Below, in pieces: positions 1 to 64,000 of a stretch of DNA of 64,000 nucleotides (positions within the stretch are counted from its first letter, which is position 1; every line of letters starts with the position of its first letter). Made by a program: the position numbers and the translations under genes. The notes below the pieces were generated by a model that was given only the letters and a program-made list of their open reading frames with translations, was not told the origin of the DNA and made no database searches. Source of the stretch: an uncultured Paracoccaceae bacterium (GTDB lineage: Bacteria; Pseudomonadota; Alphaproteobacteria; Rhodobacterales; Rhodobacteraceae); assembly GCA_947497985.1 (NCBI GenBank), contig CANMIX010000003.1, positions 310,001-374,000 of the forward strand, read 5' to 3'.

Positions 1-2
1 CG

Positions 3-641
3 GCGCGGCAAACAGGTGTAGGGCGCTTGGTGCCTAAGATTGGCACAACCCAGGAATGGATGGAAAATCTGGTCTGCTCTGTGGACGCACTGCAATTGTT
101 TTCAAGCGGCATTCCCGACAGCTTTGATTATCAAGCCATTGCTGACAAGATGACGGTGTCGCAATGGGAGTTTGTCAAATGGCATTGCCGCCCCAGCTAC
201 GCGGTCATTTGCGACGACGGTTTTTTGCGTTGGAACGGCTTTGAACTCTCCGGCGCACGTCATGGTGCCGAAGATCTGGCGTGGCTGTTGGGTGATGAGA
301 GTTGGCCTCTGGCCCCGGAAGATCTGATCAAAGTCGTGCAAGATACCTACGATCAAACTTCAGAAGTGGCGTTTGATGACTACTTTGAATACCTCGCGAT
401 TTATACAACGCTGCACTGTGTGCAGCGCTTCAAGCTGATCATAAAAGACGCGCAGGAGAATGGCTGGCATCGCGAGATGGATAATTCACGCAAAGAACAT
501 CCAGGGGTCGATCCGGTTTTCGCCCATCAACTGTGCCAGGTCGGAGCGTTCATGTCGGATCAATCGAAACTGACCCGTGCTTTGGTACCCAACTTCGAAT
601 TGACGGCGCGGACCATTGGCACGATTTCCGGGGCGCGATAA
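3..641 (+). CDS. C-terminal part of an APH-like phosphotransferase family protein (5' end outside window)
   Basis: The frame is open to the left edge, so the TTG/GTG codons at 27-32 are probably internal and the true start lies outside. The order of elements resembles the C-lobe of the aminoglycoside phosphotransferase/choline kinase fold: an HCRPSY segment where HGDLHPGN is usual, a short 'CDDG' turn, 'RWNGFELSG' where the metal-binding D-[FW]-E usually stands, then 'AEDLAWLLG', which matches the conserved DLA helix. The catalytic Asp of HGD and the Asp of DxE are not visible, so it may be a non-catalytic relative. It converges on the next gene with a 6-base gap. The family call rests on motif order only; a generic hypothetical protein is the fallback. 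Confidence 0.45.
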   Translation, partial: ARQTGVGRLVPKIGTTQEWMENLVCSVDALQLFSSGIPDSFDYQAIADKMTVSQWEFVKWHCRPSYAVICDDGFLRWNGFELSGARHGAEDLAWLLGDESWPLAPEDLIKVVQDTYDQTSEVAFDDYFEYLAIYTTLHCVQRFKLIIKDAQENGWHREMDNSRKEHPGVDPVFAHQLCQVGAFMSDQSKLTRALVPNFELTARTIGTISGAR

Positions 642-647
642 CAGGCT

Positions 648-1484
648 TTACCGGCGAAGACTACGTCGCCGTTCGGCTGCCAGACCGGCCAAAACCATCT
701 GCTCGCTTGATGCCACCGTGACGGGCAAAAATTGGCTGTCAAAAGCGGCTTGGTAGATGGCTGACTTGGCAGGGTCTGCGATCAGAGCCAAGTTCTGACC
801 GAGCCAATAGGGGCGGGTTGCGGCAAACTCCGCACCCAGCAGAAAACCCCAGACCTTAGAAGAGGTGTCACTGTTTGCGGCGGCTCCAACTTCAGCCGCC
901 CACTGAACACTGCTGAGCCGGGACGCGAGAGCCTCTGGGCGAGACAGGCCATCCTGCAGAGCGTCCTGTAGCTGGCCTATGTCCACGGTGTCTTGTGCGC
1001 CAAATGCAGCGGCGAGTTTGGGTGTTAGGGTACTGTCGAAACTGACCACTTCATTCGCACTGACCATCACCCAAAAGCTTCGCTCCTGTACAATACAAAT
1101 GACGCCGTCCCATCCGGGATTGAGCGACAGAAAACCATTTATCTGACACGTGGCACTGTCCAAACGGCCCGCAGGTTTCGCCTGCGCAATACCGGGGACA
1201 ATCATAATGTCAAAAGCGTCGAAGCTCTGTGACTGCAGCGGCAGTTCTAGGCTTTTTGCGGGCGTCATCACGCTTGTTGCATCCGCTAAACCACAGGCAT
1301 AGGTCGGCGCCGCTGGCCAGCCAATCTCTGACAATTTATCGGCCACTTCTGAGGAGGACGGCGCATCAGGCGTAACATGGCGGGTTTGATCAACGACGCC
1401 GGTGCCGTTCAAGTGCCACAGAGTGAGAGTCTGGCCCACATAGGATGCGGCTACCCAATTGTCCGAATTCGAATCTCTCGCCAT
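648..1484 (-). CDS. DgoK-like (2-dehydro-3-deoxygalactonokinase fold) protein with eroded motifs
   Basis: The order of blocks follows 2-keto-3-deoxy-galactonokinase: an N-terminal strand ending 'TLTLWHL' (normally DWGTTxLRAW), a 'VPGIAQAKPAGRLDSATCQ' stretch (normally the RGEETQ region), 'DGVICIVQERSFWVMV' (normally PGTHSKWV) and 'FDSTLTPKLAAAFG' (normally TFMTGELFALL). The spacing is kept but nearly all nucleotide- and substrate-binding residues differ, so kinase activity is doubtful. The ATG at 1484 is preferred over the upstream start at 1556, because the conserved domain begins shortly after it and the upstream segment is Arg-rich and unlike the family. It is divergent from the AraC regulator at 1778. 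A pseudo-enzyme or sugar-acid sensor is possible. Confidence 0.5.
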   Translation of the reverse strand: MARDSNSDNWVAASYVGQTLTLWHLNGTGVVDQTRHVTPDAPSSSEVADKLSEIGWPAAPTYACGLADATSVMTPAKSLELPLQSQSFDAFDIMIVPGIAQAKPAGRLDSATCQINGFLSLNPGWDGVICIVQERSFWVMVSANEVVSFDSTLTPKLAAAFGAQDTVDIGQLQDALQDGLSRPEALASRLSSVQWAAEVGAAANSDTSSKVWGFLLGAEFAATRPYWLGQNLALIADPAKSAIYQAAFDSQFLPVTVASSEQMVLAGLAAERRRSLRR

Positions 1485-1777
1485 ATCGTTGCCTGTCTCA
1501 CTGCTGCGTCGAAGCAGAAGGCATACATTCCTGCGCGTTTGTGGTAAACTCCTCACCGTTCACCATGTCAAATGGATCGGCCTTTTGGCGAGCGATGAAT
1601 ACCTTTGGATATGTCACGGCGCAGAAGCCAAGGCTGACTGAGCTTCAGTGGACCCGTGCTTTTCACCTAAACCCCTATTCTCGGCGCCACAAGGGACGGC
1701 GTTCTCCGTCCTGGTGCATCTGAAGTCCGAATTCATTGTTTGACGACAATGGACGCCGGACTGTGGGAGGACTGGAA
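1485..1777. promoter_or_regulatory. Divergent intergenic region between DgoK-like gene and AraC regulator
   Basis: About 290 bases separate the two divergent start codons, so both promoters should lie here. A GGGAGG Shine-Dalgarno lies about ten bases before the ATG at 1778. No clear repeat operator was recognised. Confidence 0.35.
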
Positions 1778-2866
1778 ATGTCGAAGGCTTTTGAACATCC
1801 ATCAAACGTTATTGTACCGCAGCGGCGTTTGTCGCTTCCGGCACAAGAGGTCGCACGCAGTCTTACTGAGAGTGGTCGAGATGTCAGAGAAATCGTTGCA
1901 ACTGGGTGCTCTTTGCAGGATTTTCTCACTGAAGAAAATCCAATTTTGAGCTTTCGCCAAAACGCCGCATTTTTCGAGCGATGTGCCCATTTCACGGACA
2001 ACCCTGATTTCGGGTTTGCGATGGGGACACGCCGCGATTTTCGGGCCGTTGGGCTTGCGGCTTATTGCGCGCTCACGGCGCCGACTGTGCAGGAATTCCT
2101 TTCATCGTTTTGTCAAACCGTTCCCTGTTACACAGATAGTGTTGAAGTCCAGTTCTCGGATTTGGGCCATTTGGTGTGGAAAGTAAACGAACCGGTACAT
2201 TTTCCACATCAGCAATACATTGAATTTCTATTTGTTTTACTGCTTAAGTCAGCCCGCATGTATCTTGAGCCAAGGTCCGGGGCGCAATCGCTGGAAGCAA
2301 AAGCGGTATGGTTGGACCTGCCGAAGTATGCGTCCGTAAAAAAGCGCAACCGGTTTTGGGGATGTCCGGTCCAGAATGAACGCGGACGGTATGAAATGCG
2401 GTTTCACGTGTCCGATCTGTCGCGACGTATGCGCAGCGCTGATCCGTATTTGCATAGATTGATGCATAACATTGCGGCCGGCCACCGCGCAGACGAGGAA
2501 ACGTCTGAACAAACGCTACATTTTCGGTTGAAGGCAATCATCTATCGAGATCTGGCCGACCAAAAACTGACCCAAGCGCGTGTGGCACGAGAACTGGGAC
2601 TGAGCACGCGCACCTTGTCCCGCGAGTTGAGCCGCCTGAATTTACGTTTTTTCTCAATTCTTGATGAGGTCCGGCGCGAAACAGCAAAAAGCTATTTGTG
2701 TGATTCCAGCTTGGCACCGGGAGAGATTTCAAAAGCATTGGGCTTCGCGAGCCTAAGTAGTTTTACGGATGCATCTAAGCGCTGGTTTGCGATGACCCCT
2801 GGTCAATTGCGCGCGAGGTACGGATTCGTTGTGAGATCAGATAGAGATTCCCCCCAAAGGAATTAG
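1778..2866 (+). CDS. AraC family transcriptional regulator (OruR/ArgR-like architecture)
   Basis: A cytoplasmic DNA-binding regulator of 362 residues. The N-terminal two thirds match the 'arabinose-binding' ligand domain typical of OruR-type regulators, with segments 'GFAMGTRRDFRAVGLAAYCALTAPTVQEFL' type spacing. The last 100 residues form the double helix-turn-helix: first helix pair around 'ARVARELGLSTRTLSREL', second around 'GEISKALGFASLSSFTDA', ending in the usual 'MTPGQLRARYG'. The start at ATG 1778 has a GGGAGG ribosome site; the in-frame TTG at 1736 has none. It is divergent from the DgoK-like gene and lies 334 bases upstream of the exopolysaccharide locus, so either could be its target. 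The ligand cannot be told from sequence. Confidence 0.85.
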   Translation: MSKAFEHPSNVIVPQRRLSLPAQEVARSLTESGRDVREIVATGCSLQDFLTEENPILSFRQNAAFFERCAHFTDNPDFGFAMGTRRDFRAVGLAAYCALTAPTVQEFLSSFCQTVPCYTDSVEVQFSDLGHLVWKVNEPVHFPHQQYIEFLFVLLLKSARMYLEPRSGAQSLEAKAVWLDLPKYASVKKRNRFWGCPVQNERGRYEMRFHVSDLSRRMRSADPYLHRLMHNIAAGHRADEETSEQTLHFRLKAIIYRDLADQKLTQARVARELGLSTRTLSRELSRLNLRFFSILDEVRRETAKSYLCDSSLAPGEISKALGFASLSSFTDASKRWFAMTPGQLRARYGFVVRSDRDSPQRN

Positions 2867-3200
2867 AGTCTCTGTGCCCCTGGCTTAACCTCATGATCTA
2901 TTTTCAAGCTTTAGAAACAATTCCTATACAAAAGTTAAACTGTTTACATCGTAAGACGTGATCTTAACCAATATTAACCGTAACCTAGCCGTATAGTGTA
3001 TTTCGCAAAAAGCGTCTCAAATTTAAGGTAAAAGGGTAGACGAAGATTTCGTCGTAATTTTCGGACTGCGAACCACGGTATTTCGGACGTTCGCCTCCGG
3101 GCTTTTGGACAGACACGCACGTTGTGGGATGTGCACAGGGGCAAAACTGCGCCTGGCCTGTTTTGGTGTGCGTCGAATGTTGGAATGGTGGGGACTGTTT
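2867..3200. promoter_or_regulatory. 334-base non-coding region upstream of the sugar transferase, with TTAACC repeats
   Basis: AT-rich stretch between the AraC gene and the initiating sugar transferase. It holds TTAACC at 2964-2969 and again at 2974-2979 (one helical turn apart), then GTAACC at 2980-2985. The TTAA spacing is one base short of the CtrA consensus TTAA-N7-TTAA. A transcription-factor site for the exopolysaccharide promoter is plausible but unproven. Short overlapping reading frames here look like chance. Confidence 0.35.
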
Positions 3201-3968
3201 ATGGACGATTTGCTTGCGCGGGACAAAGGGCTGCCCTTTGTCGGACAACAGACCAACGCAGTATCGCTGCAGGCATCAGCGGGCTGTGCTGATGCTTCGT
3301 CCCAATCTGCGACTTTGCCGCAAGGGGCAGGTGGCCTCTACGGAGATCTGTTGCGACGTGGTGCTTACAGTCGCCTAGGCAAGCGCGGTTTGGATCTTCT
3401 GCTGGTGGTTGCTGCGCTTCCTCTTGTTTTGCCGATTATTGCGATGTGCGCGCTTGCCTTGTGGATCGAAAGCGGCCAGCCGTTTTACCGCCAGCAACGC
3501 CTGGGACGAAACGGACGTGTTTTTTCGATCCTCAAACTGCGTACGATGGTGCGTCAGGCGGACACGATGCTTGCCTATTACCTCGATGCGGACCCCGCAT
3601 TACGCGCGGAATGGGACGCGACCCAAAAGCTCAAGAATGACCCTCGGATAACGCCGGTTGGCCGGTTTCTGCGTGTGACATCGCTGGATGAACTTCCACA
3701 AATATGGAATGTCGCAACCGGCGATATGAGCCTGGTTGGCCCCCGCCCCATGTTGCCCGATCAGCTTGAGATGTACGGCAGCCCCGATGCCTATTTCGCG
3801 ATGCGCCCCGGTATCACGGGGAAATGGCAGGTCTCTGCGCGTAACGAAAGCGGCTTCGCTGCGCGGCAGTTGTTGGACCGGGAATATGTGACCTTTGTCA
3901 GCTTGCGCGAAGACTTGCAGATTATGCGGCGCACCGTGGGCGTGGTGCTGCGCGGCACCGGGTATTGA
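3201..3968 (+). CDS. Undecaprenyl-phosphate sugar phosphotransferase (ExoY/WcaJ-type bacterial sugar transferase)
   Basis: Membrane enzyme that starts repeat-unit assembly by moving a sugar-1-phosphate from a UDP-sugar to undecaprenyl phosphate. Seen in order: a hydrophobic anchor in '[20 protein letters not shown]', then '[22 protein letters not shown]', '[12 protein letters not shown]', '[10 protein letters not shown]' and '[16 protein letters not shown]', all hallmarks of PF02397. The 255-residue length fits the short ExoY/WbaP-catalytic type without extra N-terminal helices. ATG 3201 is chosen because GGGGA lies just upstream. ATG 3177 and TTG 3105 are in frame but lack a convincing ribosome site. 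It heads the exopolysaccharide locus, and the P-loop and Wzz-like genes follow on the same strand. Confidence 0.92.
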
Positions 3969-4130
3969 AGTGTCAACGTGGCGCAAAAGCCGTTCGACAG
4001 CAAAGCAAACTGATTTAGAATGTTAAGACATGGAGATTTCACGATGAAGGACCTATGCGAGTTGGGTATTTCGAACCACATTGATGAGCAGCAGGAACCA
4101 GACGCGCGTCCATCGTTGGAGGGAAGCCTC

Positions 4131-4994
4131 ATGTCTGAAACGAAAAAGATAAAGAGTTTTCATCGTCGCGGCCGTGCGCCACAGACCGTGCCGACTGGTC
4201 CAATCGCTGTGGAACCTCCGGCGATGGCAATCGAACGCACACCCGAGGTCCTTTTGGAACCAGAGGCAAAGCTGCCGGCGCGTGATCCATCCGAAGACGC
4301 GCGGACACCAGTGTGGAGCCGTCTGCGTGTCGGCAAAATCGACGCCGCACAAGTCGTGCGTCGTGCGCTGCCGTTGGTTGACCGTTTCCGCGATACCGAG
4401 AGCGCAAAAGCCATAGATTTGCTTCGAACAAGGTTACTGCATACTTTGCGTGCGCAAGGCTGGCGCCGTGTGGCAATTGCCGCGCCGACCAGCGGGTGTG
4501 GCGCCACTTGGATGACGGTCAATCTTGCGCAGGGTTTGGCGCGGGTCCCCAATTCGCGCACAATCGTGATGGATATGAATTTTCGCAAACCAAATGTGGC
4601 TGGTGCATTGGCCTTGTCCGATGACGGCGACATGGTTGGTTTCTTGTCGGGACGGGTTCCGGCACATCGGCATTTGATGCGGTTGTCCGACGGCCTATCG
4701 GTTGGTCTGAACCGGGCAGGCAAAGTCTCTGGCTCGGAAATTTTGCAAAATCCAACAACCGGCAAAGCCATCGATGCGATGATGACCGACAGCCGTGCAG
4801 ATGTGGCCTTGTTCGACCTACCGCCTGTGCTGGAACACGATGATCTGACTGCCTTTTTGCCTCAGGTAGACGGGGTTCTTCTTGTGGCGGATGGCACGCG
4901 AACCACGGCCAAGGATCTCGCAGCCTGTGAGAAAATCCTGGCAGGTCATACGCAGTTGCTTGGTGTTGTATTGAACCGTGCGCGCGCTGATTAA
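4131..4994 (+). CDS. CpsD/ExoP C-domain-like P-loop protein of polysaccharide export, with unusual Walker A
   Basis: Cytoplasmic partner of Wzz-type co-polymerases. The Walker A region near residue 120 reads 'APTSGCGATWMTVNLA': the lysine of the GKT/GKS loop is replaced by alanine. Walker A' 'IVMDMNFRKP' and Walker B 'VALFDLPP' are intact, as is the late 'GVVLNR' strand, so the fold is clearly the BY-kinase/MinD type. There is no C-terminal tyrosine cluster. ATG 4131 is preserved by a GGAGG eight bases upstream; ATG 4044 is a possible longer start. The Wzz-like gene follows 122 bases downstream, the usual kinase and co-polymerase pairing. The missing lysine makes classical ATP hydrolysis or autokinase activity uncertain. 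Confidence 0.8.
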   Translation: MSETKKIKSFHRRGRAPQTVPTGPIAVEPPAMAIERTPEVLLEPEAKLPARDPSEDARTPVWSRLRVGKIDAAQVVRRALPLVDRFRDTESAKAIDLLRTRLLHTLRAQGWRRVAIAAPTSGCGATWMTVNLAQGLARVPNSRTIVMDMNFRKPNVAGALALSDDGDMVGFLSGRVPAHRHLMRLSDGLSVGLNRAGKVSGSEILQNPTTGKAIDAMMTDSRADVALFDLPPVLEHDDLTAFLPQVDGVLLVADGTRTTAKDLAACEKILAGHTQLLGVVLNRARAD

Positions 4995-5116
4995 GCGCAG
5001 GGTTTGAAACTCTTCCCGGTTTTGTCATAGTTTCGCCTGTTTACCGTGGTCCAACAGGGCTGTATCGCCGCAGGCTTGACGTGGCTGCGTTTAATAACCG
5101 GTTTTAGAGTATCGCA

Positions 5117-6382
5117 ATGGGTCCGATCTATACACTGCGAGATTTTCTCGACATGGTGCGCCGACGTGCACGCCTCATTGTGATTGTCACTATTCTGGGG
5201 TGCATTGCTTCGGTGTTCGTCGCGTTGCAGCGTGATCATACATATGAATCGTCGGTCGTGATCCAAGTGACCCAGCCGACGATCGCGGATGACCTGGCGA
5301 GATCTACCGTTGATGGGTCTTCCGCACGGCGCATTCAATTGATCGAGCAGCGCCTGATGACCCGCAGCATGTTGTTGGATATCGTTGATAAGCTTGGCAT
5401 CTATGCGGATGCGCCTGCGATGAAGGCGTCTGAAATCGTGACGAATATGCGCCAGTCCATATCGATCACAGGTGTTGCAGCCGCACGCGAAGGTTTTGCC
5501 GATGATGGTACGATTTCTGTGCTCACGATCACTGCAACCATGGGTTCACCCTTGATGGCGCAACAGGTGGCGGACGAATTTGCGGCCCGATTGGTGGAGC
5601 TCAGCGTTCAAACGCGTGTTCAGCAGGCGCGTGAGACGTTGGAGTTTTTCACTGAAAAGGAAAACGCAGTCAAAGACGAGCTGGCAAGGCTTGAGGATGA
5701 AGTGACCCAGTTTCGACTTGAACATGACATCTCGCAGCCTGGGGTGATAGAACTCCGTCGTGGTGAGATTGCGCAAATCAATCAGAGCCTGTTGGAAATC
5801 GCACGTGAGATGATCACGCTGCGTCGTGCTGCGGACCAGGTGAACGAGGGCGAACGCCCAGCAACCGCGCGGCGCAAATTGGCAGAGTTGCAGGAAGAAA
5901 TGGCAACACTCGACGCCCAGAACAATCTGCTGAGCGAACGAAAAGCCGAGTTGGAATTGGCTTTGCAAACCAGTCCGCAAGTGGAACGTCAACTTGGGAC
6001 GCTTGATCGCCAGATCCAGCAATTGCAGAATCAACTGGCCTCGATCGTTGAGCGACGCAGTGAAGCAGAAGTCGGCTTTCGTCTGGAAAACACCAGCCAA
6101 TCTGAAAGATTGACGATTATTGAAGCCGCGTCTTGGCCGGATTACCCGGTCAGTGGTGGCCGGAAAAAGTTGGCAATCATGGGTGCATTCGGCGGGTTTA
6201 TCTTTGCGATTTGCGCGGCCTTTGCAATGGAACTGATGCGGCCGGTCTTGCGCACAGCGGCACAGATGGAACGGGAAACAGGCTTGATGCCAGTTGTATC
6301 CGTTCCCGAGTTAAAGACAGACGCACGGTCCATAAAACGGCGCAAGAAACTGCAGCAAAAAGCCAACCAATCACGCGTGTGA
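5117..6382 (+). CDS. Wzz-like polysaccharide co-polymerase / chain-length determinant
   Basis: Inner-membrane protein that sets chain length of Wzy-polymerised polysaccharide. The layout is typical: short cytoplasmic N-terminus 'YTLRDFLDMVRRRARL', TM1 about residues 18-35, a periplasmic Wzz domain with 'YESSVVIQV', a long coiled coil (about 150-330, rich in Glu, Leu and Arg), a Pro-rich turn 'AASWPDYPVSGGRKK', TM2 about 353-373, and a short cytoplasmic tail. The kinase domain fused in ExoP/Wzc is absent; the separate CpsD-like protein just upstream supplies it. No strong Shine-Dalgarno is visible. The wzx-type flippase gene converges on it with a 16-base gap. Confidence 0.88.
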   Translation: MGPIYTLRDFLDMVRRRARLIVIVTILGCIASVFVALQRDHTYESSVVIQVTQPTIADDLARSTVDGSSARRIQLIEQRLMTRSMLLDIVDKLGIYADAPAMKASEIVTNMRQSISITGVAAAREGFADDGTISVLTITATMGSPLMAQQVADEFAARLVELSVQTRVQQARETLEFFTEKENAVKDELARLEDEVTQFRLEHDISQPGVIELRRGEIAQINQSLLEIAREMITLRRAADQVNEGERPATARRKLAELQEEMATLDAQNNLLSERKAELELALQTSPQVERQLGTLDRQIQQLQNQLASIVERRSEAEVGFRLENTSQSERLTIIEAASWPDYPVSGGRKKLAIMGAFGGFIFAICAAFAMELMRPVLRTAAQMERETGLMPVVSVPELKTDARSIKRRKKLQQKANQSRV

Positions 6383-6398
6383 ACCTGCTGTTTCGCGG

Positions 6399-7766
6399 TC
6401 ACGGGCGCAACGTGCTGACCATCGCGACGACCAAATCCCAATGGACGTGCAAAGCGATATAGCCAACGGCCAGAGTCAGACCGGCCATTAGGCCATCGTG
6501 GATCGGATCCCAAACATTGTGCTTTCGGGCGAGGAAAATGATGAACGGGTAGGTGAGCAACAACGCCGCGCCTAAGGCCGCGATACCGCCTGGCACTCCG
6601 ATGTATCTGACGCCAACCAAAAACAGTGTTGTTTGAAAGATGGCGCGCGCGGCGCTTATGACAAAATAGGTCTTACTGTCGCCAGCAGCGAGGGCCGCCT
6701 GATCGTAGGTCATTACAATGACAGCCGGGGCCAGAGCGAGGGCGAGGGGCACGATCATAGCGCCGGCTAAATGATACCGTTCATCATACAAGAACTCGAC
6801 CAGCCAAGGGCCGATAATGGCCATGATCCACACAAGGGATAGGATCCCAGCTGACAGCGCCAAACGCAGCATGCGTTGTTTGCGACTGCTGGTGTGATCG
6901 GTGTTTTCCAGCGCGTCTCGGTAGACCGGGATCATTAATCGTTGATTGACGGCATAGCCGAGTGCCATTGGAAAACTGGCCAGAAAAAACGCGATATTAT
7001 AGACGCCGAGGGTCTCAAGCGGAATGAATTTACCAAGGATGGCGCGGTCGCCCTGTGTCGTGATGAACCAGAAAGCGGTCGACAGAAAAATCCACTTTCC
7101 AAACCCAATCAATTCACGGGCGGAAGCTTTGTCCCAGTGAAACCGATTGCGATGTCCAGGCAGGTTGACGTGGGTAAACACCACATAGGTGAGCGACTGC
7201 ATCACTGTCCCGAGGACCAGCGCAAGAACCGATTGGGTCAGAAGTGCGACACCCACCATAAGGGCGAGGCTGACAAATTGGCTGGCCAGTTCAAGCTGCG
7301 TTACCCGCCCAACCATAAGATGTCGGTGTGCTGTTTCAATTCGGGTGGTCTTGAAACCCTCGACCGCCAACATGCTTCCGGCAAGTGGTAGGATATAGGT
7401 CAGATCGGGGACGTCATAGAACTGTGCTACGGGCCATGCCAGCAAAAATGTGATGCCCCATAGGCACAAGCCGCGCACCACTTGGATGCTCCAAGCGGTG
7501 TCGAGAAAGGCAGGGTCATCCCCGCGATCGCTTTGTAGGATCGAGGGGCCAATTCCGACATCGGAGAAAAGCACAAGCCCTGTGACGATAACGGTCACCA
7601 AAGCCATCATGCCAAAAGCTTCTGGAAAAAGGATACGCGTCAGGATCAGGTTTGAAGCCAGTCGCATGGCTTGGCTGCCACCATAGCCAACGATCATCCA
7701 CGACGCGGATCGCAGCGCCCGGGCCATCAAGCCCGATCCCTGCAATCGCGCAAGTACACTTGCCAT
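6399..7766 (-). CDS. Wzx-type oligosaccharide flippase (MOP superfamily)
   Basis: Integral membrane protein of 455 residues with about 12-14 hydrophobic helices and the N-terminal signature 'LRSASWMIVGYGGSQAMRL' followed by 'SNLILTRILFPEAFGMMALV', as in WzxC-like polysaccharide biosynthesis proteins. It would flip the lipid-linked repeat unit to the periplasm. The start at 7766 is chosen because GAGGGAAC precedes it by a few bases; an upstream ATG at 7790 has no such site. It is divergent from the GT4 gene across a 231-base promoter region and convergent with the Wzz-like gene. Confidence 0.88.
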   Translation of the reverse strand: MASVLARLQGSGLMARALRSASWMIVGYGGSQAMRLASNLILTRILFPEAFGMMALVTVIVTGLVLFSDVGIGPSILQSDRGDDPAFLDTAWSIQVVRGLCLWGITFLLAWPVAQFYDVPDLTYILPLAGSMLAVEGFKTTRIETAHRHLMVGRVTQLELASQFVSLALMVGVALLTQSVLALVLGTVMQSLTYVVFTHVNLPGHRNRFHWDKASARELIGFGKWIFLSTAFWFITTQGDRAILGKFIPLETLGVYNIAFFLASFPMALGYAVNQRLMIPVYRDALENTDHTSSRKQRMLRLALSAGILSLVWIMAIIGPWLVEFLYDERYHLAGAMIVPLALALAPAVIVMTYDQAALAAGDSKTYFVISAARAIFQTTLFLVGVRYIGVPGGIAALGAALLLTYPFIIFLARKHNVWDPIHDGLMAGLTLAVGYIALHVHWDLVVAMVSTLRP

Positions 7767-7997
7767 AAACCAGTTCCCTCGTTCCGTCACATTACGCTAG
7801 GCACGCAAAGAATTCGGGTCAATCAAGACCATACGACCTGCGCACCTAGATCCTTTGCTGGTGGTGTTGTGGAAACAAATCAATCGAATTCGCGGGGATT
7901 TTTGCGATTCTAACCTCTAATATGATGCATTATTTTGCACCGGTTCGAAGTGCGGAGTAGCGTGTACGTGACGCGCAAATTGTCAAAGGCTGTAGAT
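7767..7997. promoter_or_regulatory. Divergent promoter region between flippase and GT4 genes
   Basis: 231 bases between two divergent starts, AT-rich around 7880-7945. Promoters for both genes are expected here. No operator was recognised. Confidence 0.35.
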
Positions 7998-9197
7998 GTG
8001 AAAATTGCATATGTTCTGAATACTTACCCGCAGCCTTCGCATTCTTTTATTCGACGAGAAATTCAGGCTCTGGAACGTCAGGGATTTGACGTGGCACGCT
8101 TTGCGATGCGCGCCAGCGATACGCCGTTGGTGGACAAGGGCGACAAAGCCGAAGCTGCCAAGACCGAGTATGTCCTGGCCAAAGGTCTTGGCACCTTGGC
8201 GGCTGCGCTTTTACGTGAAATCTCACAGCCAGGATTTGGAGCCGCTTTTAAACAGGCCATCGCGATGGGGCGGCGTTCGTCTACCGGCGTGCTGCGCCAC
8301 CTGGTCTATTTGGCCGAGGCAGCTTGGGTCAAACAACGGTGCAAAAGCGAAAGCATCGAACATATGCACGCGCATTTTGGAACCAACTCCGCGGCGGTTG
8401 CGATGTTTGCGCATCTTTTGGGGGGGCCAACCTTTAGCTTCACCGCCCACGGCCCAGAGGAATTTGACGCTCCGCAGTCCTTGTCCTTGGGGACAAAAGT
8501 CGACGCGTCGGCCTTTACCGTTGCCATCAGCAGCTTTGGGCGCAGTCAGTTGAGCCGATGGGCCGCGTTTGACGCCTGGGACCGGATCAAGATCGTTCAC
8601 TGCGGGATTGAGCCGCAGAAATTTTCCAATCCTACTGCGATGCCTGATGGAGATCTGCGATTGGCCGCCATCGGCCGCTTTGTCGAACAAAAAGGCCAGA
8701 TGGTATTGGTGCAAGCATTCGCGGATGTCGTGAAGGCACAACCAAAAGCGCAGCTTTACTTGATTGGCGACGGAGAGATGCGCGCCGATCTTGAAGCCGC
8801 AATCGCCGGATATGGTCTGCAGGACAATGTGACCCTCACCGGCTGGCTGGACGAGGCAGGTGTTAGGGCACAATTGGCTGAGGCCCATGCGCTGGTGATG
8901 CCCTCTTTTGCCGAGGGGCTTCCGATGGTGGTGATGGAAGCCATGGCCGCTGCGCGCCCCGTCGTCGCGACCTATATCGCGGGCACGCCAGAGTTGGTTC
9001 TTCCGGGGCAGACCGGTTGGTTGGTTCCCGCCGGGGACCAGGAGGCGCTGGCGCGCGCGATCTTGGATCTGGCGGCGACGTCATCCGACACACGGGCCAA
9101 GATGGGGCAGGCCGGGCGATTGCGCGTGCTCAAGCGTCACGACAGCGACGTTGAGGCCGCCAAATTGGCCGCACATATCCGATCCACAAAAGGTTAG
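7998..9197 (+). CDS. GT4-family glycosyltransferase (WcaL/colanic-type)
   Basis: Retaining GT-B glycosyltransferase of about 399 residues. Evidence: N-terminal 'KIAYVLNTYPQPSHSFIRREI', typical of GT4 enzymes in exopolysaccharide clusters; 'HAHFGTNSAAVA' and 'FTAHGPEEFD' in the acceptor domain; and the donor-binding C-domain 'AIGRFVEQKGQ', 'LIGDGEMR' and the E-x7-E motif 'SFAEGLPMVVMEAMAAARPVVAT'. The GTG at 7998 is chosen because the family N-terminus begins there and AAAGG lies eight bases upstream; an in-frame ATG at 7935 would add an unlike leader. Its stop codon overlaps the stop of the convergent GT2 gene in the 4 bases 9194-9197. Donor sugar unknown. Confidence 0.88.
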   Translation: MKIAYVLNTYPQPSHSFIRREIQALERQGFDVARFAMRASDTPLVDKGDKAEAAKTEYVLAKGLGTLAAALLREISQPGFGAAFKQAIAMGRRSSTGVLRHLVYLAEAAWVKQRCKSESIEHMHAHFGTNSAAVAMFAHLLGGPTFSFTAHGPEEFDAPQSLSLGTKVDASAFTVAISSFGRSQLSRWAAFDAWDRIKIVHCGIEPQKFSNPTAMPDGDLRLAAIGRFVEQKGQMVLVQAFADVVKAQPKAQLYLIGDGEMRADLEAAIAGYGLQDNVTLTGWLDEAGVRAQLAEAHALVMPSFAEGLPMVVMEAMAAARPVVATYIAGTPELVLPGQTGWLVPAGDQEALARAILDLAATSSDTRAKMGQAGRLRVLKRHDSDVEAAKLAAHIRSTKG

Positions 9198-10036
9198 CGT
9201 CCGCGTGTCCAACGGGTTTGGCTGCGAAACAGCGGCGATTTCACCGCAAGCGTGACCAGCGCGTAGGTTAGAAAACCAATCGGGTCGGAGAGAAACAGGC
9301 GCAGCACCGTGCTCTTGTTGGGCACGAACTTGTCGTCGTTGGCTAACAATTCCGGGAACAGCTGTTCGATCTCGTGCACCCCGTCGTTTTGCCGCCGCCG
9401 CACGCGCACCAGATTGCGAAACCCTTGGACCAATGGCCATTGATAGGTCGCGGCGACCTTGTGGCGTTCGTCGGGGGAAAACATCAGCCGCGCAAATGTG
9501 TCATCTGCAATGATCTTTGGCCAGGTTTCCCAACGTTGGCGTCCCTGCCGGTTCATCGCAAACAGCCCAAACCCCGGCACCCCGTGCACCACAAAAGGCA
9601 GGCGCTGCCAAAGACGGCCATAGGCGCGGCTAAAGGCGGATCCACCACCCAAGATCTGAGGTTGGCCAGAGGCATAGGCCGCGTCGTCTTGCGATAGAAC
9701 CCGATATATTTCTGGCAAGATCTGAGGAGAGACACGCACATCCGCGTCTAGGTAGACCAAAACAGCACCCCGTGCCTGCCCGTCGCCCTGGTTCAACGCG
9801 TTCAACTTGCCGCCCTCTGGGATCTCTAGCACGCTTATGTGCCAACCCGCCGGTGGTGTGGTGGAGCGTGCGATCTCTGCAGTGGCATCTGTGCAGCCAT
9901 TTGCCAAGACGATGACCTCCGCTGAAACCCCGTCCGGCAATGGGTCGCAGGCAAAGAGCGCGGCGAGGCAGGCGCCGATTTCACTGGCCTCGTTATGGGC
10001 GGGAATTAGGACGCTTAGCCCCACATCGGTGCTCAC
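9194..10036 (-). CDS. GT2-family glycosyltransferase, last gene of the PKS-NRPS/EPS operon
   Basis: Inverting GT-A glycosyltransferase of about 280 residues: 'SVLIPAHNEASEIGACLAAL' at the N-terminus, 'VIVLANGCTDATAEIA', and the metal-binding DxD in 'VLVYLDADVRVSP'. A GTG start at 10036 forms a GTGA overlap with the stop of the SGNH-glycosidase gene, so translation is coupled. An in-frame ATG at 10168 lies within that gene and is less likely. The C-terminus has one hydrophobic stretch 'GFLTYALVTLAV' that may associate with the membrane. It would add one sugar of the repeat unit. Confidence 0.85.
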   Translation of the reverse strand: MSTDVGLSVLIPAHNEASEIGACLAALFACDPLPDGVSAEVIVLANGCTDATAEIARSTTPPAGWHISVLEIPEGGKLNALNQGDGQARGAVLVYLDADVRVSPQILPEIYRVLSQDDAAYASGQPQILGGGSAFSRAYGRLWQRLPFVVHGVPGFGLFAMNRQGRQRWETWPKIIADDTFARLMFSPDERHKVAATYQWPLVQGFRNLVRVRRRQNDGVHEIEQLFPELLANDDKFVPNKSTVLRLFLSDPIGFLTYALVTLAVKSPLFRSQTRWTRGR

Positions 10037-12540
10037 TTGGCAGCCTCCAGCGCGGACCAACGCGGGTTCTTGTCGCTTAACGTGCGCAAAGCACCCCAAC
10101 TGCCCCAACGCCCGGGTGGGTAAACATCTGCATAGGCGTTGAACAATTGCCCACCGAGGTCCTGCCAACCGGCCAGCAGCTCTTGGTACAGGTGCCCCAT
10201 GTCGTCGGAATAATTGTAGTGCACAAAGAACTGCGTCAGCGTTTCATCCTCCACATGCGGACCGACGCCAACGATATGGCTGCCCCCTTCATACATGATC
10301 AGATCCAGATTGTGGGACTGGGCGACCTTGGCGTGATAGGGCAGGATCCGGTGCAACAGATCTGCCAACGTGTCTGAATCCTGACCAGAAATCAGCCCAT
10401 CACGTAGCTCGGCGGTGGCCTGTGCGCTGGCGATGTCAAATTGGTGCTCGCGGACAAATGCGCGTAACGCGCTGCCAATTAAGCCCTTTGCCCGCCCGGC
10501 CTCGTCGGCGCGTGCACGGCTGTCTGCGATCCAGGCACGGACAACATCCACATAATCGTCCCGCCCAAGCACCCCACCAAAATACCCGGTGACGGCATAA
10601 GCGTCAAAATACGCGGCCGGCGCGCGGTTCTTAGGGTCTTCAGCACGAAAAAGGGGGGCATCCAAAAGCTGTTCCTCCAGACCCAGCCAGCCCGTTTGCG
10701 TGGAAATGACCCGGACCAGACGATCGGCTGCGTCTTCGGCAAAGACGTCGCTCCAAATCTGAGACATCTCGGCGGCGCGCGCGCCGTAAAATTGCATCCA
10801 TAGGCTCTCACCACCCCAGCGCTTGCGCCCTTCGACCTCGGCCCATTGCGCCTGTTGGAATTGCCAATTCCAGACCTCATTTGAATATTCTACATAAAGG
10901 CGCAGATCCTCATCCAGCGCCTGATGCGCCAGCCGGGCGAAATTGCGCATGTAGCTGTCATCAGCCTGATGGGGCATGGAAAACCAAGGCGCCGCGCCAA
11001 GCTCGTTTGCCAGGCGCAACATGATCTCAGCTGGGACGCCGTCGATTGCCCAACTATAGTCGTGGACCAATGGGCGATCTTCCCAACCGATCTGTTGGGA
11101 ATCGTTGGTCTCCATCCAGTCCATAAACCGCAAGACTTCGAATCCATCCAAAACGTCGAGCCAACGCGGGTTGAACACCCGTCCTGCCGCAAACTCCTCT
11201 AGGTGTTCTTGTTTCACAACTGAGATATTGCGCACATAGTCGCCGGTACGCTGCCGGTCACTGCGTTGAATGCGCACCTCGACAATGCCGGGACCAGGGG
11301 TGAAATCAAACCAGACCTCGCCCGCCCCATAGCGGACGTTTTCGGCACGCCCCGTCACCTCGACAATACCATCGCCCTCAAAGCTCAACCGGTATCGCCC
11401 AACCAATGTGCGCGCCTCTTCTGGTAAATCCGCTAACAGAACGGTGCCGATAGAGCCCAACTCGGCTGGGATCGCTTTCGGCCAGCCGTCCTGATCCAGG
11501 TATCCCGCGTCCTGTAGCTCAGCCATCGTTACACCGCCCCAACGACCGGGTAGGTGACCGATCCAAGCACGCGCGGTTTTAAAGTGATCCAGAAACGGTG
11601 CTTGTGGCGACCAGTCAACAACCGAGGCCAGGTTCATTGCGATGGGTTGTTGGCGTGTCTTGCCAAAGTGGGCCTGGGACGTGGCTCGGTCTTGGTTTAG
11701 ACGCACAGGAACTGGATCCTGCGGCATGGATCCGGGATCTGGGGGAAGGGCGGTGCGTCGCGTGTCCTTGCGCGCGGCGCGCGCTGCGATCTCCTGCAAA
11801 CGTGCCGCCTGTTCTGATGAGGCGGCCTTATAAGGCGTGCCCCAACGATCTTTGAGCTGTCGTGGCAGGCCTTCGGGCGATTGTCCCGTCAGGGCTGCAT
11901 ATTGAAAGAGGCTGAGATAATAAAACCCAATGTCATTGGGGTGGATGTCGTCTGCGAAAACGTCCCGAATGCTGGTCAGACCTGGAACGGTTCCTGCGGT
12001 GATTGCGTCCTCCAAACGCGCCATCGCTTGGCCGGCTTCCAGCAGTTTGATGTTTCCACCTGTTGCGTCGTTTACATCGTTCACGACAGCTTGCCATGCA
12101 GGTAGATCCTGCCCGAGGCGTTCGCGCCAGGGTATTGCCATGCCATCGTCAAATGGGATTGTCGCCCCGGTGCCGCTGTCCAAACTGTGCCAGGTTTCCT
12201 GCAGGTAGAACTGCACCTCTGGATTACCGGCCCGTGCCAACTCATAGAACTGCGTGACGGCCTCGCGGGTATTGCTCCATTTCAAGTGATTGGCGAGGGG
12301 GATTGCTTCGGTCACAACCACTGCGTCCACGCCGGTGGGGAGTGCTGTGCGGGCGTTGATGCCTTCGGCTGCGCTGGCGTGTTGCCAGTTATAACTCAGC
12401 GGCGCGCCGTTGATGATTTGCGCCTGCACGGTTGCAGGTTGATTGCGGTCGAGCAATTGATCCAACATCTGCGGGTTTTCGTGGCCGAACAGGGAATGGC
12501 CGACAAAAACCACGGATTTCAAAACTTCAGACAGTATCAT
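10033..12540 (-). CDS. SGNH-hydrolase-like domain fused to a GH-A (GH5-like) glycosidase-like domain
   Basis: An 835-residue two-part protein. Residues about 8-260 resemble the 303-residue SGNH protein encoded just upstream: block I 'VFVGHSLFGHE', 'VDAVVVTEAIPL', 'VQFYLQETWHSLD' and a C-terminal 'DDIHPNDIGFYYLSL' giving the Asp-x-x-His pair. The rest contains a beta-rich linker then a TIM-barrel-like region with 'YVEYSNEVWNW' (candidate acid/base Glu) and 'DLIMYEGGSHIVG' (candidate nucleophile Glu), as in clan GH-A enzymes. No N-terminal signal peptide is visible. Its ATG overlaps the upstream stop (ATGA). It may deacylate, acylate or cleave the nascent polymer; the activity is not settled. 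Confidence 0.7.
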   Translation of the reverse strand: MILSEVLKSVVFVGHSLFGHENPQMLDQLLDRNQPATVQAQIINGAPLSYNWQHASAAEGINARTALPTGVDAVVVTEAIPLANHLKWSNTREAVTQFYELARAGNPEVQFYLQETWHSLDSGTGATIPFDDGMAIPWRERLGQDLPAWQAVVNDVNDATGGNIKLLEAGQAMARLEDAITAGTVPGLTSIRDVFADDIHPNDIGFYYLSLFQYAALTGQSPEGLPRQLKDRWGTPYKAASSEQAARLQEIAARAARKDTRRTALPPDPGSMPQDPVPVRLNQDRATSQAHFGKTRQQPIAMNLASVVDWSPQAPFLDHFKTARAWIGHLPGRWGGVTMAELQDAGYLDQDGWPKAIPAELGSIGTVLLADLPEEARTLVGRYRLSFEGDGIVEVTGRAENVRYGAGEVWFDFTPGPGIVEVRIQRSDRQRTGDYVRNISVVKQEHLEEFAAGRVFNPRWLDVLDGFEVLRFMDWMETNDSQQIGWEDRPLVHDYSWAIDGVPAEIMLRLANELGAAPWFSMPHQADDSYMRNFARLAHQALDEDLRLYVEYSNEVWNWQFQQAQWAEVEGRKRWGGESLWMQFYGARAAEMSQIWSDVFAEDAADRLVRVISTQTGWLGLEEQLLDAPLFRAEDPKNRAPAAYFDAYAVTGYFGGVLGRDDYVDVVRAWIADSRARADEAGRAKGLIGSALRAFVREHQFDIASAQATAELRDGLISGQDSDTLADLLHRILPYHAKVAQSHNLDLIMYEGGSHIVGVGPHVEDETLTQFFVHYNYSDDMGHLYQELLAGWQDLGGQLFNAYADVYPPGRWGSWGALRTLSDKNPRWSALEAAK

Positions 12541-13448
12541 TTGAGCGCTGCTGCCTCGGAAATTCCGGTACGTGGCACCGAGGTTACGACTTGCCAGACA
12601 ATCTCTTGTACCTGAGCGGCCCCTTCAGGCGAAAAAGCGCGCGCCTGTGACCCGTCTGGCAGGGTCAGCAGATGGGGCAGACCTTGAGGGTTTTGATGAT
12701 AGAGCACAGAAAAATGGGTGAGCGCGATGACATAAGCCCCCAGATCATTGAGGTGTATGGTATCTGAAAACAGATCTTCGCGCCTTTGCAAACCGTCGAT
12801 TTCTCCGGCTTCGGCAGCACGAGCAACTGCAGCCATGACTTGCCCGGCCGGGATCAGATAAAGCGGATCCGCGGGATTTCGGCGGCTGTCCGATCCCAAA
12901 ACCCGGCCAACCCACAGGGCCTCAAGATCCGCGTCGATACGGTCCAACCATCCAGTAGGATCATCCAGATTATGCCAGGTTTCATACAGATAGATGCGCG
13001 GAGCCTTGGGCGCATTGCGTGCCAGATCAGCCCAGCGTCGCAGGTACTTGGCAGAGCCGAAATATCTGATCGCATCGCGCAGCTCGACCATTTCCGTCAG
13101 AACCACGGCGTCGTAGTCACCGGATCCGATTGCATCGCGCGCATCACGATAACTGGGCGCTGAATTTGAAATCTCAAAATCGCGAATGGGCAGGTCAGGT
13201 TCCCAGTGTTCCTTGAGCGAGGTGCCCGATCCCAATTGGCTGTTCCAATGATGCGCGGTTGGGGCGAGCTGCGCCAGCATGTGCGGCATCACCGGTCCCA
13301 CCAGTGAATGTCCCAGATGATAGACGGACATGGCCCCTTGTGGCGCATCTAATGCGGGGACGGGGACCGATGCGGCTTCTGCAAACCCAGACCAGGATCC
13401 AAAGGGCAAAAGGGCCATCAGCCCAAGTATCGCACGACGTCCAGTCAT
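12537..13448 (-). CDS. Exported SGNH-hydrolase-like protein
   Basis: A 303-residue protein with an N-terminal signal, 'TGRRAILGLMALLPFG' then a cleavage-like 'AEAAS'. The twin arginine before the hydrophobic core would suit Tat export. The mature part has SGNH-type motifs: 'YHLGHSLVGP' (Ser of block I), 'DAVVLTEMVEL', 'IYLYETWHNLDDPTGW' and 'DTIHLNDLGAYVIAL' (Asp and His). It is paralogous to the N-terminal domain of the next gene. It starts within an ATGA overlap with the phosphopantetheinyl transferase stop and ends in another ATGA overlap. A periplasmic acyl esterase or acyltransferase acting on the polysaccharide is inferred from context. Confidence 0.68.
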   Translation of the reverse strand: MTGRRAILGLMALLPFGSWSGFAEAASVPVPALDAPQGAMSVYHLGHSLVGPVMPHMLAQLAPTAHHWNSQLGSGTSLKEHWEPDLPIRDFEISNSAPSYRDARDAIGSGDYDAVVLTEMVELRDAIRYFGSAKYLRRWADLARNAPKAPRIYLYETWHNLDDPTGWLDRIDADLEALWVGRVLGSDSRRNPADPLYLIPAGQVMAAVARAAEAGEIDGLQRREDLFSDTIHLNDLGAYVIALTHFSVLYHQNPQGLPHLLTLPDGSQARAFSPEGAAQVQEIVWQVVTSVPRTGISEAAALK

Positions 13449-14164
13449 AGGGGCCTCTGTTGTAGATGATCCGCGACAGCGCGCGGCAGTGCTGCGGCGG
13501 TGATGATCACACCCGCCCCAATTGCAAACCGACCTGCGATTTCATCGGACGCTTTGAATGGAGCACGATCTGTGGTGAAACGCGCCAAAAAACGGTTGCC
13601 TTGGCTGTCGATCTCAAGCTCCATCCCATCAAACCCAAAATATGTTTCACTCAAACCATATTGGCATTTATACGCGGCTTCTTTGGCGGAAAAAATAAGT
13701 TTGCCCATTTGGCCCGGGTTCTTTTGGCTGCGGATCCAGTCCTGTTCACTGGCAGAGCAGATTGCATCCCACAGTTCGGGTTTAAGCGGCGTGTCTTCCT
13801 CAACATCCAGTCCAAGTCCCGCATATTCGTTCGTGTAAGCCACTGCTGCCATCGCACAGCCCTGTGTGTGGCTGATCGAGCCGGTCAATCCCTGTGGCCA
13901 AATCGGTGCACGCTTCTCGCTCACGGGTACGGCCATTGGCGGGTGGCCGAGGTCGCGCATGGCTTGATGGGCAACAGCGCGTCCTGCCGCGAACTCGCGC
14001 CGGCGTTTGTCTACAGCGCGCGGTGAAAGCCCCGCCGCTTCCTCAGGGAACGGGTTGGGCTGCGGTTGATGCGGATCCGTGACACAGACGCGGACAGCCG
14101 AGCCAAACAACCCGCGTACCAAGTCGTGACGTTCGGCGGAAAGTCCGGGGGACGTGGTCTGCAT
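13445..14164 (-). CDS. 4'-phosphopantetheinyl transferase (EntD/Sfp type)
   Basis: Converts apo carrier proteins to the holo form with the phosphopantetheine arm of CoA. Motifs: 'KRRREFAAGRAVAHQAM', 'GSISHTQGCAMAAVA', the metal/CoA motif 'GLGLDVEED', and 'LIFSAKEAAYKCQY' (the WxxKEAxxK-type helix). The 239-residue length fits the EntD subfamily. Its ATG overlaps the NRPS stop codon (TAATG), so it is co-translated with the megasynthase it most likely activates: one PCP in the NRPS and one ACP in the PKS. Confidence 0.92.
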   Translation of the reverse strand: MQTTSPGLSAERHDLVRGLFGSAVRVCVTDPHQPQPNPFPEEAAGLSPRAVDKRRREFAAGRAVAHQAMRDLGHPPMAVPVSEKRAPIWPQGLTGSISHTQGCAMAAVAYTNEYAGLGLDVEEDTPLKPELWDAICSASEQDWIRSQKNPGQMGKLIFSAKEAAYKCQYGLSETYFGFDGMELEIDSQGNRFLARFTTDRAPFKASDEIAGRFAIGAGVIITAAALPRAVADHLQQRPL

Positions 14165-17100
14165 TACACCCGCGCCTTGCGGTTGGCGCGCATGGCACGG
14201 CGTTTGGACATCCGGTCGGCGCGGGTCGCCTCATCCACCGTATCGGTTTCCGGCTCATCCTTGACCTTGGTTCCGGACAGGCCTTCGATGTGATCGGCCA
14301 ATCCGGATAGGGTCGGAAAGCGGAAGATATCGGTGATCGACAGACGCGTTGCGGTGAGAACCTCGCGGATTTCCCGGTGGGCCTGAACCGCGAGCAGGGA
14401 ATGGCCGCCAAGAGCAAAGAAATTGTCCTGCACGCCAACGTCTGAAACGCCAAGGATACGTGACCAGATCTCGGCGATTTGCGCCTGCGCGCCTGCGGTT
14501 GGAGCGACCGTGGCTGCGGTGGCCTGTCGCGCAAGTTTGGGGTCTGGCAGCGCTTTGCGGTCGATTTTCTTGTTTGGTGTCAGCGGGAACGCTTCGAGCG
14601 TTACGATATGGGCAGGCACCATGACCTCAGCCAGTTTGCCCGCCAGGGACTTTTGAACGGCCTCCTGCGAAATCGCTGCTGAGGTCGTGACGTAGCCCAC
14701 CAACCGTTCGCCTTCGCCGATCTTGCGGGGCATGACAACGGCTGCTGTGACACCGGGGTACGCGGCAAGTGCTGCCTCGATCTCACCCAGTTCGATGCGT
14801 TGGCCGCGGATTTTGACCTGGTGGTCGGTGCGGCCCAGAAAATCGATCCGCCCATCTGCACGCCAGCGGACCAGATCGCCGGTGCGATAGAACGTGCCCG
14901 GCTTGTGGGGGACCTCGACAAAACGATCAGCCGTCATCTCAGTACGTTGCCAGTAGCCTTTGGTGACACCCGCGCCGCCGATAAGCAATTCACCCGGCGC
15001 ACCAATAGGTTGGGGATCACCGGCATCATTCACAATTAGGATATCGGTGTTGGCAATTGGCGTTCCGATATCTGCAACACCCGTAGGCACCCCGTCCAAT
15101 GTCTGCACCGTTGACCAGATTGTGGTTTCAGTTGGCCCGTACATATTGTGGATCTGCGCGGAGCTGTTTTCACGCAATGCGGCGACCAGATCGCCGGGCA
15201 GGGCTTCACCGCCGACCAGCAGATGCTGCAGACGGCCTGCAGCCATCCGCGCCTCGTCGTTCATCGTGATCATCCGCGCCATGGAGGGCGTGCACTGCAT
15301 ATGGGTGACGTTGTGACGGATCATCTGCGCCGCGAGTGAGAAATCGTCATCCGCCAGCTCTTGCGGCGCGTTAGACAGGCGCAAGACATCGGCCAACGGT
15401 TTCAACCCCTCCAAAACCACCTCGGGGGCAATTCCATAGTCGATCAGACAGGCGATCTCGTCCACGCCAATGCGTTTAAGCTCTTCGACACGCGCGCAAG
15501 CGTCGTTGATCGTGCCAAACAGTCCGGAGTCTTCAAAGTATCTCTCAAAGGCGAAATCAAGGATCGCTTCCAGTTCTTCACCCGACAAGCTGCCAAGGTC
15601 GACCTCAAACGGGTTATTCACCCCTTCGGGCCGCTTAAACGCCGGGAAAGCCCATGCGTATTGTTTGATCAGGCCAGCGGCCGACCGCAGGTAATCCTTC
15701 ATCGGTTCACGCGCCACGGACCGGGCTTCGTCGCGCGTGTTGGCGAGATAGGTGTGCAACATCAACGTGACGGTGAAGTCCGCCGGATCATGACCTGCTG
15801 CACGCAGCGCGTCGTGATAGATGCGGATCTTTCCCGCGACCTCCTCAATGCTTTGTCCCAGAAGATGCGTCAGAACATTTGCGCCGATCGAGCCGGCTTC
15901 GCGCCAGGTTTCTGGATTGCCTGCAGTTGTGACCCAGACTGCCAACTCTTTTGACACCGGACGTGGTTGCGAGATGACGCTGTGCATGCCGCCATCTTTG
16001 CGCGCAAAGGAGACCTCTTCTCCGCGCCACAGTTTGCGCACGGTCGCAATGCTTTCAAACAGCGCAGGTTTGTTGGCGGGCGGCGTGTTCTCGGGCCGCA
16101 GAATAAAGTCATCAGGCTGCCAGCCCGAGGCAAAGCCCAGACCCGTACGCCCATTGGTGAGGTTGTCGATCACACCCCATTCTTCGGCAATCCGGGCTGG
16201 ATGATGGAGCGGTGCCACACATGAGCCCGCCCGCACGGCCATATTCTGCGTCACTGCAGCAACAGCTGCACCTGTAACCGAGGGATTTGGGTAAGGACCG
16301 CCAAATGCGTGAAAGTGACGTTCTGGGGTCCAGACTGCATTGAAACCGTTCTGGTCAGCAAACTTTGCACCTTCCAGCAGCAACTCATATTTCTTTGGCC
16401 CAACCCCATCATCATTGCCCCAGTAAAAGAGGTTGAACTCCATCTTGCGATCACTTGTTGCAATGGGACCGTTGGACAGTTGTAGACGGCTTTCATCGCT
16501 CGACAGAACCAGTTTAAAGCCGCGTGACAGGGTCCAGAACAGCTCCAGCACCGAAATGTCAAACGACAGGGAAGTTACAGCCAGCCAGCTGTCACCGGGC
16601 TGATATGGAATGCGCTGGTCCATTCCGGTGAAGAAGTTGGAGACATTGGCGTGTGTCACCATCACCCCTTTGGGCAATCCGGTCGAGCCTGAGGTGTAGA
16701 TCAAATAGGCCAGATCTTCGCCGTTGCACCCGCTGACAACATTGTCGGGGCATTCAACGTTTTGCAGTGTCTCGATTTCCAACACGGCGGCCTTGGATGT
16801 CGGGAGGTTGGCGGCCAAGGCTGATTGGGTGACAATGACAGAAGCTTCGCTGTCGGAAACATAATGCGCAATACGGTCAGCAGGGTAGGCCGGATCCAGC
16901 GGCACATAGGCGCCGCCCGCTTTGAGCACGCCAAAGGCCGCCACCACCAAATCAACAGAGCGGCCCACATAGATCCCAACATGTGCACCGGGCGTTACCC
17001 CCATATCCTGCAGGCGCTGGGCCACTGCGTTGGCACGCGCGTTCAATTGCGCATAGGTCAGCGTCTCAGCTTCAAATACCAAAGCCGTCGCATCCGGTGT

Positions 17101-18726
17101 CTTGGCCACTTGTGCCTCGAAAGCCTGGTGAATGGTCAGATCGGGTGCATAGTCACAGGATGTTTGTGTCCAGTCTTCCAACAATTGCCGGCGCTCAGTG
17201 TCAGGCAAGATAGGCAGCGACTTGAGAGGTTGGGTGCCGTGGTTGGGCAAGGCCATCAGAACAAGGCGAAGACGGTCACTCAGCAATGACATCGCACGTG
17301 GATTCAAACGTGCAGCGTCGCCGTGCAACGTTGCTTGCCCGTCCTCAACCGACACGGTGAGCACCGCGCCAAGGACAGGAGCTTCACCACCGACGGTCAG
17401 CGCGATCTCGGGCATGGCTTGGGGCATCAGTTCAGGGGCGCGCGAAACCAAGTCGCACGGAAAACCACCAGAGCTTTGTGCCTTGTTCATTGTCTCAGAG
17501 GCCTGCGCAACGGCATCAGGCAGCGGCGTGTCACGGCTGACATGGAGCGGGACCCATTCACTGACAAAACCGGTGGTGGCCTGTGTCGCCTCGACATGTA
17601 GAGCGATATCTCCGTAGTCTTCCCCGGCGCTCAACAAAGCCCAGGCCGCAGTAGCAGCTGCGATCTCGGCTGGGTCAAGGTCATGGGGCAGTTCGATTTT
17701 TTCACTGTGCCATCCCGTATCTGCGGTGCTCTCGGCCAAGGGGGGCGAAAGCGGATACATTTGGCCAAGCGCCGCACGCCAATAGGCTTCACCGACTTGT
17801 GCGGACCCAAGCGCCGCCTCAACTTGTGCAACCAGCGTCGCATCAGGTTGGGTAAGTTGGGATCCCACAGGGGCGAGGGATTTCAATTCGATCGGGGCAC
17901 CATCGGCGCGCAGGATCCCGGAAAGCTTGATCGCGCCGTTGCCACAAGCAACCGTAAGTGTGTCGTTTGAGACATCTAAGATCGTGCCCGCGTCCCCATC
18001 TCCGTCGACGATAGACGCAGTTTTTGCAAGCAGGAGCTGATCACTTATCAAGAGTTTTGGCGCACACAAAGGGTTCCAATACTCGCCAAAATCTAGTGCA
18101 CGGATCAGGCGGGCCAAGTCCGTTGCAGGTTTGGTGAAGTCTAACAGGCCATTCCCCCAGGGGCGCGCAGATTTAGCAAAATACTGGCGTTGCCCCAAAT
18201 CCTGAGGTTGGCGGTTCAGTGCGTTCTTTTCGAGCTGTTCGAGAACCTCTGGAAAACTATCCATCGCTGCGGCATAGCACTTTGAATTCAGGCTAAACGC
18301 GGTCTCATCATCGGACACGTCGAACAGGCGCTGTGCGAGAATATCACCTTCGTCCACGCCGCCTTCGATGACATGCCAGGTGATGCCGTGTTGTGTTTCG
18401 CCGTTGATCAGCGCCCAGTTTGGTGTGTTCAAACCCGCATAGGTGGGCAGGGGACCGTCATGGAAATTCACGGCACCCTTCTTGGCACGCTCAAGCACAA
18501 CATTTGGGATCATGCGCAGGTTCGCGATCGACAGCAGCCAGTCAAACCCGTCTGGCACGTCCGCAGGATGGGCAAGGACCGAAATCCCGTTGTCCTTGGC
18601 CCAAGCCTGGATGTCAGCCTGATCTGAGACAACGGCACGAATTTCATGGCCACGTGCAAGCATCTGATCCGCACAACCGATCAACAGAGACTCGTTACCA
18701 ATTAATACAGCGGAAAAAGGGTTCAT
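14164..18726 (-). CDS. NRPS: formyltransferase - truncated C - A(Gly) split by luciferase-like monooxygenase - PCP
   Basis: 1520 residues. Residues 1-310: formyltransferase with 'NFHDGPLPTYAGLN' and 'GGVDEGDIL' (the Asn, His and Asp of the active site) plus a C-terminal subdomain. About 330-525: condensation-like remnant with no HHxxxDG. About 530-755: first part of the adenylation domain (A3 'IYTSGSTGLPKG', A4 'FDISVLELF'). About 755-1115: FMN-dependent luciferase-like monooxygenase ('FNAVWTPERHFHAFGG', 'NGRTGLGFASGW'), the MupA/Atu3671-type insertion. About 1120-1410: rest of A ('NMYGPTETT', 'YRTGDLVRW', 'NKKIDRKAL'). Near 1440: PCP 'ALGGHSLLAV'. Aligning by eye to GrsA, the pocket code reads D-I-L-Q-L-G-M-I-W, one change from the known glycine code. 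No thioesterase. The ATG overlaps the GT2 stop (ATGA). Confidence 0.9.
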   Translation of the reverse strand: MNPFSAVLIGNESLLIGCADQMLARGHEIRAVVSDQADIQAWAKDNGISVLAHPADVPDGFDWLLSIANLRMIPNVVLERAKKGAVNFHDGPLPTYAGLNTPNWALINGETQHGITWHVIEGGVDEGDILAQRLFDVSDDETAFSLNSKCYAAAMDSFPEVLEQLEKNALNRQPQDLGQRQYFAKSARPWGNGLLDFTKPATDLARLIRALDFGEYWNPLCAPKLLISDQLLLAKTASIVDGDGDAGTILDVSNDTLTVACGNGAIKLSGILRADGAPIELKSLAPVGSQLTQPDATLVAQVEAALGSAQVGEAYWRAALGQMYPLSPPLAESTADTGWHSEKIELPHDLDPAEIAAATAAWALLSAGEDYGDIALHVEATQATTGFVSEWVPLHVSRDTPLPDAVAQASETMNKAQSSGGFPCDLVSRAPELMPQAMPEIALTVGGEAPVLGAVLTVSVEDGQATLHGDAARLNPRAMSLLSDRLRLVLMALPNHGTQPLKSLPILPDTERRQLLEDWTQTSCDYAPDLTIHQAFEAQVAKTPDATALVFEAETLTYAQLNARANAVAQRLQDMGVTPGAHVGIYVGRSVDLVVAAFGVLKAGGAYVPLDPAYPADRIAHYVSDSEASVIVTQSALAANLPTSKAAVLEIETLQNVECPDNVVSGCNGEDLAYLIYTSGSTGLPKGVMVTHANVSNFFTGMDQRIPYQPGDSWLAVTSLSFDISVLELFWTLSRGFKLVLSSDESRLQLSNGPIATSDRKMEFNLFYWGNDDGVGPKKYELLLEGAKFADQNGFNAVWTPERHFHAFGGPYPNPSVTGAAVAAVTQNMAVRAGSCVAPLHHPARIAEEWGVIDNLTNGRTGLGFASGWQPDDFILRPENTPPANKPALFESIATVRKLWRGEEVSFARKDGGMHSVISQPRPVSKELAVWVTTAGNPETWREAGSIGANVLTHLLGQSIEEVAGKIRIYHDALRAAGHDPADFTVTLMLHTYLANTRDEARSVAREPMKDYLRSAAGLIKQYAWAFPAFKRPEGVNNPFEVDLGSLSGEELEAILDFAFERYFEDSGLFGTINDACARVEELKRIGVDEIACLIDYGIAPEVVLEGLKPLADVLRLSNAPQELADDDFSLAAQMIRHNVTHMQCTPSMARMITMNDEARMAAGRLQHLLVGGEALPGDLVAALRENSSAQIHNMYGPTETTIWSTVQTLDGVPTGVADIGTPIANTDILIVNDAGDPQPIGAPGELLIGGAGVTKGYWQRTEMTADRFVEVPHKPGTFYRTGDLVRWRADGRIDFLGRTDHQVKIRGQRIELGEIEAALAAYPGVTAAVVMPRKIGEGERLVGYVTTSAAISQEAVQKSLAGKLAEVMVPAHIVTLEAFPLTPNKKIDRKALPDPKLARQATAATVAPTAGAQAQIAEIWSRILGVSDVGVQDNFFALGGHSLLAVQAHREIREVLTATRLSITDIFRFPTLSGLADHIEGLSGTKVKDEPETDTVDEATRADRMSKRRAMRANRKARV

Positions 18727-19754
18727 CTCGGCTCCTTCGGTTCCGATGAAAGGGGGCGCGTTTCAATTTGTTTGACGGGGCGCGCCAACTGCGTCCGCAT
18801 ATTGGACCACAGATCGCGTATGAACCCGTCAGAATTCACTTGGGGTTTGGACTGGATCAGACGACGCAGACCATAAATGCCGCTACCGGCCAACAGCGCA
18901 AAAGTGGCCGCAATGGCATAAGCGCGTCCATGAACTTTGGAGAAATAGTGCCAACGCGAGTCGAACCAGTAACTTGGCGTGCGGGTCCATTTTTTCATTC
19001 CAGTTGAGGCAGATCCCACATGGGCAATCCGGCTCGTGGGCACGTAATAGGTCTGCCAACCCGCGGTAGCTGCCCGATGGCACAATTCGGTCTCTTCAAA
19101 GTACAAGAAAAAGGTTTCGTCAAATCCACCGACCTGTTCGATCACGTCTGCTCGGATCATTAGGCTGGCACCGGCAGTCCAATCTACCTGCGCCGCTTTG
19201 GAGGGAAGATCCATTGGCACGCTGACATTGGGCAGTAGGCGCGTGATCAATCCTGTATGCGCCGCACCCTCAAATTCGCTGGCAAGAGTTGGAAACCGAA
19301 AGGCGGTGCAATGGGGTTCATCGTCCAACCCGTGGACGTAAGAGCCTGCAAAACCGGCCTGCGGTGTCTCTTGTAAAAAGTCGCGAAGGGTCTGGATCGT
19401 GTCTTCGTTAGCAAAAGCATCCGAGTTGAGAAGATAGTAGAAATCAGGGCGACTTCCATCAGATAGAGCGGCCTGCATCCCCAGGTTCATACCTGCACCA
19501 AACCCGCCGTTAACTGGGGATTGGATGAGCCGAACGCGCCCGCTGGTCAACCAGCCCTCCTGCTCGGCAACTTGGCGAATACTTTCATACGAGTCGTCAC
19601 CCGAGGCGTTGTCGACCACGACAATTTCGCCCGACAGATCTTCCATCGCCGCCATGGCAGCGCGCAGGGATTTCGTCGTCATGTCCGGAGTTTTATAGTT
19701 CAGCAGGACTGTCAGAACCGAAAAACCGGTGGTTTTTTGTGCGTGTTCAGTCAC
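18723..19754 (-). CDS. GT2-family glycosyltransferase (rhamnosyltransferase-like) between PKS and NRPS genes
   Basis: 343 residues with the GT2 N-terminus 'LTVLLNYKTPDMTTKSL', 'EIVVVDNASGDDSYESI', 'VNGGFGAGMNLGM' and 'FYYLLNSDAFANEDTI', the NSDA form of the DxD region typical of dTDP-rhamnosyltransferase-like enzymes. A C-terminal hydrophobic stretch 'AIAATFALLAGSGIYGL' may anchor it. The GTG start overlaps the PKS stop (GTGA), and its own stop overlaps the NRPS ATG (ATGA). Its position between the two megasynthase genes ties them to glycan assembly. Donor sugar unknown. Confidence 0.86.
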   Translation of the reverse strand: MTEHAQKTTGFSVLTVLLNYKTPDMTTKSLRAAMAAMEDLSGEIVVVDNASGDDSYESIRQVAEQEGWLTSGRVRLIQSPVNGGFGAGMNLGMQAALSDGSRPDFYYLLNSDAFANEDTIQTLRDFLQETPQAGFAGSYVHGLDDEPHCTAFRFPTLASEFEGAAHTGLITRLLPNVSVPMDLPSKAAQVDWTAGASLMIRADVIEQVGGFDETFFLYFEETELCHRAATAGWQTYYVPTSRIAHVGSASTGMKKWTRTPSYWFDSRWHYFSKVHGRAYAIAATFALLAGSGIYGLRRLIQSKPQVNSDGFIRDLWSNMRTQLARPVKQIETRPLSSEPKEPR

Positions 19755-22700
19755 TCGGCTGCTTCCTTGCGTCTTGCGGACGAACCACGAAATTTCTGAT
19801 CTGCGGCATCCAAAACCGCTTTGACGTTGCTTGCCAAAACCGAAACATTTGGAACCAGAACCATGCTGTCGTGATTGCCAGGGACTTCGACAACGTCGAC
19901 ATTCGCCGCCCAGCGAGACCAGTCATTGTCTGCAAAAACATATTCACGCTCAGAAGACACCCAGTTGTCGTTGCTCACCCGCCAATGGCGATCAAGGGGT
20001 GGGCGGAACAATGTCATCGGTCCTTGCCAAGGTTTAAGGGAATAAACGCTGATCGCTTCACGGAAGGCGAGCTCGATCTTGCGGTTGTTGAATTCAGGGG
20101 CGTGACCGGCTTCGGCTGGCTTGGCTCGGCGTTTCTCTAACTCCCAGGCGATCCGGTTTTTGCCCCATTCCCAAAGGTATCCCGCACCCTTGGACTTCAA
20201 TTCCTGCACCTTGATGAGCGCTTTGTCTTGCCGCGTCAGCTCTGGGCGCATCGGAAGCGGAGTATCCAAAAGGACCAGCGCCGCGGTCTCTTCGCCTTTG
20301 GCGTTCAACTGTTGCGCCATTTCATAAGCGGTCAGCCCTCCACCGGAAAAGCCACCCAACAGATAAGGTCCGTCGGGTTGAATACTGCGGATCTCTGCCA
20401 AATAATCATGTGCGGCGTCTTGCAAGCGCCTGTGCGGTTCATCTGATCCAATCAGACCTTTGGCTTGTAAGCCATACACCGGGCGATCTTGGCCAACCTG
20501 CAAGGCCAGATGACGTAGGTTCAAAACATTGCCGAACATTCCCGCCACCAGGAAAAATGGGCGCCGCCCAGTGCCGTCACCGGGATGCAGCGTCACCAGG
20601 TACTTATGCGCGGCTGCGTCTTGGCTCTGGGCTGCGTTTGGCGCGCCATCGTCTGCAGTAACACTGCCACCGGTGCGGGCGATGATCTTGTCCGCAAGTG
20701 CAGTAACGCTTGGCGCTTCGAACAGAACGGAAATAGGAAACTCTACGCCAAATGCTCGTTTTATCTGCGCAAACAGCCGCACAGCGATCAGAGAATGCCC
20801 ACCAAGGTCAAAGAAACTGTCTTCGACTCCAACTTGTGCGACTCCAAGGAGCGAGGCGAAGATATCCGCCAATGTCTCTTCGACCGGATTGGCCGGTGCG
20901 ACATAATCCGTGTCCAGCTGCGGGCGTTCAAACGTCTGCTGATCAGCTTGCGCTTCGCTGCTGTATCCGGCCTGAGCGATCAAATCCTGTAAGGGAAGCG
21001 AGGAGACTACAACCTGTGACGCACCACTGGCCAATGCGCGCTCCAAGGCATCACCGCCTTCTTCAGAGCGGATCCCATTGGCAATATTGTGCTGCAATCG
21101 GCGTTCATCGCCAGACAAAGGTGCCGCTGATTGCGGTTTTGCCAGGCCGATCTGTTCCGCGCTGTGGTCCGCCGCGACTGTGGTCGCAGCCTCAAACCCA
21201 CCGGCCAGACGTTTCATCTGAAACCCGGAAATTTCAACCAGTGTCTGACCGTCTGGATCGGTCAGCGTCACGTCAAAAGTTGCAAAACCTTCCTCTTCAG
21301 CGTTGGCAAGACTCATATGACTGTGGATAGACGCGGTCAATGGCTTGTGGATGCGGATCCGGTCATAGCTCACAGGCACCCACAGCGCGTCCTCTTTGTA
21401 ACTCGGCACCAAGCCGATAGCCCAGCCTGTTGCCAGATCCATCAAACCTGGGTGCAATTGGCATCCATCATCCGTGGCGCTTTCCGCCAGATGTAGAGTA
21501 GCAAGACCTTCGCCTGCACCGGTTGCCCCGTGCGAAAGCACATGCCACCGCGGGCCGAACGCAAGATGGGCTTCTTGGGGTGAACGCAGGCGGCCCGCCA
21601 CCGGTGCCATTTGCTCTGCGCAGCGTATGCGCACTTGGGCAAGATTGACGCCGTTGCCTGCGCTTTGCGCATCGAGCCGCACCCGGGCTTCGGCTATCAA
21701 CGCATAACCGTCTGTGACAGCGCCTAAAATTTGGACTTCATATCCGCTATCTTCGGCAAGCAGACGTAGGATTAATTCACGCGTTTCGCCGTCTGCTACA
21801 ACAAACGGGCGCAGAAAATAGAGATCTTCCAGATCAAAGCCGCCCTGGATGCCTACGCCCTGCAACGCTTCAGTTATCAGTTCGATGTAACCGGTTCCGG
21901 GCACAAGTGCGGTGCCGGCTTTGGTGCGGTGCTCATCCACCAGCCAATGGGTCGACGCGATGTCAGCCGCAAAGAAACGTTGCCCAAAGCCGTCAAACCC
22001 CTGACTCTCAAACAGGGCTAGATCGCAAGAGGTGCGCGCGCTTGGCCCGGTGCCACCTAGGCGCGCAGCCATTGCATCGGACGCCATGCCGACATCCCCC
22101 CAAACGCCCCAATTGATCGCAACTGTGCGCGCTGTATCCGGTTTGGCATTTTGCTGTTTGGCCCAAGCATTGAGAAACTCGTTGGCCGCGATGTAATCGA
22201 CTTGCCCCGCCGGGCAGGTCACCGTCGATGACGATGAAAAGAGGGCGATGAAATCTAGATCTGAACCGCCAAAGACCTGTTCGACCACCCGAAGCCCGGC
22301 CACTTTGGGGGCAAAAACCTGGGCGATCTGATCTTCGCTTTTGGCCAAGATCGGACCGTCGTTGATAAAACCTGCCCCATGGAACAGACCTGAAATACCT
22401 CCAAACGCGGCTTGGATCTGGGTTTTGACGTTTTGCATATCACCACTGTTGGCGACGTCACCACCCAACGCGAGCACTCTTCCACGACCGATTTCTTCGA
22501 GCGTTTGCACCGCCCGGATGCGTCCTGCCTCTGTATTGGCACTGCTGTGGCTGGCGAGATAGCTGTCCCAGGTATCGCGGGGCGGCAAGGACTTGCGCGC
22601 GACCAAGGCGACATTGGCGCCGTAGTTCTGCATCAGATGTGCCGCTACCGTCAGACCAATCCCGCCGAAACCGCCGGTGATCACATAGGTGCCACCTTGG

Positions 22701-25700
22701 GAAATTGGTGTTGCATCGGCGTCCTCCAGCGGCATCTTGCGCCAATCCCGCGCATAGCGTTTTGGACCGCGCCAAATAGCAGTCTCGGTGCCGGGTTCCG
22801 CCAATAACTCTTCCAACACGCGTGGGGTGATGTCGGGGGCCTCTTTGCCCTGCAATCGGTCCATTACAGTTGGTTTGCTAGGCAGTTCAATGTCGACCGA
22901 CGTGCAGGTCAGGCCCGGGATCTCACGTGGCATGACGCCTAAGGGCCCGGCAATCATTGCTTTTTCGGGATAAGGCAAGGGTTCCACACGATATTGCGCG
23001 GCTCCGGTGGTAAAGGTGGTGACCTGAACAGCGTGGTCAAAATCCGCATTGCCGAGTGCCTGTGCCAGCGCCGTCAGGGAGTAAAACCCCATTTCTAGAT
23101 TCCGGTCAAAAAACGAAGACCCCGGTCGAAATGTCTCTGTCTGTGTGACCAGCCAGAAATGAGCGACGCGATTTGGCAGCCGATCTTGTTCGGCGAGATC
23201 GTTCAAGACCGCCTCGTAGCCATAACGCCCCTCTTCGGGAGCCAGTATAAATTGGTCCTTGGCAAGACGGGCAAATGTGTCGCCGGGTTTGACCGTGGCC
23301 ACAAAATGGCCCGCTGCGCGCAAAGCCGCGATGGCGGGAGCTGCGACCCCAGCGTCGTCTTCAAAGATCAGCCAGTTCTGAGTGGCTTCAGAAAGATCGC
23401 TTGCTATGTCAAACGCGCAGTCCGCCAATCGCGGACGCCAAGTCGGGCGATATCCCCAATCACGTATGTCGTCCTGCCTGGTCGGATGCGGTAGCTCTTC
23501 GACATGAGCGGCTTGTCCCGGTTCAATGAAATACCGGCTGCGTTGAAAGGCATAAGTTGGCAGCGGCAGGCGGTGACGTTTAGCCTCGCCCCAAATCTGT
23601 GCCCAGTCGGCTTCGACCCCGCAGGCCCAAAGGCGGCCGATCACACCAAAGAAATATGCGTCATCCATTACATCCTGGTCTGGATGGCGCAGGGAGCTGA
23701 GGACTTGACCTGCCTGAACCGTTGGCGACATCTGCGCCAAAGAGCTGAGTGCCTTGCCCGGACCAACCTCAAGGAACACGCGCCCGGGCTGGGTTGCAAG
23801 TGTCTCGACACAGTCGGCAAACCGGACCGTATTGCGCAGTTGGGCAACCCAGTAGTCTGGGTCCGTCGCCTGTTCCGATGTTAGTGCAACGCCTGTGCGG
23901 TTGGACATGATCGGCAAGGTCGGCGCAGTGAGCGACAGGGTCCTCAGGAACGCGCCATAATCGCCAAGGATGACGTCCAGCATCCGGCTGTGGGCGGCGA
24001 TATCGATGGGGATACGTTGATGGTCTACGTCCTGGGCAATCAGTTTTTGCGACAGACGATCCAACGCATCCTGAGGGCCAGAAACAGCCGTAAGATTTGG
24101 TGCATTTACGCTGGCAATATCCAGGTCATCGCCGATCAGGGCCTCCACGTCGCTGAGCGGCAAGGAAATCGACAACATGCCCCCTGCAGGCACCGTATCA
24201 AACAGACGTCCACGCAAGAGAACAAGGTCGATGCAGTCTTCAAATGACAGAACACCTGCCAAACAGGCTGCGGTATTCTCTCCCATCGAATGGCCGACCA
24301 GAGCGGTGGGTTTAACGCCCCAGCTGATCCACAATTGCGCCAGCGCATATTCGACAATCATGATCAGCGGCAATTGAACCGACGGTTTTTGCAGCTTGGC
24401 ATTGGCTTGCGCTTCGTCACCCTCTTCGGGAAGCCAGATCGCGCGGATGTCGTAGTCCAGACTTTTTTGCAGATGGTCGAGCCCTTGGTCCATGATGTCT
24501 GCAAAAACCGGCTCGGTTTCATAAAGGTCGCGCGCCATGCCAGCGTATTGCGCGCCGCCGCCAGGGAACATGAACACAACTTCTGGCGATGTCCCCAGAT
24601 GATCATGGGTGAAGACCCGGCGCGGGTTCACCTCCGTCAAGGCTTCGGCGGCCTCGGCTGCGGTTTCTGCAACCACGACCCGCCGTTTGGCAAATCCACG
24701 ACGCCCTTCCTTGAGGGTAAAGGCCACATCGGCAAGATCTAGGTCCGGTCGGCTGCGCAAATGGTCAGCCAGTGCTGCTGTATTGGCCTCTAGCGCGGCT
24801 TTGGTCTGGCCAGAGACGCACAGCACATGGAACGGAAAGTCACTTTCATCCGAGTCGCCAGGTTCAGGCGCTTCTTCCAAAATCGCATGGGCATTGGTTC
24901 CACCCACACCCAGTGCGTTAACGGCCCCGCGTCGCGGCCCTTTGTGTGGTTCCCATGGCGTAAGTGTGTTGGCAACTTTGAAGGGGGAGGTCTCAAAATC
25001 AATGGCTGGATTTGGGGCCTCATAACCTAAGGACGGTGGGATTTCCTTGTGCTTGAGCGCGAGCGCGGTTTTGGCCAGCCCCGCAATGCCGGCGGCTGTG
25101 TCCAGATGGCCAATATTGGTTTTGACCGAGCCAAGGCGGCAGTAGCCGACGTCCGTTGTGGTGTCGCGGTAGGCCTCGGACAGGGCTGCCACTTCAATCG
25201 GGTCACCCAGATATGTGCCGGTGCCGTGACATTCGACATAATCAATTGTCTCTGCGGCGACCTGTGCGGCCTCCAATGCTTTGCGCACAGCGGCAGATTG
25301 GCCGCCCACGGACGGAGCCAGATAGCCCGCTTTGTCCGCGCCATCGTTGTTGATGGCAGAGCCTTTGATGACCGCCCAAATGTGGTCACCATCGGCGATT
25401 GCATTATCCAGACGGCGCAGGGCAACGGCCCCGGCTCCGGAACCAAAGACCGTGCCTTGGGCCCGATGGTCGAAGGCATGGCACAACCCATCCGGAGACA
25501 GAATTTCGTTTTCTTTGAACAGATAGCCGCGCCCCTGGGGCAGTTCGATTGTCACACCACCGGCGAGCGCCATCCCGCACTCTCCTTTACGCAGCGCTTC
25601 GCAGGCGTAATGCACCGCCACCAGCGATGTCGAACAGGCGGTCTGAATATTAACTGAGGGCCCTTTGAGGTCAAAAACATGGCTGACCCGGGTGGTCAGG

Positions 25701-26197
25701 AAATCCTTGTCGTTTCCGGTGTGGCGCAGCAGGAACATGCCCACATCATCCACCAAACCCGGGTTCGAGCAGATATTGAAATAAAAGTAGCTCCCCATCC
25801 CGCAGCCTGCATAGACGCCAATGGGGCCGTCTGTGGTCTCTGGCACATGCCCTGCTTGTTCCATGGCCTCCCAGGCGACTTCCAGAAATTTGCGGTGCTG
25901 AGGGTCCAAAATGGCCGCCTCTTTGGGAGAAAACCCAAAGAATTCCGCGTCAAACTGATCATACCCGTCGAGCTTTGCGGCCGCTTTTACGTAATTGGGA
26001 TCTGACAACAAAGCAGGGCGTTCACCGGCAGCAAGGATATCCGCTTCTTCAAGCGGTTGGATCGAACAGATGCCCGATTTCAGGTTGTCCCAATAGTGTT
26101 GCGCAGACTGTGCGCCCGGCAGTGAGACCGACATGCCGACGATGGCAATGTCACCTGCCAAATTTCGATCCGTCTTGCGGTTTTCTTCAGTCGTCAT
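19751..26197 (-). CDS. Type I polyketide synthase, single module KS-AT-KR-DH-ACP-TE
   Basis: 2148 residues. KS: 'QTACSTSLVA' with Cys near 188, plus 'VECHGTGTYLGD' and 'NIGHLDTAAG' for the two His. AT: 'GFPGGG'-like 'FMFPGGGAQYAG' and active site 'VGHSMGENTAA' near 636. About 890-1150: likely structural half of KR. KR: 'TYVITGGFGGIGLTV' near 1175 and 'SSSSTVTCPAGQVDYIAANEF' catalytic Ser/Tyr/Asn near 1324-1338. DH follows the KR: 'DEHRTKAGTALVPG' near 1422 with HxxxxGxxxxP, and 'LHPGLMDLATGWA' with Asp. ACP: 'FDLGGHSLIAV' near 1799. TE: 'LLGGFSGGGLTAYEM' near 1951 with 'GNHDS' His. One extension, reduction and dehydration, then release. No enoylreductase. It is coupled to its neighbours by ATGA/GTGA overlaps. 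Confidence 0.93.
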   Translation of the reverse strand: MTTEENRKTDRNLAGDIAIVGMSVSLPGAQSAQHYWDNLKSGICSIQPLEEADILAAGERPALLSDPNYVKAAAKLDGYDQFDAEFFGFSPKEAAILDPQHRKFLEVAWEAMEQAGHVPETTDGPIGVYAGCGMGSYFYFNICSNPGLVDDVGMFLLRHTGNDKDFLTTRVSHVFDLKGPSVNIQTACSTSLVAVHYACEALRKGECGMALAGGVTIELPQGRGYLFKENEILSPDGLCHAFDHRAQGTVFGSGAGAVALRRLDNAIADGDHIWAVIKGSAINNDGADKAGYLAPSVGGQSAAVRKALEAAQVAAETIDYVECHGTGTYLGDPIEVAALSEAYRDTTTDVGYCRLGSVKTNIGHLDTAAGIAGLAKTALALKHKEIPPSLGYEAPNPAIDFETSPFKVANTLTPWEPHKGPRRGAVNALGVGGTNAHAILEEAPEPGDSDESDFPFHVLCVSGQTKAALEANTAALADHLRSRPDLDLADVAFTLKEGRRGFAKRRVVVAETAAEAAEALTEVNPRRVFTHDHLGTSPEVVFMFPGGGAQYAGMARDLYETEPVFADIMDQGLDHLQKSLDYDIRAIWLPEEGDEAQANAKLQKPSVQLPLIMIVEYALAQLWISWGVKPTALVGHSMGENTAACLAGVLSFEDCIDLVLLRGRLFDTVPAGGMLSISLPLSDVEALIGDDLDIASVNAPNLTAVSGPQDALDRLSQKLIAQDVDHQRIPIDIAAHSRMLDVILGDYGAFLRTLSLTAPTLPIMSNRTGVALTSEQATDPDYWVAQLRNTVRFADCVETLATQPGRVFLEVGPGKALSSLAQMSPTVQAGQVLSSLRHPDQDVMDDAYFFGVIGRLWACGVEADWAQIWGEAKRHRLPLPTYAFQRSRYFIEPGQAAHVEELPHPTRQDDIRDWGYRPTWRPRLADCAFDIASDLSEATQNWLIFEDDAGVAAPAIAALRAAGHFVATVKPGDTFARLAKDQFILAPEEGRYGYEAVLNDLAEQDRLPNRVAHFWLVTQTETFRPGSSFFDRNLEMGFYSLTALAQALGNADFDHAVQVTTFTTGAAQYRVEPLPYPEKAMIAGPLGVMPREIPGLTCTSVDIELPSKPTVMDRLQGKEAPDITPRVLEELLAEPGTETAIWRGPKRYARDWRKMPLEDADATPISQGGTYVITGGFGGIGLTVAAHLMQNYGANVALVARKSLPPRDTWDSYLASHSSANTEAGRIRAVQTLEEIGRGRVLALGGDVANSGDMQNVKTQIQAAFGGISGLFHGAGFINDGPILAKSEDQIAQVFAPKVAGLRVVEQVFGGSDLDFIALFSSSSTVTCPAGQVDYIAANEFLNAWAKQQNAKPDTARTVAINWGVWGDVGMASDAMAARLGGTGPSARTSCDLALFESQGFDGFGQRFFAADIASTHWLVDEHRTKAGTALVPGTGYIELITEALQGVGIQGGFDLEDLYFLRPFVVADGETRELILRLLAEDSGYEVQILGAVTDGYALIAEARVRLDAQSAGNGVNLAQVRIRCAEQMAPVAGRLRSPQEAHLAFGPRWHVLSHGATGAGEGLATLHLAESATDDGCQLHPGLMDLATGWAIGLVPSYKEDALWVPVSYDRIRIHKPLTASIHSHMSLANAEEEGFATFDVTLTDPDGQTLVEISGFQMKRLAGGFEAATTVAADHSAEQIGLAKPQSAAPLSGDERRLQHNIANGIRSEEGGDALERALASGASQVVVSSLPLQDLIAQAGYSSEAQADQQTFERPQLDTDYVAPANPVEETLADIFASLLGVAQVGVEDSFFDLGGHSLIAVRLFAQIKRAFGVEFPISVLFEAPSVTALADKIIARTGGSVTADDGAPNAAQSQDAAAHKYLVTLHPGDGTGRRPFFLVAGMFGNVLNLRHLALQVGQDRPVYGLQAKGLIGSDEPHRRLQDAAHDYLAEIRSIQPDGPYLLGGFSGGGLTAYEMAQQLNAKGEETAALVLLDTPLPMRPELTRQDKALIKVQELKSKGAGYLWEWGKNRIAWELEKRRAKPAEAGHAPEFNNRKIELAFREAISVYSLKPWQGPMTLFRPPLDRHWRVSNDNWVSSEREYVFADNDWSRWAANVDVVEVPGNHDSMVLVPNVSVLASNVKAVLDAADQKFRGSSARRKEAAE

Positions 26198-26451
26198 TTC
26201 GCGTTAGTCCCAAAATAAACAGTCAACGGGTCAAAAGTCAGTTTTACCAAGGCAGGATGTTTTGCGGCAGTTTTCGTCGGCCAAGCAGACATACCGTTGC
26301 AAACGGCAGAGCTTGATTTGCGTCTACTGGTCAACATCCCCTGTTGCTCCAAGCGCTTCTGCGCTCTGAATAAGGGCAGTATGCAACATATTGGACCTTG
26401 ATGAGGAGGTTTTGTGTGATTGGCGGCATTCGATTGTGCAAAAAGAGGCAT
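26194..26451 (-). CDS. Doubtful 85-residue reading frame filling the wzy-PKS gap exactly
   Basis: An ATG at 26451 overlaps the Wzy stop (TGATG), and its TGA overlaps the PKS ATG (ATGA), so it would join the operon without a gap. The protein is basic, Ser- and Cys-containing, and matches nothing I know. Third codon positions are AT-rich and include ATA, AGA and TTA, unlike the neighbours, so chance is quite likely. The same 253 bases may simply hold a PKS promoter or leader. Confidence 0.25.
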   Translation of the reverse strand: MPLFAQSNAANHTKPPHQGPICCILPLFRAQKRLEQQGMLTSRRKSSSAVCNGMSAWPTKTAAKHPALVKLTFDPLTVYFGTNAK

Positions 26452-27914
26452 CACATGACGGTCCGCTTCTCTTTGGGGTTCACTGTCTTACCTATTGCAA
26501 ATCGGCCTTCAAAGAGTTGCTTTGGTTCGGAATACAGTTCCGGGTTTTTCAGCCGTTCAGCATAGCCAAGGATCGCGCCTGCGCAGAGCCATGTGAACGG
26601 AATAAGTGTGGCGTTCAGCAGCATATCCACCAAGGTGACGGTCAAAACGATAATCAAAACTCCGATATAGGGCGAAACCTCTGTTGGGTTATGGCGTCGA
26701 ATTTGAACCCAGAAATAGAAGAGTGGCAGGGTCAAGAGGCCCGTTTCGGCGATATAGCCAAACCAGCCAAAAGTCCCAAAGACGATAATCCAACGCCCAT
26801 CGGGGATAGAAATGATTTCAGCGGTTTCAATATCGCGGACAAGATTGCGCCCCCATCCGCCCCAGCCAAACAGAGGTTTTTCGGCAGCGCGGCCCAGCAT
26901 CAACTCTTCATTGTCGAACCGATATCCAAGCGATTGCGCGCGCTCAGCACTGAACGCCTGCGCCTGCGCCATAATTGCATCAAGCGGAATGATTTCAAGA
27001 TTTCGCAACATCGGGTACACGACCGCCACAACTCCTAGGATGACACAGATTTTAAGCTGCGTCCTGAGCGGGAACCACAGGAGCAAAGGTATAAAGCACA
27101 ACGCATAAAGTTGTGTGGCGAGGCTTTTGCAAAGGAACAAAAAGATAAACAGATACAACAGCGCTATACCGTAGCGCATACGCGTCTTGTCTTTGGATAA
27201 TTTGAACAGGATCGCAGCACTTAAGAGTGCGTATGTCACAAAAAGAGAGTACCAGAGCGGGTGTTCCAAAAACACCAGCGGGCGATAGCCGCCCTGCCGG
27301 ATCGTCTGGGTGAAGTCGTGTTGAAAGAAGCCATAGACCCAAATATTTACCTGCGGGCTCAGGCGTATTTCGATCAATCCAGGGATAGAATAAAATAGAA
27401 CCGCGATAACCAGCGCGATAGCAATCTCCCTTTGGCCCTCGGGCGAGGAAAAAAACCGGCGTCCGACAAAAAATGGGATTAAAACAATCAACTGGTTCGC
27501 GATTACCGACGCCAAGTCGATCAGACGCAGGCCCGGCACCGCTCCATTGAAGAACACGGTCGGGGCTGCGTTTTGGACGGATTGAAAAACCAGCGTATCG
27601 CGATTGGTTAAAACCGTCGGAACAACACCTAAAACAAAGAGCACCACCAGTGCCCGGGCAATCAATGGTTTAGGCCAAAAAGAGATTCGTTTTTTGAGGA
27701 CAAAAGCGCACAGAACAAAGACAACAAGGGATGGGATTGTCGATTTGTTCAAATCTGGAACCAATGGAAGATCAAATTCTGCTACAGGCGGCAAAATTAA
27801 GTATCCGGCAACCAGGCACCACAGCACCGCCCGTTCCAGTGGCAGCCTCTGAAACAGGATAATACTGACCACAGGCCAAGCTAGTAACATTAATGAGGCA
27901 ATCGAATTAGGCAT
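26451..27914 (-). CDS. Wzy-like O-antigen polymerase/ligase family protein
   Basis: 487 residues, about 11-12 predicted membrane helices separated by short loops and one large periplasmic loop around residues 300-385. That loop holds 'LMLGRAAEKPLFGWGGWGRN', the Gly-Trp signature common to WaaL/Wzy proteins. It would polymerise lipid-linked repeat units in the periplasm. It is first in the minus-strand run that continues into the PKS, and divergent from the GT26 gene across about 180 bases. Confidence 0.85.
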   Translation of the reverse strand: MPNSIASLMLLAWPVVSIILFQRLPLERAVLWCLVAGYLILPPVAEFDLPLVPDLNKSTIPSLVVFVLCAFVLKKRISFWPKPLIARALVVLFVLGVVPTVLTNRDTLVFQSVQNAAPTVFFNGAVPGLRLIDLASVIANQLIVLIPFFVGRRFFSSPEGQREIAIALVIAVLFYSIPGLIEIRLSPQVNIWVYGFFQHDFTQTIRQGGYRPLVFLEHPLWYSLFVTYALLSAAILFKLSKDKTRMRYGIALLYLFIFLFLCKSLATQLYALCFIPLLLWFPLRTQLKICVILGVVAVVYPMLRNLEIIPLDAIMAQAQAFSAERAQSLGYRFDNEELMLGRAAEKPLFGWGGWGRNLVRDIETAEIISIPDGRWIIVFGTFGWFGYIAETGLLTLPLFYFWVQIRRHNPTEVSPYIGVLIIVLTVTLVDMLLNATLIPFTWLCAGAILGYAERLKNPELYSEPKQLFEGRFAIGKTVNPKEKRTVM

Positions 27915-28096
27915 TCGAGCCCTTTACCTGTACAAATACCCATTGGTTTATGGCTGACTAACCCAATTTGCAAATTTGACCTGACCAATTGCAGAGTTGG
28001 AAAGCCTCTTGCTTTTTGCTTTAGTGTTATGGCCTCAATGAGGCGTCTTGAGGTTTGCAACGTGACATTCGTTGCGGACACTACGGGGGATGGGGT
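27915..28096. promoter_or_regulatory. Divergent promoter region for the wzy-PKS-NRPS operon and the GT26 gene
   Basis: The only sizeable gap upstream of the coupled minus-strand run, so the main operon promoter should lie here. The sequence is AT-rich around 27940-28030. No operator was recognised. Confidence 0.4.
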
Positions 28097-28879
28097 TTGA
28101 AGTTTCGTTTTGGTGAACAGTTTATCAGAGTTAATGTACCGACGCAGGACGGCTTGCGAGAGGAAGTCACACGACGCCTCGTTGCGCGCAAGGGGTTTGC
28201 GCTGGCAACGATCAATATGGACCATCTGGTCAAGCTTTCAGGATGCGGCCAGTATCTGAAATCGTATCAGGCGCATGACATTGTTGTGGCGGATGGGCGC
28301 CCGATTGTCTGGTTGTCCAAGCTTGCGAAACGCCCTGTGTCGTTGATGCCGGGGTCAGACATGGTCGATCCATTGTGCCACTGGGCAGCCGAGACGAATG
28401 CACCGGTGGCTTTGGTTGGCAGCACGCGCGAAGCCCTGGATGACGCGGCCGAAAATTTGCAGAACAAGATACCCGGGCTGAATGTTGCCTGGACTTATGC
28501 GCCTGGAATTTTGGACACCGAAGGGGAAGAGGCCAAATGGATCCTCGAAACGCTACAGGAAAAGGGCATTGGCCTGTGCTTCCTTGCCTTGGGTGCACCT
28601 AAGCAAGAACGCATTGCACAACGTGGGCGGGAATTGGCCCCGAATGTCGGCTTCGCATCCGTCGGCGCTGGGTTGGACTTTCTTGGTGGTCATCAACTGC
28701 GAGCGCCCAAGTGGGTGCGTGATCTGGCCATGGAGTGGCTTTGGCGCGCGTTAAGCAATCCGTTACGGTTGGGGCCGCGCTACATGAAGTGTTTTGCGAT
28801 CTTACCGCGCCAGATTCTCAATGCCTTGCGTTTGCGTCTGCAGGCCCCTCATTTGTATTCTAAAATGCCTCGGCGCTGA
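28097..28879 (+). CDS. WecG/TagA/CpsF family (GT26) glycosyltransferase
   Basis: About 260 residues with family blocks 'ALATINMDHLVKLSG', 'DIVVADGRPIVWLSKL', 'LMPGSDMVDPL', 'LCFLALGAPKQERIA', 'SVGAGLDFLGG' and 'QLRAPKWVRDLAMEWLWR'. The enzyme adds N-acetyl-mannosaminuronate or a similar sugar to a lipid-linked acceptor. TTG 28097 is preferred, with a G-rich run (GGGGATGGGG) just upstream; a TTG at 28055 is also in frame. The 3' end overlaps the convergent GT2 gene by 31 bases. Confidence 0.88.
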   Translation: MKFRFGEQFIRVNVPTQDGLREEVTRRLVARKGFALATINMDHLVKLSGCGQYLKSYQAHDIVVADGRPIVWLSKLAKRPVSLMPGSDMVDPLCHWAAETNAPVALVGSTREALDDAAENLQNKIPGLNVAWTYAPGILDTEGEEAKWILETLQEKGIGLCFLALGAPKQERIAQRGRELAPNVGFASVGAGLDFLGGHQLRAPKWVRDLAMEWLWRALSNPLRLGPRYMKCFAILPRQILNALRLRLQAPHLYSKMPRR

Positions 28880-29805
28880 CCGCGTAGACGGTTCTTGTAA
28901 AATTCCAACGCCCCCATGGCCTCTGCAAATTTCCCGATGACGCTGAAAAACGCTGCGGGTGTTCCCATCTTGCGTCTGAGACGCAGGATTTGCAGCGGAT
29001 AGACTGCAAACAACGCTGCCATGGGAAAGTAAAAAGCGGTAGTGACGACAATCGCACAAGGGAGTGCTGCGCCCCAAGTTAGGGCTCGGCGGGTTTCCTT
29101 GACCCAATGCCGCTCAGGATCAGCACCGTGAATGGTTGCTCCTTCGGCAAAGGCGTGGCCCGCGCGACGACTTCGTTTCCACCATTGGCTAAAACGCGTC
29201 ATCTGCGCATCGTGCAATGTCATCTCTGCATCCAACCGCCAGATGCGCCATCCCGCAGAACGCAAACGCACACACATTTCCGGTTCTTCACCGGCAATTA
29301 GATCTTCGCGGTATCCATCCACAGCCTTAACAGCCGAAAGCCGCATCAATGCGTCACCGCCGCAGGCCTTGGCAGCACCGATTGGCGTGTCCCACTCTTG
29401 GTCACACAGCCGATTGTAGAGCGAAGCGTCGGGGTTCCGTTCGCGGCGGCGCCCACAGACCACGGCAACATCCGGGTGCTCGTCCAAAAAAAGGCGTGCG
29501 GTCTCGATCCAATCTGGAACGACTTCGCAATCACCATCCACCAATTGAACCAGCCCATCATCGCCCAGCAGTGCAAGCCCCGCATTGCGTGCGCGGGCTG
29601 CAGTGAACGGCAGCGTCATATCCAGTTCGACGACTTCTGCCCCCAGCCTGCGTGCAGCTTCGACCGATCCATCGCTCGAACCACTGTCGACATAAATCAA
29701 CCGCGAAACCGTATCTTTCAATGAGGTCAGGCAGGTGACCAAACGCTCCCCTTCGTTGCGGCCAATAATGACCGCGCTCACCTGCTCAGCGCTGGTTTGC
29801 GTCAT
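28849..29805 (-). CDS. GT2-family glycosyltransferase with C-terminal membrane segment
   Basis: 318 residues: 'SAVIIGRNEGERLVTCLTSL', 'LIYVDSGSSDGSVEAA', 'LVQLVDGDCEVVPDW' (DxD), 'ACGGDALMRLSAV' and 'IAGEEPEMCVRLR' for the acceptor/base region. Two hydrophobic stretches follow at about 240-275. Its ATG lies nine bases after the tamB stop, so it may be read through from tamA-tamB, and its end overlaps the GT26 gene by 31 bases on the opposite strand. Confidence 0.86.
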   Translation of the reverse strand: MTQTSAEQVSAVIIGRNEGERLVTCLTSLKDTVSRLIYVDSGSSDGSVEAARRLGAEVVELDMTLPFTAARARNAGLALLGDDGLVQLVDGDCEVVPDWIETARLFLDEHPDVAVVCGRRRERNPDASLYNRLCDQEWDTPIGAAKACGGDALMRLSAVKAVDGYREDLIAGEEPEMCVRLRSAGWRIWRLDAEMTLHDAQMTRFSQWWKRSRRAGHAFAEGATIHGADPERHWVKETRRALTWGAALPCAIVVTTAFYFPMAALFAVYPLQILRLRRKMGTPAAFFSVIGKFAEAMGALEFYKNRLRGQRRGILEYK

Positions 29806-29814
29806 CCTGCCCTC

Positions 29815-32800
29815 CTAGTAGTCGCGTTTGAAGAATAACCCGACGCCGGTTTCACCGGTGCTGTCGACGGTACCAGTAACCGAAAGGCTTGGGTTCAGGT
29901 CGAGATTAATGGACAGCTCGCTTTCGCCACGGGTGTTGATGTTGAAGTCGGTGTAGACATTTTCAGCGGCATAGCCCCCAAGGCCCAACTCGCCAGTGCC
30001 AAGGTTATCGAACCCAACGTCGACATCATCCACGCCCGTCTCATCGGCCAGCTTTTCTTCAGCCCCCAAGCCACGGCCGCTCAACTTGGCCGCGGATGCA
30101 GCGAGGCGTGCCAAGGCAAGGGGAGAGAGGTCTTGCACATTGTCCCCGAACAAAAGAAGGGCCAACGCCTCCTCACTTGGGCGGTTTGGGTCTGCGCTCA
30201 CTTCGATCTGGGGGGCGTTGACCGGGCCAGTAATTGTCAGTGTCGCGGTGCCCTCGGAGGTATTGCTGGACGCTGAAAAGTCGAGGAAGGGAATAAGGTT
30301 TCCAACCAGCGCAATCTGACCGCTGTCCAATTCAAGTCGGCGACCCAATATGTCAAAGCTGCCCCGTATCAGGTTGATTTGCCCTGCGGGTTCCGGGGCA
30401 CTTGCCGTTCCGCGGATGCGCAAACTGCCGCCAAGTTCGGACCGCAGACCGCGTCCACGGGCAAAAATTCGGTTGGGTGCGTTGACCTGAACGTCCAGCG
30501 CAAGATCGCTGCTGCTGCCGCTCGATTGGCTTTCGATCAAACCTGCACGTGCCCGAGTAAGATACGCGGCGCGCGGCTCTCCGATATGGCGGATGTCTGG
30601 GATTGGGGCCGCGTCGATTGCACCGCCGGCGCTGGCGATATTGATGTTCGTCTCAGCCACATCGATCTGGCCGGTCAGCGCACCACCCTGGGCCAACGGG
30701 CCGCTAAGGCGCAGATTGCCGCCAAGCTCAGTTCGGTAAATCAGATTATCCGTCAGAACAACATTGCCTAGCGCGATGCCGAGATCACCCACAAACGGCG
30801 CTGTGAGGCCAACAGGCCCGCCAATGCGGATTTGCCCGCCATCGCGTGGGCGCGCCGTGATGTCCAATCGCGCGCGTGCATTGTTGATTTGCACCTGCCC
30901 GGTGATGTCTTCGACTTGTTGTGGAATGTCCGGGAGAACCAGTCGGCTGCCTTGGGTGCGGATGGTGCCAGACAAGGCCTCCAGCGAGGGTGCCCCGCGC
31001 AGAGCCAGATCAAAACTGGCAGCACCACTTAACAGGTTTGGCGCGATAAACAGGTTGGCCACATCAAGGCGCAAATTGCCGTTAGCGGTCAGGTCGGCCT
31101 CGGCTTGTGCCTCATCCCAACTGCCGGCCACGCGTGCATTGGTTCCAGCTGGACCATCGGCGTCTAGGTTCAGTTGCCAGATGCCATCTGAACGTTGGGC
31201 TGCGCCCGCCGCGGATAGAGTTCCTGCCAATTGAGGCACAAAGCGTTCCAGCCGGGCCAGTTGGGCGTTTAGGGTCAGATCCGCGTTGCCATCCAGATCA
31301 GCAGTGCCAACAAGACGCAGGCCCGAGCTGTGCGGCCCGGTTAGGTCAAGCTGTCCGTTAAATCCACGCCCCTCGCGCCCAATGGTGCCTGCAATTTTCA
31401 ATGGGCCCGGTGCCTGCGGGACCAGAGGGGCAAGATCGGCAAGTTCAGCGGCGATCTGAAGTGTACCATTATCGCTTGTTAGGGTCCCAGCAGCATTGGC
31501 GCTGAGGCCGGGCGCGGTCAGGGTAAACGCGTCAACCGTCAACCCGTTCTCATCCCGACCGGCAATCAACTGTAGGGTGCTGCGACCTGCGATCATCGGA
31601 TCCAGCTGCGCAACCCCCGTCATGAGGTCTGTGGTTTTGGCGGAAAGATTCGCGTGAAACGCACCGCTGAGCGGGGTGAAGTTGCCTTCGACCTGCGCCG
31701 AGGCTGCGCCCGTCAGGTCTATTCCCGCCAGAGGCGCGAACCGGGCGAGATCTGCAATATCGGCCTGCAAGTTGGGGGATATCTCTAACCCGTCGGCCCA
31801 GCTTGCGATCGAAACATCTCCTTTTAGCGCGTACCCGTTGGAACGCAATTGTAAGTCACGCGCTTCGACGCTTTCGCCATTGGCCAGAAGTGTGGTGTTA
31901 AATTGCAAATCTTCACCAACGGCGGCGGTTAGATTTGCATCATCTAGACGTAGGCCAGACAGGGTCGCGCGTGTTTGCGCCTCTAGCTGAAATGGCGCTT
32001 GTTGTAGTTGCCCCTCCAGGGTGAGGGCCGCGCGGGCGATTTGTGCAGAGGTCGTGGCGAGATCGCGCATGTTCGCGTTTACACGCCAATCCGGCCCAGT
32101 TGATTTCTGCGCGGTCAAAGTCAGCTCTGAAACAGAGGTCGCGCCACCTGATACGGGCAGAATAACGCGGCTCTGTCCCGCTGTGGGTGTGACGCTGGCG
32201 CGTAGGTTGGCAGTGTCCAACTGCCCTCCCTTAACCATCGCCGCGCCGCTAAGCCGAAGCGCGCGGCTTGATATTGCAAGCGAGTGTAGGGCGATCCCTT
32301 GGACACCATCGGTGTTTTCAAACTGTTCCCCTTTGACACGCAGGCGGAGACCTGGGCCAAAGAAAGGGCGGTATGTTGCGGGGATAAGCGCGTCGATGTC
32401 GCCGTTGAGATCGGCTGAAAATCCCAGGCTTTTCGGGGTTTCAGAGTCGCCAGCCGCGGTTGCCGTATCTGCTGCAATCACCACCTCACCTGCGACTTCT
32501 GCAAGATCTTCCGCTGTGAATTCCAGATCAGCGTGAAAATCGGTCAGCGGACCAGATCCTTTGAGTGACAGATCCAGCCGTGGTGCGTCTTCCAAGGGCA
32601 GGAGGCTGCCTATAATTCCACCGGGTGTTTCGCTGGCAACCAGTTCCAAATTGGCGCTTTCAGATCCTGCGCCGATGTCTATCCGCAACCGCAAAGCGTC
32701 CCCTTTGCGGTCCAGTCGAGTGAGATCGAGCGCTGTGTCCAAAGCGCCTTCCACAAGGGTCAAGCCGCCTTGAAGGGACCAGATGCTGTCTTGCCCGACC

Positions 32801-33261
32801 AAGGGCGCACCCAATTCGATCCGATCCGCCTTGAGACTGCCAAGCGTGATGGCAATCGGCAGCTCAGGCACTTTGAGAGGGGTCGCTTCGGGGTTCGGGA
32901 TGTCGGGATCGGTCTCACCGGGTTGCGGTGCACGCAGCACAGCGATCCGTTTGGCCGACAATTGATTGATCGACAGGTTGCCCCGCAGTAAAGCCGTGCG
33001 GTTCCAGTCCAGTTCGGCGCCTTCAAGCTCCAACCAGATCCCTTGGTCATCAGAAATCGTCAGCCGCTCGATCTCAGCTCGCGAGGAAAACGTGCCGCTC
33101 AACCCGACAACATTGACCGAGCGATTGTCGCCGGACAGGCTGTCTTCGAGAAAATTGACAACAAAGCCGCCACTGTCCTCGGTCGAGACCTTCTCCTGCG
33201 CTTCAAGCGGCGTGAAACTTGCCAGCGTGACTGCTGCGATATGAAATGGCTTGATCCTCAA
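29815..33261 (-). CDS. tamB: Translocation and assembly module subunit TamB
   Basis: 1148 residues spanning the periplasm between inner-membrane anchor and TamA. The N-terminus 'FHIAAVTLASFTPLEAQ' is signal-like. The body is long beta-rich AsmA-like repeat, and the C-terminal DUF490 part has 'RGLRSELGGSLRIRGTASAP', 'GSFDILGRRLELDSGQI', 'LFGDNVQDLSPLALARLA' and the terminal 'GVGLFFKRDY' typical of TamB. A TTG start at 33261 overlaps the tamA stop (TTGA). The role is assembly of outer-membrane proteins and, by recent work on AsmA-like proteins, lipid transport. Confidence 0.92.
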   Translation of the reverse strand: MRIKPFHIAAVTLASFTPLEAQEKVSTEDSGGFVVNFLEDSLSGDNRSVNVVGLSGTFSSRAEIERLTISDDQGIWLELEGAELDWNRTALLRGNLSINQLSAKRIAVLRAPQPGETDPDIPNPEATPLKVPELPIAITLGSLKADRIELGAPLVGQDSIWSLQGGLTLVEGALDTALDLTRLDRKGDALRLRIDIGAGSESANLELVASETPGGIIGSLLPLEDAPRLDLSLKGSGPLTDFHADLEFTAEDLAEVAGEVVIAADTATAAGDSETPKSLGFSADLNGDIDALIPATYRPFFGPGLRLRVKGEQFENTDGVQGIALHSLAISSRALRLSGAAMVKGGQLDTANLRASVTPTAGQSRVILPVSGGATSVSELTLTAQKSTGPDWRVNANMRDLATTSAQIARAALTLEGQLQQAPFQLEAQTRATLSGLRLDDANLTAAVGEDLQFNTTLLANGESVEARDLQLRSNGYALKGDVSIASWADGLEISPNLQADIADLARFAPLAGIDLTGAASAQVEGNFTPLSGAFHANLSAKTTDLMTGVAQLDPMIAGRSTLQLIAGRDENGLTVDAFTLTAPGLSANAAGTLTSDNGTLQIAAELADLAPLVPQAPGPLKIAGTIGREGRGFNGQLDLTGPHSSGLRLVGTADLDGNADLTLNAQLARLERFVPQLAGTLSAAGAAQRSDGIWQLNLDADGPAGTNARVAGSWDEAQAEADLTANGNLRLDVANLFIAPNLLSGAASFDLALRGAPSLEALSGTIRTQGSRLVLPDIPQQVEDITGQVQINNARARLDITARPRDGGQIRIGGPVGLTAPFVGDLGIALGNVVLTDNLIYRTELGGNLRLSGPLAQGGALTGQIDVAETNINIASAGGAIDAAPIPDIRHIGEPRAAYLTRARAGLIESQSSGSSSDLALDVQVNAPNRIFARGRGLRSELGGSLRIRGTASAPEPAGQINLIRGSFDILGRRLELDSGQIALVGNLIPFLDFSASSNTSEGTATLTITGPVNAPQIEVSADPNRPSEEALALLLFGDNVQDLSPLALARLAASAAKLSGRGLGAEEKLADETGVDDVDVGFDNLGTGELGLGGYAAENVYTDFNINTRGESELSINLDLNPSLSVTGTVDSTGETGVGLFFKRDY

Positions 33262-35066
33262 AACGCTTGCCCCACGCCAATGTAAAACTGCAACCCGTCT
33301 TCGGTGCCGCCACTGACCGGAAAGGCCAGGTCCAACCGCAACGGGCCGATGCCTGCGATATCATAGCGCAGGCCGATGCCAGCACCGGCATGCTGATTTG
33401 CACCCGAGGTTGGAAAACTGTCCGAGGACACAAAACCCACGTCATAAAACCCAACAACAGAAAGCGCGTCGGTGATTTGGCCGCGCAGTTCAGCGGATAT
33501 CGCCACAAACCCGCGCCCGGCGGCCGTGTCATCGCCGATGTCGACGCCAAAGGCTTGGTACTCATGCCCGCGCACGCTGCCCGCCCCGCCAGAGAAAAAG
33601 CCCAATGTGGGGGAGACATTAGACAGGCTTGGCCCTAGGACCGATCCCACTTGTAGACGGCCGGCAACAACCAAACGCGACCCGATTGGATGATAGATCC
33701 GCGCATCCCCTTTGAGCTGGACCCCGGAGTCTGCACCGCGCAGGCCCAAGAACGGCGTTGCTGAGGCTGAGAGGAAATGCCCGTCGGTCGCATTGACTGA
33801 ACTGTTCCGTAGATCCTGTTCCAGCATCAGGTTGGCAAAGACATAGCGGAAACGACGCTTGCCAAAGGCATCAGTGACCAGGTTTGTCGAGCCGCCAACT
33901 GAGACCTGTCCTTCCAGCGTATCAGAATAGATCCGCCGTACACCCACTGCGCCAAGGGCACGCAAGGCAGTGTAATGTTCCTCATTCAAACGTTCCAGTT
34001 CAAGCAGGTAGAACGTGCTGTCGTCCGCTCCAAAGGTCGCCGGGCGTTCTAGCCGTACCCCGATGCGACCGTCGATATCTGAACTGCCGCCAATTCCGGA
34101 TAGGCGTGTCTCGAACTGAAAACGTTCGGCGCCGCCAAACAGATTACGGTGGATCCAGGTGGTGCTGATTTCGGCGCCATCCGACGTCAGCTCACCGCCA
34201 AAGGTGAATCGACGTTTGGGCTGGTCGACCACTTCTGCCGTGAAATCAATTGTTTGGTCTGGGTTGGCGGTTTCGGCTTCGCGCACAACAACAGAGGAAA
34301 ACGTACCGGTTCTACGCAGCCGTGCCGCGGATTTCGCAACCAAGTCGGGGTGGTAAACCTCACCACTTGGCAGACCCGCGATCCGTTTAATGGCGGCATC
34401 ACGCACATCGCTTGGCCCTTGAACCGCCAGATCTCCAAACCGCAGGCGCTGACCTGGGGCAAGGCGGATATCTGCGTTCAGGCGCTGGGTCTTGTGATTT
34501 GCGCTGATGGATTGTCCGGCAACGCGGGCCTTGGCATACCCGACTTGTCGCCATGCGGTGACGCCGGCTGCGGCTGCGTCGCGCAATATGCCTGTGTTGG
34601 CTGCAGCACCTGTGCGAAACGCCTCCGGTATGGGTGTTTCAGGGTTCGCCGGCAGCGGTGCAACGGAGACCTGACCAAGCGAAAAGGCCGGTCCAGGTTC
34701 CACCAAAATCGCAACGGTATTTATTTGCGCAGGCAAGGAGAGCGGGTTCAATGTTGCGGCTTCGCGTCCATCGAGTTGGATCGATACAACGGGCGAGAAA
34801 TACCCCTGATCATAGAGCACCTGAACAAGGCTGCGATAATCGGAAAGAGCGGCGGCAAGGATGTCTTGAACAGATCCGCTGTCTTTGCCACGCGCACGCC
34901 ACGTGGACGATGTCCCAATCAAGCGGGCCCGCAGAGCGTCATCTGCATCAGGTGTTTTGAACTCGGTCGGAACAGCCTGCGCAGGCAGGGCATACAGCAG
35001 CGTAAGGAGCGAGAGACATCCGGTCAATCGGCGCGAGAACCGGGACAGATCGCTTCGTAAAGTCAT
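33258..35066 (-). CDS. tamA: Autotransporter assembly factor TamA (BamA/Omp85 family)
   Basis: 602 residues: signal peptide 'LTGCLSLLTLLYALPAQA', POTRA domains in the first half ('GLPSGEVYHPDLVAKSAARL' is the last), then a 16-strand beta-barrel with 'GGAGSVRGHEYQAFG' (the conserved VRGY/F-like loop 6 motif) and a C-terminal strand ending in Phe, 'QFYIGVGQAF'. Translationally coupled to tamB. It acts in the outer membrane. Confidence 0.93.
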   Translation of the reverse strand: MTLRSDLSRFSRRLTGCLSLLTLLYALPAQAVPTEFKTPDADDALRARLIGTSSTWRARGKDSGSVQDILAAALSDYRSLVQVLYDQGYFSPVVSIQLDGREAATLNPLSLPAQINTVAILVEPGPAFSLGQVSVAPLPANPETPIPEAFRTGAAANTGILRDAAAAGVTAWRQVGYAKARVAGQSISANHKTQRLNADIRLAPGQRLRFGDLAVQGPSDVRDAAIKRIAGLPSGEVYHPDLVAKSAARLRRTGTFSSVVVREAETANPDQTIDFTAEVVDQPKRRFTFGGELTSDGAEISTTWIHRNLFGGAERFQFETRLSGIGGSSDIDGRIGVRLERPATFGADDSTFYLLELERLNEEHYTALRALGAVGVRRIYSDTLEGQVSVGGSTNLVTDAFGKRRFRYVFANLMLEQDLRNSSVNATDGHFLSASATPFLGLRGADSGVQLKGDARIYHPIGSRLVVAGRLQVGSVLGPSLSNVSPTLGFFSGGAGSVRGHEYQAFGVDIGDDTAAGRGFVAISAELRGQITDALSVVGFYDVGFVSSDSFPTSGANQHAGAGIGLRYDIAGIGPLRLDLAFPVSGGTEDGLQFYIGVGQAF

Positions 35067-35178
35067 GTAGGCTCCGCCTTGCGCACTGGAGTTCGTCGTG
35101 GCCCCAGAAGGGACAAACCAGACCTAGCACGGACTTTGGGCATGGCGGAACGGGGAAAGTGGCGCCCCGTCGTGCAAT

Positions 35179-36414
35179 TTACAAACGACCCACCCCCTGT
35201 AGATCAGCAGCGCGATACCATGCGCGAATGGCGGCGCGTGCCTCGGCATCCATATAGGTCAGATTGGCAGGTGGCATGGCCTGTGTGACACCCGCCTGGA
35301 GAAAGATCGCACGCCCATTTCGCGCCACGTCTTCAGGGGTTTCCAGCAAAATCCCCTTGGGCGCGCGTCCGATCCCATCAAAGGAAGGCTCGCGCGCGTG
35401 GCACATGCTGCAATTGGTTGAAACGATCTCATGCACATCGCCAAAACCTTGGGTCTGGGCCAGCGTCTGGGCTGTGCCTTTCAGCGCGTAATCTTGGTCG
35501 CCTTCGCTTTCACGACCGGCCATCGACAAGAAAACCGCTGCGATGAACAGCAGGACCGTGACAATCCAGGTCCAGCGCGGATCACCTGCTTTGGCGTGCA
35601 TCGTGTTGAAGTAATGGCGGATGGTAACCCCCATGAGGAACACCAGCGCCGCGATCAGCCAGTTGTATTGGCTCGCAAAGGCTAGCGGATAGTGATTGGA
35701 CAACATCAGGAAGATCACGGGCAGGGTGAGGTAGTTGTTATGGGTCGAGCGCAGCTTGGCAATCTTGCCGTATTTGGGGTCGGGCTTGCGCCCTGCTTGC
35801 AGATCAGCGACCACGATTTTCTGGTTGGGGATGATGATGAAAAAGACATTCGCGCTCATGATTGTGGCGGTGAAAGCACCGAGGTGCAGCATCATGGCGC
35901 GGCCTGTGAAGACTTGGTTCAATCCCCAGCCCAAGATGACCAGGAACAGGAACAAAATAACCATCAACAGGGTGGGGCGTTCGGCGAGTGGCGAGGTGCA
36001 TAGGCTGTTGTAGAACAACCAACCGCCACCCAGAACCGCGGCAGAAAGAACCACGCCTTCATAGACGTCCAAACCCGCCTTGGATTGATCAATCAGATAC
36101 AGCTCACCACCGGCCCAATACACAACTGCCAAAAGGGCAAAACCCGACAGCCAGGTGGCATAGCTTTCCCATTTGAACCAGGTCAAATGCTCCGGCATGC
36201 GTGCGGGGGCGACCAGGTATTTCTGGATGTGATAGAAACCGCCACCATGCACCTGCCACTCTTCTCCGTCAGCAGGGCCGGGAATGTCGCGGTTCAAACC
36301 AAGATCTAGAGCGATGAAGTAAAAGGACGAACCGATCCATGCAATGGCCGTGATCACATGTGTCCATCTGGCCGCAAAGCTGAGCCACTCCCACCATAGG
36401 GTCAGATCCCACAT
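35179..36414 (-). CDS. puuD: Urate hydroxylase PuuD, membrane protein with C-terminal cytochrome c domain
   Basis: Oxidises urate to 5-hydroxyisourate and passes electrons to a c-type heme. 411 residues with about eight membrane helices starting 'WWEWLSFAARWTHVITAIAWIGSSF', a family hallmark, followed by a periplasmic c domain with 'STNCSMCHAREP' (CxxCH heme site near residue 334) and 'QAMPPANLTYM' supplying the likely Met ligand. It is divergent from the LysR gene and heads the purine degradation cluster. PuuD was described as the bacterial cytochrome-linked alternative to soluble uricase. Confidence 0.93.
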   Translation of the reverse strand: MWDLTLWWEWLSFAARWTHVITAIAWIGSSFYFIALDLGLNRDIPGPADGEEWQVHGGGFYHIQKYLVAPARMPEHLTWFKWESYATWLSGFALLAVVYWAGGELYLIDQSKAGLDVYEGVVLSAAVLGGGWLFYNSLCTSPLAERPTLLMVILFLFLVILGWGLNQVFTGRAMMLHLGAFTATIMSANVFFIIIPNQKIVVADLQAGRKPDPKYGKIAKLRSTHNNYLTLPVIFLMLSNHYPLAFASQYNWLIAALVFLMGVTIRHYFNTMHAKAGDPRWTWIVTVLLFIAAVFLSMAGRESEGDQDYALKGTAQTLAQTQGFGDVHEIVSTNCSMCHAREPSFDGIGRAPKGILLETPEDVARNGRAIFLQAGVTQAMPPANLTYMDAEARAAIRAWYRAADLQGVGRL

Positions 36415-36545
36415 ATATTACGCTCCTGTCTTTCGTGCTGTAATTTTGCGCAGCGTCCGTGTCGCTTGCTTTTGTAAGCCTAGCCAGAGTTGCATTTTTT
36501 CGGTATTCCTATGTATTGGCCAAGAGTATCAAAAAAATCGGTAAA
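36415..36545. promoter_or_regulatory. puuD-lysR divergent promoter region
   Basis: 131 bases between divergent start codons, the usual place for LysR binding and autoregulation. AT-rich near 36490-36545. I could not pick out one clear T-N11-A palindrome. Confidence 0.4.
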
Positions 36546-37490
36546 ATGTCCTACCTCGATAACATTCGCACCTTTGTCCGGGTGTATGAGCTTGGCTCCA
36601 TGTCTGCAGCGGGTCGCGATCTGCGGATTTCGCCTGCGGTGACCTCAGCACGTATTTCTCAGCTGGAAGACTATCTGAGTGTGCGCCTGTTTCAACGCAC
36701 CACCCGCAATCTGACGGCTACCGAACAGGGACGTGCCTTTTATCCGGGCGCGGTTGCGGTTTTGGAGGCGGTGGAAGACGCCGAGGCGCAAGTTATGAAC
36801 CTCACGGACACGCCGCGCGGGACTTTGTTTGTGGCGGCCCCTTTGGGGATCGGGCGGCGGTTGATTGCGCCTGCAATTCCTGAGTTTTTTGAGCTATATC
36901 CTGAAATATCGGTGCGTCTGCGTTTGTCTGACAGGGCGGTTGATTTGACAACCGAAGGCTTGGATCTGGCATTTTTCCTAGGACAGCCTGCGGATAGCAC
37001 GTTGAAAATGCGTAAGATCGCCGATTGTCACCGCGTGCTTTGTGCTGCACCTGGCTATGTCGATAAACACGGAATGCCAGAAAACGGCGATGATTTGGTT
37101 GGGCAGGGGCACAATTGTTTGAACCTTCGCTACCCCGGAGCTAGCGAATTTCAGTGGCAGCTTGAAACCGATCAGGGCGCGCGTCGGTTTGCCGTCGATG
37201 GTAGACATGAATGCGATGACGGGGATGTTCTGACCGATTGGGCCATCGCTGGCGAAGGCATCGCGCTGAAACCGATTTTTGAAATTGCGCCGTTGCTGTC
37301 ATCAGGGGCGCTGGTGCCCGTTGCCGTTCGGACACCGCCCGTGCCCGTTCAGATGGGCTGCCTTTATGCGCATCGCCGCCACCAAGATCCCAAAACCCGG
37401 CTGTTCTTGGATTTTATGGCTAAAAAAATGGGTGAAGCGGTACGCCATGCAGAGCAACAAGCCGAACAGCCGGTGGGCTCCCGCGCCTGA
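36546..37490 (+). CDS. LysR family transcriptional regulator of the purine cluster
   Basis: N-terminal winged helix: 'MSYLDNIRTFVRVYELGSMS' then 'AAGRDLRISPAVTSARISQLEDYLSVRLF' with 'QRTTRNLTATEQGRAF', then a periplasmic-binding-fold effector domain ('LFVAAPLGIGRRLIAPAI'). The ATG at 36546 places the HTH at the usual distance; an in-frame start at 36459 would add an unlike leader inside the promoter. Flanked by puuD and uraH, so urate or a metabolite is the likely effector. Confidence 0.9.
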   Translation: MSYLDNIRTFVRVYELGSMSAAGRDLRISPAVTSARISQLEDYLSVRLFQRTTRNLTATEQGRAFYPGAVAVLEAVEDAEAQVMNLTDTPRGTLFVAAPLGIGRRLIAPAIPEFFELYPEISVRLRLSDRAVDLTTEGLDLAFFLGQPADSTLKMRKIADCHRVLCAAPGYVDKHGMPENGDDLVGQGHNCLNLRYPGASEFQWQLETDQGARRFAVDGRHECDDGDVLTDWAIAGEGIALKPIFEIAPLLSSGALVPVAVRTPPVPVQMGCLYAHRRHQDPKTRLFLDFMAKKMGEAVRHAEQQAEQPVGSRA

Positions 37491-37529
37491 ATTCACCGCT
37501 AAAGCGGATGGATTACAGCCTTGGGCATA

Positions 37530-37547
37530 GCGCCGCTGACGCGGCGC
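37530..37547. terminator. GC-rich hairpin between convergent lysR and uraH
   Basis: Inverted repeat GCGCCGC-TGAC-GCGGCGC, 7-base stem and 4-base loop, between two convergent stop codons. No T-run follows, so a repeat element or weak bidirectional terminator is possible. Confidence 0.45.
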
Positions 37548-37555
37548 AGGGGCGC

Positions 37556-37912
37556 TTAGCTGCCGCGGTAGGTGGAATAGGCATAAGGCGACAACAGAAG
37601 CGGCACATGGTAATGGGCGTCAGCCTCGCTCATGCCAAAACGGATCGGGATCTGATCGAGAAACATCGGATCGTCGCCGGCCTGACCTGTGGCGCGCAGA
37701 TAGTCCCCGGCAAAAAACACCAGTTCGTAGGTGCCGGTTTTGAACTTTTCTTGTGGAAGGATTGGCGTGTCCGTGCGCCCATCGGCATTGGTGCGCATTT
37801 CCAGCAGCTTGCGATGGGAATTGCCGCTGACTTTGTAGAGCGCGATCAGCAGTCCCTCTGCGGGACATCCCCGCGCGGTGTCCAGCACATGTGTTGAAAG
37901 ATATCCGCTCAT
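37556..37912 (-). CDS. uraH: 5-hydroxyisourate hydrolase (transthyretin-like)
   Basis: Hydrolyses 5-hydroxyisourate to OHCU, the step after PuuD. 118 residues, with 'GYLSTHVLDTARG' (catalytic His), the Arg-containing 'NADGRTDTPIL', 'HYHVPLLLSP' and the invariant C-terminal tetrapeptide YRGS. ATG 37912 gives the usual N-terminus; an ATG three codons upstream is possible. Divergent from puuE-uraD. Confidence 0.95.
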   Translation of the reverse strand: MSGYLSTHVLDTARGCPAEGLLIALYKVSGNSHRKLLEMRTNADGRTDTPILPQEKFKTGTYELVFFAGDYLRATGQAGDDPMFLDQIPIRFGMSEADAHYHVPLLLSPYAYSTYRGS

Positions 37913-38067
37913 TGCGCGCACTCCATGCTTAAGTCTTCAGCAGGACATTGCCCGAAGGCCTGCGTGATAGCAATTTCCCAGACATCTCGACAGCTTTCGG
38001 GAAAATTTGAAAAACCGCGCGCAGCTTTTGGCTTAATACTACAAGAACACCTTTAGGAAGAGCACAA
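37913..38067. promoter_or_regulatory. uraH / puuE-uraD divergent promoter region
   Basis: 155 bases between divergent genes of one pathway. AGGAAGAG lies just before the GTG at 38068. A shared LysR-type site is likely but was not pinned down. Confidence 0.35.
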
Positions 38068-39510
38068 GTGAGTCCGATGACGGCGACAGACATGCCCCCG
38101 CGCTACCCTCGTAATATGACAGGTTATGGTGCTGTTCCACCCGCTGCACAATGGCCGGGCGGAGCAAAGGTCGCTGTACAGTTTGTTCTGAACTATGAGG
38201 AAGGTGGCGAGAACAACATCCTGCACGGCGATGCGGCGTCCGAAGCGTTTTTATCCGATATTCCGGGGGCCGCACCATGGGGGGGGCAGCGGCATTGGAA
38301 CATGGAGTCGATCTATGAATATGGCGCCCGCGCCGGGTTTTGGCGTCTGCACCGTATGTTCACCGGGGCCGGAATTCCAATCACCATCTACGGCGTCGCC
38401 ACCGCACTGGCGCGTGCGCCCGAACAGGTTGCCGCCATGTTGGAGGCGGAGTGGGAAATTGCTTCGCACGGGCTGAAATGGGTAGAACACAAAGATATGT
38501 CCGAGGAGGAAGAAAGATCCTCCATCGCAGAGGCGATCCAACTGCATACCGAAGTCACCGGCACTCGCCCCCGTGGCTGGTACACCGGGCGTTGTAGCGT
38601 CAATACAGTGCGTCTTGTCGCTGAAGAGGGCGGGTTTGACTATATTTCGGACACCTATGACGACGATTTGCCCCATTGGATAGAAGTCGATGAGCGCGAC
38701 CAGCTGATCATTCCCTACACGCTGGAAGCCAATGACATGCGCTTTGCCACGGCACCGGGGTACACAACCGGCGAGGAGTTCTTTCAGTATCTCAAAGACG
38801 CGTTTGATGTGCTTTACGCCGAAGGCGAAGCGGGCGCGCCCAAAATGATGTCGATCGGCCTTCATTGCCGGTTGATCGGCAGACCAGGCAAAGCAGCCGG
38901 GTTGCAAAGGTTTATTGACTATATTCAGGGGTTTGGCGACGTCTGGTGCCCGCGACGTATCGATATTGCCGAACATTGGAACAAGACCCATCCGCCGCAA
39001 CGATTTGCGCGACCACATCAGATGGAACGCGACGCGTTTGTTGCAGCCTATGGCGGCGTTTTTGAACACAGCGCATGGGTGGCTGAAGGCGCGCATGCGC
39101 TGGAACTTGGCCCAGCACATGACACCGCGCTTGGTCTGCACAATGCGATGTGCCGGAGTTTCCGGCGTGCCAGCGAGGCTGAGCGAAAAGCCGTGTTGGT
39201 GGCGCACCCCGACCTGGCTGGAAAACTGGCTGCGGCCAAACGGCTCACGGTTGAGAGCACATCTGAACAGGCCTCAGCGGGCCTAGATGCCTTGACGGAT
39301 GACGAACGCGCTACATTCACCAAGCTCAACACGGAATATACAACCAAATTTGGCTTTCCCTTTATCATCGCAGTACGTGACAACGACAAAGCATCCATCC
39401 TGTCAGCATTCCAGAAACGAATTGCCAACGCGCAGGCCGTGGAATTTGCCGAGGCCTGCCGACAAGTGGAACGCATCGCCTTGTATCGTTTGAAAGACAT
39501 GTTGCCATGA
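38068..39510 (+). CDS. puuE: Fusion of allantoinase PuuE and OHCU decarboxylase UraD
   Basis: 480 residues. About 1-305: polysaccharide-deacetylase-fold allantoinase, with 'FVLNYEEGGENNILHGD' and 'WYTGRCSVNTVRLVAEEGG' and 'SIGLHCRLIGRPGKAAGL', as in PuuE. About 315-478: UraD-type decarboxylase, with 'FVAAYGGVFEHSAWVA', 'VLVAHPDLAGKLA' and 'FGFPFIIAVRD'. The two domains act on consecutive steps in the opposite linear order: UraD makes S-allantoin from OHCU, PuuE opens it to allantoate. GTG 38068 has a good AGGAAG site; ATG 38077 is an alternative. Its stop overlaps allA (ATGA). Confidence 0.93.
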   Translation: MSPMTATDMPPRYPRNMTGYGAVPPAAQWPGGAKVAVQFVLNYEEGGENNILHGDAASEAFLSDIPGAAPWGGQRHWNMESIYEYGARAGFWRLHRMFTGAGIPITIYGVATALARAPEQVAAMLEAEWEIASHGLKWVEHKDMSEEEERSSIAEAIQLHTEVTGTRPRGWYTGRCSVNTVRLVAEEGGFDYISDTYDDDLPHWIEVDERDQLIIPYTLEANDMRFATAPGYTTGEEFFQYLKDAFDVLYAEGEAGAPKMMSIGLHCRLIGRPGKAAGLQRFIDYIQGFGDVWCPRRIDIAEHWNKTHPPQRFARPHQMERDAFVAAYGGVFEHSAWVAEGAHALELGPAHDTALGLHNAMCRSFRRASEAERKAVLVAHPDLAGKLAAAKRLTVESTSEQASAGLDALTDDERATFTKLNTEYTTKFGFPFIIAVRDNDKASILSAFQKRIANAQAVEFAEACRQVERIALYRLKDMLP

Positions 39511-40001
39511 CCCATGCGCGGATCATAACGATCGAGCCGATAACGGCGACTGGGATTGCGCCCTTTGGTGATTTGCTTGAAACAACGGGTGCGCCCGACA
39601 AGATCATCAATCAAGGCTTCTGCGGCCGTTTCCATGATCGTGCGGATTTGGATTTTTCGGACGGCCGCGCAGGGATTAGCCTGTTTCAGGCCGAGCCACG
39701 TTCGCTTCCCTATACGCTAGATATGATGGAACGTCATCCTGCAGGCAGCCAGGCGTTTATCCCCATGAGCGCGCAGGGGTTTTTGGTGATCGTTGCACCT
39801 GATGTCGACGGCACGCCTGGCCTGCCCTTGGCGTTCGAAACACAGGCAGGGCAAGCGATAAATTTCCACCGTGGCACCTGGCACGGGGTGCTGACGCCGC
39901 TGCATGCACCAGGTTTGTTTGCCGTGGTGGACCGGATCGGCAGCGGAGAGAACCTGGAAGAACATTGGTTCGATCAACCGTTTGAAGTGCAGCGCCCATA
40001 A
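39507..40001 (+). CDS. allA: Ureidoglycolate lyase
   Basis: Splits ureidoglycolate to glyoxylate and urea. 164 residues with 'APFGDLLETTGAPDKIINQG', 'ISLFQAEPRSLPY', 'MERHPAGSQAFIPM' and 'INFHRGTWHGVLTPL', all standard AllA blocks with the cupin His residues. Coupled to puuE-uraD by an ATGA overlap. Confidence 0.95.
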   Translation: MTHARIITIEPITATGIAPFGDLLETTGAPDKIINQGFCGRFHDRADLDFSDGRAGISLFQAEPRSLPYTLDMMERHPAGSQAFIPMSAQGFLVIVAPDVDGTPGLPLAFETQAGQAINFHRGTWHGVLTPLHAPGLFAVVDRIGSGENLEEHWFDQPFEVQRP

Positions 40002-40022
40002 GGCGTTGCGAGAGATTTAGTA

Positions 40023-40059
40023 AAAGGGGACAGCCCAAAAAGAGGCTGCCCTTTATTTT
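40023..40059 (+). terminator. Rho-independent terminator after allA
   Basis: Stem AAAGGG + CAGCC pairing with GGCTG + CCCTTT (2-base GA bulge), loop CAAAAAGA, then a T-rich tail TTTATTTTA. It ends 24 bases before the permease start, so it may attenuate read-through into it. Confidence 0.7.
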
Positions 40060-40083
40060 ATGCAACAGAGAGGTACAGTCCTG

Positions 40084-41442
40084 ATGTCAGACAACACGCT
40101 CGGCACGCCAGAAGATCTGCGCGACCCGAACTATATGCCCCCATTGGGGCAGGCCATCCCGTTGGGAATACAACATGTCTTGGCGATGTTTGTGTCCAAT
40201 GTGACGCCAGCGATCATCATCGCGGGGGCCGCCGGGTTTGGGTTTGGTTCCAACTCACCCGATTTCCCAGAACTTTTGTACATGATCCAGATGTCGATGT
40301 TGTTTGCGGGCGTTGCGACGTTGCTTCAAACATTGACCGTTGGACCGGTGGGAGCGGCATTGCCGATCGTGCAGGGCACCAGTTTTGCCTTTTTGCCGAT
40401 TATGATCCCGCTGGTGGCTGGCAAAGGCGTCGACGCGCTTGCGGCCCTTTACGGCGGTGTGGTGATTGGTGGGTTGTTCCACGCGGTTTTGGGCTTGGTG
40501 ATCGGCAAGATCCGCTTTGCGCTGCCTCCACTGGTGACTGGATTGGTCGTGACAATGATTGGTCTGTCGCTGGTCAAAGTCGGCATCCAATATGCAGCCG
40601 GGGGCGTTCCCGCAATGAACCAGCCGGAATATGGCTCGCTGTTGAATTGGTCGGCTGCTGGCGTGGTGATTTTGGTGACCCTTGGCCTCAAATTCTACAC
40701 CAAGGGAATGCTATCAGTCGCCGCCGTTTTGATCGGACTAATCGCGGGCTACATTTACGCGCTGATGGTGGGGATGATCACGTTTGAGGCAATTGGTACC
40801 AGCTGGTCCCGGGCGGCCAATTTCGCACTGCCGGTTCCGTTTAAATATGGGTTTGAGCTGTCTTTTGCAGCCGTGCTTGGCTTTTGCCTCATGGCGTTTG
40901 TTTCTGCTGTTGAGACCGTAGGAGACGTGAGCGGCATTACCAAAGGTGGCGCTGGGCGTGAGGCGACCGACAAGGAGATCGAAGGCGCGACCTATGCTGA
41001 TGGGGTTGGATCGGCCTTGGCGGGATTGTTCGGCGGCCTGCCGAACACCTCGTTCAGCCAGAACGTGGGACTGATTGCGATGACGGGCGTGATGAGCCGC
41101 CACGTGGTGACAATCGGGGCGCTGTTTTTGATCCTATGTGGTTTGGTGCCAAAAGTTGGTGCGTTGATCCGCACGGTCCCGATCGAAGTGTTGGGCGGAG
41201 GTGTCATCGTTATGTTTGGCATGGTGGCTGCGGCTGGGATTTCGATGCTGTCCGAGGTGGTGTGGAGCCGTCGCAACATGGTGATTTTTGCCATCGCCTT
41301 GTCTGTCGGCCTGGGTCTTCAACTGGAGCCCAATGCAGTACAGTATCTGTCAGGGTCTGCCCGAATTTTGATGACCAGCGGCCTATTGCCTGCTGCGGTG
41401 ATTGCGATCGTTTTGAACCTGGTTCTGCCAGAAGAGATTTAA
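40084..41442 (+). CDS. NCS2-family uracil/xanthine/urate permease
   Basis: About 452 residues and 12-14 membrane helices. Family signature 'MPPLGQAIPLGIQHVLAMF', 'PIVQGTSFAFLP', 'ETVGDVSGITKGG' and 'FGGLPNTSFSQNVGLIAMTGV' (the second NCS2 motif with Asn and Gln). Context points to urate or xanthine uptake for the pathway. ATG 40084 fits the family start and has AGAGAGG upstream; an ATG at 40060 falls in the terminator tail. Confidence 0.92.
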   Translation: MSDNTLGTPEDLRDPNYMPPLGQAIPLGIQHVLAMFVSNVTPAIIIAGAAGFGFGSNSPDFPELLYMIQMSMLFAGVATLLQTLTVGPVGAALPIVQGTSFAFLPIMIPLVAGKGVDALAALYGGVVIGGLFHAVLGLVIGKIRFALPPLVTGLVVTMIGLSLVKVGIQYAAGGVPAMNQPEYGSLLNWSAAGVVILVTLGLKFYTKGMLSVAAVLIGLIAGYIYALMVGMITFEAIGTSWSRAANFALPVPFKYGFELSFAAVLGFCLMAFVSAVETVGDVSGITKGGAGREATDKEIEGATYADGVGSALAGLFGGLPNTSFSQNVGLIAMTGVMSRHVVTIGALFLILCGLVPKVGALIRTVPIEVLGGGVIVMFGMVAAAGISMLSEVVWSRRNMVIFAIALSVGLGLQLEPNAVQYLSGSARILMTSGLLPAAVIAIVLNLVLPEEI

Positions 41443-41452
41443 GTTTAGCTTG

Positions 41453-41534
41453 CGGGCGGGAGTACTCCCGCCCGTCGGCAGCAATGAAACATTGCGCCCT
41501 CCCGTTGGGCCAAGCGCCGCGCGATGCGCGGCGC
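41453..41534. terminator. Three consecutive hairpins between convergent permease and GAPDH genes
   Basis: A 22-base perfect palindrome at 41453-41474, a GCAATG-AAA-CATTGC hairpin at 41481-41495, and GCGCCGCGC-GAT-GCGCGGCGC at 41514-41534. They fill the 112-base gap between convergent stops and could terminate in both directions. The last one shares TTGGGC..AGCGCCGC with the hairpin at 37530. Confidence 0.6.
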
Positions 41535-41554
41535 ACACTGACCTTGAGGCGACG

Positions 41555-42538
41555 TTAGTCGGCCATAAGGCGGGCGACATCGATCATCCGCGCCGAAAAA
41601 CCCCATTCATTGTCGTACCAACCAAAGACACGAAGTTGTCGGTCATCGATCATCCGCGTTTCAGGTCCCGCAACGACAAGGGACTCTGGCCGTGCGCGAA
41701 GGTCTGACGACACCAGGGGCTGATCTGTCCATCCCAATACGGATGAGGCAGTGACGCGCGCTTTCAACTCTTGCTCCAAGACATCAATTGCTTGTGGACG
41801 TGTCAGTTGCACCACCAAATCCACGGCTGAAACCGACGCGGTTGGCACCCGCACAGCCGCGCCGGAAATGCGCCCTTTTAGATGCGGCAATACTTCCTCG
41901 ATCATATGGGTAGCCGATGTGGTTGTTGGCACCATCGACAGAGCCCCTGCGCGTGAGCGGGCAAAATCCCCACGCGGTGCGTCGACCATGGGCTGTGAAT
42001 TCGTATAGCAGTGAATTGTCGTCATATGGGCGCGGTCGATACCGGCGATGTCATCAATAAGACGGGTTAGTGGTGCCAGCCCGTTGGTTGTGCAGGACGC
42101 ATTCGAGACGACCTGAGCAGCGCCAAGGTCAGCCTCGTTCGCCCCTAGTACACAGGTGAATTCCGCAGCTGGAGAGGGGCCGGAAATCAGCACTTTGGCG
42201 GCACCTGCGGTTAACCCACGCCGCGCCACGTCGGACGTGCGGGCAATGCCGGTACATTCCAGAACGACGTCCACGCCGTTCAGGTCGAGATCGGTGAGGG
42301 TGGCGGTGTGGCACAGCGGGATGGTTTTACCCATCACCTGAAGCGCACCGCCCTCCAAACTGACCTCATGTGGAAACGGCCCAAACGTGCTGTCGTATTG
42401 AAAGAGGTAGGCGCAGATCTCAGGCGTTGCGATGTCATTGATCATCACAACTTCGATCCCATCGCCGCGCGAGGTTGTCAGCAGCTGACGCAAAATGGCT
42501 CGACCGATACGGCCAAACCCGTTGATCGCGATTCTCAT
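41555..42538 (-). CDS. gap: Glyceraldehyde-3-phosphate dehydrogenase family protein
   Basis: NAD-dependent phosphorylating dehydrogenase, 327 residues: Rossmann 'INGFGRIGRAILRQL', 'INDIATPE' (Asp for NAD), 'VSNASCTTNGLAPL' (catalytic Cys near 150), 'TIHCYTNSQPMVDAPR' (catalytic His), 'AGALSMVPTTTSA' and 'WYDNEWGFSARM'. A good AGGAGAG site precedes ATG 42538. The 'HCYTNSQ' region is GAPDH-like rather than erythrose-4-phosphate dehydrogenase-like, but the second is not excluded. Its place inside a purine-degradation cluster suggests an accessory copy, perhaps for carbon from glyoxylate, or chance adjacency. Confidence 0.85.
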   Translation of the reverse strand: MRIAINGFGRIGRAILRQLLTTSRGDGIEVVMINDIATPEICAYLFQYDSTFGPFPHEVSLEGGALQVMGKTIPLCHTATLTDLDLNGVDVVLECTGIARTSDVARRGLTAGAAKVLISGPSPAAEFTCVLGANEADLGAAQVVSNASCTTNGLAPLTRLIDDIAGIDRAHMTTIHCYTNSQPMVDAPRGDFARSRAGALSMVPTTTSATHMIEEVLPHLKGRISGAAVRVPTASVSAVDLVVQLTRPQAIDVLEQELKARVTASSVLGWTDQPLVSSDLRARPESLVVAGPETRMIDDRQLRVFGWYDNEWGFSARMIDVARLMAD

Positions 42539-42665
42539 GGGCGCTCTCCTTGACCCAGTGCACGCAGCGGCGCTGCATCCGGCACATTTTGATCATATCA
42601 ATGCAGCGCGTTGTTTCAGAGAGCAAGAACGCAATTGTATCCGCGACAATGCCGCGGACTGCGGG

Positions 42666-42983
42666 CTAGTTCGGGCAGATTAGCGTGCTGTGATAGTCGC
42701 CGTTGTCTGTGCGATACATCGTATCATAGTTCGCCGTACAACCGGTTGCACCGCGATAGGCGCGCATGGCCTGGCGTACGGTTAAGAGCGATGGTGCACG
42801 GAACGGCAACAGCTCAACATTCTGGCGTCTCGCGACATGTTCACCGGGCACCCGGCTTGATGACCAAACAAGCCAGTCCCGCCCGAGGACGTTGACCTGA
42901 TTGACCTCGCCCTGCGGCTCTTCTGCTTGTGCCAATGTGGCGCAGCTCAGCGCCAACACCGCCGCAATGTAAATAACGCGCAT
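42666..42983 (-). CDS. Small secreted protein of unknown function
   Basis: 105 residues with a clear signal peptide 'VIYIAAVLALSCATLAQA'. The mature part has 'RQAMRAYRGATGCTANYDTMYR' and ends 'HSTLICPN', two Cys that could pair. GGGGAGAGGGAAG precedes the ATG at 42983. No family recognised. Confidence 0.7.
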   Translation of the reverse strand: MRVIYIAAVLALSCATLAQAEEPQGEVNQVNVLGRDWLVWSSSRVPGEHVARRQNVELLPFRAPSLLTVRQAMRAYRGATGCTANYDTMYRTDNGDYHSTLICPN

Positions 42984-43091
42984 CTTCCCTCTCCCCGTGT
43001 CTGAAAGTCTCAGTCTCAAATTTAGTGTAGTGCAAAATGGAATATGTCCAACCTACGACCAAATAGGAGATCTGGGCAAGGGGCATGTCAA

Positions 43092-43922
43092 TTAACGCAG
43101 CGGTGCCAAGGGCATATGGCGGTTCACATCCTTGTACAACAGATAGCGGAACCGCCCCGGTCCACCTGCGTAACAGGCCTGTGGGCAAAAGGCGCGGAGC
43201 CACATAAAGTCGCCAGCTTCGACCTCAACCCAATCTTGGTTGAGCCGATAGACCGCTTTGCCTTCCAGCACATACAGTCCGTGTTCCATCACGTGGGTCT
43301 CCGCAAATGGGATGACACCGCCGGGTTCAAAGGTGACGACGGTGACATGCATGTCGTGGGACATGTCCTCGGGATCCATGAAGCGGGTGGTTGCCCAAGT
43401 GCCATCTGTGCCGGGCATCGGGTTCGGGGAAATGTCTTGTTCCTGCGCAACAAAGGGGGCAGGGGGCGTGACGCCTGGCGCTGCTTGCCAGGCCTTGCGG
43501 ATCCAGTGAAAACTGCAAGTTGCCTGGTCGCTATTGATCACCGACCAATCCATGCCCGCCGGGATGAAGGCAAAACCGCCCGCGGTCAGGGTGTGCGTGG
43601 TTCCTGCGATCGTGACGTCCACGGCGCCTTCGGTAACGAAAAGAGCCGCCTGCGCAGCGGGATCTGTTTCAGGCTGTGAGGAGCCGCCGCCGGGTTGCAG
43701 CTCGACGATGTATTGGGAAAAGGTCTCTGCAAACCCGCTTAGAGGGCGGGCCAGAACCCACATGCGCATACCTGTCCATCCGGGCAAAAAGGACGTTACG
43801 ATATCGCGCATGGTTCCTTTGGGGATTACCGCATAAGCATCTGTAAAGACAGCGCGATCCGTCATGATTTGGGTCTGCTCGGGCAGCCCGCCCTTTGGGG
43901 TGAAATAGGGCTGTCCTGTCAT
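43092..43922 (-). CDS. allE: (S)-ureidoglycine aminohydrolase (double cupin)
   Basis: Releases ammonia from ureidoglycine to give ureidoglycolate, the AllA substrate. 276 residues, two cupin repeats: 'YIVELQPGGGSSQPETDP' with 'GGFAFIPAGMDW', then 'VVTFEPGGVIPFAETHVMEHGLY' with metal ligands and 'GDFMWLRAFCPQACYAGG'. GGAGG lies about eight bases before ATG 43922, which is preferred to an upstream start at 43979. Sits between the small secreted protein and the IclR regulator on the same strand. Confidence 0.93.
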   Translation of the reverse strand: MTGQPYFTPKGGLPEQTQIMTDRAVFTDAYAVIPKGTMRDIVTSFLPGWTGMRMWVLARPLSGFAETFSQYIVELQPGGGSSQPETDPAAQAALFVTEGAVDVTIAGTTHTLTAGGFAFIPAGMDWSVINSDQATCSFHWIRKAWQAAPGVTPPAPFVAQEQDISPNPMPGTDGTWATTRFMDPEDMSHDMHVTVVTFEPGGVIPFAETHVMEHGLYVLEGKAVYRLNQDWVEVEAGDFMWLRAFCPQACYAGGPGRFRYLLYKDVNRHMPLAPLR

Positions 43923-44094
43923 GGCCGAAGCCTCCGTTTGACTGTGTGAGACGATAACTATGCCGATGTTGGATCGCATCGGAAAGCCAAGCGGTAGGAA
44001 TAGCAGTCTTTGGATTTATTTGAAAACGCCGTCGCATGCCTTGCGGTGCATGCCGTCGATTCGAAGGCGATCCGGTTCATAGCGCGCCAAAATC

Positions 44095-44886
44095 TTAAAA
44101 TGCGCTGAGGGCCGGCAAGGCACGTAGTTCACGGGCGCAATTCCAAAGCGCCTCAAGGTAGGCTTCAACCGGCTTGTTGGGGGCATGGTCGATAGGTCGA
44201 CGCAGGCCCAATGCGAGCGGGCGCTTGCCCTCCAATGTGATGGGGACTGCATAGCCAAGTTCGCCGGCCGTGTATTCGCCGTACTCAAAGGCATACCCCG
44301 CCTGACGTGCAGCCTGAATACGTTCTAAAACCTCGGAAGGCGTGTTCAGTGAATGCGGAGTTCGGCGCGGAATTTCGGCCGTTCCCAGAAGCAGTGCCAG
44401 TTCTTCGTCTGGCATGGAGGACAGCAGAACACGGCCCATTGAGCAATTGTAGGGCAGACAAGTAGAGCCCACTTCGGGCGCGTCATGCCGTTCTGCGGAT
44501 TTCTGTCCAGTTTGACCAAGCAACAGCACCTGATTGTCGAACAATGTCGTCAAATGAAGATCCGTGTCCAGAAGCGCTGCGTAGTGGTTCAGGACGGGCA
44601 GCGTTTCGCGTCGCAGTCCACTCGCTTGCAAGAAATTACCAGCAAGAACAAGCACTTTGGGTGACAGCGCAAACAGCCGCCCTTTGCGCTCCAAAAAACC
44701 CAAGGCCTCTAGGGTGAGAACACCACGCCTGGCGGTTGCTCGATCTTGTCCGGTACGCCGTGCGATCTCGGCCATGGAGAGACAAGGGGAGTCCGCATCA
44801 AAAGCCTCTAATACAGCCAGTCCTTTAGCAAAGCTATTGGAGGCAAAACCATTTGGTTCTGCTGAGATCGGGTCGTTCTGCTGCAT
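44095..44886 (-). CDS. IclR family transcriptional regulator
   Basis: 263 residues: winged helix 'FAKGLAVLEAFD' then 'LSMAEIARRTGQDRATARRG', followed by the effector domain with 'CLPYNCSMGRVLLSS' (the T/N-x-G-R core) and 'EYTAGELGYAVPI'. Closest in style to PcaR/PobR-type proteins. Located just upstream of allE on the same strand, so a ureide or glyoxylate effector is plausible. Confidence 0.9.
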   Translation of the reverse strand: MQQNDPISAEPNGFASNSFAKGLAVLEAFDADSPCLSMAEIARRTGQDRATARRGVLTLEALGFLERKGRLFALSPKVLVLAGNFLQASGLRRETLPVLNHYAALLDTDLHLTTLFDNQVLLLGQTGQKSAERHDAPEVGSTCLPYNCSMGRVLLSSMPDEELALLLGTAEIPRRTPHSLNTPSEVLERIQAARQAGYAFEYGEYTAGELGYAVPITLEGKRPLALGLRRPIDHAPNKPVEAYLEALWNCARELRALPALSAF

Positions 44887-45040
44887 AGGCGCCTTCGGAG
44901 TTCGAGCAGCAAAAACTGTGCACGTTCCCAGCCGAGACTCTTACACCGTTTAACCGCTTCAATCATATTCACGTGATTGGACGCTATTTGAACGGCGTAA
45001 ATAAAGTGATAATCGGCGAGTGCGACAAAAAACATCCCGT

Positions 45041-45814
45041 TTAACGGGCGAAAAAGACCGGATCCGGGTATCCAACACGTGCAAGATACAGCCCATGGCC
45101 CGGACAGACAGGCCCGCATGCCGCACGATCGCACGCCTCAAGCGCCTGTTTCACGTCCATGGGGGACCATGTGCCAGCCCCAACGCGTTCCAGGGTTCCG
45201 ACAAAACTGCGAACTTGATTATGTAGAAATGAGCGGGCGCGCACATGAAAATGCACTTCGGGTCCGGAAAACCCGTCCACGGCCTCGATACGTAACTCAT
45301 CCAAGGTCTTCACAGGGCTTTGCGCCTGGCAAATGGACGAACGGAACGTGGTGAAATCATGTAGTCCCAGCAGGTGGTTGGCTGCGTCTTGCATCGCGTC
45401 GACGTCCAGCTGGTGATTGATCTGCCAAACTTGGCCGGCGTCATGGGTTGCAGGGGCCCGTCGCATCAGGATGCGGAATAGATACTGCCGCTCGATCGCA
45501 GAAAACCGCGCGTGCCAGTCGCCGTCGACCTGCGCGCAATCCACAATCGACACCGGGTTCGGTTTTAGGTGGAAATTCAGCGCTTCGGACAGGCGAAAGG
45601 GATCCCATTCTTTTTCCATGTCACAATGGGCCACTTGTCCCAAACCGTGAACACCTGTGTCGGTTCGGCCGGCTGCCGCAATTGTATGTTCACGCCGCTC
45701 CAATTTGGCCAAGGCAGCCTCTATCGCCCCTTGAACTGAGGGCTGGTCCTTCTGGCGTTGCCACCCGGCAAAGGGCGCGCCGTGGTACTCGACTTTCATG
45801 GCGTATCTGGGCAT
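45041..45814 (-). CDS. truA: tRNA pseudouridine(38-40) synthase
   Basis: 257 residues: '[15 protein letters not shown]', catalytic '[18 protein letters not shown]' (Asp), '[11 protein letters not shown]', '[18 protein letters not shown]' and '[16 protein letters not shown]'. Housekeeping tRNA modification at positions 38-40. Divergent from ycjX. Confidence 0.97.
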
Positions 45815-45946
45815 GGCGGTCCCCTAACGCGGCCTGTGCCAGATTGGCAAGCGCTTTTGCGGCTTTTCAGACTGCGACGGTAAATACTGGTAAGCGGGCG
45901 CTGCGCACCCTATTTTGAGAAAAACAACAACACCAGAGGGTAAAGA

Positions 45947-47359
45947 GTGGTCATCGGCACGGTAATTGATGAGGTCGCCCGAACGGTCGACACGATGGGT
46001 GCACGCGTCAGTTCTGGTTTGTTTGACACAAGCTTGCGTCTGGGGGTGACAGGGCTGGCGCGATCTGGAAAGACGGTCTTTATCACGTCCCTTGTGGCAG
46101 GACTTATGAACCGGGGCCGGATGTTGCAGCTGGCAGCGGCGCGCGATGGTCGGATTGAGACGGCGTATCTGCAACCCCAGCCGGACGATACTGTGCCGCG
46201 GTTTGACTATGAAAACCACCTCGCAGCCTTGACCGGACCAGAGCCGCATTGGCCCGACAGCACTCGGGCGATATCCGAGCTGCGCCTCTCCTTGCGGGTT
46301 CGCCCAACCGGTTTTCTGTCAAGCCTCCAGGGACCTCAGACCCTGCATTTGGATATCGTGGACTACCCTGGTGAGTGGCTATTGGATCTGGCTCTTTTGG
46401 AAAAACCCTTTGCCCAATGGTCCAAAGAGGTCTTGCAGCGGCTTGCCAATAGGCCGGAGGCTGCGCCCTTTTTGGCCGCATTACAGGAAGCAGACGGCGA
46501 TGCCCGTCACGACGAGCCGACCGCCCAAAAGCTGGCTGCAGCCTTTACCACCTATCTCCATGCAGCGCGTGCTGCTGGTTTCTCAGATTGCACGCCAGGC
46601 CGTTTTCTGTTGCCAGGAGACCTAGAGGGTTCGCCAGCTTTGACCTTTGCGCCATTGCCACCAAATGCGACCAAACGCGGCAGCCTCGGCGCTGAACTTC
46701 AACGTCGATACGAGGCTTATAAAGCCAAAGTGGTCAAGCCGTTCTTTCGCGACCATTTTGCCCGCATTGACCGACAGGTGGTCTTGGTGGACGCGTTGTC
46801 AGCCATTCACGCAGGCCCTCAGGCGGTTGAAGATATGCGTCAGGGGCTGACTGATATCCTGTCCGCTTTTCGGCCCGGGCGAAACGATTTCTTGTCGCGT
46901 TTGCTGCGGGGCAAACGGGTGGAAAAAATTCTATTCGCCGCGACCAAGGCGGACCATCTGCATCATGCGCAACACCCGCAGCTTACCGGGATAATTGATG
47001 CGCTGACCCGGGATGCACGTGATCGCGCGCAATTCGTTGGTGCCGAGACCGCGGCGCTTTCGTTGGCTTCGTTGCGGACCACGACCGAAGAAATGCGGGC
47101 CCATGCCGGACAGGATCTACCCTGTGTACGGGGAAAGCTTCTGACAACGGGAAAGTCAGCGGCCTTCTATCCTGGTGTTTTGCCTGAGGATCCTGCCCAG
47201 CTCCTTGCCCCTGCGCGACAGGGAGCTCAGGATTGGCTGGATGGAGAGTTCCAGTCCATGGCCTTCGCTCCGGCACCCTTGGGTCTGAAACCAGGGGACG
47301 GCCCGCCGCATATTCGACTGGATCGCGCGGCAGAGTTCCTGTTGGGGGACCGCTTGTGA
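45947..47359 (+). CDS. YcjX family P-loop protein
   Basis: 470 residues, predicted ATPase/GTPase-like protein of the DUF463 family. P-loop 'VTGLARSGKTVFITSLVAGL' near residue 33, then 'LHLDIVDYPGEWLLDLALL' (DxPGEW) and 'KILFAATKADHLHH'. GTG 45947 has AGAGGG upstream. Commonly stress-induced with ycjF in proteobacteria; the molecular role is not established. Its stop overlaps the next gene's GTG. Confidence 0.88.
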   Translation: MVIGTVIDEVARTVDTMGARVSSGLFDTSLRLGVTGLARSGKTVFITSLVAGLMNRGRMLQLAAARDGRIETAYLQPQPDDTVPRFDYENHLAALTGPEPHWPDSTRAISELRLSLRVRPTGFLSSLQGPQTLHLDIVDYPGEWLLDLALLEKPFAQWSKEVLQRLANRPEAAPFLAALQEADGDARHDEPTAQKLAAAFTTYLHAARAAGFSDCTPGRFLLPGDLEGSPALTFAPLPPNATKRGSLGAELQRRYEAYKAKVVKPFFRDHFARIDRQVVLVDALSAIHAGPQAVEDMRQGLTDILSAFRPGRNDFLSRLLRGKRVEKILFAATKADHLHHAQHPQLTGIIDALTRDARDRAQFVGAETAALSLASLRTTTEEMRAHAGQDLPCVRGKLLTTGKSAAFYPGVLPEDPAQLLAPARQGAQDWLDGEFQSMAFAPAPLGLKPGDGPPHIRLDRAAEFLLGDRL

Positions 47360-47862
47360 ACCTGACTTTCCGTCCTGCCCGACCAACAGATGCTGGCCAG
47401 ATGGGGGATATCTTGCACCAATTTGAAACAGATACCCCGTGGATGCCCAAAGAGCATTCAGGTGCCGAAGCAATCTCTTTTTGCGGCACTATGATTGATC
47501 GGGGTTGGGTTATGGTGGCTGAGCGGGCTCAACGTATCGTGGGTTTTCTTGCGCGTGACGGTCACGAGATCTGCGCGCTTTATGTGGCCAACTGGGCGCA
47601 GCGACAGCGTATCGGTTCTGCACTTTTGACACAGGCCAAGGCGCAGGTGGACAAGATCACCCTGTGGACGTTTCAAGCCAACTTGGACGCTCAAAGGTTT
47701 TATCTCCGGCACGGTTTTGTCGAATGCGGGCGCGGCGACGGGGCTGGAAATTCTGAGAACTTGCCCGACATTAGTTATGTCTGGACTTCGGCTGCGTGTG
47801 CACAAAGGGCAGGGTTTGCGCCAGGTGATGGCGCCATAAAGGAAAAGGAACTGGGTGCATGA
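47356..47862 (+). CDS. GNAT family N-acetyltransferase
   Basis: 168 residues. 'NLTFRPARPTDAGQMGDIL' start, 'ICALYVANWAQRQRIGSALL' (acetyl-CoA loop R/Q-x-x-G-x-G/A) and 'ANLDAQRFYLRHGFVECGRG', the usual GNAT C-terminal block. The GTG start overlaps the ycjX stop (GTGA), and the stop overlaps the ycjF ATG (ATGA), so three proteins are coupled. Acceptor unknown. Confidence 0.86.
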   Translation: MNLTFRPARPTDAGQMGDILHQFETDTPWMPKEHSGAEAISFCGTMIDRGWVMVAERAQRIVGFLARDGHEICALYVANWAQRQRIGSALLTQAKAQVDKITLWTFQANLDAQRFYLRHGFVECGRGDGAGNSENLPDISYVWTSAACAQRAGFAPGDGAIKEKELGA

Positions 47863-48875
47863 GCCAGAAACCAATCCTCTTTGAGATCGACAACGACGTT
47901 TCACCGCCAACTGTCGCTGAAGCTGTTCCCGTGCCAGACCTTGAGGGGGCGACCCGCGAAATGGCGGCGGACCCGAGGGATGAGGCTCGCGCCTTCTCTC
48001 CTGTCGCCACGCGTCTGGCGCGAAGACCATCTCGCTTGGGTCGCCTGTTCTGGAGCGTATTGATCGCTCTATCGGGCGCCATGCTTTCGCTTTGGACATG
48101 GGACTTTTTAACCGGGCTTATTGGACGGTTTCCGGTCCTGGGCTGGGCGATGTCGGCGGGTGTCGCAGTCTTGCTGGCGCTTGCTTTGTTGTTCATTACG
48201 CGGGAGCTTGCAGGCCTCATGCGCCTGCGCCGTGTGGACGGGTTGCGCCATTCCGCGGGCGCTGTTGGACACGACCTGACGGCTGCACGCCAGTTTTCCC
48301 AAGAACTGTCGGCGTTCTACAATGGACGTGCAGAGCTCGCCTGGGCACAGAAAAACTTGGCCGAACATGTGCCAGACGTGATGGATGCCGATGCTGCTTT
48401 GGATCTCACCGAACGTGAGCTGTTGGCTCCGCTGGACACATTGGCATTGGCTGAGGTCGAAGCCGCAGCCCGGCAGGTTGCGACGGTTACCGCATTGGTG
48501 CCCCTGGCGCTGGCAGATGTGGTGGTCGCTTTGCTGGCGTCGTTGCGAATGATCCGCCGGGTGGGAGAGATCTACGGCGGGCGTTCCGGCGGTCTGGCAT
48601 CGTGGCGTCTGACCCGACGCGTTTTTGCGCATCTCGTTGCAACCGGTGCAATGGCGGTTGGCGATGACTTACTTGAGCCAGTGTTGGGCGGGTCGATCCT
48701 GTCAAAACTCTCGCGCCGCTTTGGCGAAGGTCTGGTAAACGGTGCGCTCTCGGCACGAGTTGGGCTTGCGGCCATTGACCTGTGTCGTCCGATGCCATTT
48801 TCAGAAGCGCGCCGTCCAAAAACGCGAAGCGTTATTCAAAACGCGCTCAAAGGCATCATCAGTCGGGAAAAATGA
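47859..48875 (+). CDS. YcjF family membrane protein
   Basis: 338 residues, TIGR01620/DUF697-type. Two adjacent membrane helices 'LFWSVLIALSGAMLSLWTW' and 'AMSAGVAVLLALALLFI', then a helical region with 'LVPLALADVVVALLASLRMIRRVGEIYGG' and 'GDDLLEPVLGGSILSKLSRR'. Coupled to the GNAT gene. Paired with YcjX in many proteobacteria. Confidence 0.88.
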   Translation: MSQKPILFEIDNDVSPPTVAEAVPVPDLEGATREMAADPRDEARAFSPVATRLARRPSRLGRLFWSVLIALSGAMLSLWTWDFLTGLIGRFPVLGWAMSAGVAVLLALALLFITRELAGLMRLRRVDGLRHSAGAVGHDLTAARQFSQELSAFYNGRAELAWAQKNLAEHVPDVMDADAALDLTERELLAPLDTLALAEVEAAARQVATVTALVPLALADVVVALLASLRMIRRVGEIYGGRSGGLASWRLTRRVFAHLVATGAMAVGDDLLEPVLGGSILSKLSRRFGEGLVNGALSARVGLAAIDLCRPMPFSEARRPKTRSVIQNALKGIISREK

Positions 48876-48885
48876 TTTGACGCCA

Positions 48886-48948
48886 GCGCTTTGTGCTCTT
48901 GCACAAAGCGCCAGGCCCAAGGGGGCCAAGGATCGGCATGCCGATCCT
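48886..48948. terminator. Two strong hairpins between convergent ycjF and hemoglobin genes
   Basis: Stem GCGCTTTGTGC - TCTT - GCACAAAGCGC at 48886-48911 (11 base pairs, perfect), and a 20-base perfect palindrome centred on GCATGC at 48929-48948. Placed between convergent stops, so bidirectional termination is the likely role. Confidence 0.65.
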
Positions 48949-48992
48949 GCCTGCGCGGGAGTTTTCCCTGCACCTTTTGTGTCGTATGGCCG

Positions 48993-49403
48993 TTAGAACA
49001 ATTGGGGCGGGGCGTCTTTGGGTTGGCGCATGGCCACAATCCCGGTGCGAAACCCTTCGCCGATCCGATCTGCCAACGCACCCCATTGTTGTGCCTGCAG
49101 GGGAGAGAGCTCTTTTTGCAAAGTCTCGTGGAACAGCGTCAGCCAAATCGGAAAGTGTTCTGCCTTAACATCCGGGCGTGACACATGCACTCGCATCGGA
49201 TTGCCAGAATAACACTTTTCGCGCAGGATCGCATTGCGCCAAAATGCGGCGATTTTGTCCTCATGCTCTGGCCAATGCGAGACATGCGCAGCAAACACCG
49301 GCCCCAACGTCGGGTCCTTGCGAACCTCTGCATAAAACAGACGCACCACGCGCGCGATGTCATCAGCGTTGATTTCAAATCGTGCTAGGCTGGTATCCGG
49401 CAT
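48993..49403 (-). CDS. Group III truncated hemoglobin
   Basis: 136 residues, heme protein of the 2/2 globin group III: 'IARVVRLFYAEVRKDPTLGPVFAAHV', 'HEDKIAAFWRNAILREKCYSGNPM' and proximal-His region 'RPDVKAEHFPIWLTLFHETL'. Such proteins bind oxygen or nitric oxide. ATG 49403 has GAGAAGGAT upstream, so the in-frame upstream ATGs are not used. Alone on its strand next to the DUF995 protein. Confidence 0.9.
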   Translation of the reverse strand: MPDTSLARFEINADDIARVVRLFYAEVRKDPTLGPVFAAHVSHWPEHEDKIAAFWRNAILREKCYSGNPMRVHVSRPDVKAEHFPIWLTLFHETLQKELSPLQAQQWGALADRIGEGFRTGIVAMRQPKDAPPQLF

Positions 49404-49537
49404 TGGCGATCCTTCTCTTTTGGATCTAAATGCCAGAATTCCAATGTCAGAGCGACAGCCCAAATGGGTCAGACTTGCTGCCTCAATGTTTCGCATGCGA
49501 AACATTGCAAGGCTTTGTTTACCGTCAGCATAAATTT

Positions 49538-50059
49538 TCAGTTTTTGACGTTGCTGGGCGCAATCCCAAAAGAGCTGTAAAACGTGTTGAATTGCTGCGT
49601 AACAAAATCACCCCGTTTCAAATTCGCGCTTGAGAAGGGGAACCAAGGTCCAGCAACTGTGCCTGTTGTCGACCACATCTCGCCTTTGTTGTCGACACGG
49701 AAGCGGGCACAGGTCAGCACCTGGCTGCTTTCGGCGGTGAAATCCTGGCGCCACATCCAATTTGCATCATAACACATTTTGCTGTTGGTGGTGACGTACC
49801 AGCGACCTTCACCGATGCTTTGTTCCGCCGCGTTCACCGCGCGAAACGTCCCATCGGATCCAAAATAGGCGTAAGAACCTGCACCCCAGTCAGCACTGCG
49901 TCCGGCAAAAACACGGTAAAGCGATTCCGGCTCCGGCGCGGCAGAGTCCATTGGTATGGGAGAGCCAAAATAGGTTTGTTGGGCCAAAGCAGCCCCTGCA
50001 AAAGCCCCGAGGGCGGCCACCGCAAGAGACAGGCGGCGCAAAGATTTAGGAAAACGCAT
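49538..50059 (-). CDS. Secreted DUF995-type protein
   Basis: 173 residues with signal peptide 'LSLAVAALGAFAGAALAQ'. The mature domain reads 'DWGAGSYAYFGSDGTFRAV', 'GEGRWYVTTNSKMCYDANW' and 'TCARFRVDNKGEMWS', the Trp/Cys layout of DUF995 proteins, common in alphaproteobacteria near surface-polysaccharide genes. GGAGG precedes ATG 50059. Function unknown. Confidence 0.75.
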   Translation of the reverse strand: MRFPKSLRRLSLAVAALGAFAGAALAQQTYFGSPIPMDSAAPEPESLYRVFAGRSADWGAGSYAYFGSDGTFRAVNAAEQSIGEGRWYVTTNSKMCYDANWMWRQDFTAESSQVLTCARFRVDNKGEMWSTTGTVAGPWFPFSSANLKRGDFVTQQFNTFYSSFGIAPSNVKN

Positions 50060-50318
50060 TAATATTCCTCCAAACATCGCCTGCACATTTACAAAAGACA
50101 TTGGCCGATTGGGAATTTGTCCCAGGGCGCGTTATCTGCTCATATACGCGCGCGGCATATTTGGGGCCAGACAAGAACCTGGATCAATGATCCCCTTAAT
50201 TTAGAATCGTGCCATATTTTTAATTAATTATCAAGAATAACTGCAAGGATGTGAAATTGAATTCGCAAGTGTTTCTCGAGTGGATCGAAAATTGTTTGGG
50301 GTCCGTTTCTGCGTGCGT
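50060..50318. other. 259-base AT-rich intergenic stretch, no gene seen
   Basis: Between the DUF995 gene and the end of the GH128-like gene, both on the minus strand. AT-rich around 50210-50290. It should hold the DUF995 promoter; no tRNA or repeat was seen. Confidence 0.4.
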
Positions 50319-51185
50319 TTAATTTACACGGGCAAGCCGGGCGCGACGTCTTCTTAACGTGTCCATAAATGAAACACCCAAATCGGTGAGGCTCAGATCA
50401 TCGTGCAACAGATTAATCTGCGGCACAATTCCGCGCCAAGGGTATGGGTTGGCGGCGAACCAGGCGTGACGCTCCACAAAAGGCAGATTGTCCATCATGG
50501 CAATGGCATCCCTAGCAAAGCGTGCATTTTCATCAAAGGTGACACGGCCCGGATTTTGCCAGTCGATTAGGGCGAATTCAGTGACCCAGATCGGGCGCTG
50601 ATATTCGGCGTGGACTGCATTAAGCCACCGCCGGAAGGCTTTGATATCTCCGTCCGTTGAGTAGTAGTGCACAGCCATGAAATCGACACGCAGCCCTTGG
50701 GTTTCAACTTCATCCATGAAACGACGTTGCCAGGAGGAGGCGCCCAATGTGTTGCCCATTGTGGTTGCGGGACTGGACAGGCGCAGGCCGTGCGCCTCGA
50801 GCTGTGGCCACAAACGGATAGCTTTGGCCACAGACATCGTGGCTTGATGGGGCCCGCTGCGCCCGTCTGGTTCATTAAAGGCGAGCAACGCCTGAGGCTT
50901 ACGTCGGCTGGTGATCTTGTCGCCAATGTTCTTGGCGCTGTGGATCATCGGCACGAATTCCACTGAACGGCGATGGTTGCCCTGGTGCCACAGATGATCT
51001 GACCGCCAATTGTAGTACCATTGCAAATCCGGCTGCGCCTCGACCCAGCGCAGCATTTTGAATTGCGGATCTTCCCACAGGCCCAGGCCGGTCTGCTGGG
51101 CTTGTGCGGGCAGGCTCACCAACAGCCAAACCAACAAAGACCAGAACGAAGCCGCACGCCAAAGGACGCTCGAACGCGGTGCCAT
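50319..51185 (-). CDS. Secreted GH128-like glycoside hydrolase (beta-1,3-glucanase type)
   Basis: 288 residues with signal 'FWSLLVWLLVSLPAQAQ'. The TIM-barrel has 'LLAFNEPDGRSG' (acid/base Glu in NEPD) and 'RPIWVTEFALIDW' (nucleophile Glu), with 'DFMAVHYYSTDG' and 'LPFVERHAWF', as in Asl1/GH128 proteins. Probably trims or degrades a beta-glucan in the periplasm or outside. Lies downstream of the UXS-GalE-GT2-GH26 genes. Confidence 0.8.
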   Translation of the reverse strand: MAPRSSVLWRAASFWSLLVWLLVSLPAQAQQTGLGLWEDPQFKMLRWVEAQPDLQWYYNWRSDHLWHQGNHRRSVEFVPMIHSAKNIGDKITSRRKPQALLAFNEPDGRSGPHQATMSVAKAIRLWPQLEAHGLRLSSPATTMGNTLGASSWQRRFMDEVETQGLRVDFMAVHYYSTDGDIKAFRRWLNAVHAEYQRPIWVTEFALIDWQNPGRVTFDENARFARDAIAMMDNLPFVERHAWFAANPYPWRGIVPQINLLHDDLSLTDLGVSFMDTLRRRRARLARVN

Positions 51186-51204
51186 AGCTGCTGCCTAATT
51201 CGGA

Positions 51205-51522
51205 TCAGTTAGAGTAGCAGCGTGAGCGTTGACCAAAGCCAGCAGGCGAACAGATATAGCTGCCGTGCCCAACGCTGGAGGTGCGTCGTTTGCTGCTGCG
51301 GTTGTCACTTGTGGTGCGGCGCAGAAGGTTCAGGTTTGCTTTGGCTGTGTAGATCGGCGCCTGAGTGGCCGTGTTTGCATTCACCCGAATAACCGTCTCA
51401 TGCGCAGATGCGGCCGTTGGTAAAAGGGTCAGAGCCGCAAGGGCCAGCGCAGCGATACGTGTGTACAAAGTAAAGGGGGAACATGCAGGAAAAACCGCCT
51501 GCGCGGTGGGTCGTTTTGCCAT
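51205..51522 (-). CDS. Small secreted hypothetical protein
   Basis: 105 residues with signal-like 'IAALALAALTLLPTAASA'. The mature part is basic and Ser/Arg rich, ending 'YICSPAGFGQRSRCYSN' with two Cys. ATG 51522 has GAGG upstream; an in-frame start at 51627 is possible. The GH128-like gene starts 19 bases after its stop. Function unknown. Confidence 0.6.
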   Translation of the reverse strand: MAKRPTAQAVFPACSPFTLYTRIAALALAALTLLPTAASAHETVIRVNANTATQAPIYTAKANLNLLRRTTSDNRSSKRRTSSVGHGSYICSPAGFGQRSRCYSN

Positions 51523-51656
51523 TTGAACTGCCTCGTTACTCCCCCGTTTGTCAGGGGATGTGTCACTGTTACTACTCTCATTCCGTGCCCGAACCTTAGC
51601 AAACCGGGGCGCGGTCGGCAAAACCAATATAGACTTTCAAGGCTAAGGAAGCGCTA

Positions 51657-51694
51657 ATGCCCACATCCCGGAGCTGTTCGCGGGATATGGGCAT
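51657..51694. terminator. Long hairpin downstream of the GH26-like gene
   Basis: ATGCCCACATCCCG pairs with CGGGATATGGGCAT (13 of 14 pairs, 10-base loop). Placed about 120 bases beyond the GH26-like stop on the minus strand, so it could end the UXS-GalE-GT2-GH26 transcript. Confidence 0.6.
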
Positions 51695-51811
51695 GCGGGG
51701 GGACAATGACTGTGCTTACTAAGCAGTTGATGGATAAGCCGAAGTATCGGTCGGAACCCATATGTCGACTTGCGTTATTTGGATAAGCGATTTCTGGCCA
51801 ATCTAACCGGT

Positions 51812-52735
51812 CTAATCGCTCAACTCAGCTTGAACCTGATCCAGAACTCGATTGGGCACGCGCCAATCCGGCAGGCCAAAATCATCTGGCCAAGGGTAGA
51901 CTTCCTGCTGGTTGAAATAGATCACAGCCTGCAGTTCCGGGAAATCAGCGATGTCCTGACGCACATCCTGCTCCCACTCGTCGACATAGGTGCTGTCCCC
52001 GACATAGCCGAGCTCTGCCACAACAATGGGCAGGTCAAATTCCAAAGCGCGTTCGTAGCGTGGGGTCAGGATTTCGCGGAAGCTCTGTGCACCGCCCAGC
52101 ACCTGCTGTTCCCAAGGTTGCAGGCCAAAGACAGACAAGCCAATGACATCCACATAATCTTCGCCAGGGAAGTATTCATCCAAGCTTTCATAGCCCAGGG
52201 GCGACCACATGAAGTCAAAATCTTCCGAGCTTTCGCGGCAGATGTCCACCACGCGCCGATAGGCGTCCACATAGGTTTCAGGCTCCCATTGTGCCCAAAT
52301 GAATTGACCTGACTGGTCCTCCATTTCCTGAGCCCAGCGAATGGTGACGGGGCTCTCAAATTGGGCGAGCGTGTCGCAGATTGCCCGAATGTTGGGATCA
52401 TATTCGCCGCTGAAAATCCCATTGGTTAGGACGGTCGCCGTATTGCGTTCGCTGCGGGTCCAGGTCCAGGGTTCGACGGTGACCAAGACAGCGCGGTTGC
52501 GGTCCTTGGCATATTCATCGGCCTGCAAAAGAGACGGAAGGAACACGTCTTCCCAAGGTAGGAACAGGTGTTCGATCTGAACATCCGGATCATCTGAGAA
52601 ATTTCCTCCGGGATCGTAGACGCCAAAAGGCAGGGTGCCGGGCGGTGCGGCCAGCACGCTGCCGGCGATAAAGGTGCAGAGGCAGGCGAGTGGGGCCAGC
52701 CCCCGTTTATTAGGTTGGCGATCAGTCTGAGCCAT
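51812..52735 (-). CDS. Secreted GH26-like glycoside hydrolase
   Basis: 307 residues with signal 'LAPLACLCTFIAGSVLAA'. 'VTIRWAQEMEDQSGQFIW' resembles the GH26 'RxxHEMNGxWFPW' acid/base block, with Gln where His is usual, followed by 'ETYVDAYRRVVDICR'. 'LPIVVAELGYVGD' carries the likely nucleophile Glu. GGAGGAGAG precedes ATG 52735; the gene overlaps the GT2 end by 14 bases. Likely processes the polymer made by that GT2. Mannanase, lichenase or other specificity is open. Confidence 0.75.
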   Translation of the reverse strand: MAQTDRQPNKRGLAPLACLCTFIAGSVLAAPPGTLPFGVYDPGGNFSDDPDVQIEHLFLPWEDVFLPSLLQADEYAKDRNRAVLVTVEPWTWTRSERNTATVLTNGIFSGEYDPNIRAICDTLAQFESPVTIRWAQEMEDQSGQFIWAQWEPETYVDAYRRVVDICRESSEDFDFMWSPLGYESLDEYFPGEDYVDVIGLSVFGLQPWEQQVLGGAQSFREILTPRYERALEFDLPIVVAELGYVGDSTYVDEWEQDVRQDIADFPELQAVIYFNQQEVYPWPDDFGLPDWRVPNRVLDQVQAELSD

Positions 52736-54596
52736 GTCTCTCCTCCCGATGGTGATCTGGAACCGTGCGTTTAAAGCCCGGGTCAAAGATCAAGATTACA
52801 TTTCCCGGCGTGCCCATGCCTGCTCCGGCAACCGCATATTCTTCTCTGATGATTTGAAAGGGTTCGGCCCCTTTTGAAAGAGCATAAAGCCCTTCTGTCC
52901 CGCGCTCGCCAATTGCAATAAATGTAGTTGCAATTAATAATGGCGCGAGTGAAATTTTTGCTGCGTCATACGCCCGCCAACGATTTGAAAATGCACCACG
53001 GTCGCGGTAGTGGTGAAATAAAATCACAACAACAATTGATGAAAATAGAATACCATTAATTGCAGCAAAAAGATAGAACCCGCGTGCATTTTCTACATCT
53101 GAGATAAACAACACAGGCAAAAGACAGGCAAATGCGAGGGCTGCATAAGGGGCCGGTATTTTTATCGGCAATTGCGCTTGTGCGGCTTCACCTTTTGGGG
53201 TGATGCGGAAATCCACAAACCCGCCGCCAAATCGATCCCGGAATGCCATAACACATCCCCAAAGAGCCCAAGGCCACTGTAAAGCGAGAAACAGTGCTTT
53301 TTCCCAAGAAATGACTTTGGCATCAAAGGGACGCATATGACCGTCTGCTTTGATCCGATAGGCAATGGCAGTCAGCATGGCAATCTGCGGCAGCATATGC
53401 ATCAGGAAATCGGGGAAGGTCACATTGGCGTAACGAATGTCAAGAACCAGCGCCGCAACCGGCAACAGAAAGAACAGGGTCATGAAGCCGGCAAACAGCG
53501 GATAGAAAAGCTGGCAAAACAGGAACAGAAATTTCAGTCGCGGCGGTAGGGTTTTTAGGTAGCGCGGTGTGTATTGCAGCAACACAGTCACCAAGCTGCG
53601 CGACCATTGGAATTCTTGCGTGCACAGATCGGCAATATTTGCGGGGCCATCCCCATGGGCAATGGCATAAAATGCATGCACCCCGCGCCAGCCGCCTGCG
53701 TTCATCAACATCGTGGTGCTGTGATCTTCGGCAAGTTCCGGACCCAGTCCACCGATGTCTTTTAAGGCTTTGGTGCGCACTGCATAGTGAGAGCCGATGC
53801 ACATAGGGGCGAGCGAGGCCGTATAGCCTGCTTGAAAAACACCGTGGAACGCAGCCTCGGTATAGAGGCGCGTGCGTGCGGCCCAACTTTGCCCGGCATT
53901 GGCGGCGCAAATACTGGGGGCTGAGACATAACCCACATCAGGGTCGGCAAACCCACGCAGGATTTCCGCTAAATACGTTGGGGTCGGTACGTGATCCGCA
54001 TCCAGCTGAGCCACAAAGTCATAAGCCTCATAGCCGTAGGTGTCATAGAAATAGGCAAGATTGCCTTCCTTGCACCGGGTGCGGCGCGGCCATTCTTTGC
54101 GATGATAGGCCGCAACACCTTGGCGTGTTGAAATGTGGACACCGTGACGCTTGCACCATGTGAAGGTGGCCGCATCAGGGTCTTCATCTGCCAGCCATGT
54201 GTCATGCGGATAGGTCTGTGCCAGCATTGCCTTCAGCGTGGGGATCAAAACTGAAAGAGGCTCGGACGGGGTTTTTGTGACAATCATTGCCACGCGCACG
54301 CTGCCCAGGGCAGGCGGGCCAAATGCGGGGACTTTGGCCTTACGAAAGATGACGATAAAAAAGAGCTGCAGATAGAACAGCCAGGCCAGAGCCAATGTCG
54401 CGACCCAATATTGCAGACCGGTGGTCATATGGGTTGGTTGCAGCCACCATTGCCAGAAAAAAAGCGCGCAGGCGGCCCACAGAACGGTCAGCACCAGATT
54501 GCGACGCCGTTGTCTCTGGGTCCACAAGGGGCGCAAATAGCGGTGGCGGCCATCCCCCATCAATTTCAACACGTCTTGGCTGGGGTTATGCCGCAT
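52722..54596 (-). CDS. Processive membrane GT2 (cellulose synthase-like)
   Basis: 624 residues with about seven membrane helices, two before and five after the GT-A domain. Motifs: 'FVAQLDADHVPTP' (DxD), 'GPELAEDHSTTMLM' (the ED catalytic base) and 'TQEFQWSRSLV' (QxxxW; the BcsA QxxRW Arg is Gln here). Likely polymerises and exports a beta-glycan at the inner membrane. ATG 54596 overlaps the galE end by 11 bases; a longer in-frame start lies inside galE and adds an unlike leader. No PilZ domain. Confidence 0.86.
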   Translation of the reverse strand: MRHNPSQDVLKLMGDGRHRYLRPLWTQRQRRRNLVLTVLWAACALFFWQWWLQPTHMTTGLQYWVATLALAWLFYLQLFFIVIFRKAKVPAFGPPALGSVRVAMIVTKTPSEPLSVLIPTLKAMLAQTYPHDTWLADEDPDAATFTWCKRHGVHISTRQGVAAYHRKEWPRRTRCKEGNLAYFYDTYGYEAYDFVAQLDADHVPTPTYLAEILRGFADPDVGYVSAPSICAANAGQSWAARTRLYTEAAFHGVFQAGYTASLAPMCIGSHYAVRTKALKDIGGLGPELAEDHSTTMLMNAGGWRGVHAFYAIAHGDGPANIADLCTQEFQWSRSLVTVLLQYTPRYLKTLPPRLKFLFLFCQLFYPLFAGFMTLFFLLPVAALVLDIRYANVTFPDFLMHMLPQIAMLTAIAYRIKADGHMRPFDAKVISWEKALFLALQWPWALWGCVMAFRDRFGGGFVDFRITPKGEAAQAQLPIKIPAPYAALAFACLLPVLFISDVENARGFYLFAAINGILFSSIVVVILFHHYRDRGAFSNRWRAYDAAKISLAPLLIATTFIAIGERGTEGLYALSKGAEPFQIIREEYAVAGAGMGTPGNVILIFDPGFKRTVPDHHREERHGSD

Positions 54597-55578
54597 TGCG
54601 CACCTCCAACCCAAAGGTCGGCGCGGCATGGCGCAAGATTGTTTTGAGGTCCGACAATTCTGGCCTGAACCCCAAGGTATTGCGTGCCAGGGCCACATCA
54701 GCCACCAGCTCCGGCGGATCGCCCGCGCGGCGCGTTGCGGGCACCCAGGGCGTGCGAATACCTGTGACATCCTCAATCGCATTCAGAATGTCGAGGATCG
54801 AAAAGCCAAAACCACTGCCAAGGTTTGCAACCAGATCTTCGCGCCCGCTCAAAAGCCAGTCCAAGGCCATGACATGTGCACGTGCCAGATCGGTCACATG
54901 GATGTAATCCCGTACACATGTCCCATCTGCAGTATCGTAATCGGTGCCAAAGACCTGCAAGGGGCCGCGCAGGCCTGCAGCCGCCTGAAGGGCGAGCGGG
55001 ATCAAATGGGTCTCGGGGTCGTGGCGTTCGCGTAACTCGCCTTCGGGATCGGCGCCGCAGGCGTTAAAGTAGCGCAGCATCGCGAAATGCAGCTGCCCAG
55101 TTGCTGCCGTATCGCGGATCATCTGTTCGCAGATCAGTTTGGTGCGCCCATAGGGGTTGATCGGAACCTGCGGCGTTTGCTCGTTGATGGGCAACATATT
55201 GGGGCTGCCATAGGTCGCGCAGCTGGACGAGAATATGATCTGCCGCACGCCAGTTAGGCGCATCGCCGCAAGCAGAGACATGGTGCCGCCAACATTGTTC
55301 TCATAGTAGAGATGCGGATCGCTGACGGATTCCCCGACATAAGCAGCCGCTGCAAAATGCATCACCACTTTGGCTTGGTGACGTTGAATGATCTCGCTCA
55401 ACTTGGTGGTTTCGCGAATATCTGCGCGCTCAAATGGCCCCCATTTGACCGCATCGCGATGGCCCGTGCTCAGATTGTCGACGGCCACCGGCAGATAGCC
55501 GCCCGCGGCGAGCGCTTTGCAGGCGTGGCTGCCAATAAACCCGGCCCCTCCGGTGACTATGATCGCGGGTGCATTCAT
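54586..55578 (-). CDS. galE: UDP-glucose 4-epimerase
   Basis: 330 residues. SDR fold 'IIVTGGAGFIGSHACKAL', 'FSSSCATYGSPNMLPI' (Ser), 'PINPYGRTKLICEQMI' (YxxxK) and 'DGTCVRDYIHVTDLARAHV'. The ATG at 55578 overlaps the UXS stop (TAATG). Supplies UDP-galactose or interconverts UDP-xylose-type sugars; the epimerised substrate depends on its partner. Confidence 0.93.
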   Translation of the reverse strand: MNAPAIIVTGGAGFIGSHACKALAAGGYLPVAVDNLSTGHRDAVKWGPFERADIRETTKLSEIIQRHQAKVVMHFAAAAYVGESVSDPHLYYENNVGGTMSLLAAMRLTGVRQIIFSSSCATYGSPNMLPINEQTPQVPINPYGRTKLICEQMIRDTAATGQLHFAMLRYFNACGADPEGELRERHDPETHLIPLALQAAAGLRGPLQVFGTDYDTADGTCVRDYIHVTDLARAHVMALDWLLSGREDLVANLGSGFGFSILDILNAIEDVTGIRTPWVPATRRAGDPPELVADVALARNTLGFRPELSDLKTILRHAAPTFGLEVRNAA

Positions 55579-56633
55579 TACTGCACCATCTGTGGGGCAA
55601 AACTGTTGGCGGATACGCTGGAAATCTCCGCCTCGAAATAGGGGATCGTTTCCATCAGCCCCTGCCGCAAAGAGACCTTTGGAGACCAACCAAGTGTGCG
55701 TTTCGCGGTCGAGATATCGGGCCGCCGACGTCTCGGGTCATCTTGGGGAAGGGCGCGAAATGAAAGATCCGAGCGAGATCCTGTTTGCGACAGAACCAAA
55801 CCTGCCAATTCTGCCACCGTGAATTCATCAGGGTTGCCGATGTTAATGGGGTCACCTCGGTCGTCTTCGCAATGCATCAGCGACATTAGCCCGTCGACCA
55901 TATCATCCAAGAAGCAGAAAGACCGTGTCTGTGTGCCGTCGCCGTAGACCGTAATTGGTTTGTTTTGCAGAGCCTGAGTGATGAAGTTGGAGACAACGCG
56001 GCCATCCTTGGGATCCATCCCCGGCCCATAGGCGTTGAAGATCCGGGCAATGCGAATGTCGACGCCGTGATAATCGCGGTAATCGTGGAAAACCGTCTCG
56101 GCTGCACGTTTCCCCTCGTCATAACAGGAGCGCGGACCCACGGTGTTTACATTGCCGTGGTAGCTCTCTTGCTGGGGCGACATTTCCGGATCGCCATAGA
56201 CCTCGGACGTTGAGGCCTGAAGGATACGCGCGCCATGTTCCATCGCCAGATCCAACAGGTTCAGCGCGCCCTGTACATTTGTTTTCATCGTATGGATTGG
56301 GTCGGCTTGATATTTGGGCGGTGACGCCGGGCAAGCCATATTGAAAATCATCGATACGCGGCGCGGCAACTGGACCGGGCGCGTAACATCATGTTTCACA
56401 AACGAAAATCTGGGATGGTTTAGAAGCGGTGCAATATTGGTCATGCGCCCGGTGGACAGATTGTCGAGGCAGATGACCCGATAGCCTTGTTCGATGTAAC
56501 GGCTGCAAAGGCGCGACCCCAGAAAACCGGCACCTCCAGTGATCAAAATGGATTGCTGCTTTCCCGAGATCCGCTTTGTTTTGTAATCTTCGGCTGGATC
56601 CTTGTCCGAAAAAACATCAGTCAAATAGTTCAC
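55578..56633 (-). CDS. UDP-glucuronate decarboxylase (UDP-xylose synthase)
   Basis: 351 residues. 'ILITGGAGFLGSRLCSRYI', 'FNMACPASPPKYQADPIHT', 'KTNVQGALNLLDLAMEHG', 'GNVNTVGPRSCYDEGKRAAE' (YxxxK) and 'RIFNAYGPGMDPKDGRVV', the UXS signature set. Makes UDP-xylose, suggesting a pentose-containing polymer. Starts with GTG at 56633, GAGGAG nearby. First gene of the second glycan operon. Confidence 0.93.
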   Translation of the reverse strand: MNYLTDVFSDKDPAEDYKTKRISGKQQSILITGGAGFLGSRLCSRYIEQGYRVICLDNLSTGRMTNIAPLLNHPRFSFVKHDVTRPVQLPRRVSMIFNMACPASPPKYQADPIHTMKTNVQGALNLLDLAMEHGARILQASTSEVYGDPEMSPQQESYHGNVNTVGPRSCYDEGKRAAETVFHDYRDYHGVDIRIARIFNAYGPGMDPKDGRVVSNFITQALQNKPITVYGDGTQTRSFCFLDDMVDGLMSLMHCEDDRGDPINIGNPDEFTVAELAGLVLSQTGSRSDLSFRALPQDDPRRRRPDISTAKRTLGWSPKVSLRQGLMETIPYFEAEISSVSANSFAPQMVQ

Positions 56634-56643
56634 AACGCTTGCT

Positions 56644-56656
56644 CCTCGAAACGAGG
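56644..56656 (-). promoter_or_regulatory. Small hairpin overlapping the UXS ribosome site
   Basis: CCTCG-TTT-CGAGG (5-base stem) on the coding strand places the Shine-Dalgarno GAGGAG inside the 3' arm, so folding could limit initiation at the GTG. The stem is short, so the effect may be weak. Confidence 0.3.
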
Positions 56657-57029
56657 GCGTGGATTGTCATGCACTACTCGAAATGGCCGGTGTTCAATGC
56701 GTTTTCTGCGCTATGCCTGGCCGCATGCAGGGGATGAACTCCCTCTTATTGTTTGTCTCGCCCAGTTGCTTTTGGTCTGAAAATGAAAATCAGATATTCC
56801 AATCTTCATAAAATTGTCGAAGTTTCGTCAATAGCTCGCTTATTTTTTGACCAAATTTTGCCACCTGACCGGGAAACCAGGTTCGAGGAGTCAATTTTTA
56901 ATTGATTTTTGGAGTGAAATAGAGTTCCAGCAGCGGCTGTTGGGGTAGGGATAGTGAGCGAATCATTGCCTGTCAAACGGCCTGCGCAAAGATTTGCCCA
57001 TGGCCGAAAACCCGTTTTCTCCCCCCGGA
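56657..57029. other. Intergenic stretch between nadC and UXS, no gene supported
   Basis: About 370 bases, AT-rich from 56770 to 56930, with a small TCAAT..ATTGA hairpin and T-run near 56890-56910. It should hold the UXS promoter and the nad operon terminator. Short reading frames here show no coding features. Confidence 0.45.
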
Positions 57030-57875
57030 TCAGAAGTCGAGGCCGAGGTCTACTGTCCGATAGGAGTGGGTCAGCGCACCAGAGGAAATATAGTCTACAC
57101 CTGTTGCGGCGATCCCTGCCACTGTTTCGCGTTTGACGTTGCCGGATGCTTCGGTCGCGATTTTTCCGTCAACCATGGCCACAGCTCGGGTCAAGGTGGC
57201 GTTGTCCATATTGTCCAAGAGAACCACATCAGCGCCGCCCACAGACAGGACCTCTTCAAGCTGGTCGAGGCGGTCGACCTCGATTTCAACTTTCATCATA
57301 TGCGAGGCCTGCGCCTTGGTTGCTTCCAACACCTGCGCGACACCGCCTGCGGCAGCGATATGGTTGTCCTTGATCAGGATTGCATCCGACAGGGAATAGC
57401 GGTGATTGAAGCCACCGCCATGGAGCACGGCCAGTTTTTCAACGATACGCAAACCCGGTGTTGTCTTGCGGGTGCAGGTAATGCGGGCTTTGGTGCCCTT
57501 GGTCTCAGCGACCATTTCAGATGTCAGTGTGGCAATGCCGGTCAGACGGCCCGCAAAGTTAAGCGCGACCCGTTCACCGGTGAGGATCGAGGCTGCGTCG
57601 CCAGAGATCTCCATCAACGTGTCGCCTTTTTTGCAGGGCGCACCGTCTGGGATCAGGGTTTTGACGTCCAATGCCGCATCCACAAGGCGAAAGGCCAGTG
57701 CCGCGATTTGCATACCCGAGACAATGGCATCCTCTCGCGCGTTGATCCGCGCGGCATAGGTGGTGCCGGCCGGGATCACGGTCCGCGTGGTGATGTCGCC
57801 ATAACTTCCCAGATCTTCCATCAGGGCGTTGCGCACCATGGGCTCCAGGATCAGATCAGGGATGGAGGCGGTCAT
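57030..57875 (-). CDS. nadC: Nicotinate-nucleotide diphosphorylase (quinolinate phosphoribosyltransferase)
   Basis: 281 residues: 'EDLGSYGDITTRTVIPAG', 'ERVALNFAGRLTGIATLT', 'ITCTRKTTPGLRIVEKLAV', 'GGGFNHRYSLSDAILIKDNH' and 'VEIEVDRLDQLEEVL'. Decarboxylates quinolinate with PRPP to nicotinate mononucleotide. The ATG overlaps the nadB stop (ATGA). Confidence 0.96.
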   Translation of the reverse strand: MTASIPDLILEPMVRNALMEDLGSYGDITTRTVIPAGTTYAARINAREDAIVSGMQIAALAFRLVDAALDVKTLIPDGAPCKKGDTLMEISGDAASILTGERVALNFAGRLTGIATLTSEMVAETKGTKARITCTRKTTPGLRIVEKLAVLHGGGFNHRYSLSDAILIKDNHIAAAGGVAQVLEATKAQASHMMKVEIEVDRLDQLEEVLSVGGADVVLLDNMDNATLTRAVAMVDGKIATEASGNVKRETVAGIAATGVDYISSGALTHSYRTVDLGLDF

Positions 57876-59443
57876 TGGGTGGTGTCCTTTACGATAGCAT
57901 CGCGGATTGTGCGCGCGGTCTCATAAGTCATGCGGGAACGCTGGCCGGGGCCTTCGGCGGCCTCCGGATAGTCCGAGCGGAAATGCGCGCCACGGCTTTC
58001 TTGCCGTGCCAACGCCGCAGCGGCGATCAGGGTGGCCGTTGCGCACATATTGGCAAAGCCTTCATCGGCGCCGTGGTTCTGTTCAAGAAAGTCGATCATG
58101 AACAGCGCATCTTCCAGCCCGTCCTGATCGCGCACCACACCGACGCAATCGGTCATGGTTTTGCGCAGGGCGTCAATGGCCTCGGCCGGGGCAAGGGGGA
58201 CTGCATCGGTAAACTGCAGCGAGATCTGGTCAGGCTGCGCCTCGCCGGTGAGGCAGGCGTCGATGTCCATGGCGCAGGCATTGGCAAAAACCAGCGCTTC
58301 CAACAGCCCGTTGGAGGCCAGACGGTTCGCACCATGCAGCCCGGTCGAGGCCGCTTCGCCGCAGACCCAAAGGCCGGGCAGGGAACAGCGCCCATCCATA
58401 TCGGTTGAGATGCCGCCCATATGATAATGCGCAGCGGCTGCAACGGGGATCGGCTCTTTGCCGGGATCGATGCCGTGGCGTTCGCAGGCCGCTGCCACGG
58501 ATGGGAAGAGCGTTTTGACCTTCTCTCCCAGCACCTCGCGGGTGTCGAGCATGGGGCGGTTGCCCGCTTGGCTTTGTTTGTAGATCTCGCGCGCGACGAT
58601 ATCGCGGGGGGCCAGTTCGGCGTCTGGATGGGCCTCAGCCATAAAGCGCACGCCATCCTTGTTGATCAGGATCGCACCTTCCCCGCGCAGGGCTTCGGTC
58701 GCCAAGGGCGCAGGGTCTTCATCGACATCAATTGCGGTGGGGTGAAACTGCACGAACTCAGGATCGGCAATCACGGCACCGGCGCGGGCGGCCATACCAA
58801 TGATCTGTCCCCGGATGCGCGCGGGGTTGGTGGTGCGCGCATAAAGCCCGCCGGAGCCGCCGCCCGCCAACAGATGTGCTGCACCACGCAAAAGGATCGG
58901 GGCAGAGCCTTCAACATCGGAGGAGGTGAGTGTAACGCCGCTGACCATACCGTCAGTGACTTCAAGCGCGATGGCCTGCACCCCTTCGAGCACCTGAATG
59001 CTGGGGGTGGCTTCAACCTCGGCGATTAGCGCGCGCATGATCTCTGCGCCGGCTTGATCACCCAGAACCCGCACAACACGGGCCGCGCTGTGGGCGGCTT
59101 CGCGCGACAGAACGTATCCGCCGTCTTTGGTGCGATCAAAGGCGGTGCCGATCTTGGTCAGCTCCAGAATGTGATCGCGCGCCGCATTGGTCACAAATTC
59201 TGCAACCTCGGGCACCACGGTGCCAGCGCCTGCGTTTTCTGTGTCGCTGGCATGCGCCTCGGGGCTGTCGGATTGCGCCATGGCAGCTGCCACGCCGCCC
59301 TGCGCCCAGGCCGAGCTTGCGCCAAAACCCAGATCATCGGGTGAGATCATCACAACAGGACGCGGGGCCAGCTTGAGCGCGGCATAAAGCGCGGCCAGCC
59401 CAGCTCCGACGATCACAACGCGGTCGGTCTGGATTACTTCCAT
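57872..59443 (-). CDS. nadB: L-aspartate oxidase
   Basis: 523 residues, FAD enzyme. 'RVVIVGAGLAALYAAL', 'GASSAWAQGGVAAAM', 'EFVQFHPTAIDVDEDPAPL' (active-site His), 'EALRGEGAILINKDG' and 'LWVCGEAASTGLHGANRLASN'. Makes iminoaspartate for NadA. Begins 8 bases after the nadA stop. Confidence 0.96.
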   Translation of the reverse strand: MEVIQTDRVVIVGAGLAALYAALKLAPRPVVMISPDDLGFGASSAWAQGGVAAAMAQSDSPEAHASDTENAGAGTVVPEVAEFVTNAARDHILELTKIGTAFDRTKDGGYVLSREAAHSAARVVRVLGDQAGAEIMRALIAEVEATPSIQVLEGVQAIALEVTDGMVSGVTLTSSDVEGSAPILLRGAAHLLAGGGSGGLYARTTNPARIRGQIIGMAARAGAVIADPEFVQFHPTAIDVDEDPAPLATEALRGEGAILINKDGVRFMAEAHPDAELAPRDIVAREIYKQSQAGNRPMLDTREVLGEKVKTLFPSVAAACERHGIDPGKEPIPVAAAAHYHMGGISTDMDGRCSLPGLWVCGEAASTGLHGANRLASNGLLEALVFANACAMDIDACLTGEAQPDQISLQFTDAVPLAPAEAIDALRKTMTDCVGVVRDQDGLEDALFMIDFLEQNHGADEGFANMCATATLIAAAALARQESRGAHFRSDYPEAAEGPGQRSRMTYETARTIRDAIVKDTTQ

Positions 59444-59451
59444 AGCGGTGG

Positions 59452-60504
59452 TTAGATCCCCAGCTCGCGAGACAGGTCAATCATGCGCTGCACCGACAGA
59501 CGGGCTTTTTCAGCCATTGTCGGGTCGACCTCGACCTGACCAGTCATGGTGTCGAGTGCATAAAGCACCTTCTCCAGCGTGATCTTCTTCATGTAGGGGC
59601 ACATGTTGCACGGACCGACAAAATCCACCTCGGGCAGCTCATCCGCGATGTTCGATGCCATCGAACATTCGGTGATCAGCATCGCCTTTTCAGGTTTCTC
59701 ATCCGTCACATATTTGATGATGCCACTGGTCGAGCCTGAGAAGTCAGCCTCATCCACAACGTCTGGCGGGCATTCCGGGTGCGCGATCAGGCGGGTGCCC
59801 GGGTTCCATTCGCGGAATTCGCGCAGGTCCTGTGCGGTATATTGCTCGTGCACGATGCAGGAGCCTTCCCACCAGACGACGTTTTTATGCGGAACATCAC
59901 GTGCCACGTTCTGCGCCAGATACTGGTCCGGCGTCATGATCACAGTGTCGCTTTCCATGGCACCAACAATCTGCGCCGCGTTCGACGACGTGCAGCAGAT
60001 GTCAGAGGCCGCTTTTACTTCGGCCGTGGTGTTCACATAGGACACAACAGGCGCGCCGGGGTAGCGGCGGCGCATCTCTTCGACGCCTTCAGCGGTAATC
60101 GATTCCGCCAAGGAACAGCCTGCTTCCATGTCCGGCATCAGCACGGTTTTGCTGGGGCTCAAGATCTTGGAGGTTTCGGCCATGAAATGCACGCCACATT
60201 GGACGATCACATCGGCTTCGACTTCGGTCGCTTTGATCGCGAGCTGCAGGCTGTCGCCCACAAAGTCGGACACGCCATGGAAGATCTCGGGCGTCATATA
60301 GTTATGACCCAGGATCACGGCGTTCCGTTTCTTTTTCAGCTCGTTGATCGCTTTGACGTAGGGCGCATAAATCGCCCAATCGGCCGGTGTAATCACACGG
60401 GACATACGGTCGTAAATATCGCTCATCTCCTGCGCCAGTTCAGGCGAGGGGGCGAGGTCGTATTTCTCGGAAAGTTCAGCGCGCAAGGCGGGAAGGTCGA
60501 ACAC
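59452..60504 (-). CDS. nadA: Quinolinate synthase (4Fe-4S)
   Basis: 350 residues: 'AVILGHNYMTPEIFHGVSD', 'DVIVQCGVHFMAETSKIL', 'SDICCTSSNAAQIV', 'RLIAHPECPPDVV' and 'FVGPCNMCPYMKKITLEKV', giving the cluster-ligand Cys set. GTG start at 60504. First gene of the NAD operon. Confidence 0.96.
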   Translation of the reverse strand: MFDLPALRAELSEKYDLAPSPELAQEMSDIYDRMSRVITPADWAIYAPYVKAINELKKKRNAVILGHNYMTPEIFHGVSDFVGDSLQLAIKATEVEADVIVQCGVHFMAETSKILSPSKTVLMPDMEAGCSLAESITAEGVEEMRRRYPGAPVVSYVNTTAEVKAASDICCTSSNAAQIVGAMESDTVIMTPDQYLAQNVARDVPHKNVVWWEGSCIVHEQYTAQDLREFREWNPGTRLIAHPECPPDVVDEADFSGSTSGIIKYVTDEKPEKAMLITECSMASNIADELPEVDFVGPCNMCPYMKKITLEKVLYALDTMTGQVEVDPTMAEKARLSVQRMIDLSRELGI

Positions 60505-60883
60505 TGTTCTACATGCTCTGCCAGTTAAAGATGACCTGTAGATAAGGCCTCTGTCATCAAAACGCCATGTTCTAGGTTGGAATAATCTTCCGGTACGGGC
60601 CCATTTCGTGAAATTTTTTCTATTTTTGTATGCCTAGACACAAATCGGCGAAAATTCGTGCCTTCAAAACGGCTGCGATAGACCTTTGAATTATTGGTGT
60701 AAAAACAAATTTTGCACGGATTCTCCTCTGCGATTCGCAAATCCATGAATTTGTGAAGCCTGCGGGGCTTGCCAAGGTTTTTGCCTCGAATCAGTGGACA
60801 GCTATGGAAGCCCCGTTACAGTTGGCCGGGTTAATTGGTTCCCAATTATTTTTTCACCTTTTGTGCGGTGTGGGGGAGATTTC
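60505..60883. promoter_or_regulatory. 379-base region upstream of nadA and the large right-edge gene
   Basis: Holds the divergent promoters. An imperfect inverted repeat TGTAAAA-ACAAA-TTTTGCA lies at 60698-60716, a candidate operator for nadA (6 of 7 arm positions pair). GGGGGAG at 60872-60878 is the ribosome site of the right-hand gene. A 73-residue frame across 60525-60746 lacks coding features. Confidence 0.4.
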
Positions 60884-63800
60884 ATGAGTGGCTTCAAAGT
60901 CGAAGGGCTAGAGATCAAAAAGCTACTGAAAGTGGCTCGGAAACAACCGATCTCTTTTTCTTACAATCCTGGCAAGGGCGGCGACGACCAATATTTTGGT
61001 CTGGACAAACGTAAGCCTGCCAAAATGTTGGGTCAGGAGGCCAAGAAGGTAGGCGATGGCGCCAAGTTCGCTTTTGGCACTGCCACCCTCGAAGGCAAAG
61101 TGCTGACTCTGAAGTGTGAGAAGCTGATCCCAGCTCTGGCCAAAACGCTTAAGAAGTACCTGCGCAAACAAAAGGTGCCGTTGAACGTTCAGATCATGGA
61201 TGCGGCTGGTAAAGTGGTTGAGTCCGATATCTCGGATGACATTCCAGACGACCCGGACCTGGCCGACGCGCCCGCGGCGGACGTAAAAGAGACACCCGAA
61301 GCCAAGCACAAGGGAAAGTCTAAGGAAAAGGAAAGTGATCCCGAGGCCAATCCTGACGCGGACTTAAATAAGAAAGAAAAGTCCAAGGAAAAGGAAAAAG
61401 AAAGCGAACCTGCGGCCAAGCCTGACGAGGATCCCCAAAAGAAGGTGATGGAAAAGCTGACGGCCACCAAGGCCGAGCTTCAGACGCTTCCCAAACCCAT
61501 CGCCAAAAAACTGGTTCCAGCCTTTGAAAAAGTGGTCGAAGCGCTCAAGGCGGGCAAGGTCGACGTGGCGGATGCCATCGCAGACAAGATCGCCAAGGCG
61601 GTCACGGATGCCAAAGCGAAGGCACCACCGCCACCACCACCGCCGCCGGGCGACGAACCAGGTCCCGCGCCGGAAGTGGACGAAGATGCGTTACGTGAAC
61701 GCGTGAAGGCTGCGTTTGCAGCGTTGCAAGATGACTATAAGGCTTTCATGGTGCGCGGGGATAAGTCCCTGACTGACAAAGCAAAACAGCTGCATGATGC
61801 CTTTGGTGCGACAATAGACAGTGACCTTGCCAAAGCCGGGAAAATAGTCTCCACGCTCAAGAAATTTGTTGAAGCAAGGCTTGCGGCTTTGCCGCCGATC
61901 AGTGCGGCGGATAAAGCCAAGCTTGCGGTCCAAGCAGCCGAGGGGCAGCTCGCCCCAGTGCAAAGATATGAAAAATCTGCCGCCATTCAGACGAAGTATC
62001 CGGGGGCCTCGGTTGCCGCAAAGAACGCAATGGATGGTTTCGCGGCAGTCCTTGGGGACCAAGAGATTACGCCTGAATTGATGACCGAGGCGCAAGCTGG
62101 GATCAAACAAGCAGAACAGCGTTTGAAAGACGCCGAAGCGCGCCTGAAAACGGCGCAAGACATGGCCGATGGGCCGAACAAAGCAGAAGCGATCCGTCTG
62201 GCCCAGCTTGACGTCGACGGAATGAAGGACCGGGTGACAGAAGCTAAGGCGTTTGTAAAAGCGGCGAAGGGGAAGAAAGCCCTGACCGAGGCGCTGACCT
62301 ATGGTCCCTTGTCCGCCAAATCGGGTCAAAGCTTCTCGGACGAAGCGGCGAAAGCTTTGATCGAAGGATTTGCACGCGACCCGGATTTGACAGTGTTGGC
62401 TGTCGACGCCGCCGCCACTGGCAAATACCCGGATGCGGTGGCGCAAGGTCTGACCAAGGTCATGGATCAGCGCGATACCGGGTTCAAGGACGCAAGCGGA
62501 AAATCCTTTGCCAAACCGGAGACGGCGGAGAAATACGCCGAAGACCTGCTCAAGATGGGCGCGAATGTCGGGCCAGAGTTTTTTGGCCGGATGGACGATT
62601 ATATGGCGTCCGGGCGTCAACACAAACGCAACCCGCTGGGTGACGCGCGGATCAAAAACGATACCGCCAAGGCGCAGAAGCGTTCCGTCATGTTGGGCGG
62701 AGCCTTGTTGAAAGATGGCGCCCTGGATCTGGACAGTCAGAACGCCAAAGACACCGTTGGCGACATGTTGTTCAGCCCCTACTCGCTGCGCAATCCAATG
62801 CCCGCAATGAACGAGCATGTGGTCAAAACACTCGACTTCTTGGGCGATCCGGCCAATGCGGCCAAGGCCAATGAAATCCTGGATGACATCCCGGACACCA
62901 ACACCAAATCCAGCCGGAAACTGGTTCGCAAAGCGCTTGGCAAGCGCGGGTCGGAAGCGGTTGATAAAGGCGATGCACAGCAAGCCGTCATGGCCTCGAT
63001 GATGAAATCGCTGGATCAGGGGCCGGTAGGATCGTGTTTCGCAACGGCACCAGCTCGCCGTCTGCGCGAGACAGAGCCGCTGAAAGCGATGGAAGCCTAC
63101 TCGGAAATTGCAGGGACCGGAAAATACAAACCACCCTTTGGACCAGAAGTCCCAGCGGTTACCCGATTGCCAAAACACGAAGATCCATTAATGCGCAGCT
63201 GGGAATACTCGCTCGCAACCTCAATGTCCCGCAAGGAAGGTAGCAGCCGATCGGAATTGCTGGACTTGGTGATGGACCAAGGGATGCAGGGGCTTTCTGA
63301 TGAGCTGAACCAAATTCTTTTGGACAAGGCCAGTGATGAGGGCGCAGTCAAAGGGCTGTTTACCAAGCTGAAGAAGAAGTTCGTCGGCCTGTTCAAAACG
63401 GACAAGCTGAAGCAAGCGATTTCTGACGCTTTTCAATTTGTATATGATCCAACGTCAGAGATCACAAAAGCAAGCGACGGCAGCTCGACAACGGGTCGCT
63501 ACATTCTGGTGCGCAAGTCCAACAAGAATGAGATCCGGACTAAAGACGCGTATGTTCGTGAGATGAGCGAAGTCGCAATCGAGTTTCTGGCATTGGACCC
63601 GAGTTCGGACGCGGCCGATGAGGTTCGCGACTATATCGCCAGCGATGTCTTCATCAACGCCGTTACGCCCAACGTTGGCGGTGAGAAGTATCTGCCTTGG
63701 GAGCAAACGTCCGGAGGTCAAACCGGCGAAGCGACCCGCGCCCTCTTTGGGGACAGCCTGAGCCAAGATACCATGACTGATCGTGCTAAAGGCGCTGTGA

Positions 63801-64000
63801 AAATGGGTGAACGGACCGAGGATGTTCTGACTGATATGTTGGACACTTTCACGGGCGCGCCGGATGAAATGATTACTATTTTGACCACAAGTATGCACGG
63901 GTTTAACGCGCTTCCGAACGACCCGTCGCTGGACAAACTAAAAGGTAAAGACAAGTCTGAGATCGAAGCCAATGTCCAGAAACATCTGATTAAGGCTGGT
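60884..64000 (+). CDS. Very large multidomain protein with papain/calpain-like Cys motif (3' end outside window)
   Basis: ATG 60884 with a GGGGGAG site six bases upstream opens a frame of 1039 codons with no stop before the right edge. Residues 1-115: small basic domain ('GLEIKKLLKVARKQPISFSY'). About 125-187: Lys/Glu/Asp-rich linker. About 247-254: eight prolines. About 255-465: helical, coiled coil near 406-462 ('QAEQRLKDAEARLKTAQ'). About 700-1039: 'SLDQGPVGSCFATAPARRL' with Cys718 in the QGxxGxC context of papain- and calpain-type peptidases; the His and Asn/Asp partners are not yet visible. No signal peptide. No family recognised overall. An effector, toxin or housekeeping protease are all possible. 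Confidence 0.75.
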   Translation, partial: MSGFKVEGLEIKKLLKVARKQPISFSYNPGKGGDDQYFGLDKRKPAKMLGQEAKKVGDGAKFAFGTATLEGKVLTLKCEKLIPALAKTLKKYLRKQKVPLNVQIMDAAGKVVESDISDDIPDDPDLADAPAADVKETPEAKHKGKSKEKESDPEANPDADLNKKEKSKEKEKESEPAAKPDEDPQKKVMEKLTATKAELQTLPKPIAKKLVPAFEKVVEALKAGKVDVADAIADKIAKAVTDAKAKAPPPPPPPPGDEPGPAPEVDEDALRERVKAAFAALQDDYKAFMVRGDKSLTDKAKQLHDAFGATIDSDLAKAGKIVSTLKKFVEARLAALPPISAADKAKLAVQAAEGQLAPVQRYEKSAAIQTKYPGASVAAKNAMDGFAAVLGDQEITPELMTEAQAGIKQAEQRLKDAEARLKTAQDMADGPNKAEAIRLAQLDVDGMKDRVTEAKAFVKAAKGKKALTEALTYGPLSAKSGQSFSDEAAKALIEGFARDPDLTVLAVDAAATGKYPDAVAQGLTKVMDQRDTGFKDASGKSFAKPETAEKYAEDLLKMGANVGPEFFGRMDDYMASGRQHKRNPLGDARIKNDTAKAQKRSVMLGGALLKDGALDLDSQNAKDTVGDMLFSPYSLRNPMPAMNEHVVKTLDFLGDPANAAKANEILDDIPDTNTKSSRKLVRKALGKRGSEAVDKGDAQQAVMASMMKSLDQGPVGSCFATAPARRLRETEPLKAMEAYSEIAGTGKYKPPFGPEVPAVTRLPKHEDPLMRSWEYSLATSMSRKEGSSRSELLDLVMDQGMQGLSDELNQILLDKASDEGAVKGLFTKLKKKFVGLFKTDKLKQAISDAFQFVYDPTSEITKASDGSSTTGRYILVRKSNKNEIRTKDAYVREMSEVAIEFLALDPSSDAADEVRDYIASDVFINAVTPNVGGEKYLPWEQTSGGQTGEATRALFGDSLSQDTMTDRAKGAVKMGERTEDVLTDMLDTFTGAPDEMITILTTSMHGFNALPNDPSLDKLKGKDKSEIEANVQKHLIKAG

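Follow-up and report, generated by a model that had tools for sequence, protein, structure and literature searches.

Described systems related to the locus

In Dlt D-alanylation, an A domain and a carrier protein load an amino acid destined for a polymer at the cell surface; DltD is SGNH-like, no ketide extension takes place and the transfer is carried out by the MBOAT protein DltB. Among solved structures, the best match of the NRPS described here is the initiation module (F-A-PCP) of LgrA, which makes the peptide antibiotic linear gramicidin; both have an N-terminal formyltransferase before A-PCP, but LgrA has no monooxygenase. Such an enzyme is a feature of the glycine modules of myxothiazol and melithiazol biosynthesis, MtaG and MelG. 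These modules resemble our NRPS in carrying a flavin monooxygenase between A4 and A5 of a glycine A domain. However, they end the chain and leave an amide, whereas our NRPS starts the chain, has an added formyltransferase, lacks HHxxxDG, is paired with a PKS and lies in a glycan locus.

RkpA and WcbR have a fatty-acid-like domain set with an ER. They are type I PKSs encoded, like ours, among polysaccharide genes (PMC3908369). In the viosamine island of Pseudomonas syringae (acp, vioS, vioR), a carrier protein, a ketosynthase and a ketoreductase are linked to an acylated sugar (PMC3927599), but these are separate small proteins, the glycan is that of flagellin and there is no NRPS. Promonan/holdfast-type exopolysaccharide pathways share Wzx/Wzy, WecG, GT2s, glycosidases and a required acyl step, although that step is performed by an OafA-family acyltransferase; acylation of lipid-linked intermediates was proposed to be essential in a related pathway (PMC11340318), which counts for a decorating role here. 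In Phaeobacter inhibens, the PKS Inhi_1972 and the NRPS Inhi_1974 have been named, and PKS/NRPS genes appear among secondary-metabolite genes (PMC4062626), as do roseobacter PKS and NRPS-like clusters for which no relatives are known (PMC11225332). In the accessible portions of the open-licence literature, we found no description of such an assembly line coupled to a polysaccharide locus. A modular NRPS-PKS set among Wzx/Wzy genes looks like a new combination. By contrast, the broader idea of carrier-protein glycan decoration, which the original prediction did not know to be described, has precedents in the viosamine island and Dlt; the capsule PKSs are a precedent for PKS genes in polysaccharide loci.

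Organization of the coupled block and its glycan surroundings

The features identified in the window, that is, the whole 64,000-nt stretch analyzed, are collected in Table 1.

Table 1. Features of the PKS-NRPS block and of the adjoining glycan genes
Feature	Position	Strand	Length	Basis or remark
Initiating sugar-phosphate transferase	3105..3968	+		PF02397
CapB/Wzc-like P-loop ATPase	4020..4994	+		named by eye; CbiA/ParA-type match alone, 19.8 bits (cut-off 25.4)
Wzz chain-length protein	5117..6382	+		PF02706
Wzx flippase	6399..7790	-		PF13440
GT4 glycosyltransferase	7935..9197	+		convergent
GT2b glycosyltransferase	9194..10036	-		GTG start at 10036
SGNH domain + clan-A-like glycosidase barrel fusion	10033..12540	-		no signal peptide seen by eye
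SGNH hydrolase/transferase-like protein	12537..13448	-		signal-like N-terminus (by eye)
4'-Phosphopantetheinyl transferase (PPTase)	13445..14164	-		PF17837, PF01648
NRPS	14164..18726	-	1520 aa	formyltransferase/condensation-like linker/A + monooxygenase/PCP/basic tail
NRPS: basic C-terminal tail, probable docking element	14167..14229	-		aligned NRPSs
NRPS: MupA/Atu3671-type luciferase-like monooxygenase	15385..16437	-		TIGR04020; A4-A5 insert
NRPS: formyltransferase	17875..18522	-		PF00551, PF02911
GT2a glycosyltransferase, between PKS and NRPS	18723..19754	-	343 aa	PF00535
Type I PKS	19751..26197	-	2148 aa	Pfam; KS-AT-KR-DH-ACP-TE
PKS: thioesterase (TE)	19862..20515	-		S1951/D1978/H2109; low end placed by His motif
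Intergenic stretch, possible promoter region of assembly-line operon	26198..26450	-	253 bp	
Wzy-like polymerase	26451..27914	-	487 aa	Wzy_C, 24.0 bits (cut-off 31.7)
WecG/TagA/CpsF glycosyltransferase	28055..28879	+		PF03808
GT2c glycosyltransferase	28849..29805	-		PF00535

The run of 1- or 4-base overlaps first noted along the minus strand from PKS to GT2b is real, the successive junctions overlapping by 4, 4, 1, 4, 4 and 4 bases. In the window, these overlaps bind the GT2s and the assembly line into one chain, which counts for a product destined for the glycan. The Wzy-like gene does lie just upstream of the PKS, as originally noted, but the intergenic gap excludes it from the overlap chain, and its membership of the translational chain was rejected. 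Between 26150 and 28900, a single sigma-70-like site was found against 2.4 expected, with none in the gap itself.

The window holds an initiating transferase, Wzx, Wzz and glycosyltransferases, as expected of a Wzx/Wzy-dependent locus, together with a Wzy candidate whose Pfam match is below the cut-off. Wzx is the only transporter among the glycan-locus proteins scanned, and no match to an MBOAT acyltransferase of the DltB type was found among the 18 window proteins scanned.

Domain composition of the NRPS and PKS

TIGR04020 matches NRPS residues 764–1114 with 463.8 bits (cut-off 244.45), and this monooxygenase separates A-domain parts 536–748 and 1117–1331, placing it between motifs A4 and A5, whose positions were set by eye. 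The specificity code DILQ[MLFY]GM[IV]WK, found in all 55 complete codes among 57 NRPSs, corresponds to glycine under the usual code positions and code table. The N-terminal formyltransferase has the Asn, His and Asp expected of an LgrA-type formylating initiation module, and these residues are kept in 50, 52 and 53 of the 57 NRPSs, respectively. The linker that follows was judged by eye to be condensation-like (model of residues 280–530, mean pLDDT 89.3). A functional condensation domain was rejected, since HHxxxDG of canonical C domains is missing from the window NRPS; HHxxxD occurs in 4 of the 57 (L083, L088, L091 and L096). At the C-terminus, the tail motif M-[SA]-[KR]-R-x-x-M-R is present in 45/57 NRPSs.

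Catalytic residues of KS, AT, KR, DH and ACP are intact in all 47 aligned PKSs, and those of TE in 46. The DH Asp, usually followed by Gln or His, is followed by Gly, which counts against the chemistry proposed below. The AT motifs GHSMGE and AAHS fit neither of the usual extender classes. Overall, the domains of the two enzymes suggest one amino acid plus one ketide, in line with the small product originally predicted. An iterative PKS producing a lipid for a polysaccharide anchor would have a parallel in the type I PKS genes known from capsule loci (PMC3908369), but we consider such a capsule lipid synthase of the RkpA/WcbR kind highly improbable: Pfam detected no separate enoylreductase domain in the PKS, a sub-threshold PF13561 match overlapping KR, so that the domain set is not the fatty-acid-like one with ER, and the enzyme has a TE, an NRPS partner, and Wzx and a Wzy-like protein nearby.

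Distribution of the block and of nearby glycan genes

Of 394 genomes sampled from the family, 141 carry the NRPS. Named loci were used if longer than 24 kb (44/59, the 15 shorter ones being left out), and 60 further loci, minus 3 duplicates, formed a second sample. GT2a lies beside the PKS-NRPS pair in 42 of the 44 full-length named loci and in 55 of the 57 further carriers. In the first stretch read, genes for Wzx, Wzy, Wzz, WecG, kinase or initiating transferase accompany 93 of the 97 PKS-GT2-NRPS core loci, Wzx or Wzy being present in 88, compared with none of 20 control stretches, although controls were 20 kb long and named loci 24–27 kb, flanks were lengthened for exceptions only, and the loci are related, so the counts are not independent. 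Fisher p-values, which take no account of this relatedness, were set aside. HMM searches likewise gave 0/20 controls with markers above 50 bits. A chance neighborhood was rejected on these counts, and the predicted lasting link between the assembly line and Wzx/Wzy glycan assembly is borne out. In L156, L171 and L178, Wzx and more were found in the adjoining 20 kb, raising the count to 96/97 with added flanks. Among the controls, L150 has a kinase-like match of 44 bits, and GT4 matches occur in L142 and L150.

The PKS-GT2a-NRPS block is kept through three gene arrangements. The NRPS is placed before the PKS in L085, L086, L118, L119, L122 and L125, which counts for an NRPS-to-PKS order. Pairwise gene distances correlate at r 0.74–0.98, a level that co-inheritance would give. 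A Wzy relative is near the block in 34/42 named core loci and in 17/55 of the second sample, where only 4–5 kb of flank was available on one side; this uneven tie and the position of Wzy outside the coupled chain count against a substituent of the Wzy-polymerized glycan. On checking, the glycan link became stronger and the Wzy argument weaker, and the odds given to the readings stayed as they were.

Free secretion of the product as a small molecule (a signal, butenolide or chelator), with exopolysaccharide genes co-travelling through a shared surface life, is rather unlikely, although the exceptional loci count for it. The pair without glycan genes, the pattern contrary to the original prediction, is absent from most loci but does occur: distant relatives L119, L122 and L125 have both enzymes with no glycan gene found in 60 kb each, L119 matching the window domain for domain, and in family member L209 GT2a is missing, as are glycan markers over 60 kb. 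An intact TE also fits, hydrolytic release being the usual TE outcome. Against a free molecule stand the glycan setting across three gene orders, the GT2 inside the coupled chain and Wzx as the only transporter among the proteins scanned. Beside the PKS of L086 is a Wzx-family flippase (Polysacc_synt_3, 266 bits), missed by the tblastn screen (>50 bits) and found by HMM. Longer flanks and HMMs placed Wzx, WecG and Bac_transf next door in L120, and WecG and Bac_transf ~18 kb away in L118. In L123, an SGNH gene and GT4s lie 12–20 kb from the block, and an Acyl_transf_3 is also present. L053 has GT4 and SGNH alone besides GT2a, which counts against the glycan reading. On a tree of the carriers (48 glycan, 4 none), one change suffices, the tree being a quick one with long branches for L126, L086, L123 and L085, and with L085 (short flank), L123 and L053 entered as unknown.

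Partner genes of the assembly line

A PPTase relative is present in 82/97 core loci. SGNH proteins occur in just 37/97 and were therefore rejected as a general transfer step. In the SGNH protein, S48, G73, N95, D229 and H232 are invariant (17/17), as are S16, G45, N84, D197, H200, E555 and E751 in the SGNH-glycosidase (14/14). Of the transfer candidates originally put forward, the intact-looking TE is supported as a possible step, and the two SGNH proteins may serve in transfer or editing where they occur. No acyltransferase common to the loci was recognized, which counts against attachment of an acyl group to the glycan.

The constancy of GT2a as nearest partner would also suit a product that is itself an aglycone, glycosylated by GT2a at hydroxyl groups expected from KR and the monooxygenase, the glycoconjugate being exported by Wzx or starting or ending chains. 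We regard this as quite unlikely: Bac_transf and WecG, the usual chain start, are present in the window, and GT2a is missing from L207, where PKS, NRPS and Wzz/kinase relatives are present.

Proposed pathway

With about even confidence, we propose that the two-protein NRPS-PKS line belongs permanently to a Wzx/Wzy exopolysaccharide pathway, which it supplies with a small acyl group that becomes part of the repeat unit. Starting from gene order, domains, catalytic residues, block conservation and glycan setting as they stand in the sequences, we infer the chemistry of the product and its attachment to the polymer. The PPTase would arm both carrier proteins, the A domain would load glycine and the formyltransferase would cap its nitrogen. 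The inserted monooxygenase is predicted to hydroxylate the glycine alpha carbon, by analogy with the myxothiazol and melithiazol synthetases; A4-A5 monooxygenases in glycine A domains are reported to do so (PMC10204066, PMC11342130; on luciferase-like monooxygenases, see also PMC8739492). Docking through its basic tail, the NRPS would pass the unit to the PKS, which may add one malonyl-type unit, reduce it and perhaps dehydrate it, giving a C4 acyl of the 4-formamido-3,4-dihydroxybutanoyl or -butenoyl type; collapse of the hemiaminal would instead give the 4-oxo-3-hydroxybutanoyl type. The TE, as a guess, or an enzyme not yet recognized could then, still in the cytoplasm, load the acyl onto one sugar of the lipid-linked repeat unit. 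GT2a would add or extend the acyl-bearing sugar, Wzx would flip and Wzy polymerize the unit, and the SGNH protein and SGNH-glycosidase, where present, might edit it.

Many marine bacteria have, built into their polymer gene clusters, a line that apparently starts from glycine and probably makes a small group for the polymer. A tentative extension, to which we give somewhat less than an even chance, is that a modular NRPS-PKS was captured into Wzx/Wzy loci, perhaps once, and kept in about one-third of sampled Rhodobacteraceae genera as a repeat-unit step, the C4 acyl (N-formyl, alpha-hydroxy, possibly a lactone- or aldehyde-forming hemiaminal) being a reactive handle on the slime, for example for cross-linking or adhesion. 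If so, modular thiotemplate enzymes would join glycan biosynthesis, uniting their chemistry with glycan polymerization in one biopolymer with an unusual substituent; the line carried by the family genomes would represent cell-surface chemistry rather than a diffusible metabolite, with a bearing on how these bacteria attach to surfaces. A decoration enzyme of another kind is seen in non-carriers L127, L128 and L129, which have no PKS or NRPS and in which the genes for Wzy and a GT2 lead on to one for a sulfotransferase (Pfam), counting for a decorating role of the assembly line.

Conservation of the block and its setting

The conservation of the PKS-GT2a-NRPS block (GT2a being the GT2 glycosyltransferase between PKS and NRPS) and of its setting is the strongest result of this analysis. 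Relatives of the NRPS, counted at E <= 1e-150 (in the family sample most matches are full length and some are cut), are found in 141 of 394 sampled Rhodobacteraceae genomes, counting the host genome itself (140 of 393 genera). The class and phylum samples contain them in 7 of 385 and 16 of 398 genomes, five and ten of which, respectively, belong to Rhodobacteraceae. Among the 59 named loci, 44 are longer than 24 kb and 42 of these carry the core, namely, PKS, GT2a and NRPS; at least one marker (WecG, Wzy, Wzx, Wzz, kinase or the initiating sugar-phosphate transferase Bac_transf) is present in 41 of the 42, the exception being L053. A second sample of 57 loci (60 carriers minus three duplicates) displays PKS in all, GT2a in 55 and a marker in 53. 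When both samples are pooled, markers occur at 93 of 97 core loci and Wzx or Wzy at 88, and no marker was detected in twenty 20-kb control stretches elsewhere on the carriers' contigs, two of which contain a glycosyltransferase match. For three loci that are marker-free in the first stretch (L156, L171 and L178), the next 20 kb contain genes for Wzx, Wzz and a kinase, and in two cases also Wzy; no marker was found in 60 kb at L053, the sole remaining core locus, or at L209, which is without GT2a.

The block is found in at least three arrangements: by Wzy/WecG with both SGNH genes, by Wzy without SGNH genes, and between Wzx and Wzz. A Wzy relative also occurs in 5 of 31 non-carriers (members of the family that lack the NRPS when the threshold of the family or phylum sample is applied). 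The contrast in Wzy between carriers and non-carriers is weak, as Wzy lies near the block in 34 of the 42 named loci but in only 17 of the 55 second-sample loci. A PKS match at E <= 1e-100, spanning about the KS-AT part only, is present in eight of the 31. In the non-carrier locus L127, in the nearly identical L128 and in L129, the genes after Wzy encode a GT2 (29-34% to GT2a), a Pfam sulfotransferase and GT2c, and there is neither a PKS nor an NRPS. A decoration enzyme thus occupies the place of the carriers' assembly line, a suggestive arrangement seen in two genera only.

Operon organization

The host genome comprises 4.19 Mb in 47 contigs; among the loci fetched, from which very near records were possibly left out, Epibacterium ulvae 4A10 has the nearest named relative of its NRPS (87%). 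The order on the minus strand is PKS, GT2a, NRPS, PPTase, SGNH protein, SGNH-glycosidase and GT2b, surrounded by genes for Bac_transf, a P-loop ATPase (named by eye), Wzz, Wzx, GT4, a Wzy-like protein, WecG and GT2c. As originally observed, an assembly line stands among glycan genes with overlapping junctions, the six overlaps being 4, 4, 1, 4, 4 and 4 bases. The accompanying claim of coupling into a Wzy operon holds in part: the Wzy-like gene lies 253 bp upstream of PKS, outside the overlap chain, and the feature is therefore better described as an operon of coupled assembly-line and GT genes that lies within a Wzx/Wzy locus. Overlaps are common in relatives, though not universal (PKS/GT2a 19 of 48; GT2a/NRPS 26 of 49). 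TamB matches were found in 5 of the 42 named core loci, a number limited by flank length.

SGNH proteins are present at only 37 of 97 core loci. Residues S48, G73, N95, D229 and H232 of the 303-aa protein are conserved in 17 of 17 sequences. For the 835-aa SGNH-glycosidase, all 14 sequences retain S16, G45, N84, D197 and H200 as well as E555 and E751, the putative acids of the glycosidase. The model of the latter matches SGNH and clan-A folds, with PatB, a peptidoglycan O-acetyltransferase, among the weaker Foldseek matches. These proteins may edit or transfer acyl groups.

Domain organization and predicted chemistry

The NRPS consists of a formyltransferase, a linker, an A domain split by a monooxygenase, and a PCP; HHxxxDG is absent from the linker of the window NRPS. 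The insertion is a MupA/Atu3671-type luciferase-like monooxygenase (TIGR04020, 463.8 bits). The A-domain code in the window is DILQLGMIWK, the glycine code, and DILQ[MLFY]GM[IV]WK is found in all 55 complete codes among 57 NRPSs. In myxothiazol and melithiazol synthetases, the alpha-carbon is hydroxylated by a monooxygenase inserted into a glycine A domain between A4 and A5, and the carbinolamide then splits to yield an amide plus a glyoxylyl thioester (PMC10204066; PMC11342130). The window NRPS shares this insertion but is a loading module with a formyltransferase, and by analogy the likely PKS substrate is formyl-hydroxyglycine or a glyoxylyl starter, which one PKS extension would convert into a C4 acyl group.

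The PKS has the order KS-AT-KR-DH-ACP-TE. The columns for KS Cys and two His, AT Ser, KR Tyr and Asn, DH His and Asp, and ACP Ser are kept in all 47 aligned PKSs, and the TE triad in 46; the fourth residue after the DH Asp, usually Gln or His, is Gly. In relatives outside the family block whose genes run in the same direction, NRPS precedes PKS (L085, L086, L118, L119, L122 and L125), which points to a putative hand-over from NRPS to PKS. The NRPS ends in a basic tail, M-[SA]-[KR]-R-x-x-M-R, in 45 of 57 cases, with looser versions in others (e.g. L085, L086). By a rough rule, the pre-KS stretch is net negative in 36 of 46 listed cases, some running into KS or having a too-long start.

Relatives without glycan genes and the nature of the product

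An NRPS-PKS pair without glycan genes, the pattern named beforehand as counting against polysaccharide decoration, does occur: none was found in 60 kb at L119, L122 and L125, and the domain set of L119 equals that of the window. The main rival products are a free and a glycosylated small molecule; such pairs would fit the former, against which the markers at 93 of 97 core loci speak. On a quick PKS tree (55 rows), these three and L118 form one branch (support 100), and the glycan setting requires one change. The best reading, whose chances we consider evenly balanced, is that the assembly line adds a small acyl group as decoration to the repeat unit of a Wzx/Wzy polymer. There are precedents for carrier-protein decoration of a glycan (viosamine island, PMC3927599) and for PKSs in capsule loci (PMC3908369); in an open-licence library with few subscription papers, we found no earlier description of an NRPS-PKS line in a Wzx/Wzy locus. 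In L086, a Wzx-family flippase adjoins the PKS. The L119, L122 and L125 pair is a small orphan assembly line of interest in itself.

Coordinates of features in the window and in relatives' loci (L-numbers)
Locus	Coordinates	Feature
Window, minus strand	26197 to 9194	PKS-to-GT2b chain
Window	28849..29805	GT2c
Window	29815-35066	TamB-like and TamA-like genes (by eye) at border of glycan locus
L127	11942-12937	Sulfotransferase stretch after Wzy and GT2, non-carrier
L128	7318-8313	As L127
L129	12008-12907	As L127
L130	3205-5445	SGNH-glycosidase relative, non-carrier; weak sub-threshold RTX repeat match hints at secreted form
L131	15138-17222	SGNH-glycosidase relative, non-carrier
L171	2630-3592; 16795-17853	Two Pfam sulfotransferases, either side of PKS-GT2a-NRPS-PPTase block
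L080	4657-11173	PKS in two overlapping frames (MAG); may be assembly error
L086 (Henriciella)	10001-23687	Copy of the block with extra methyltransferase inside NRPS and Wzx-family flippase beside PKS
L123	2-2166	Acyl_transf_3 protein and SGNH-like protein adjoining divergent PKS and NRPS
L063 (Hydrogenophaga)	1543-24625	Block near Wzx relative, ExeA-like ATPase (by eye), second NRPS (2022 aa) and SGNH gene
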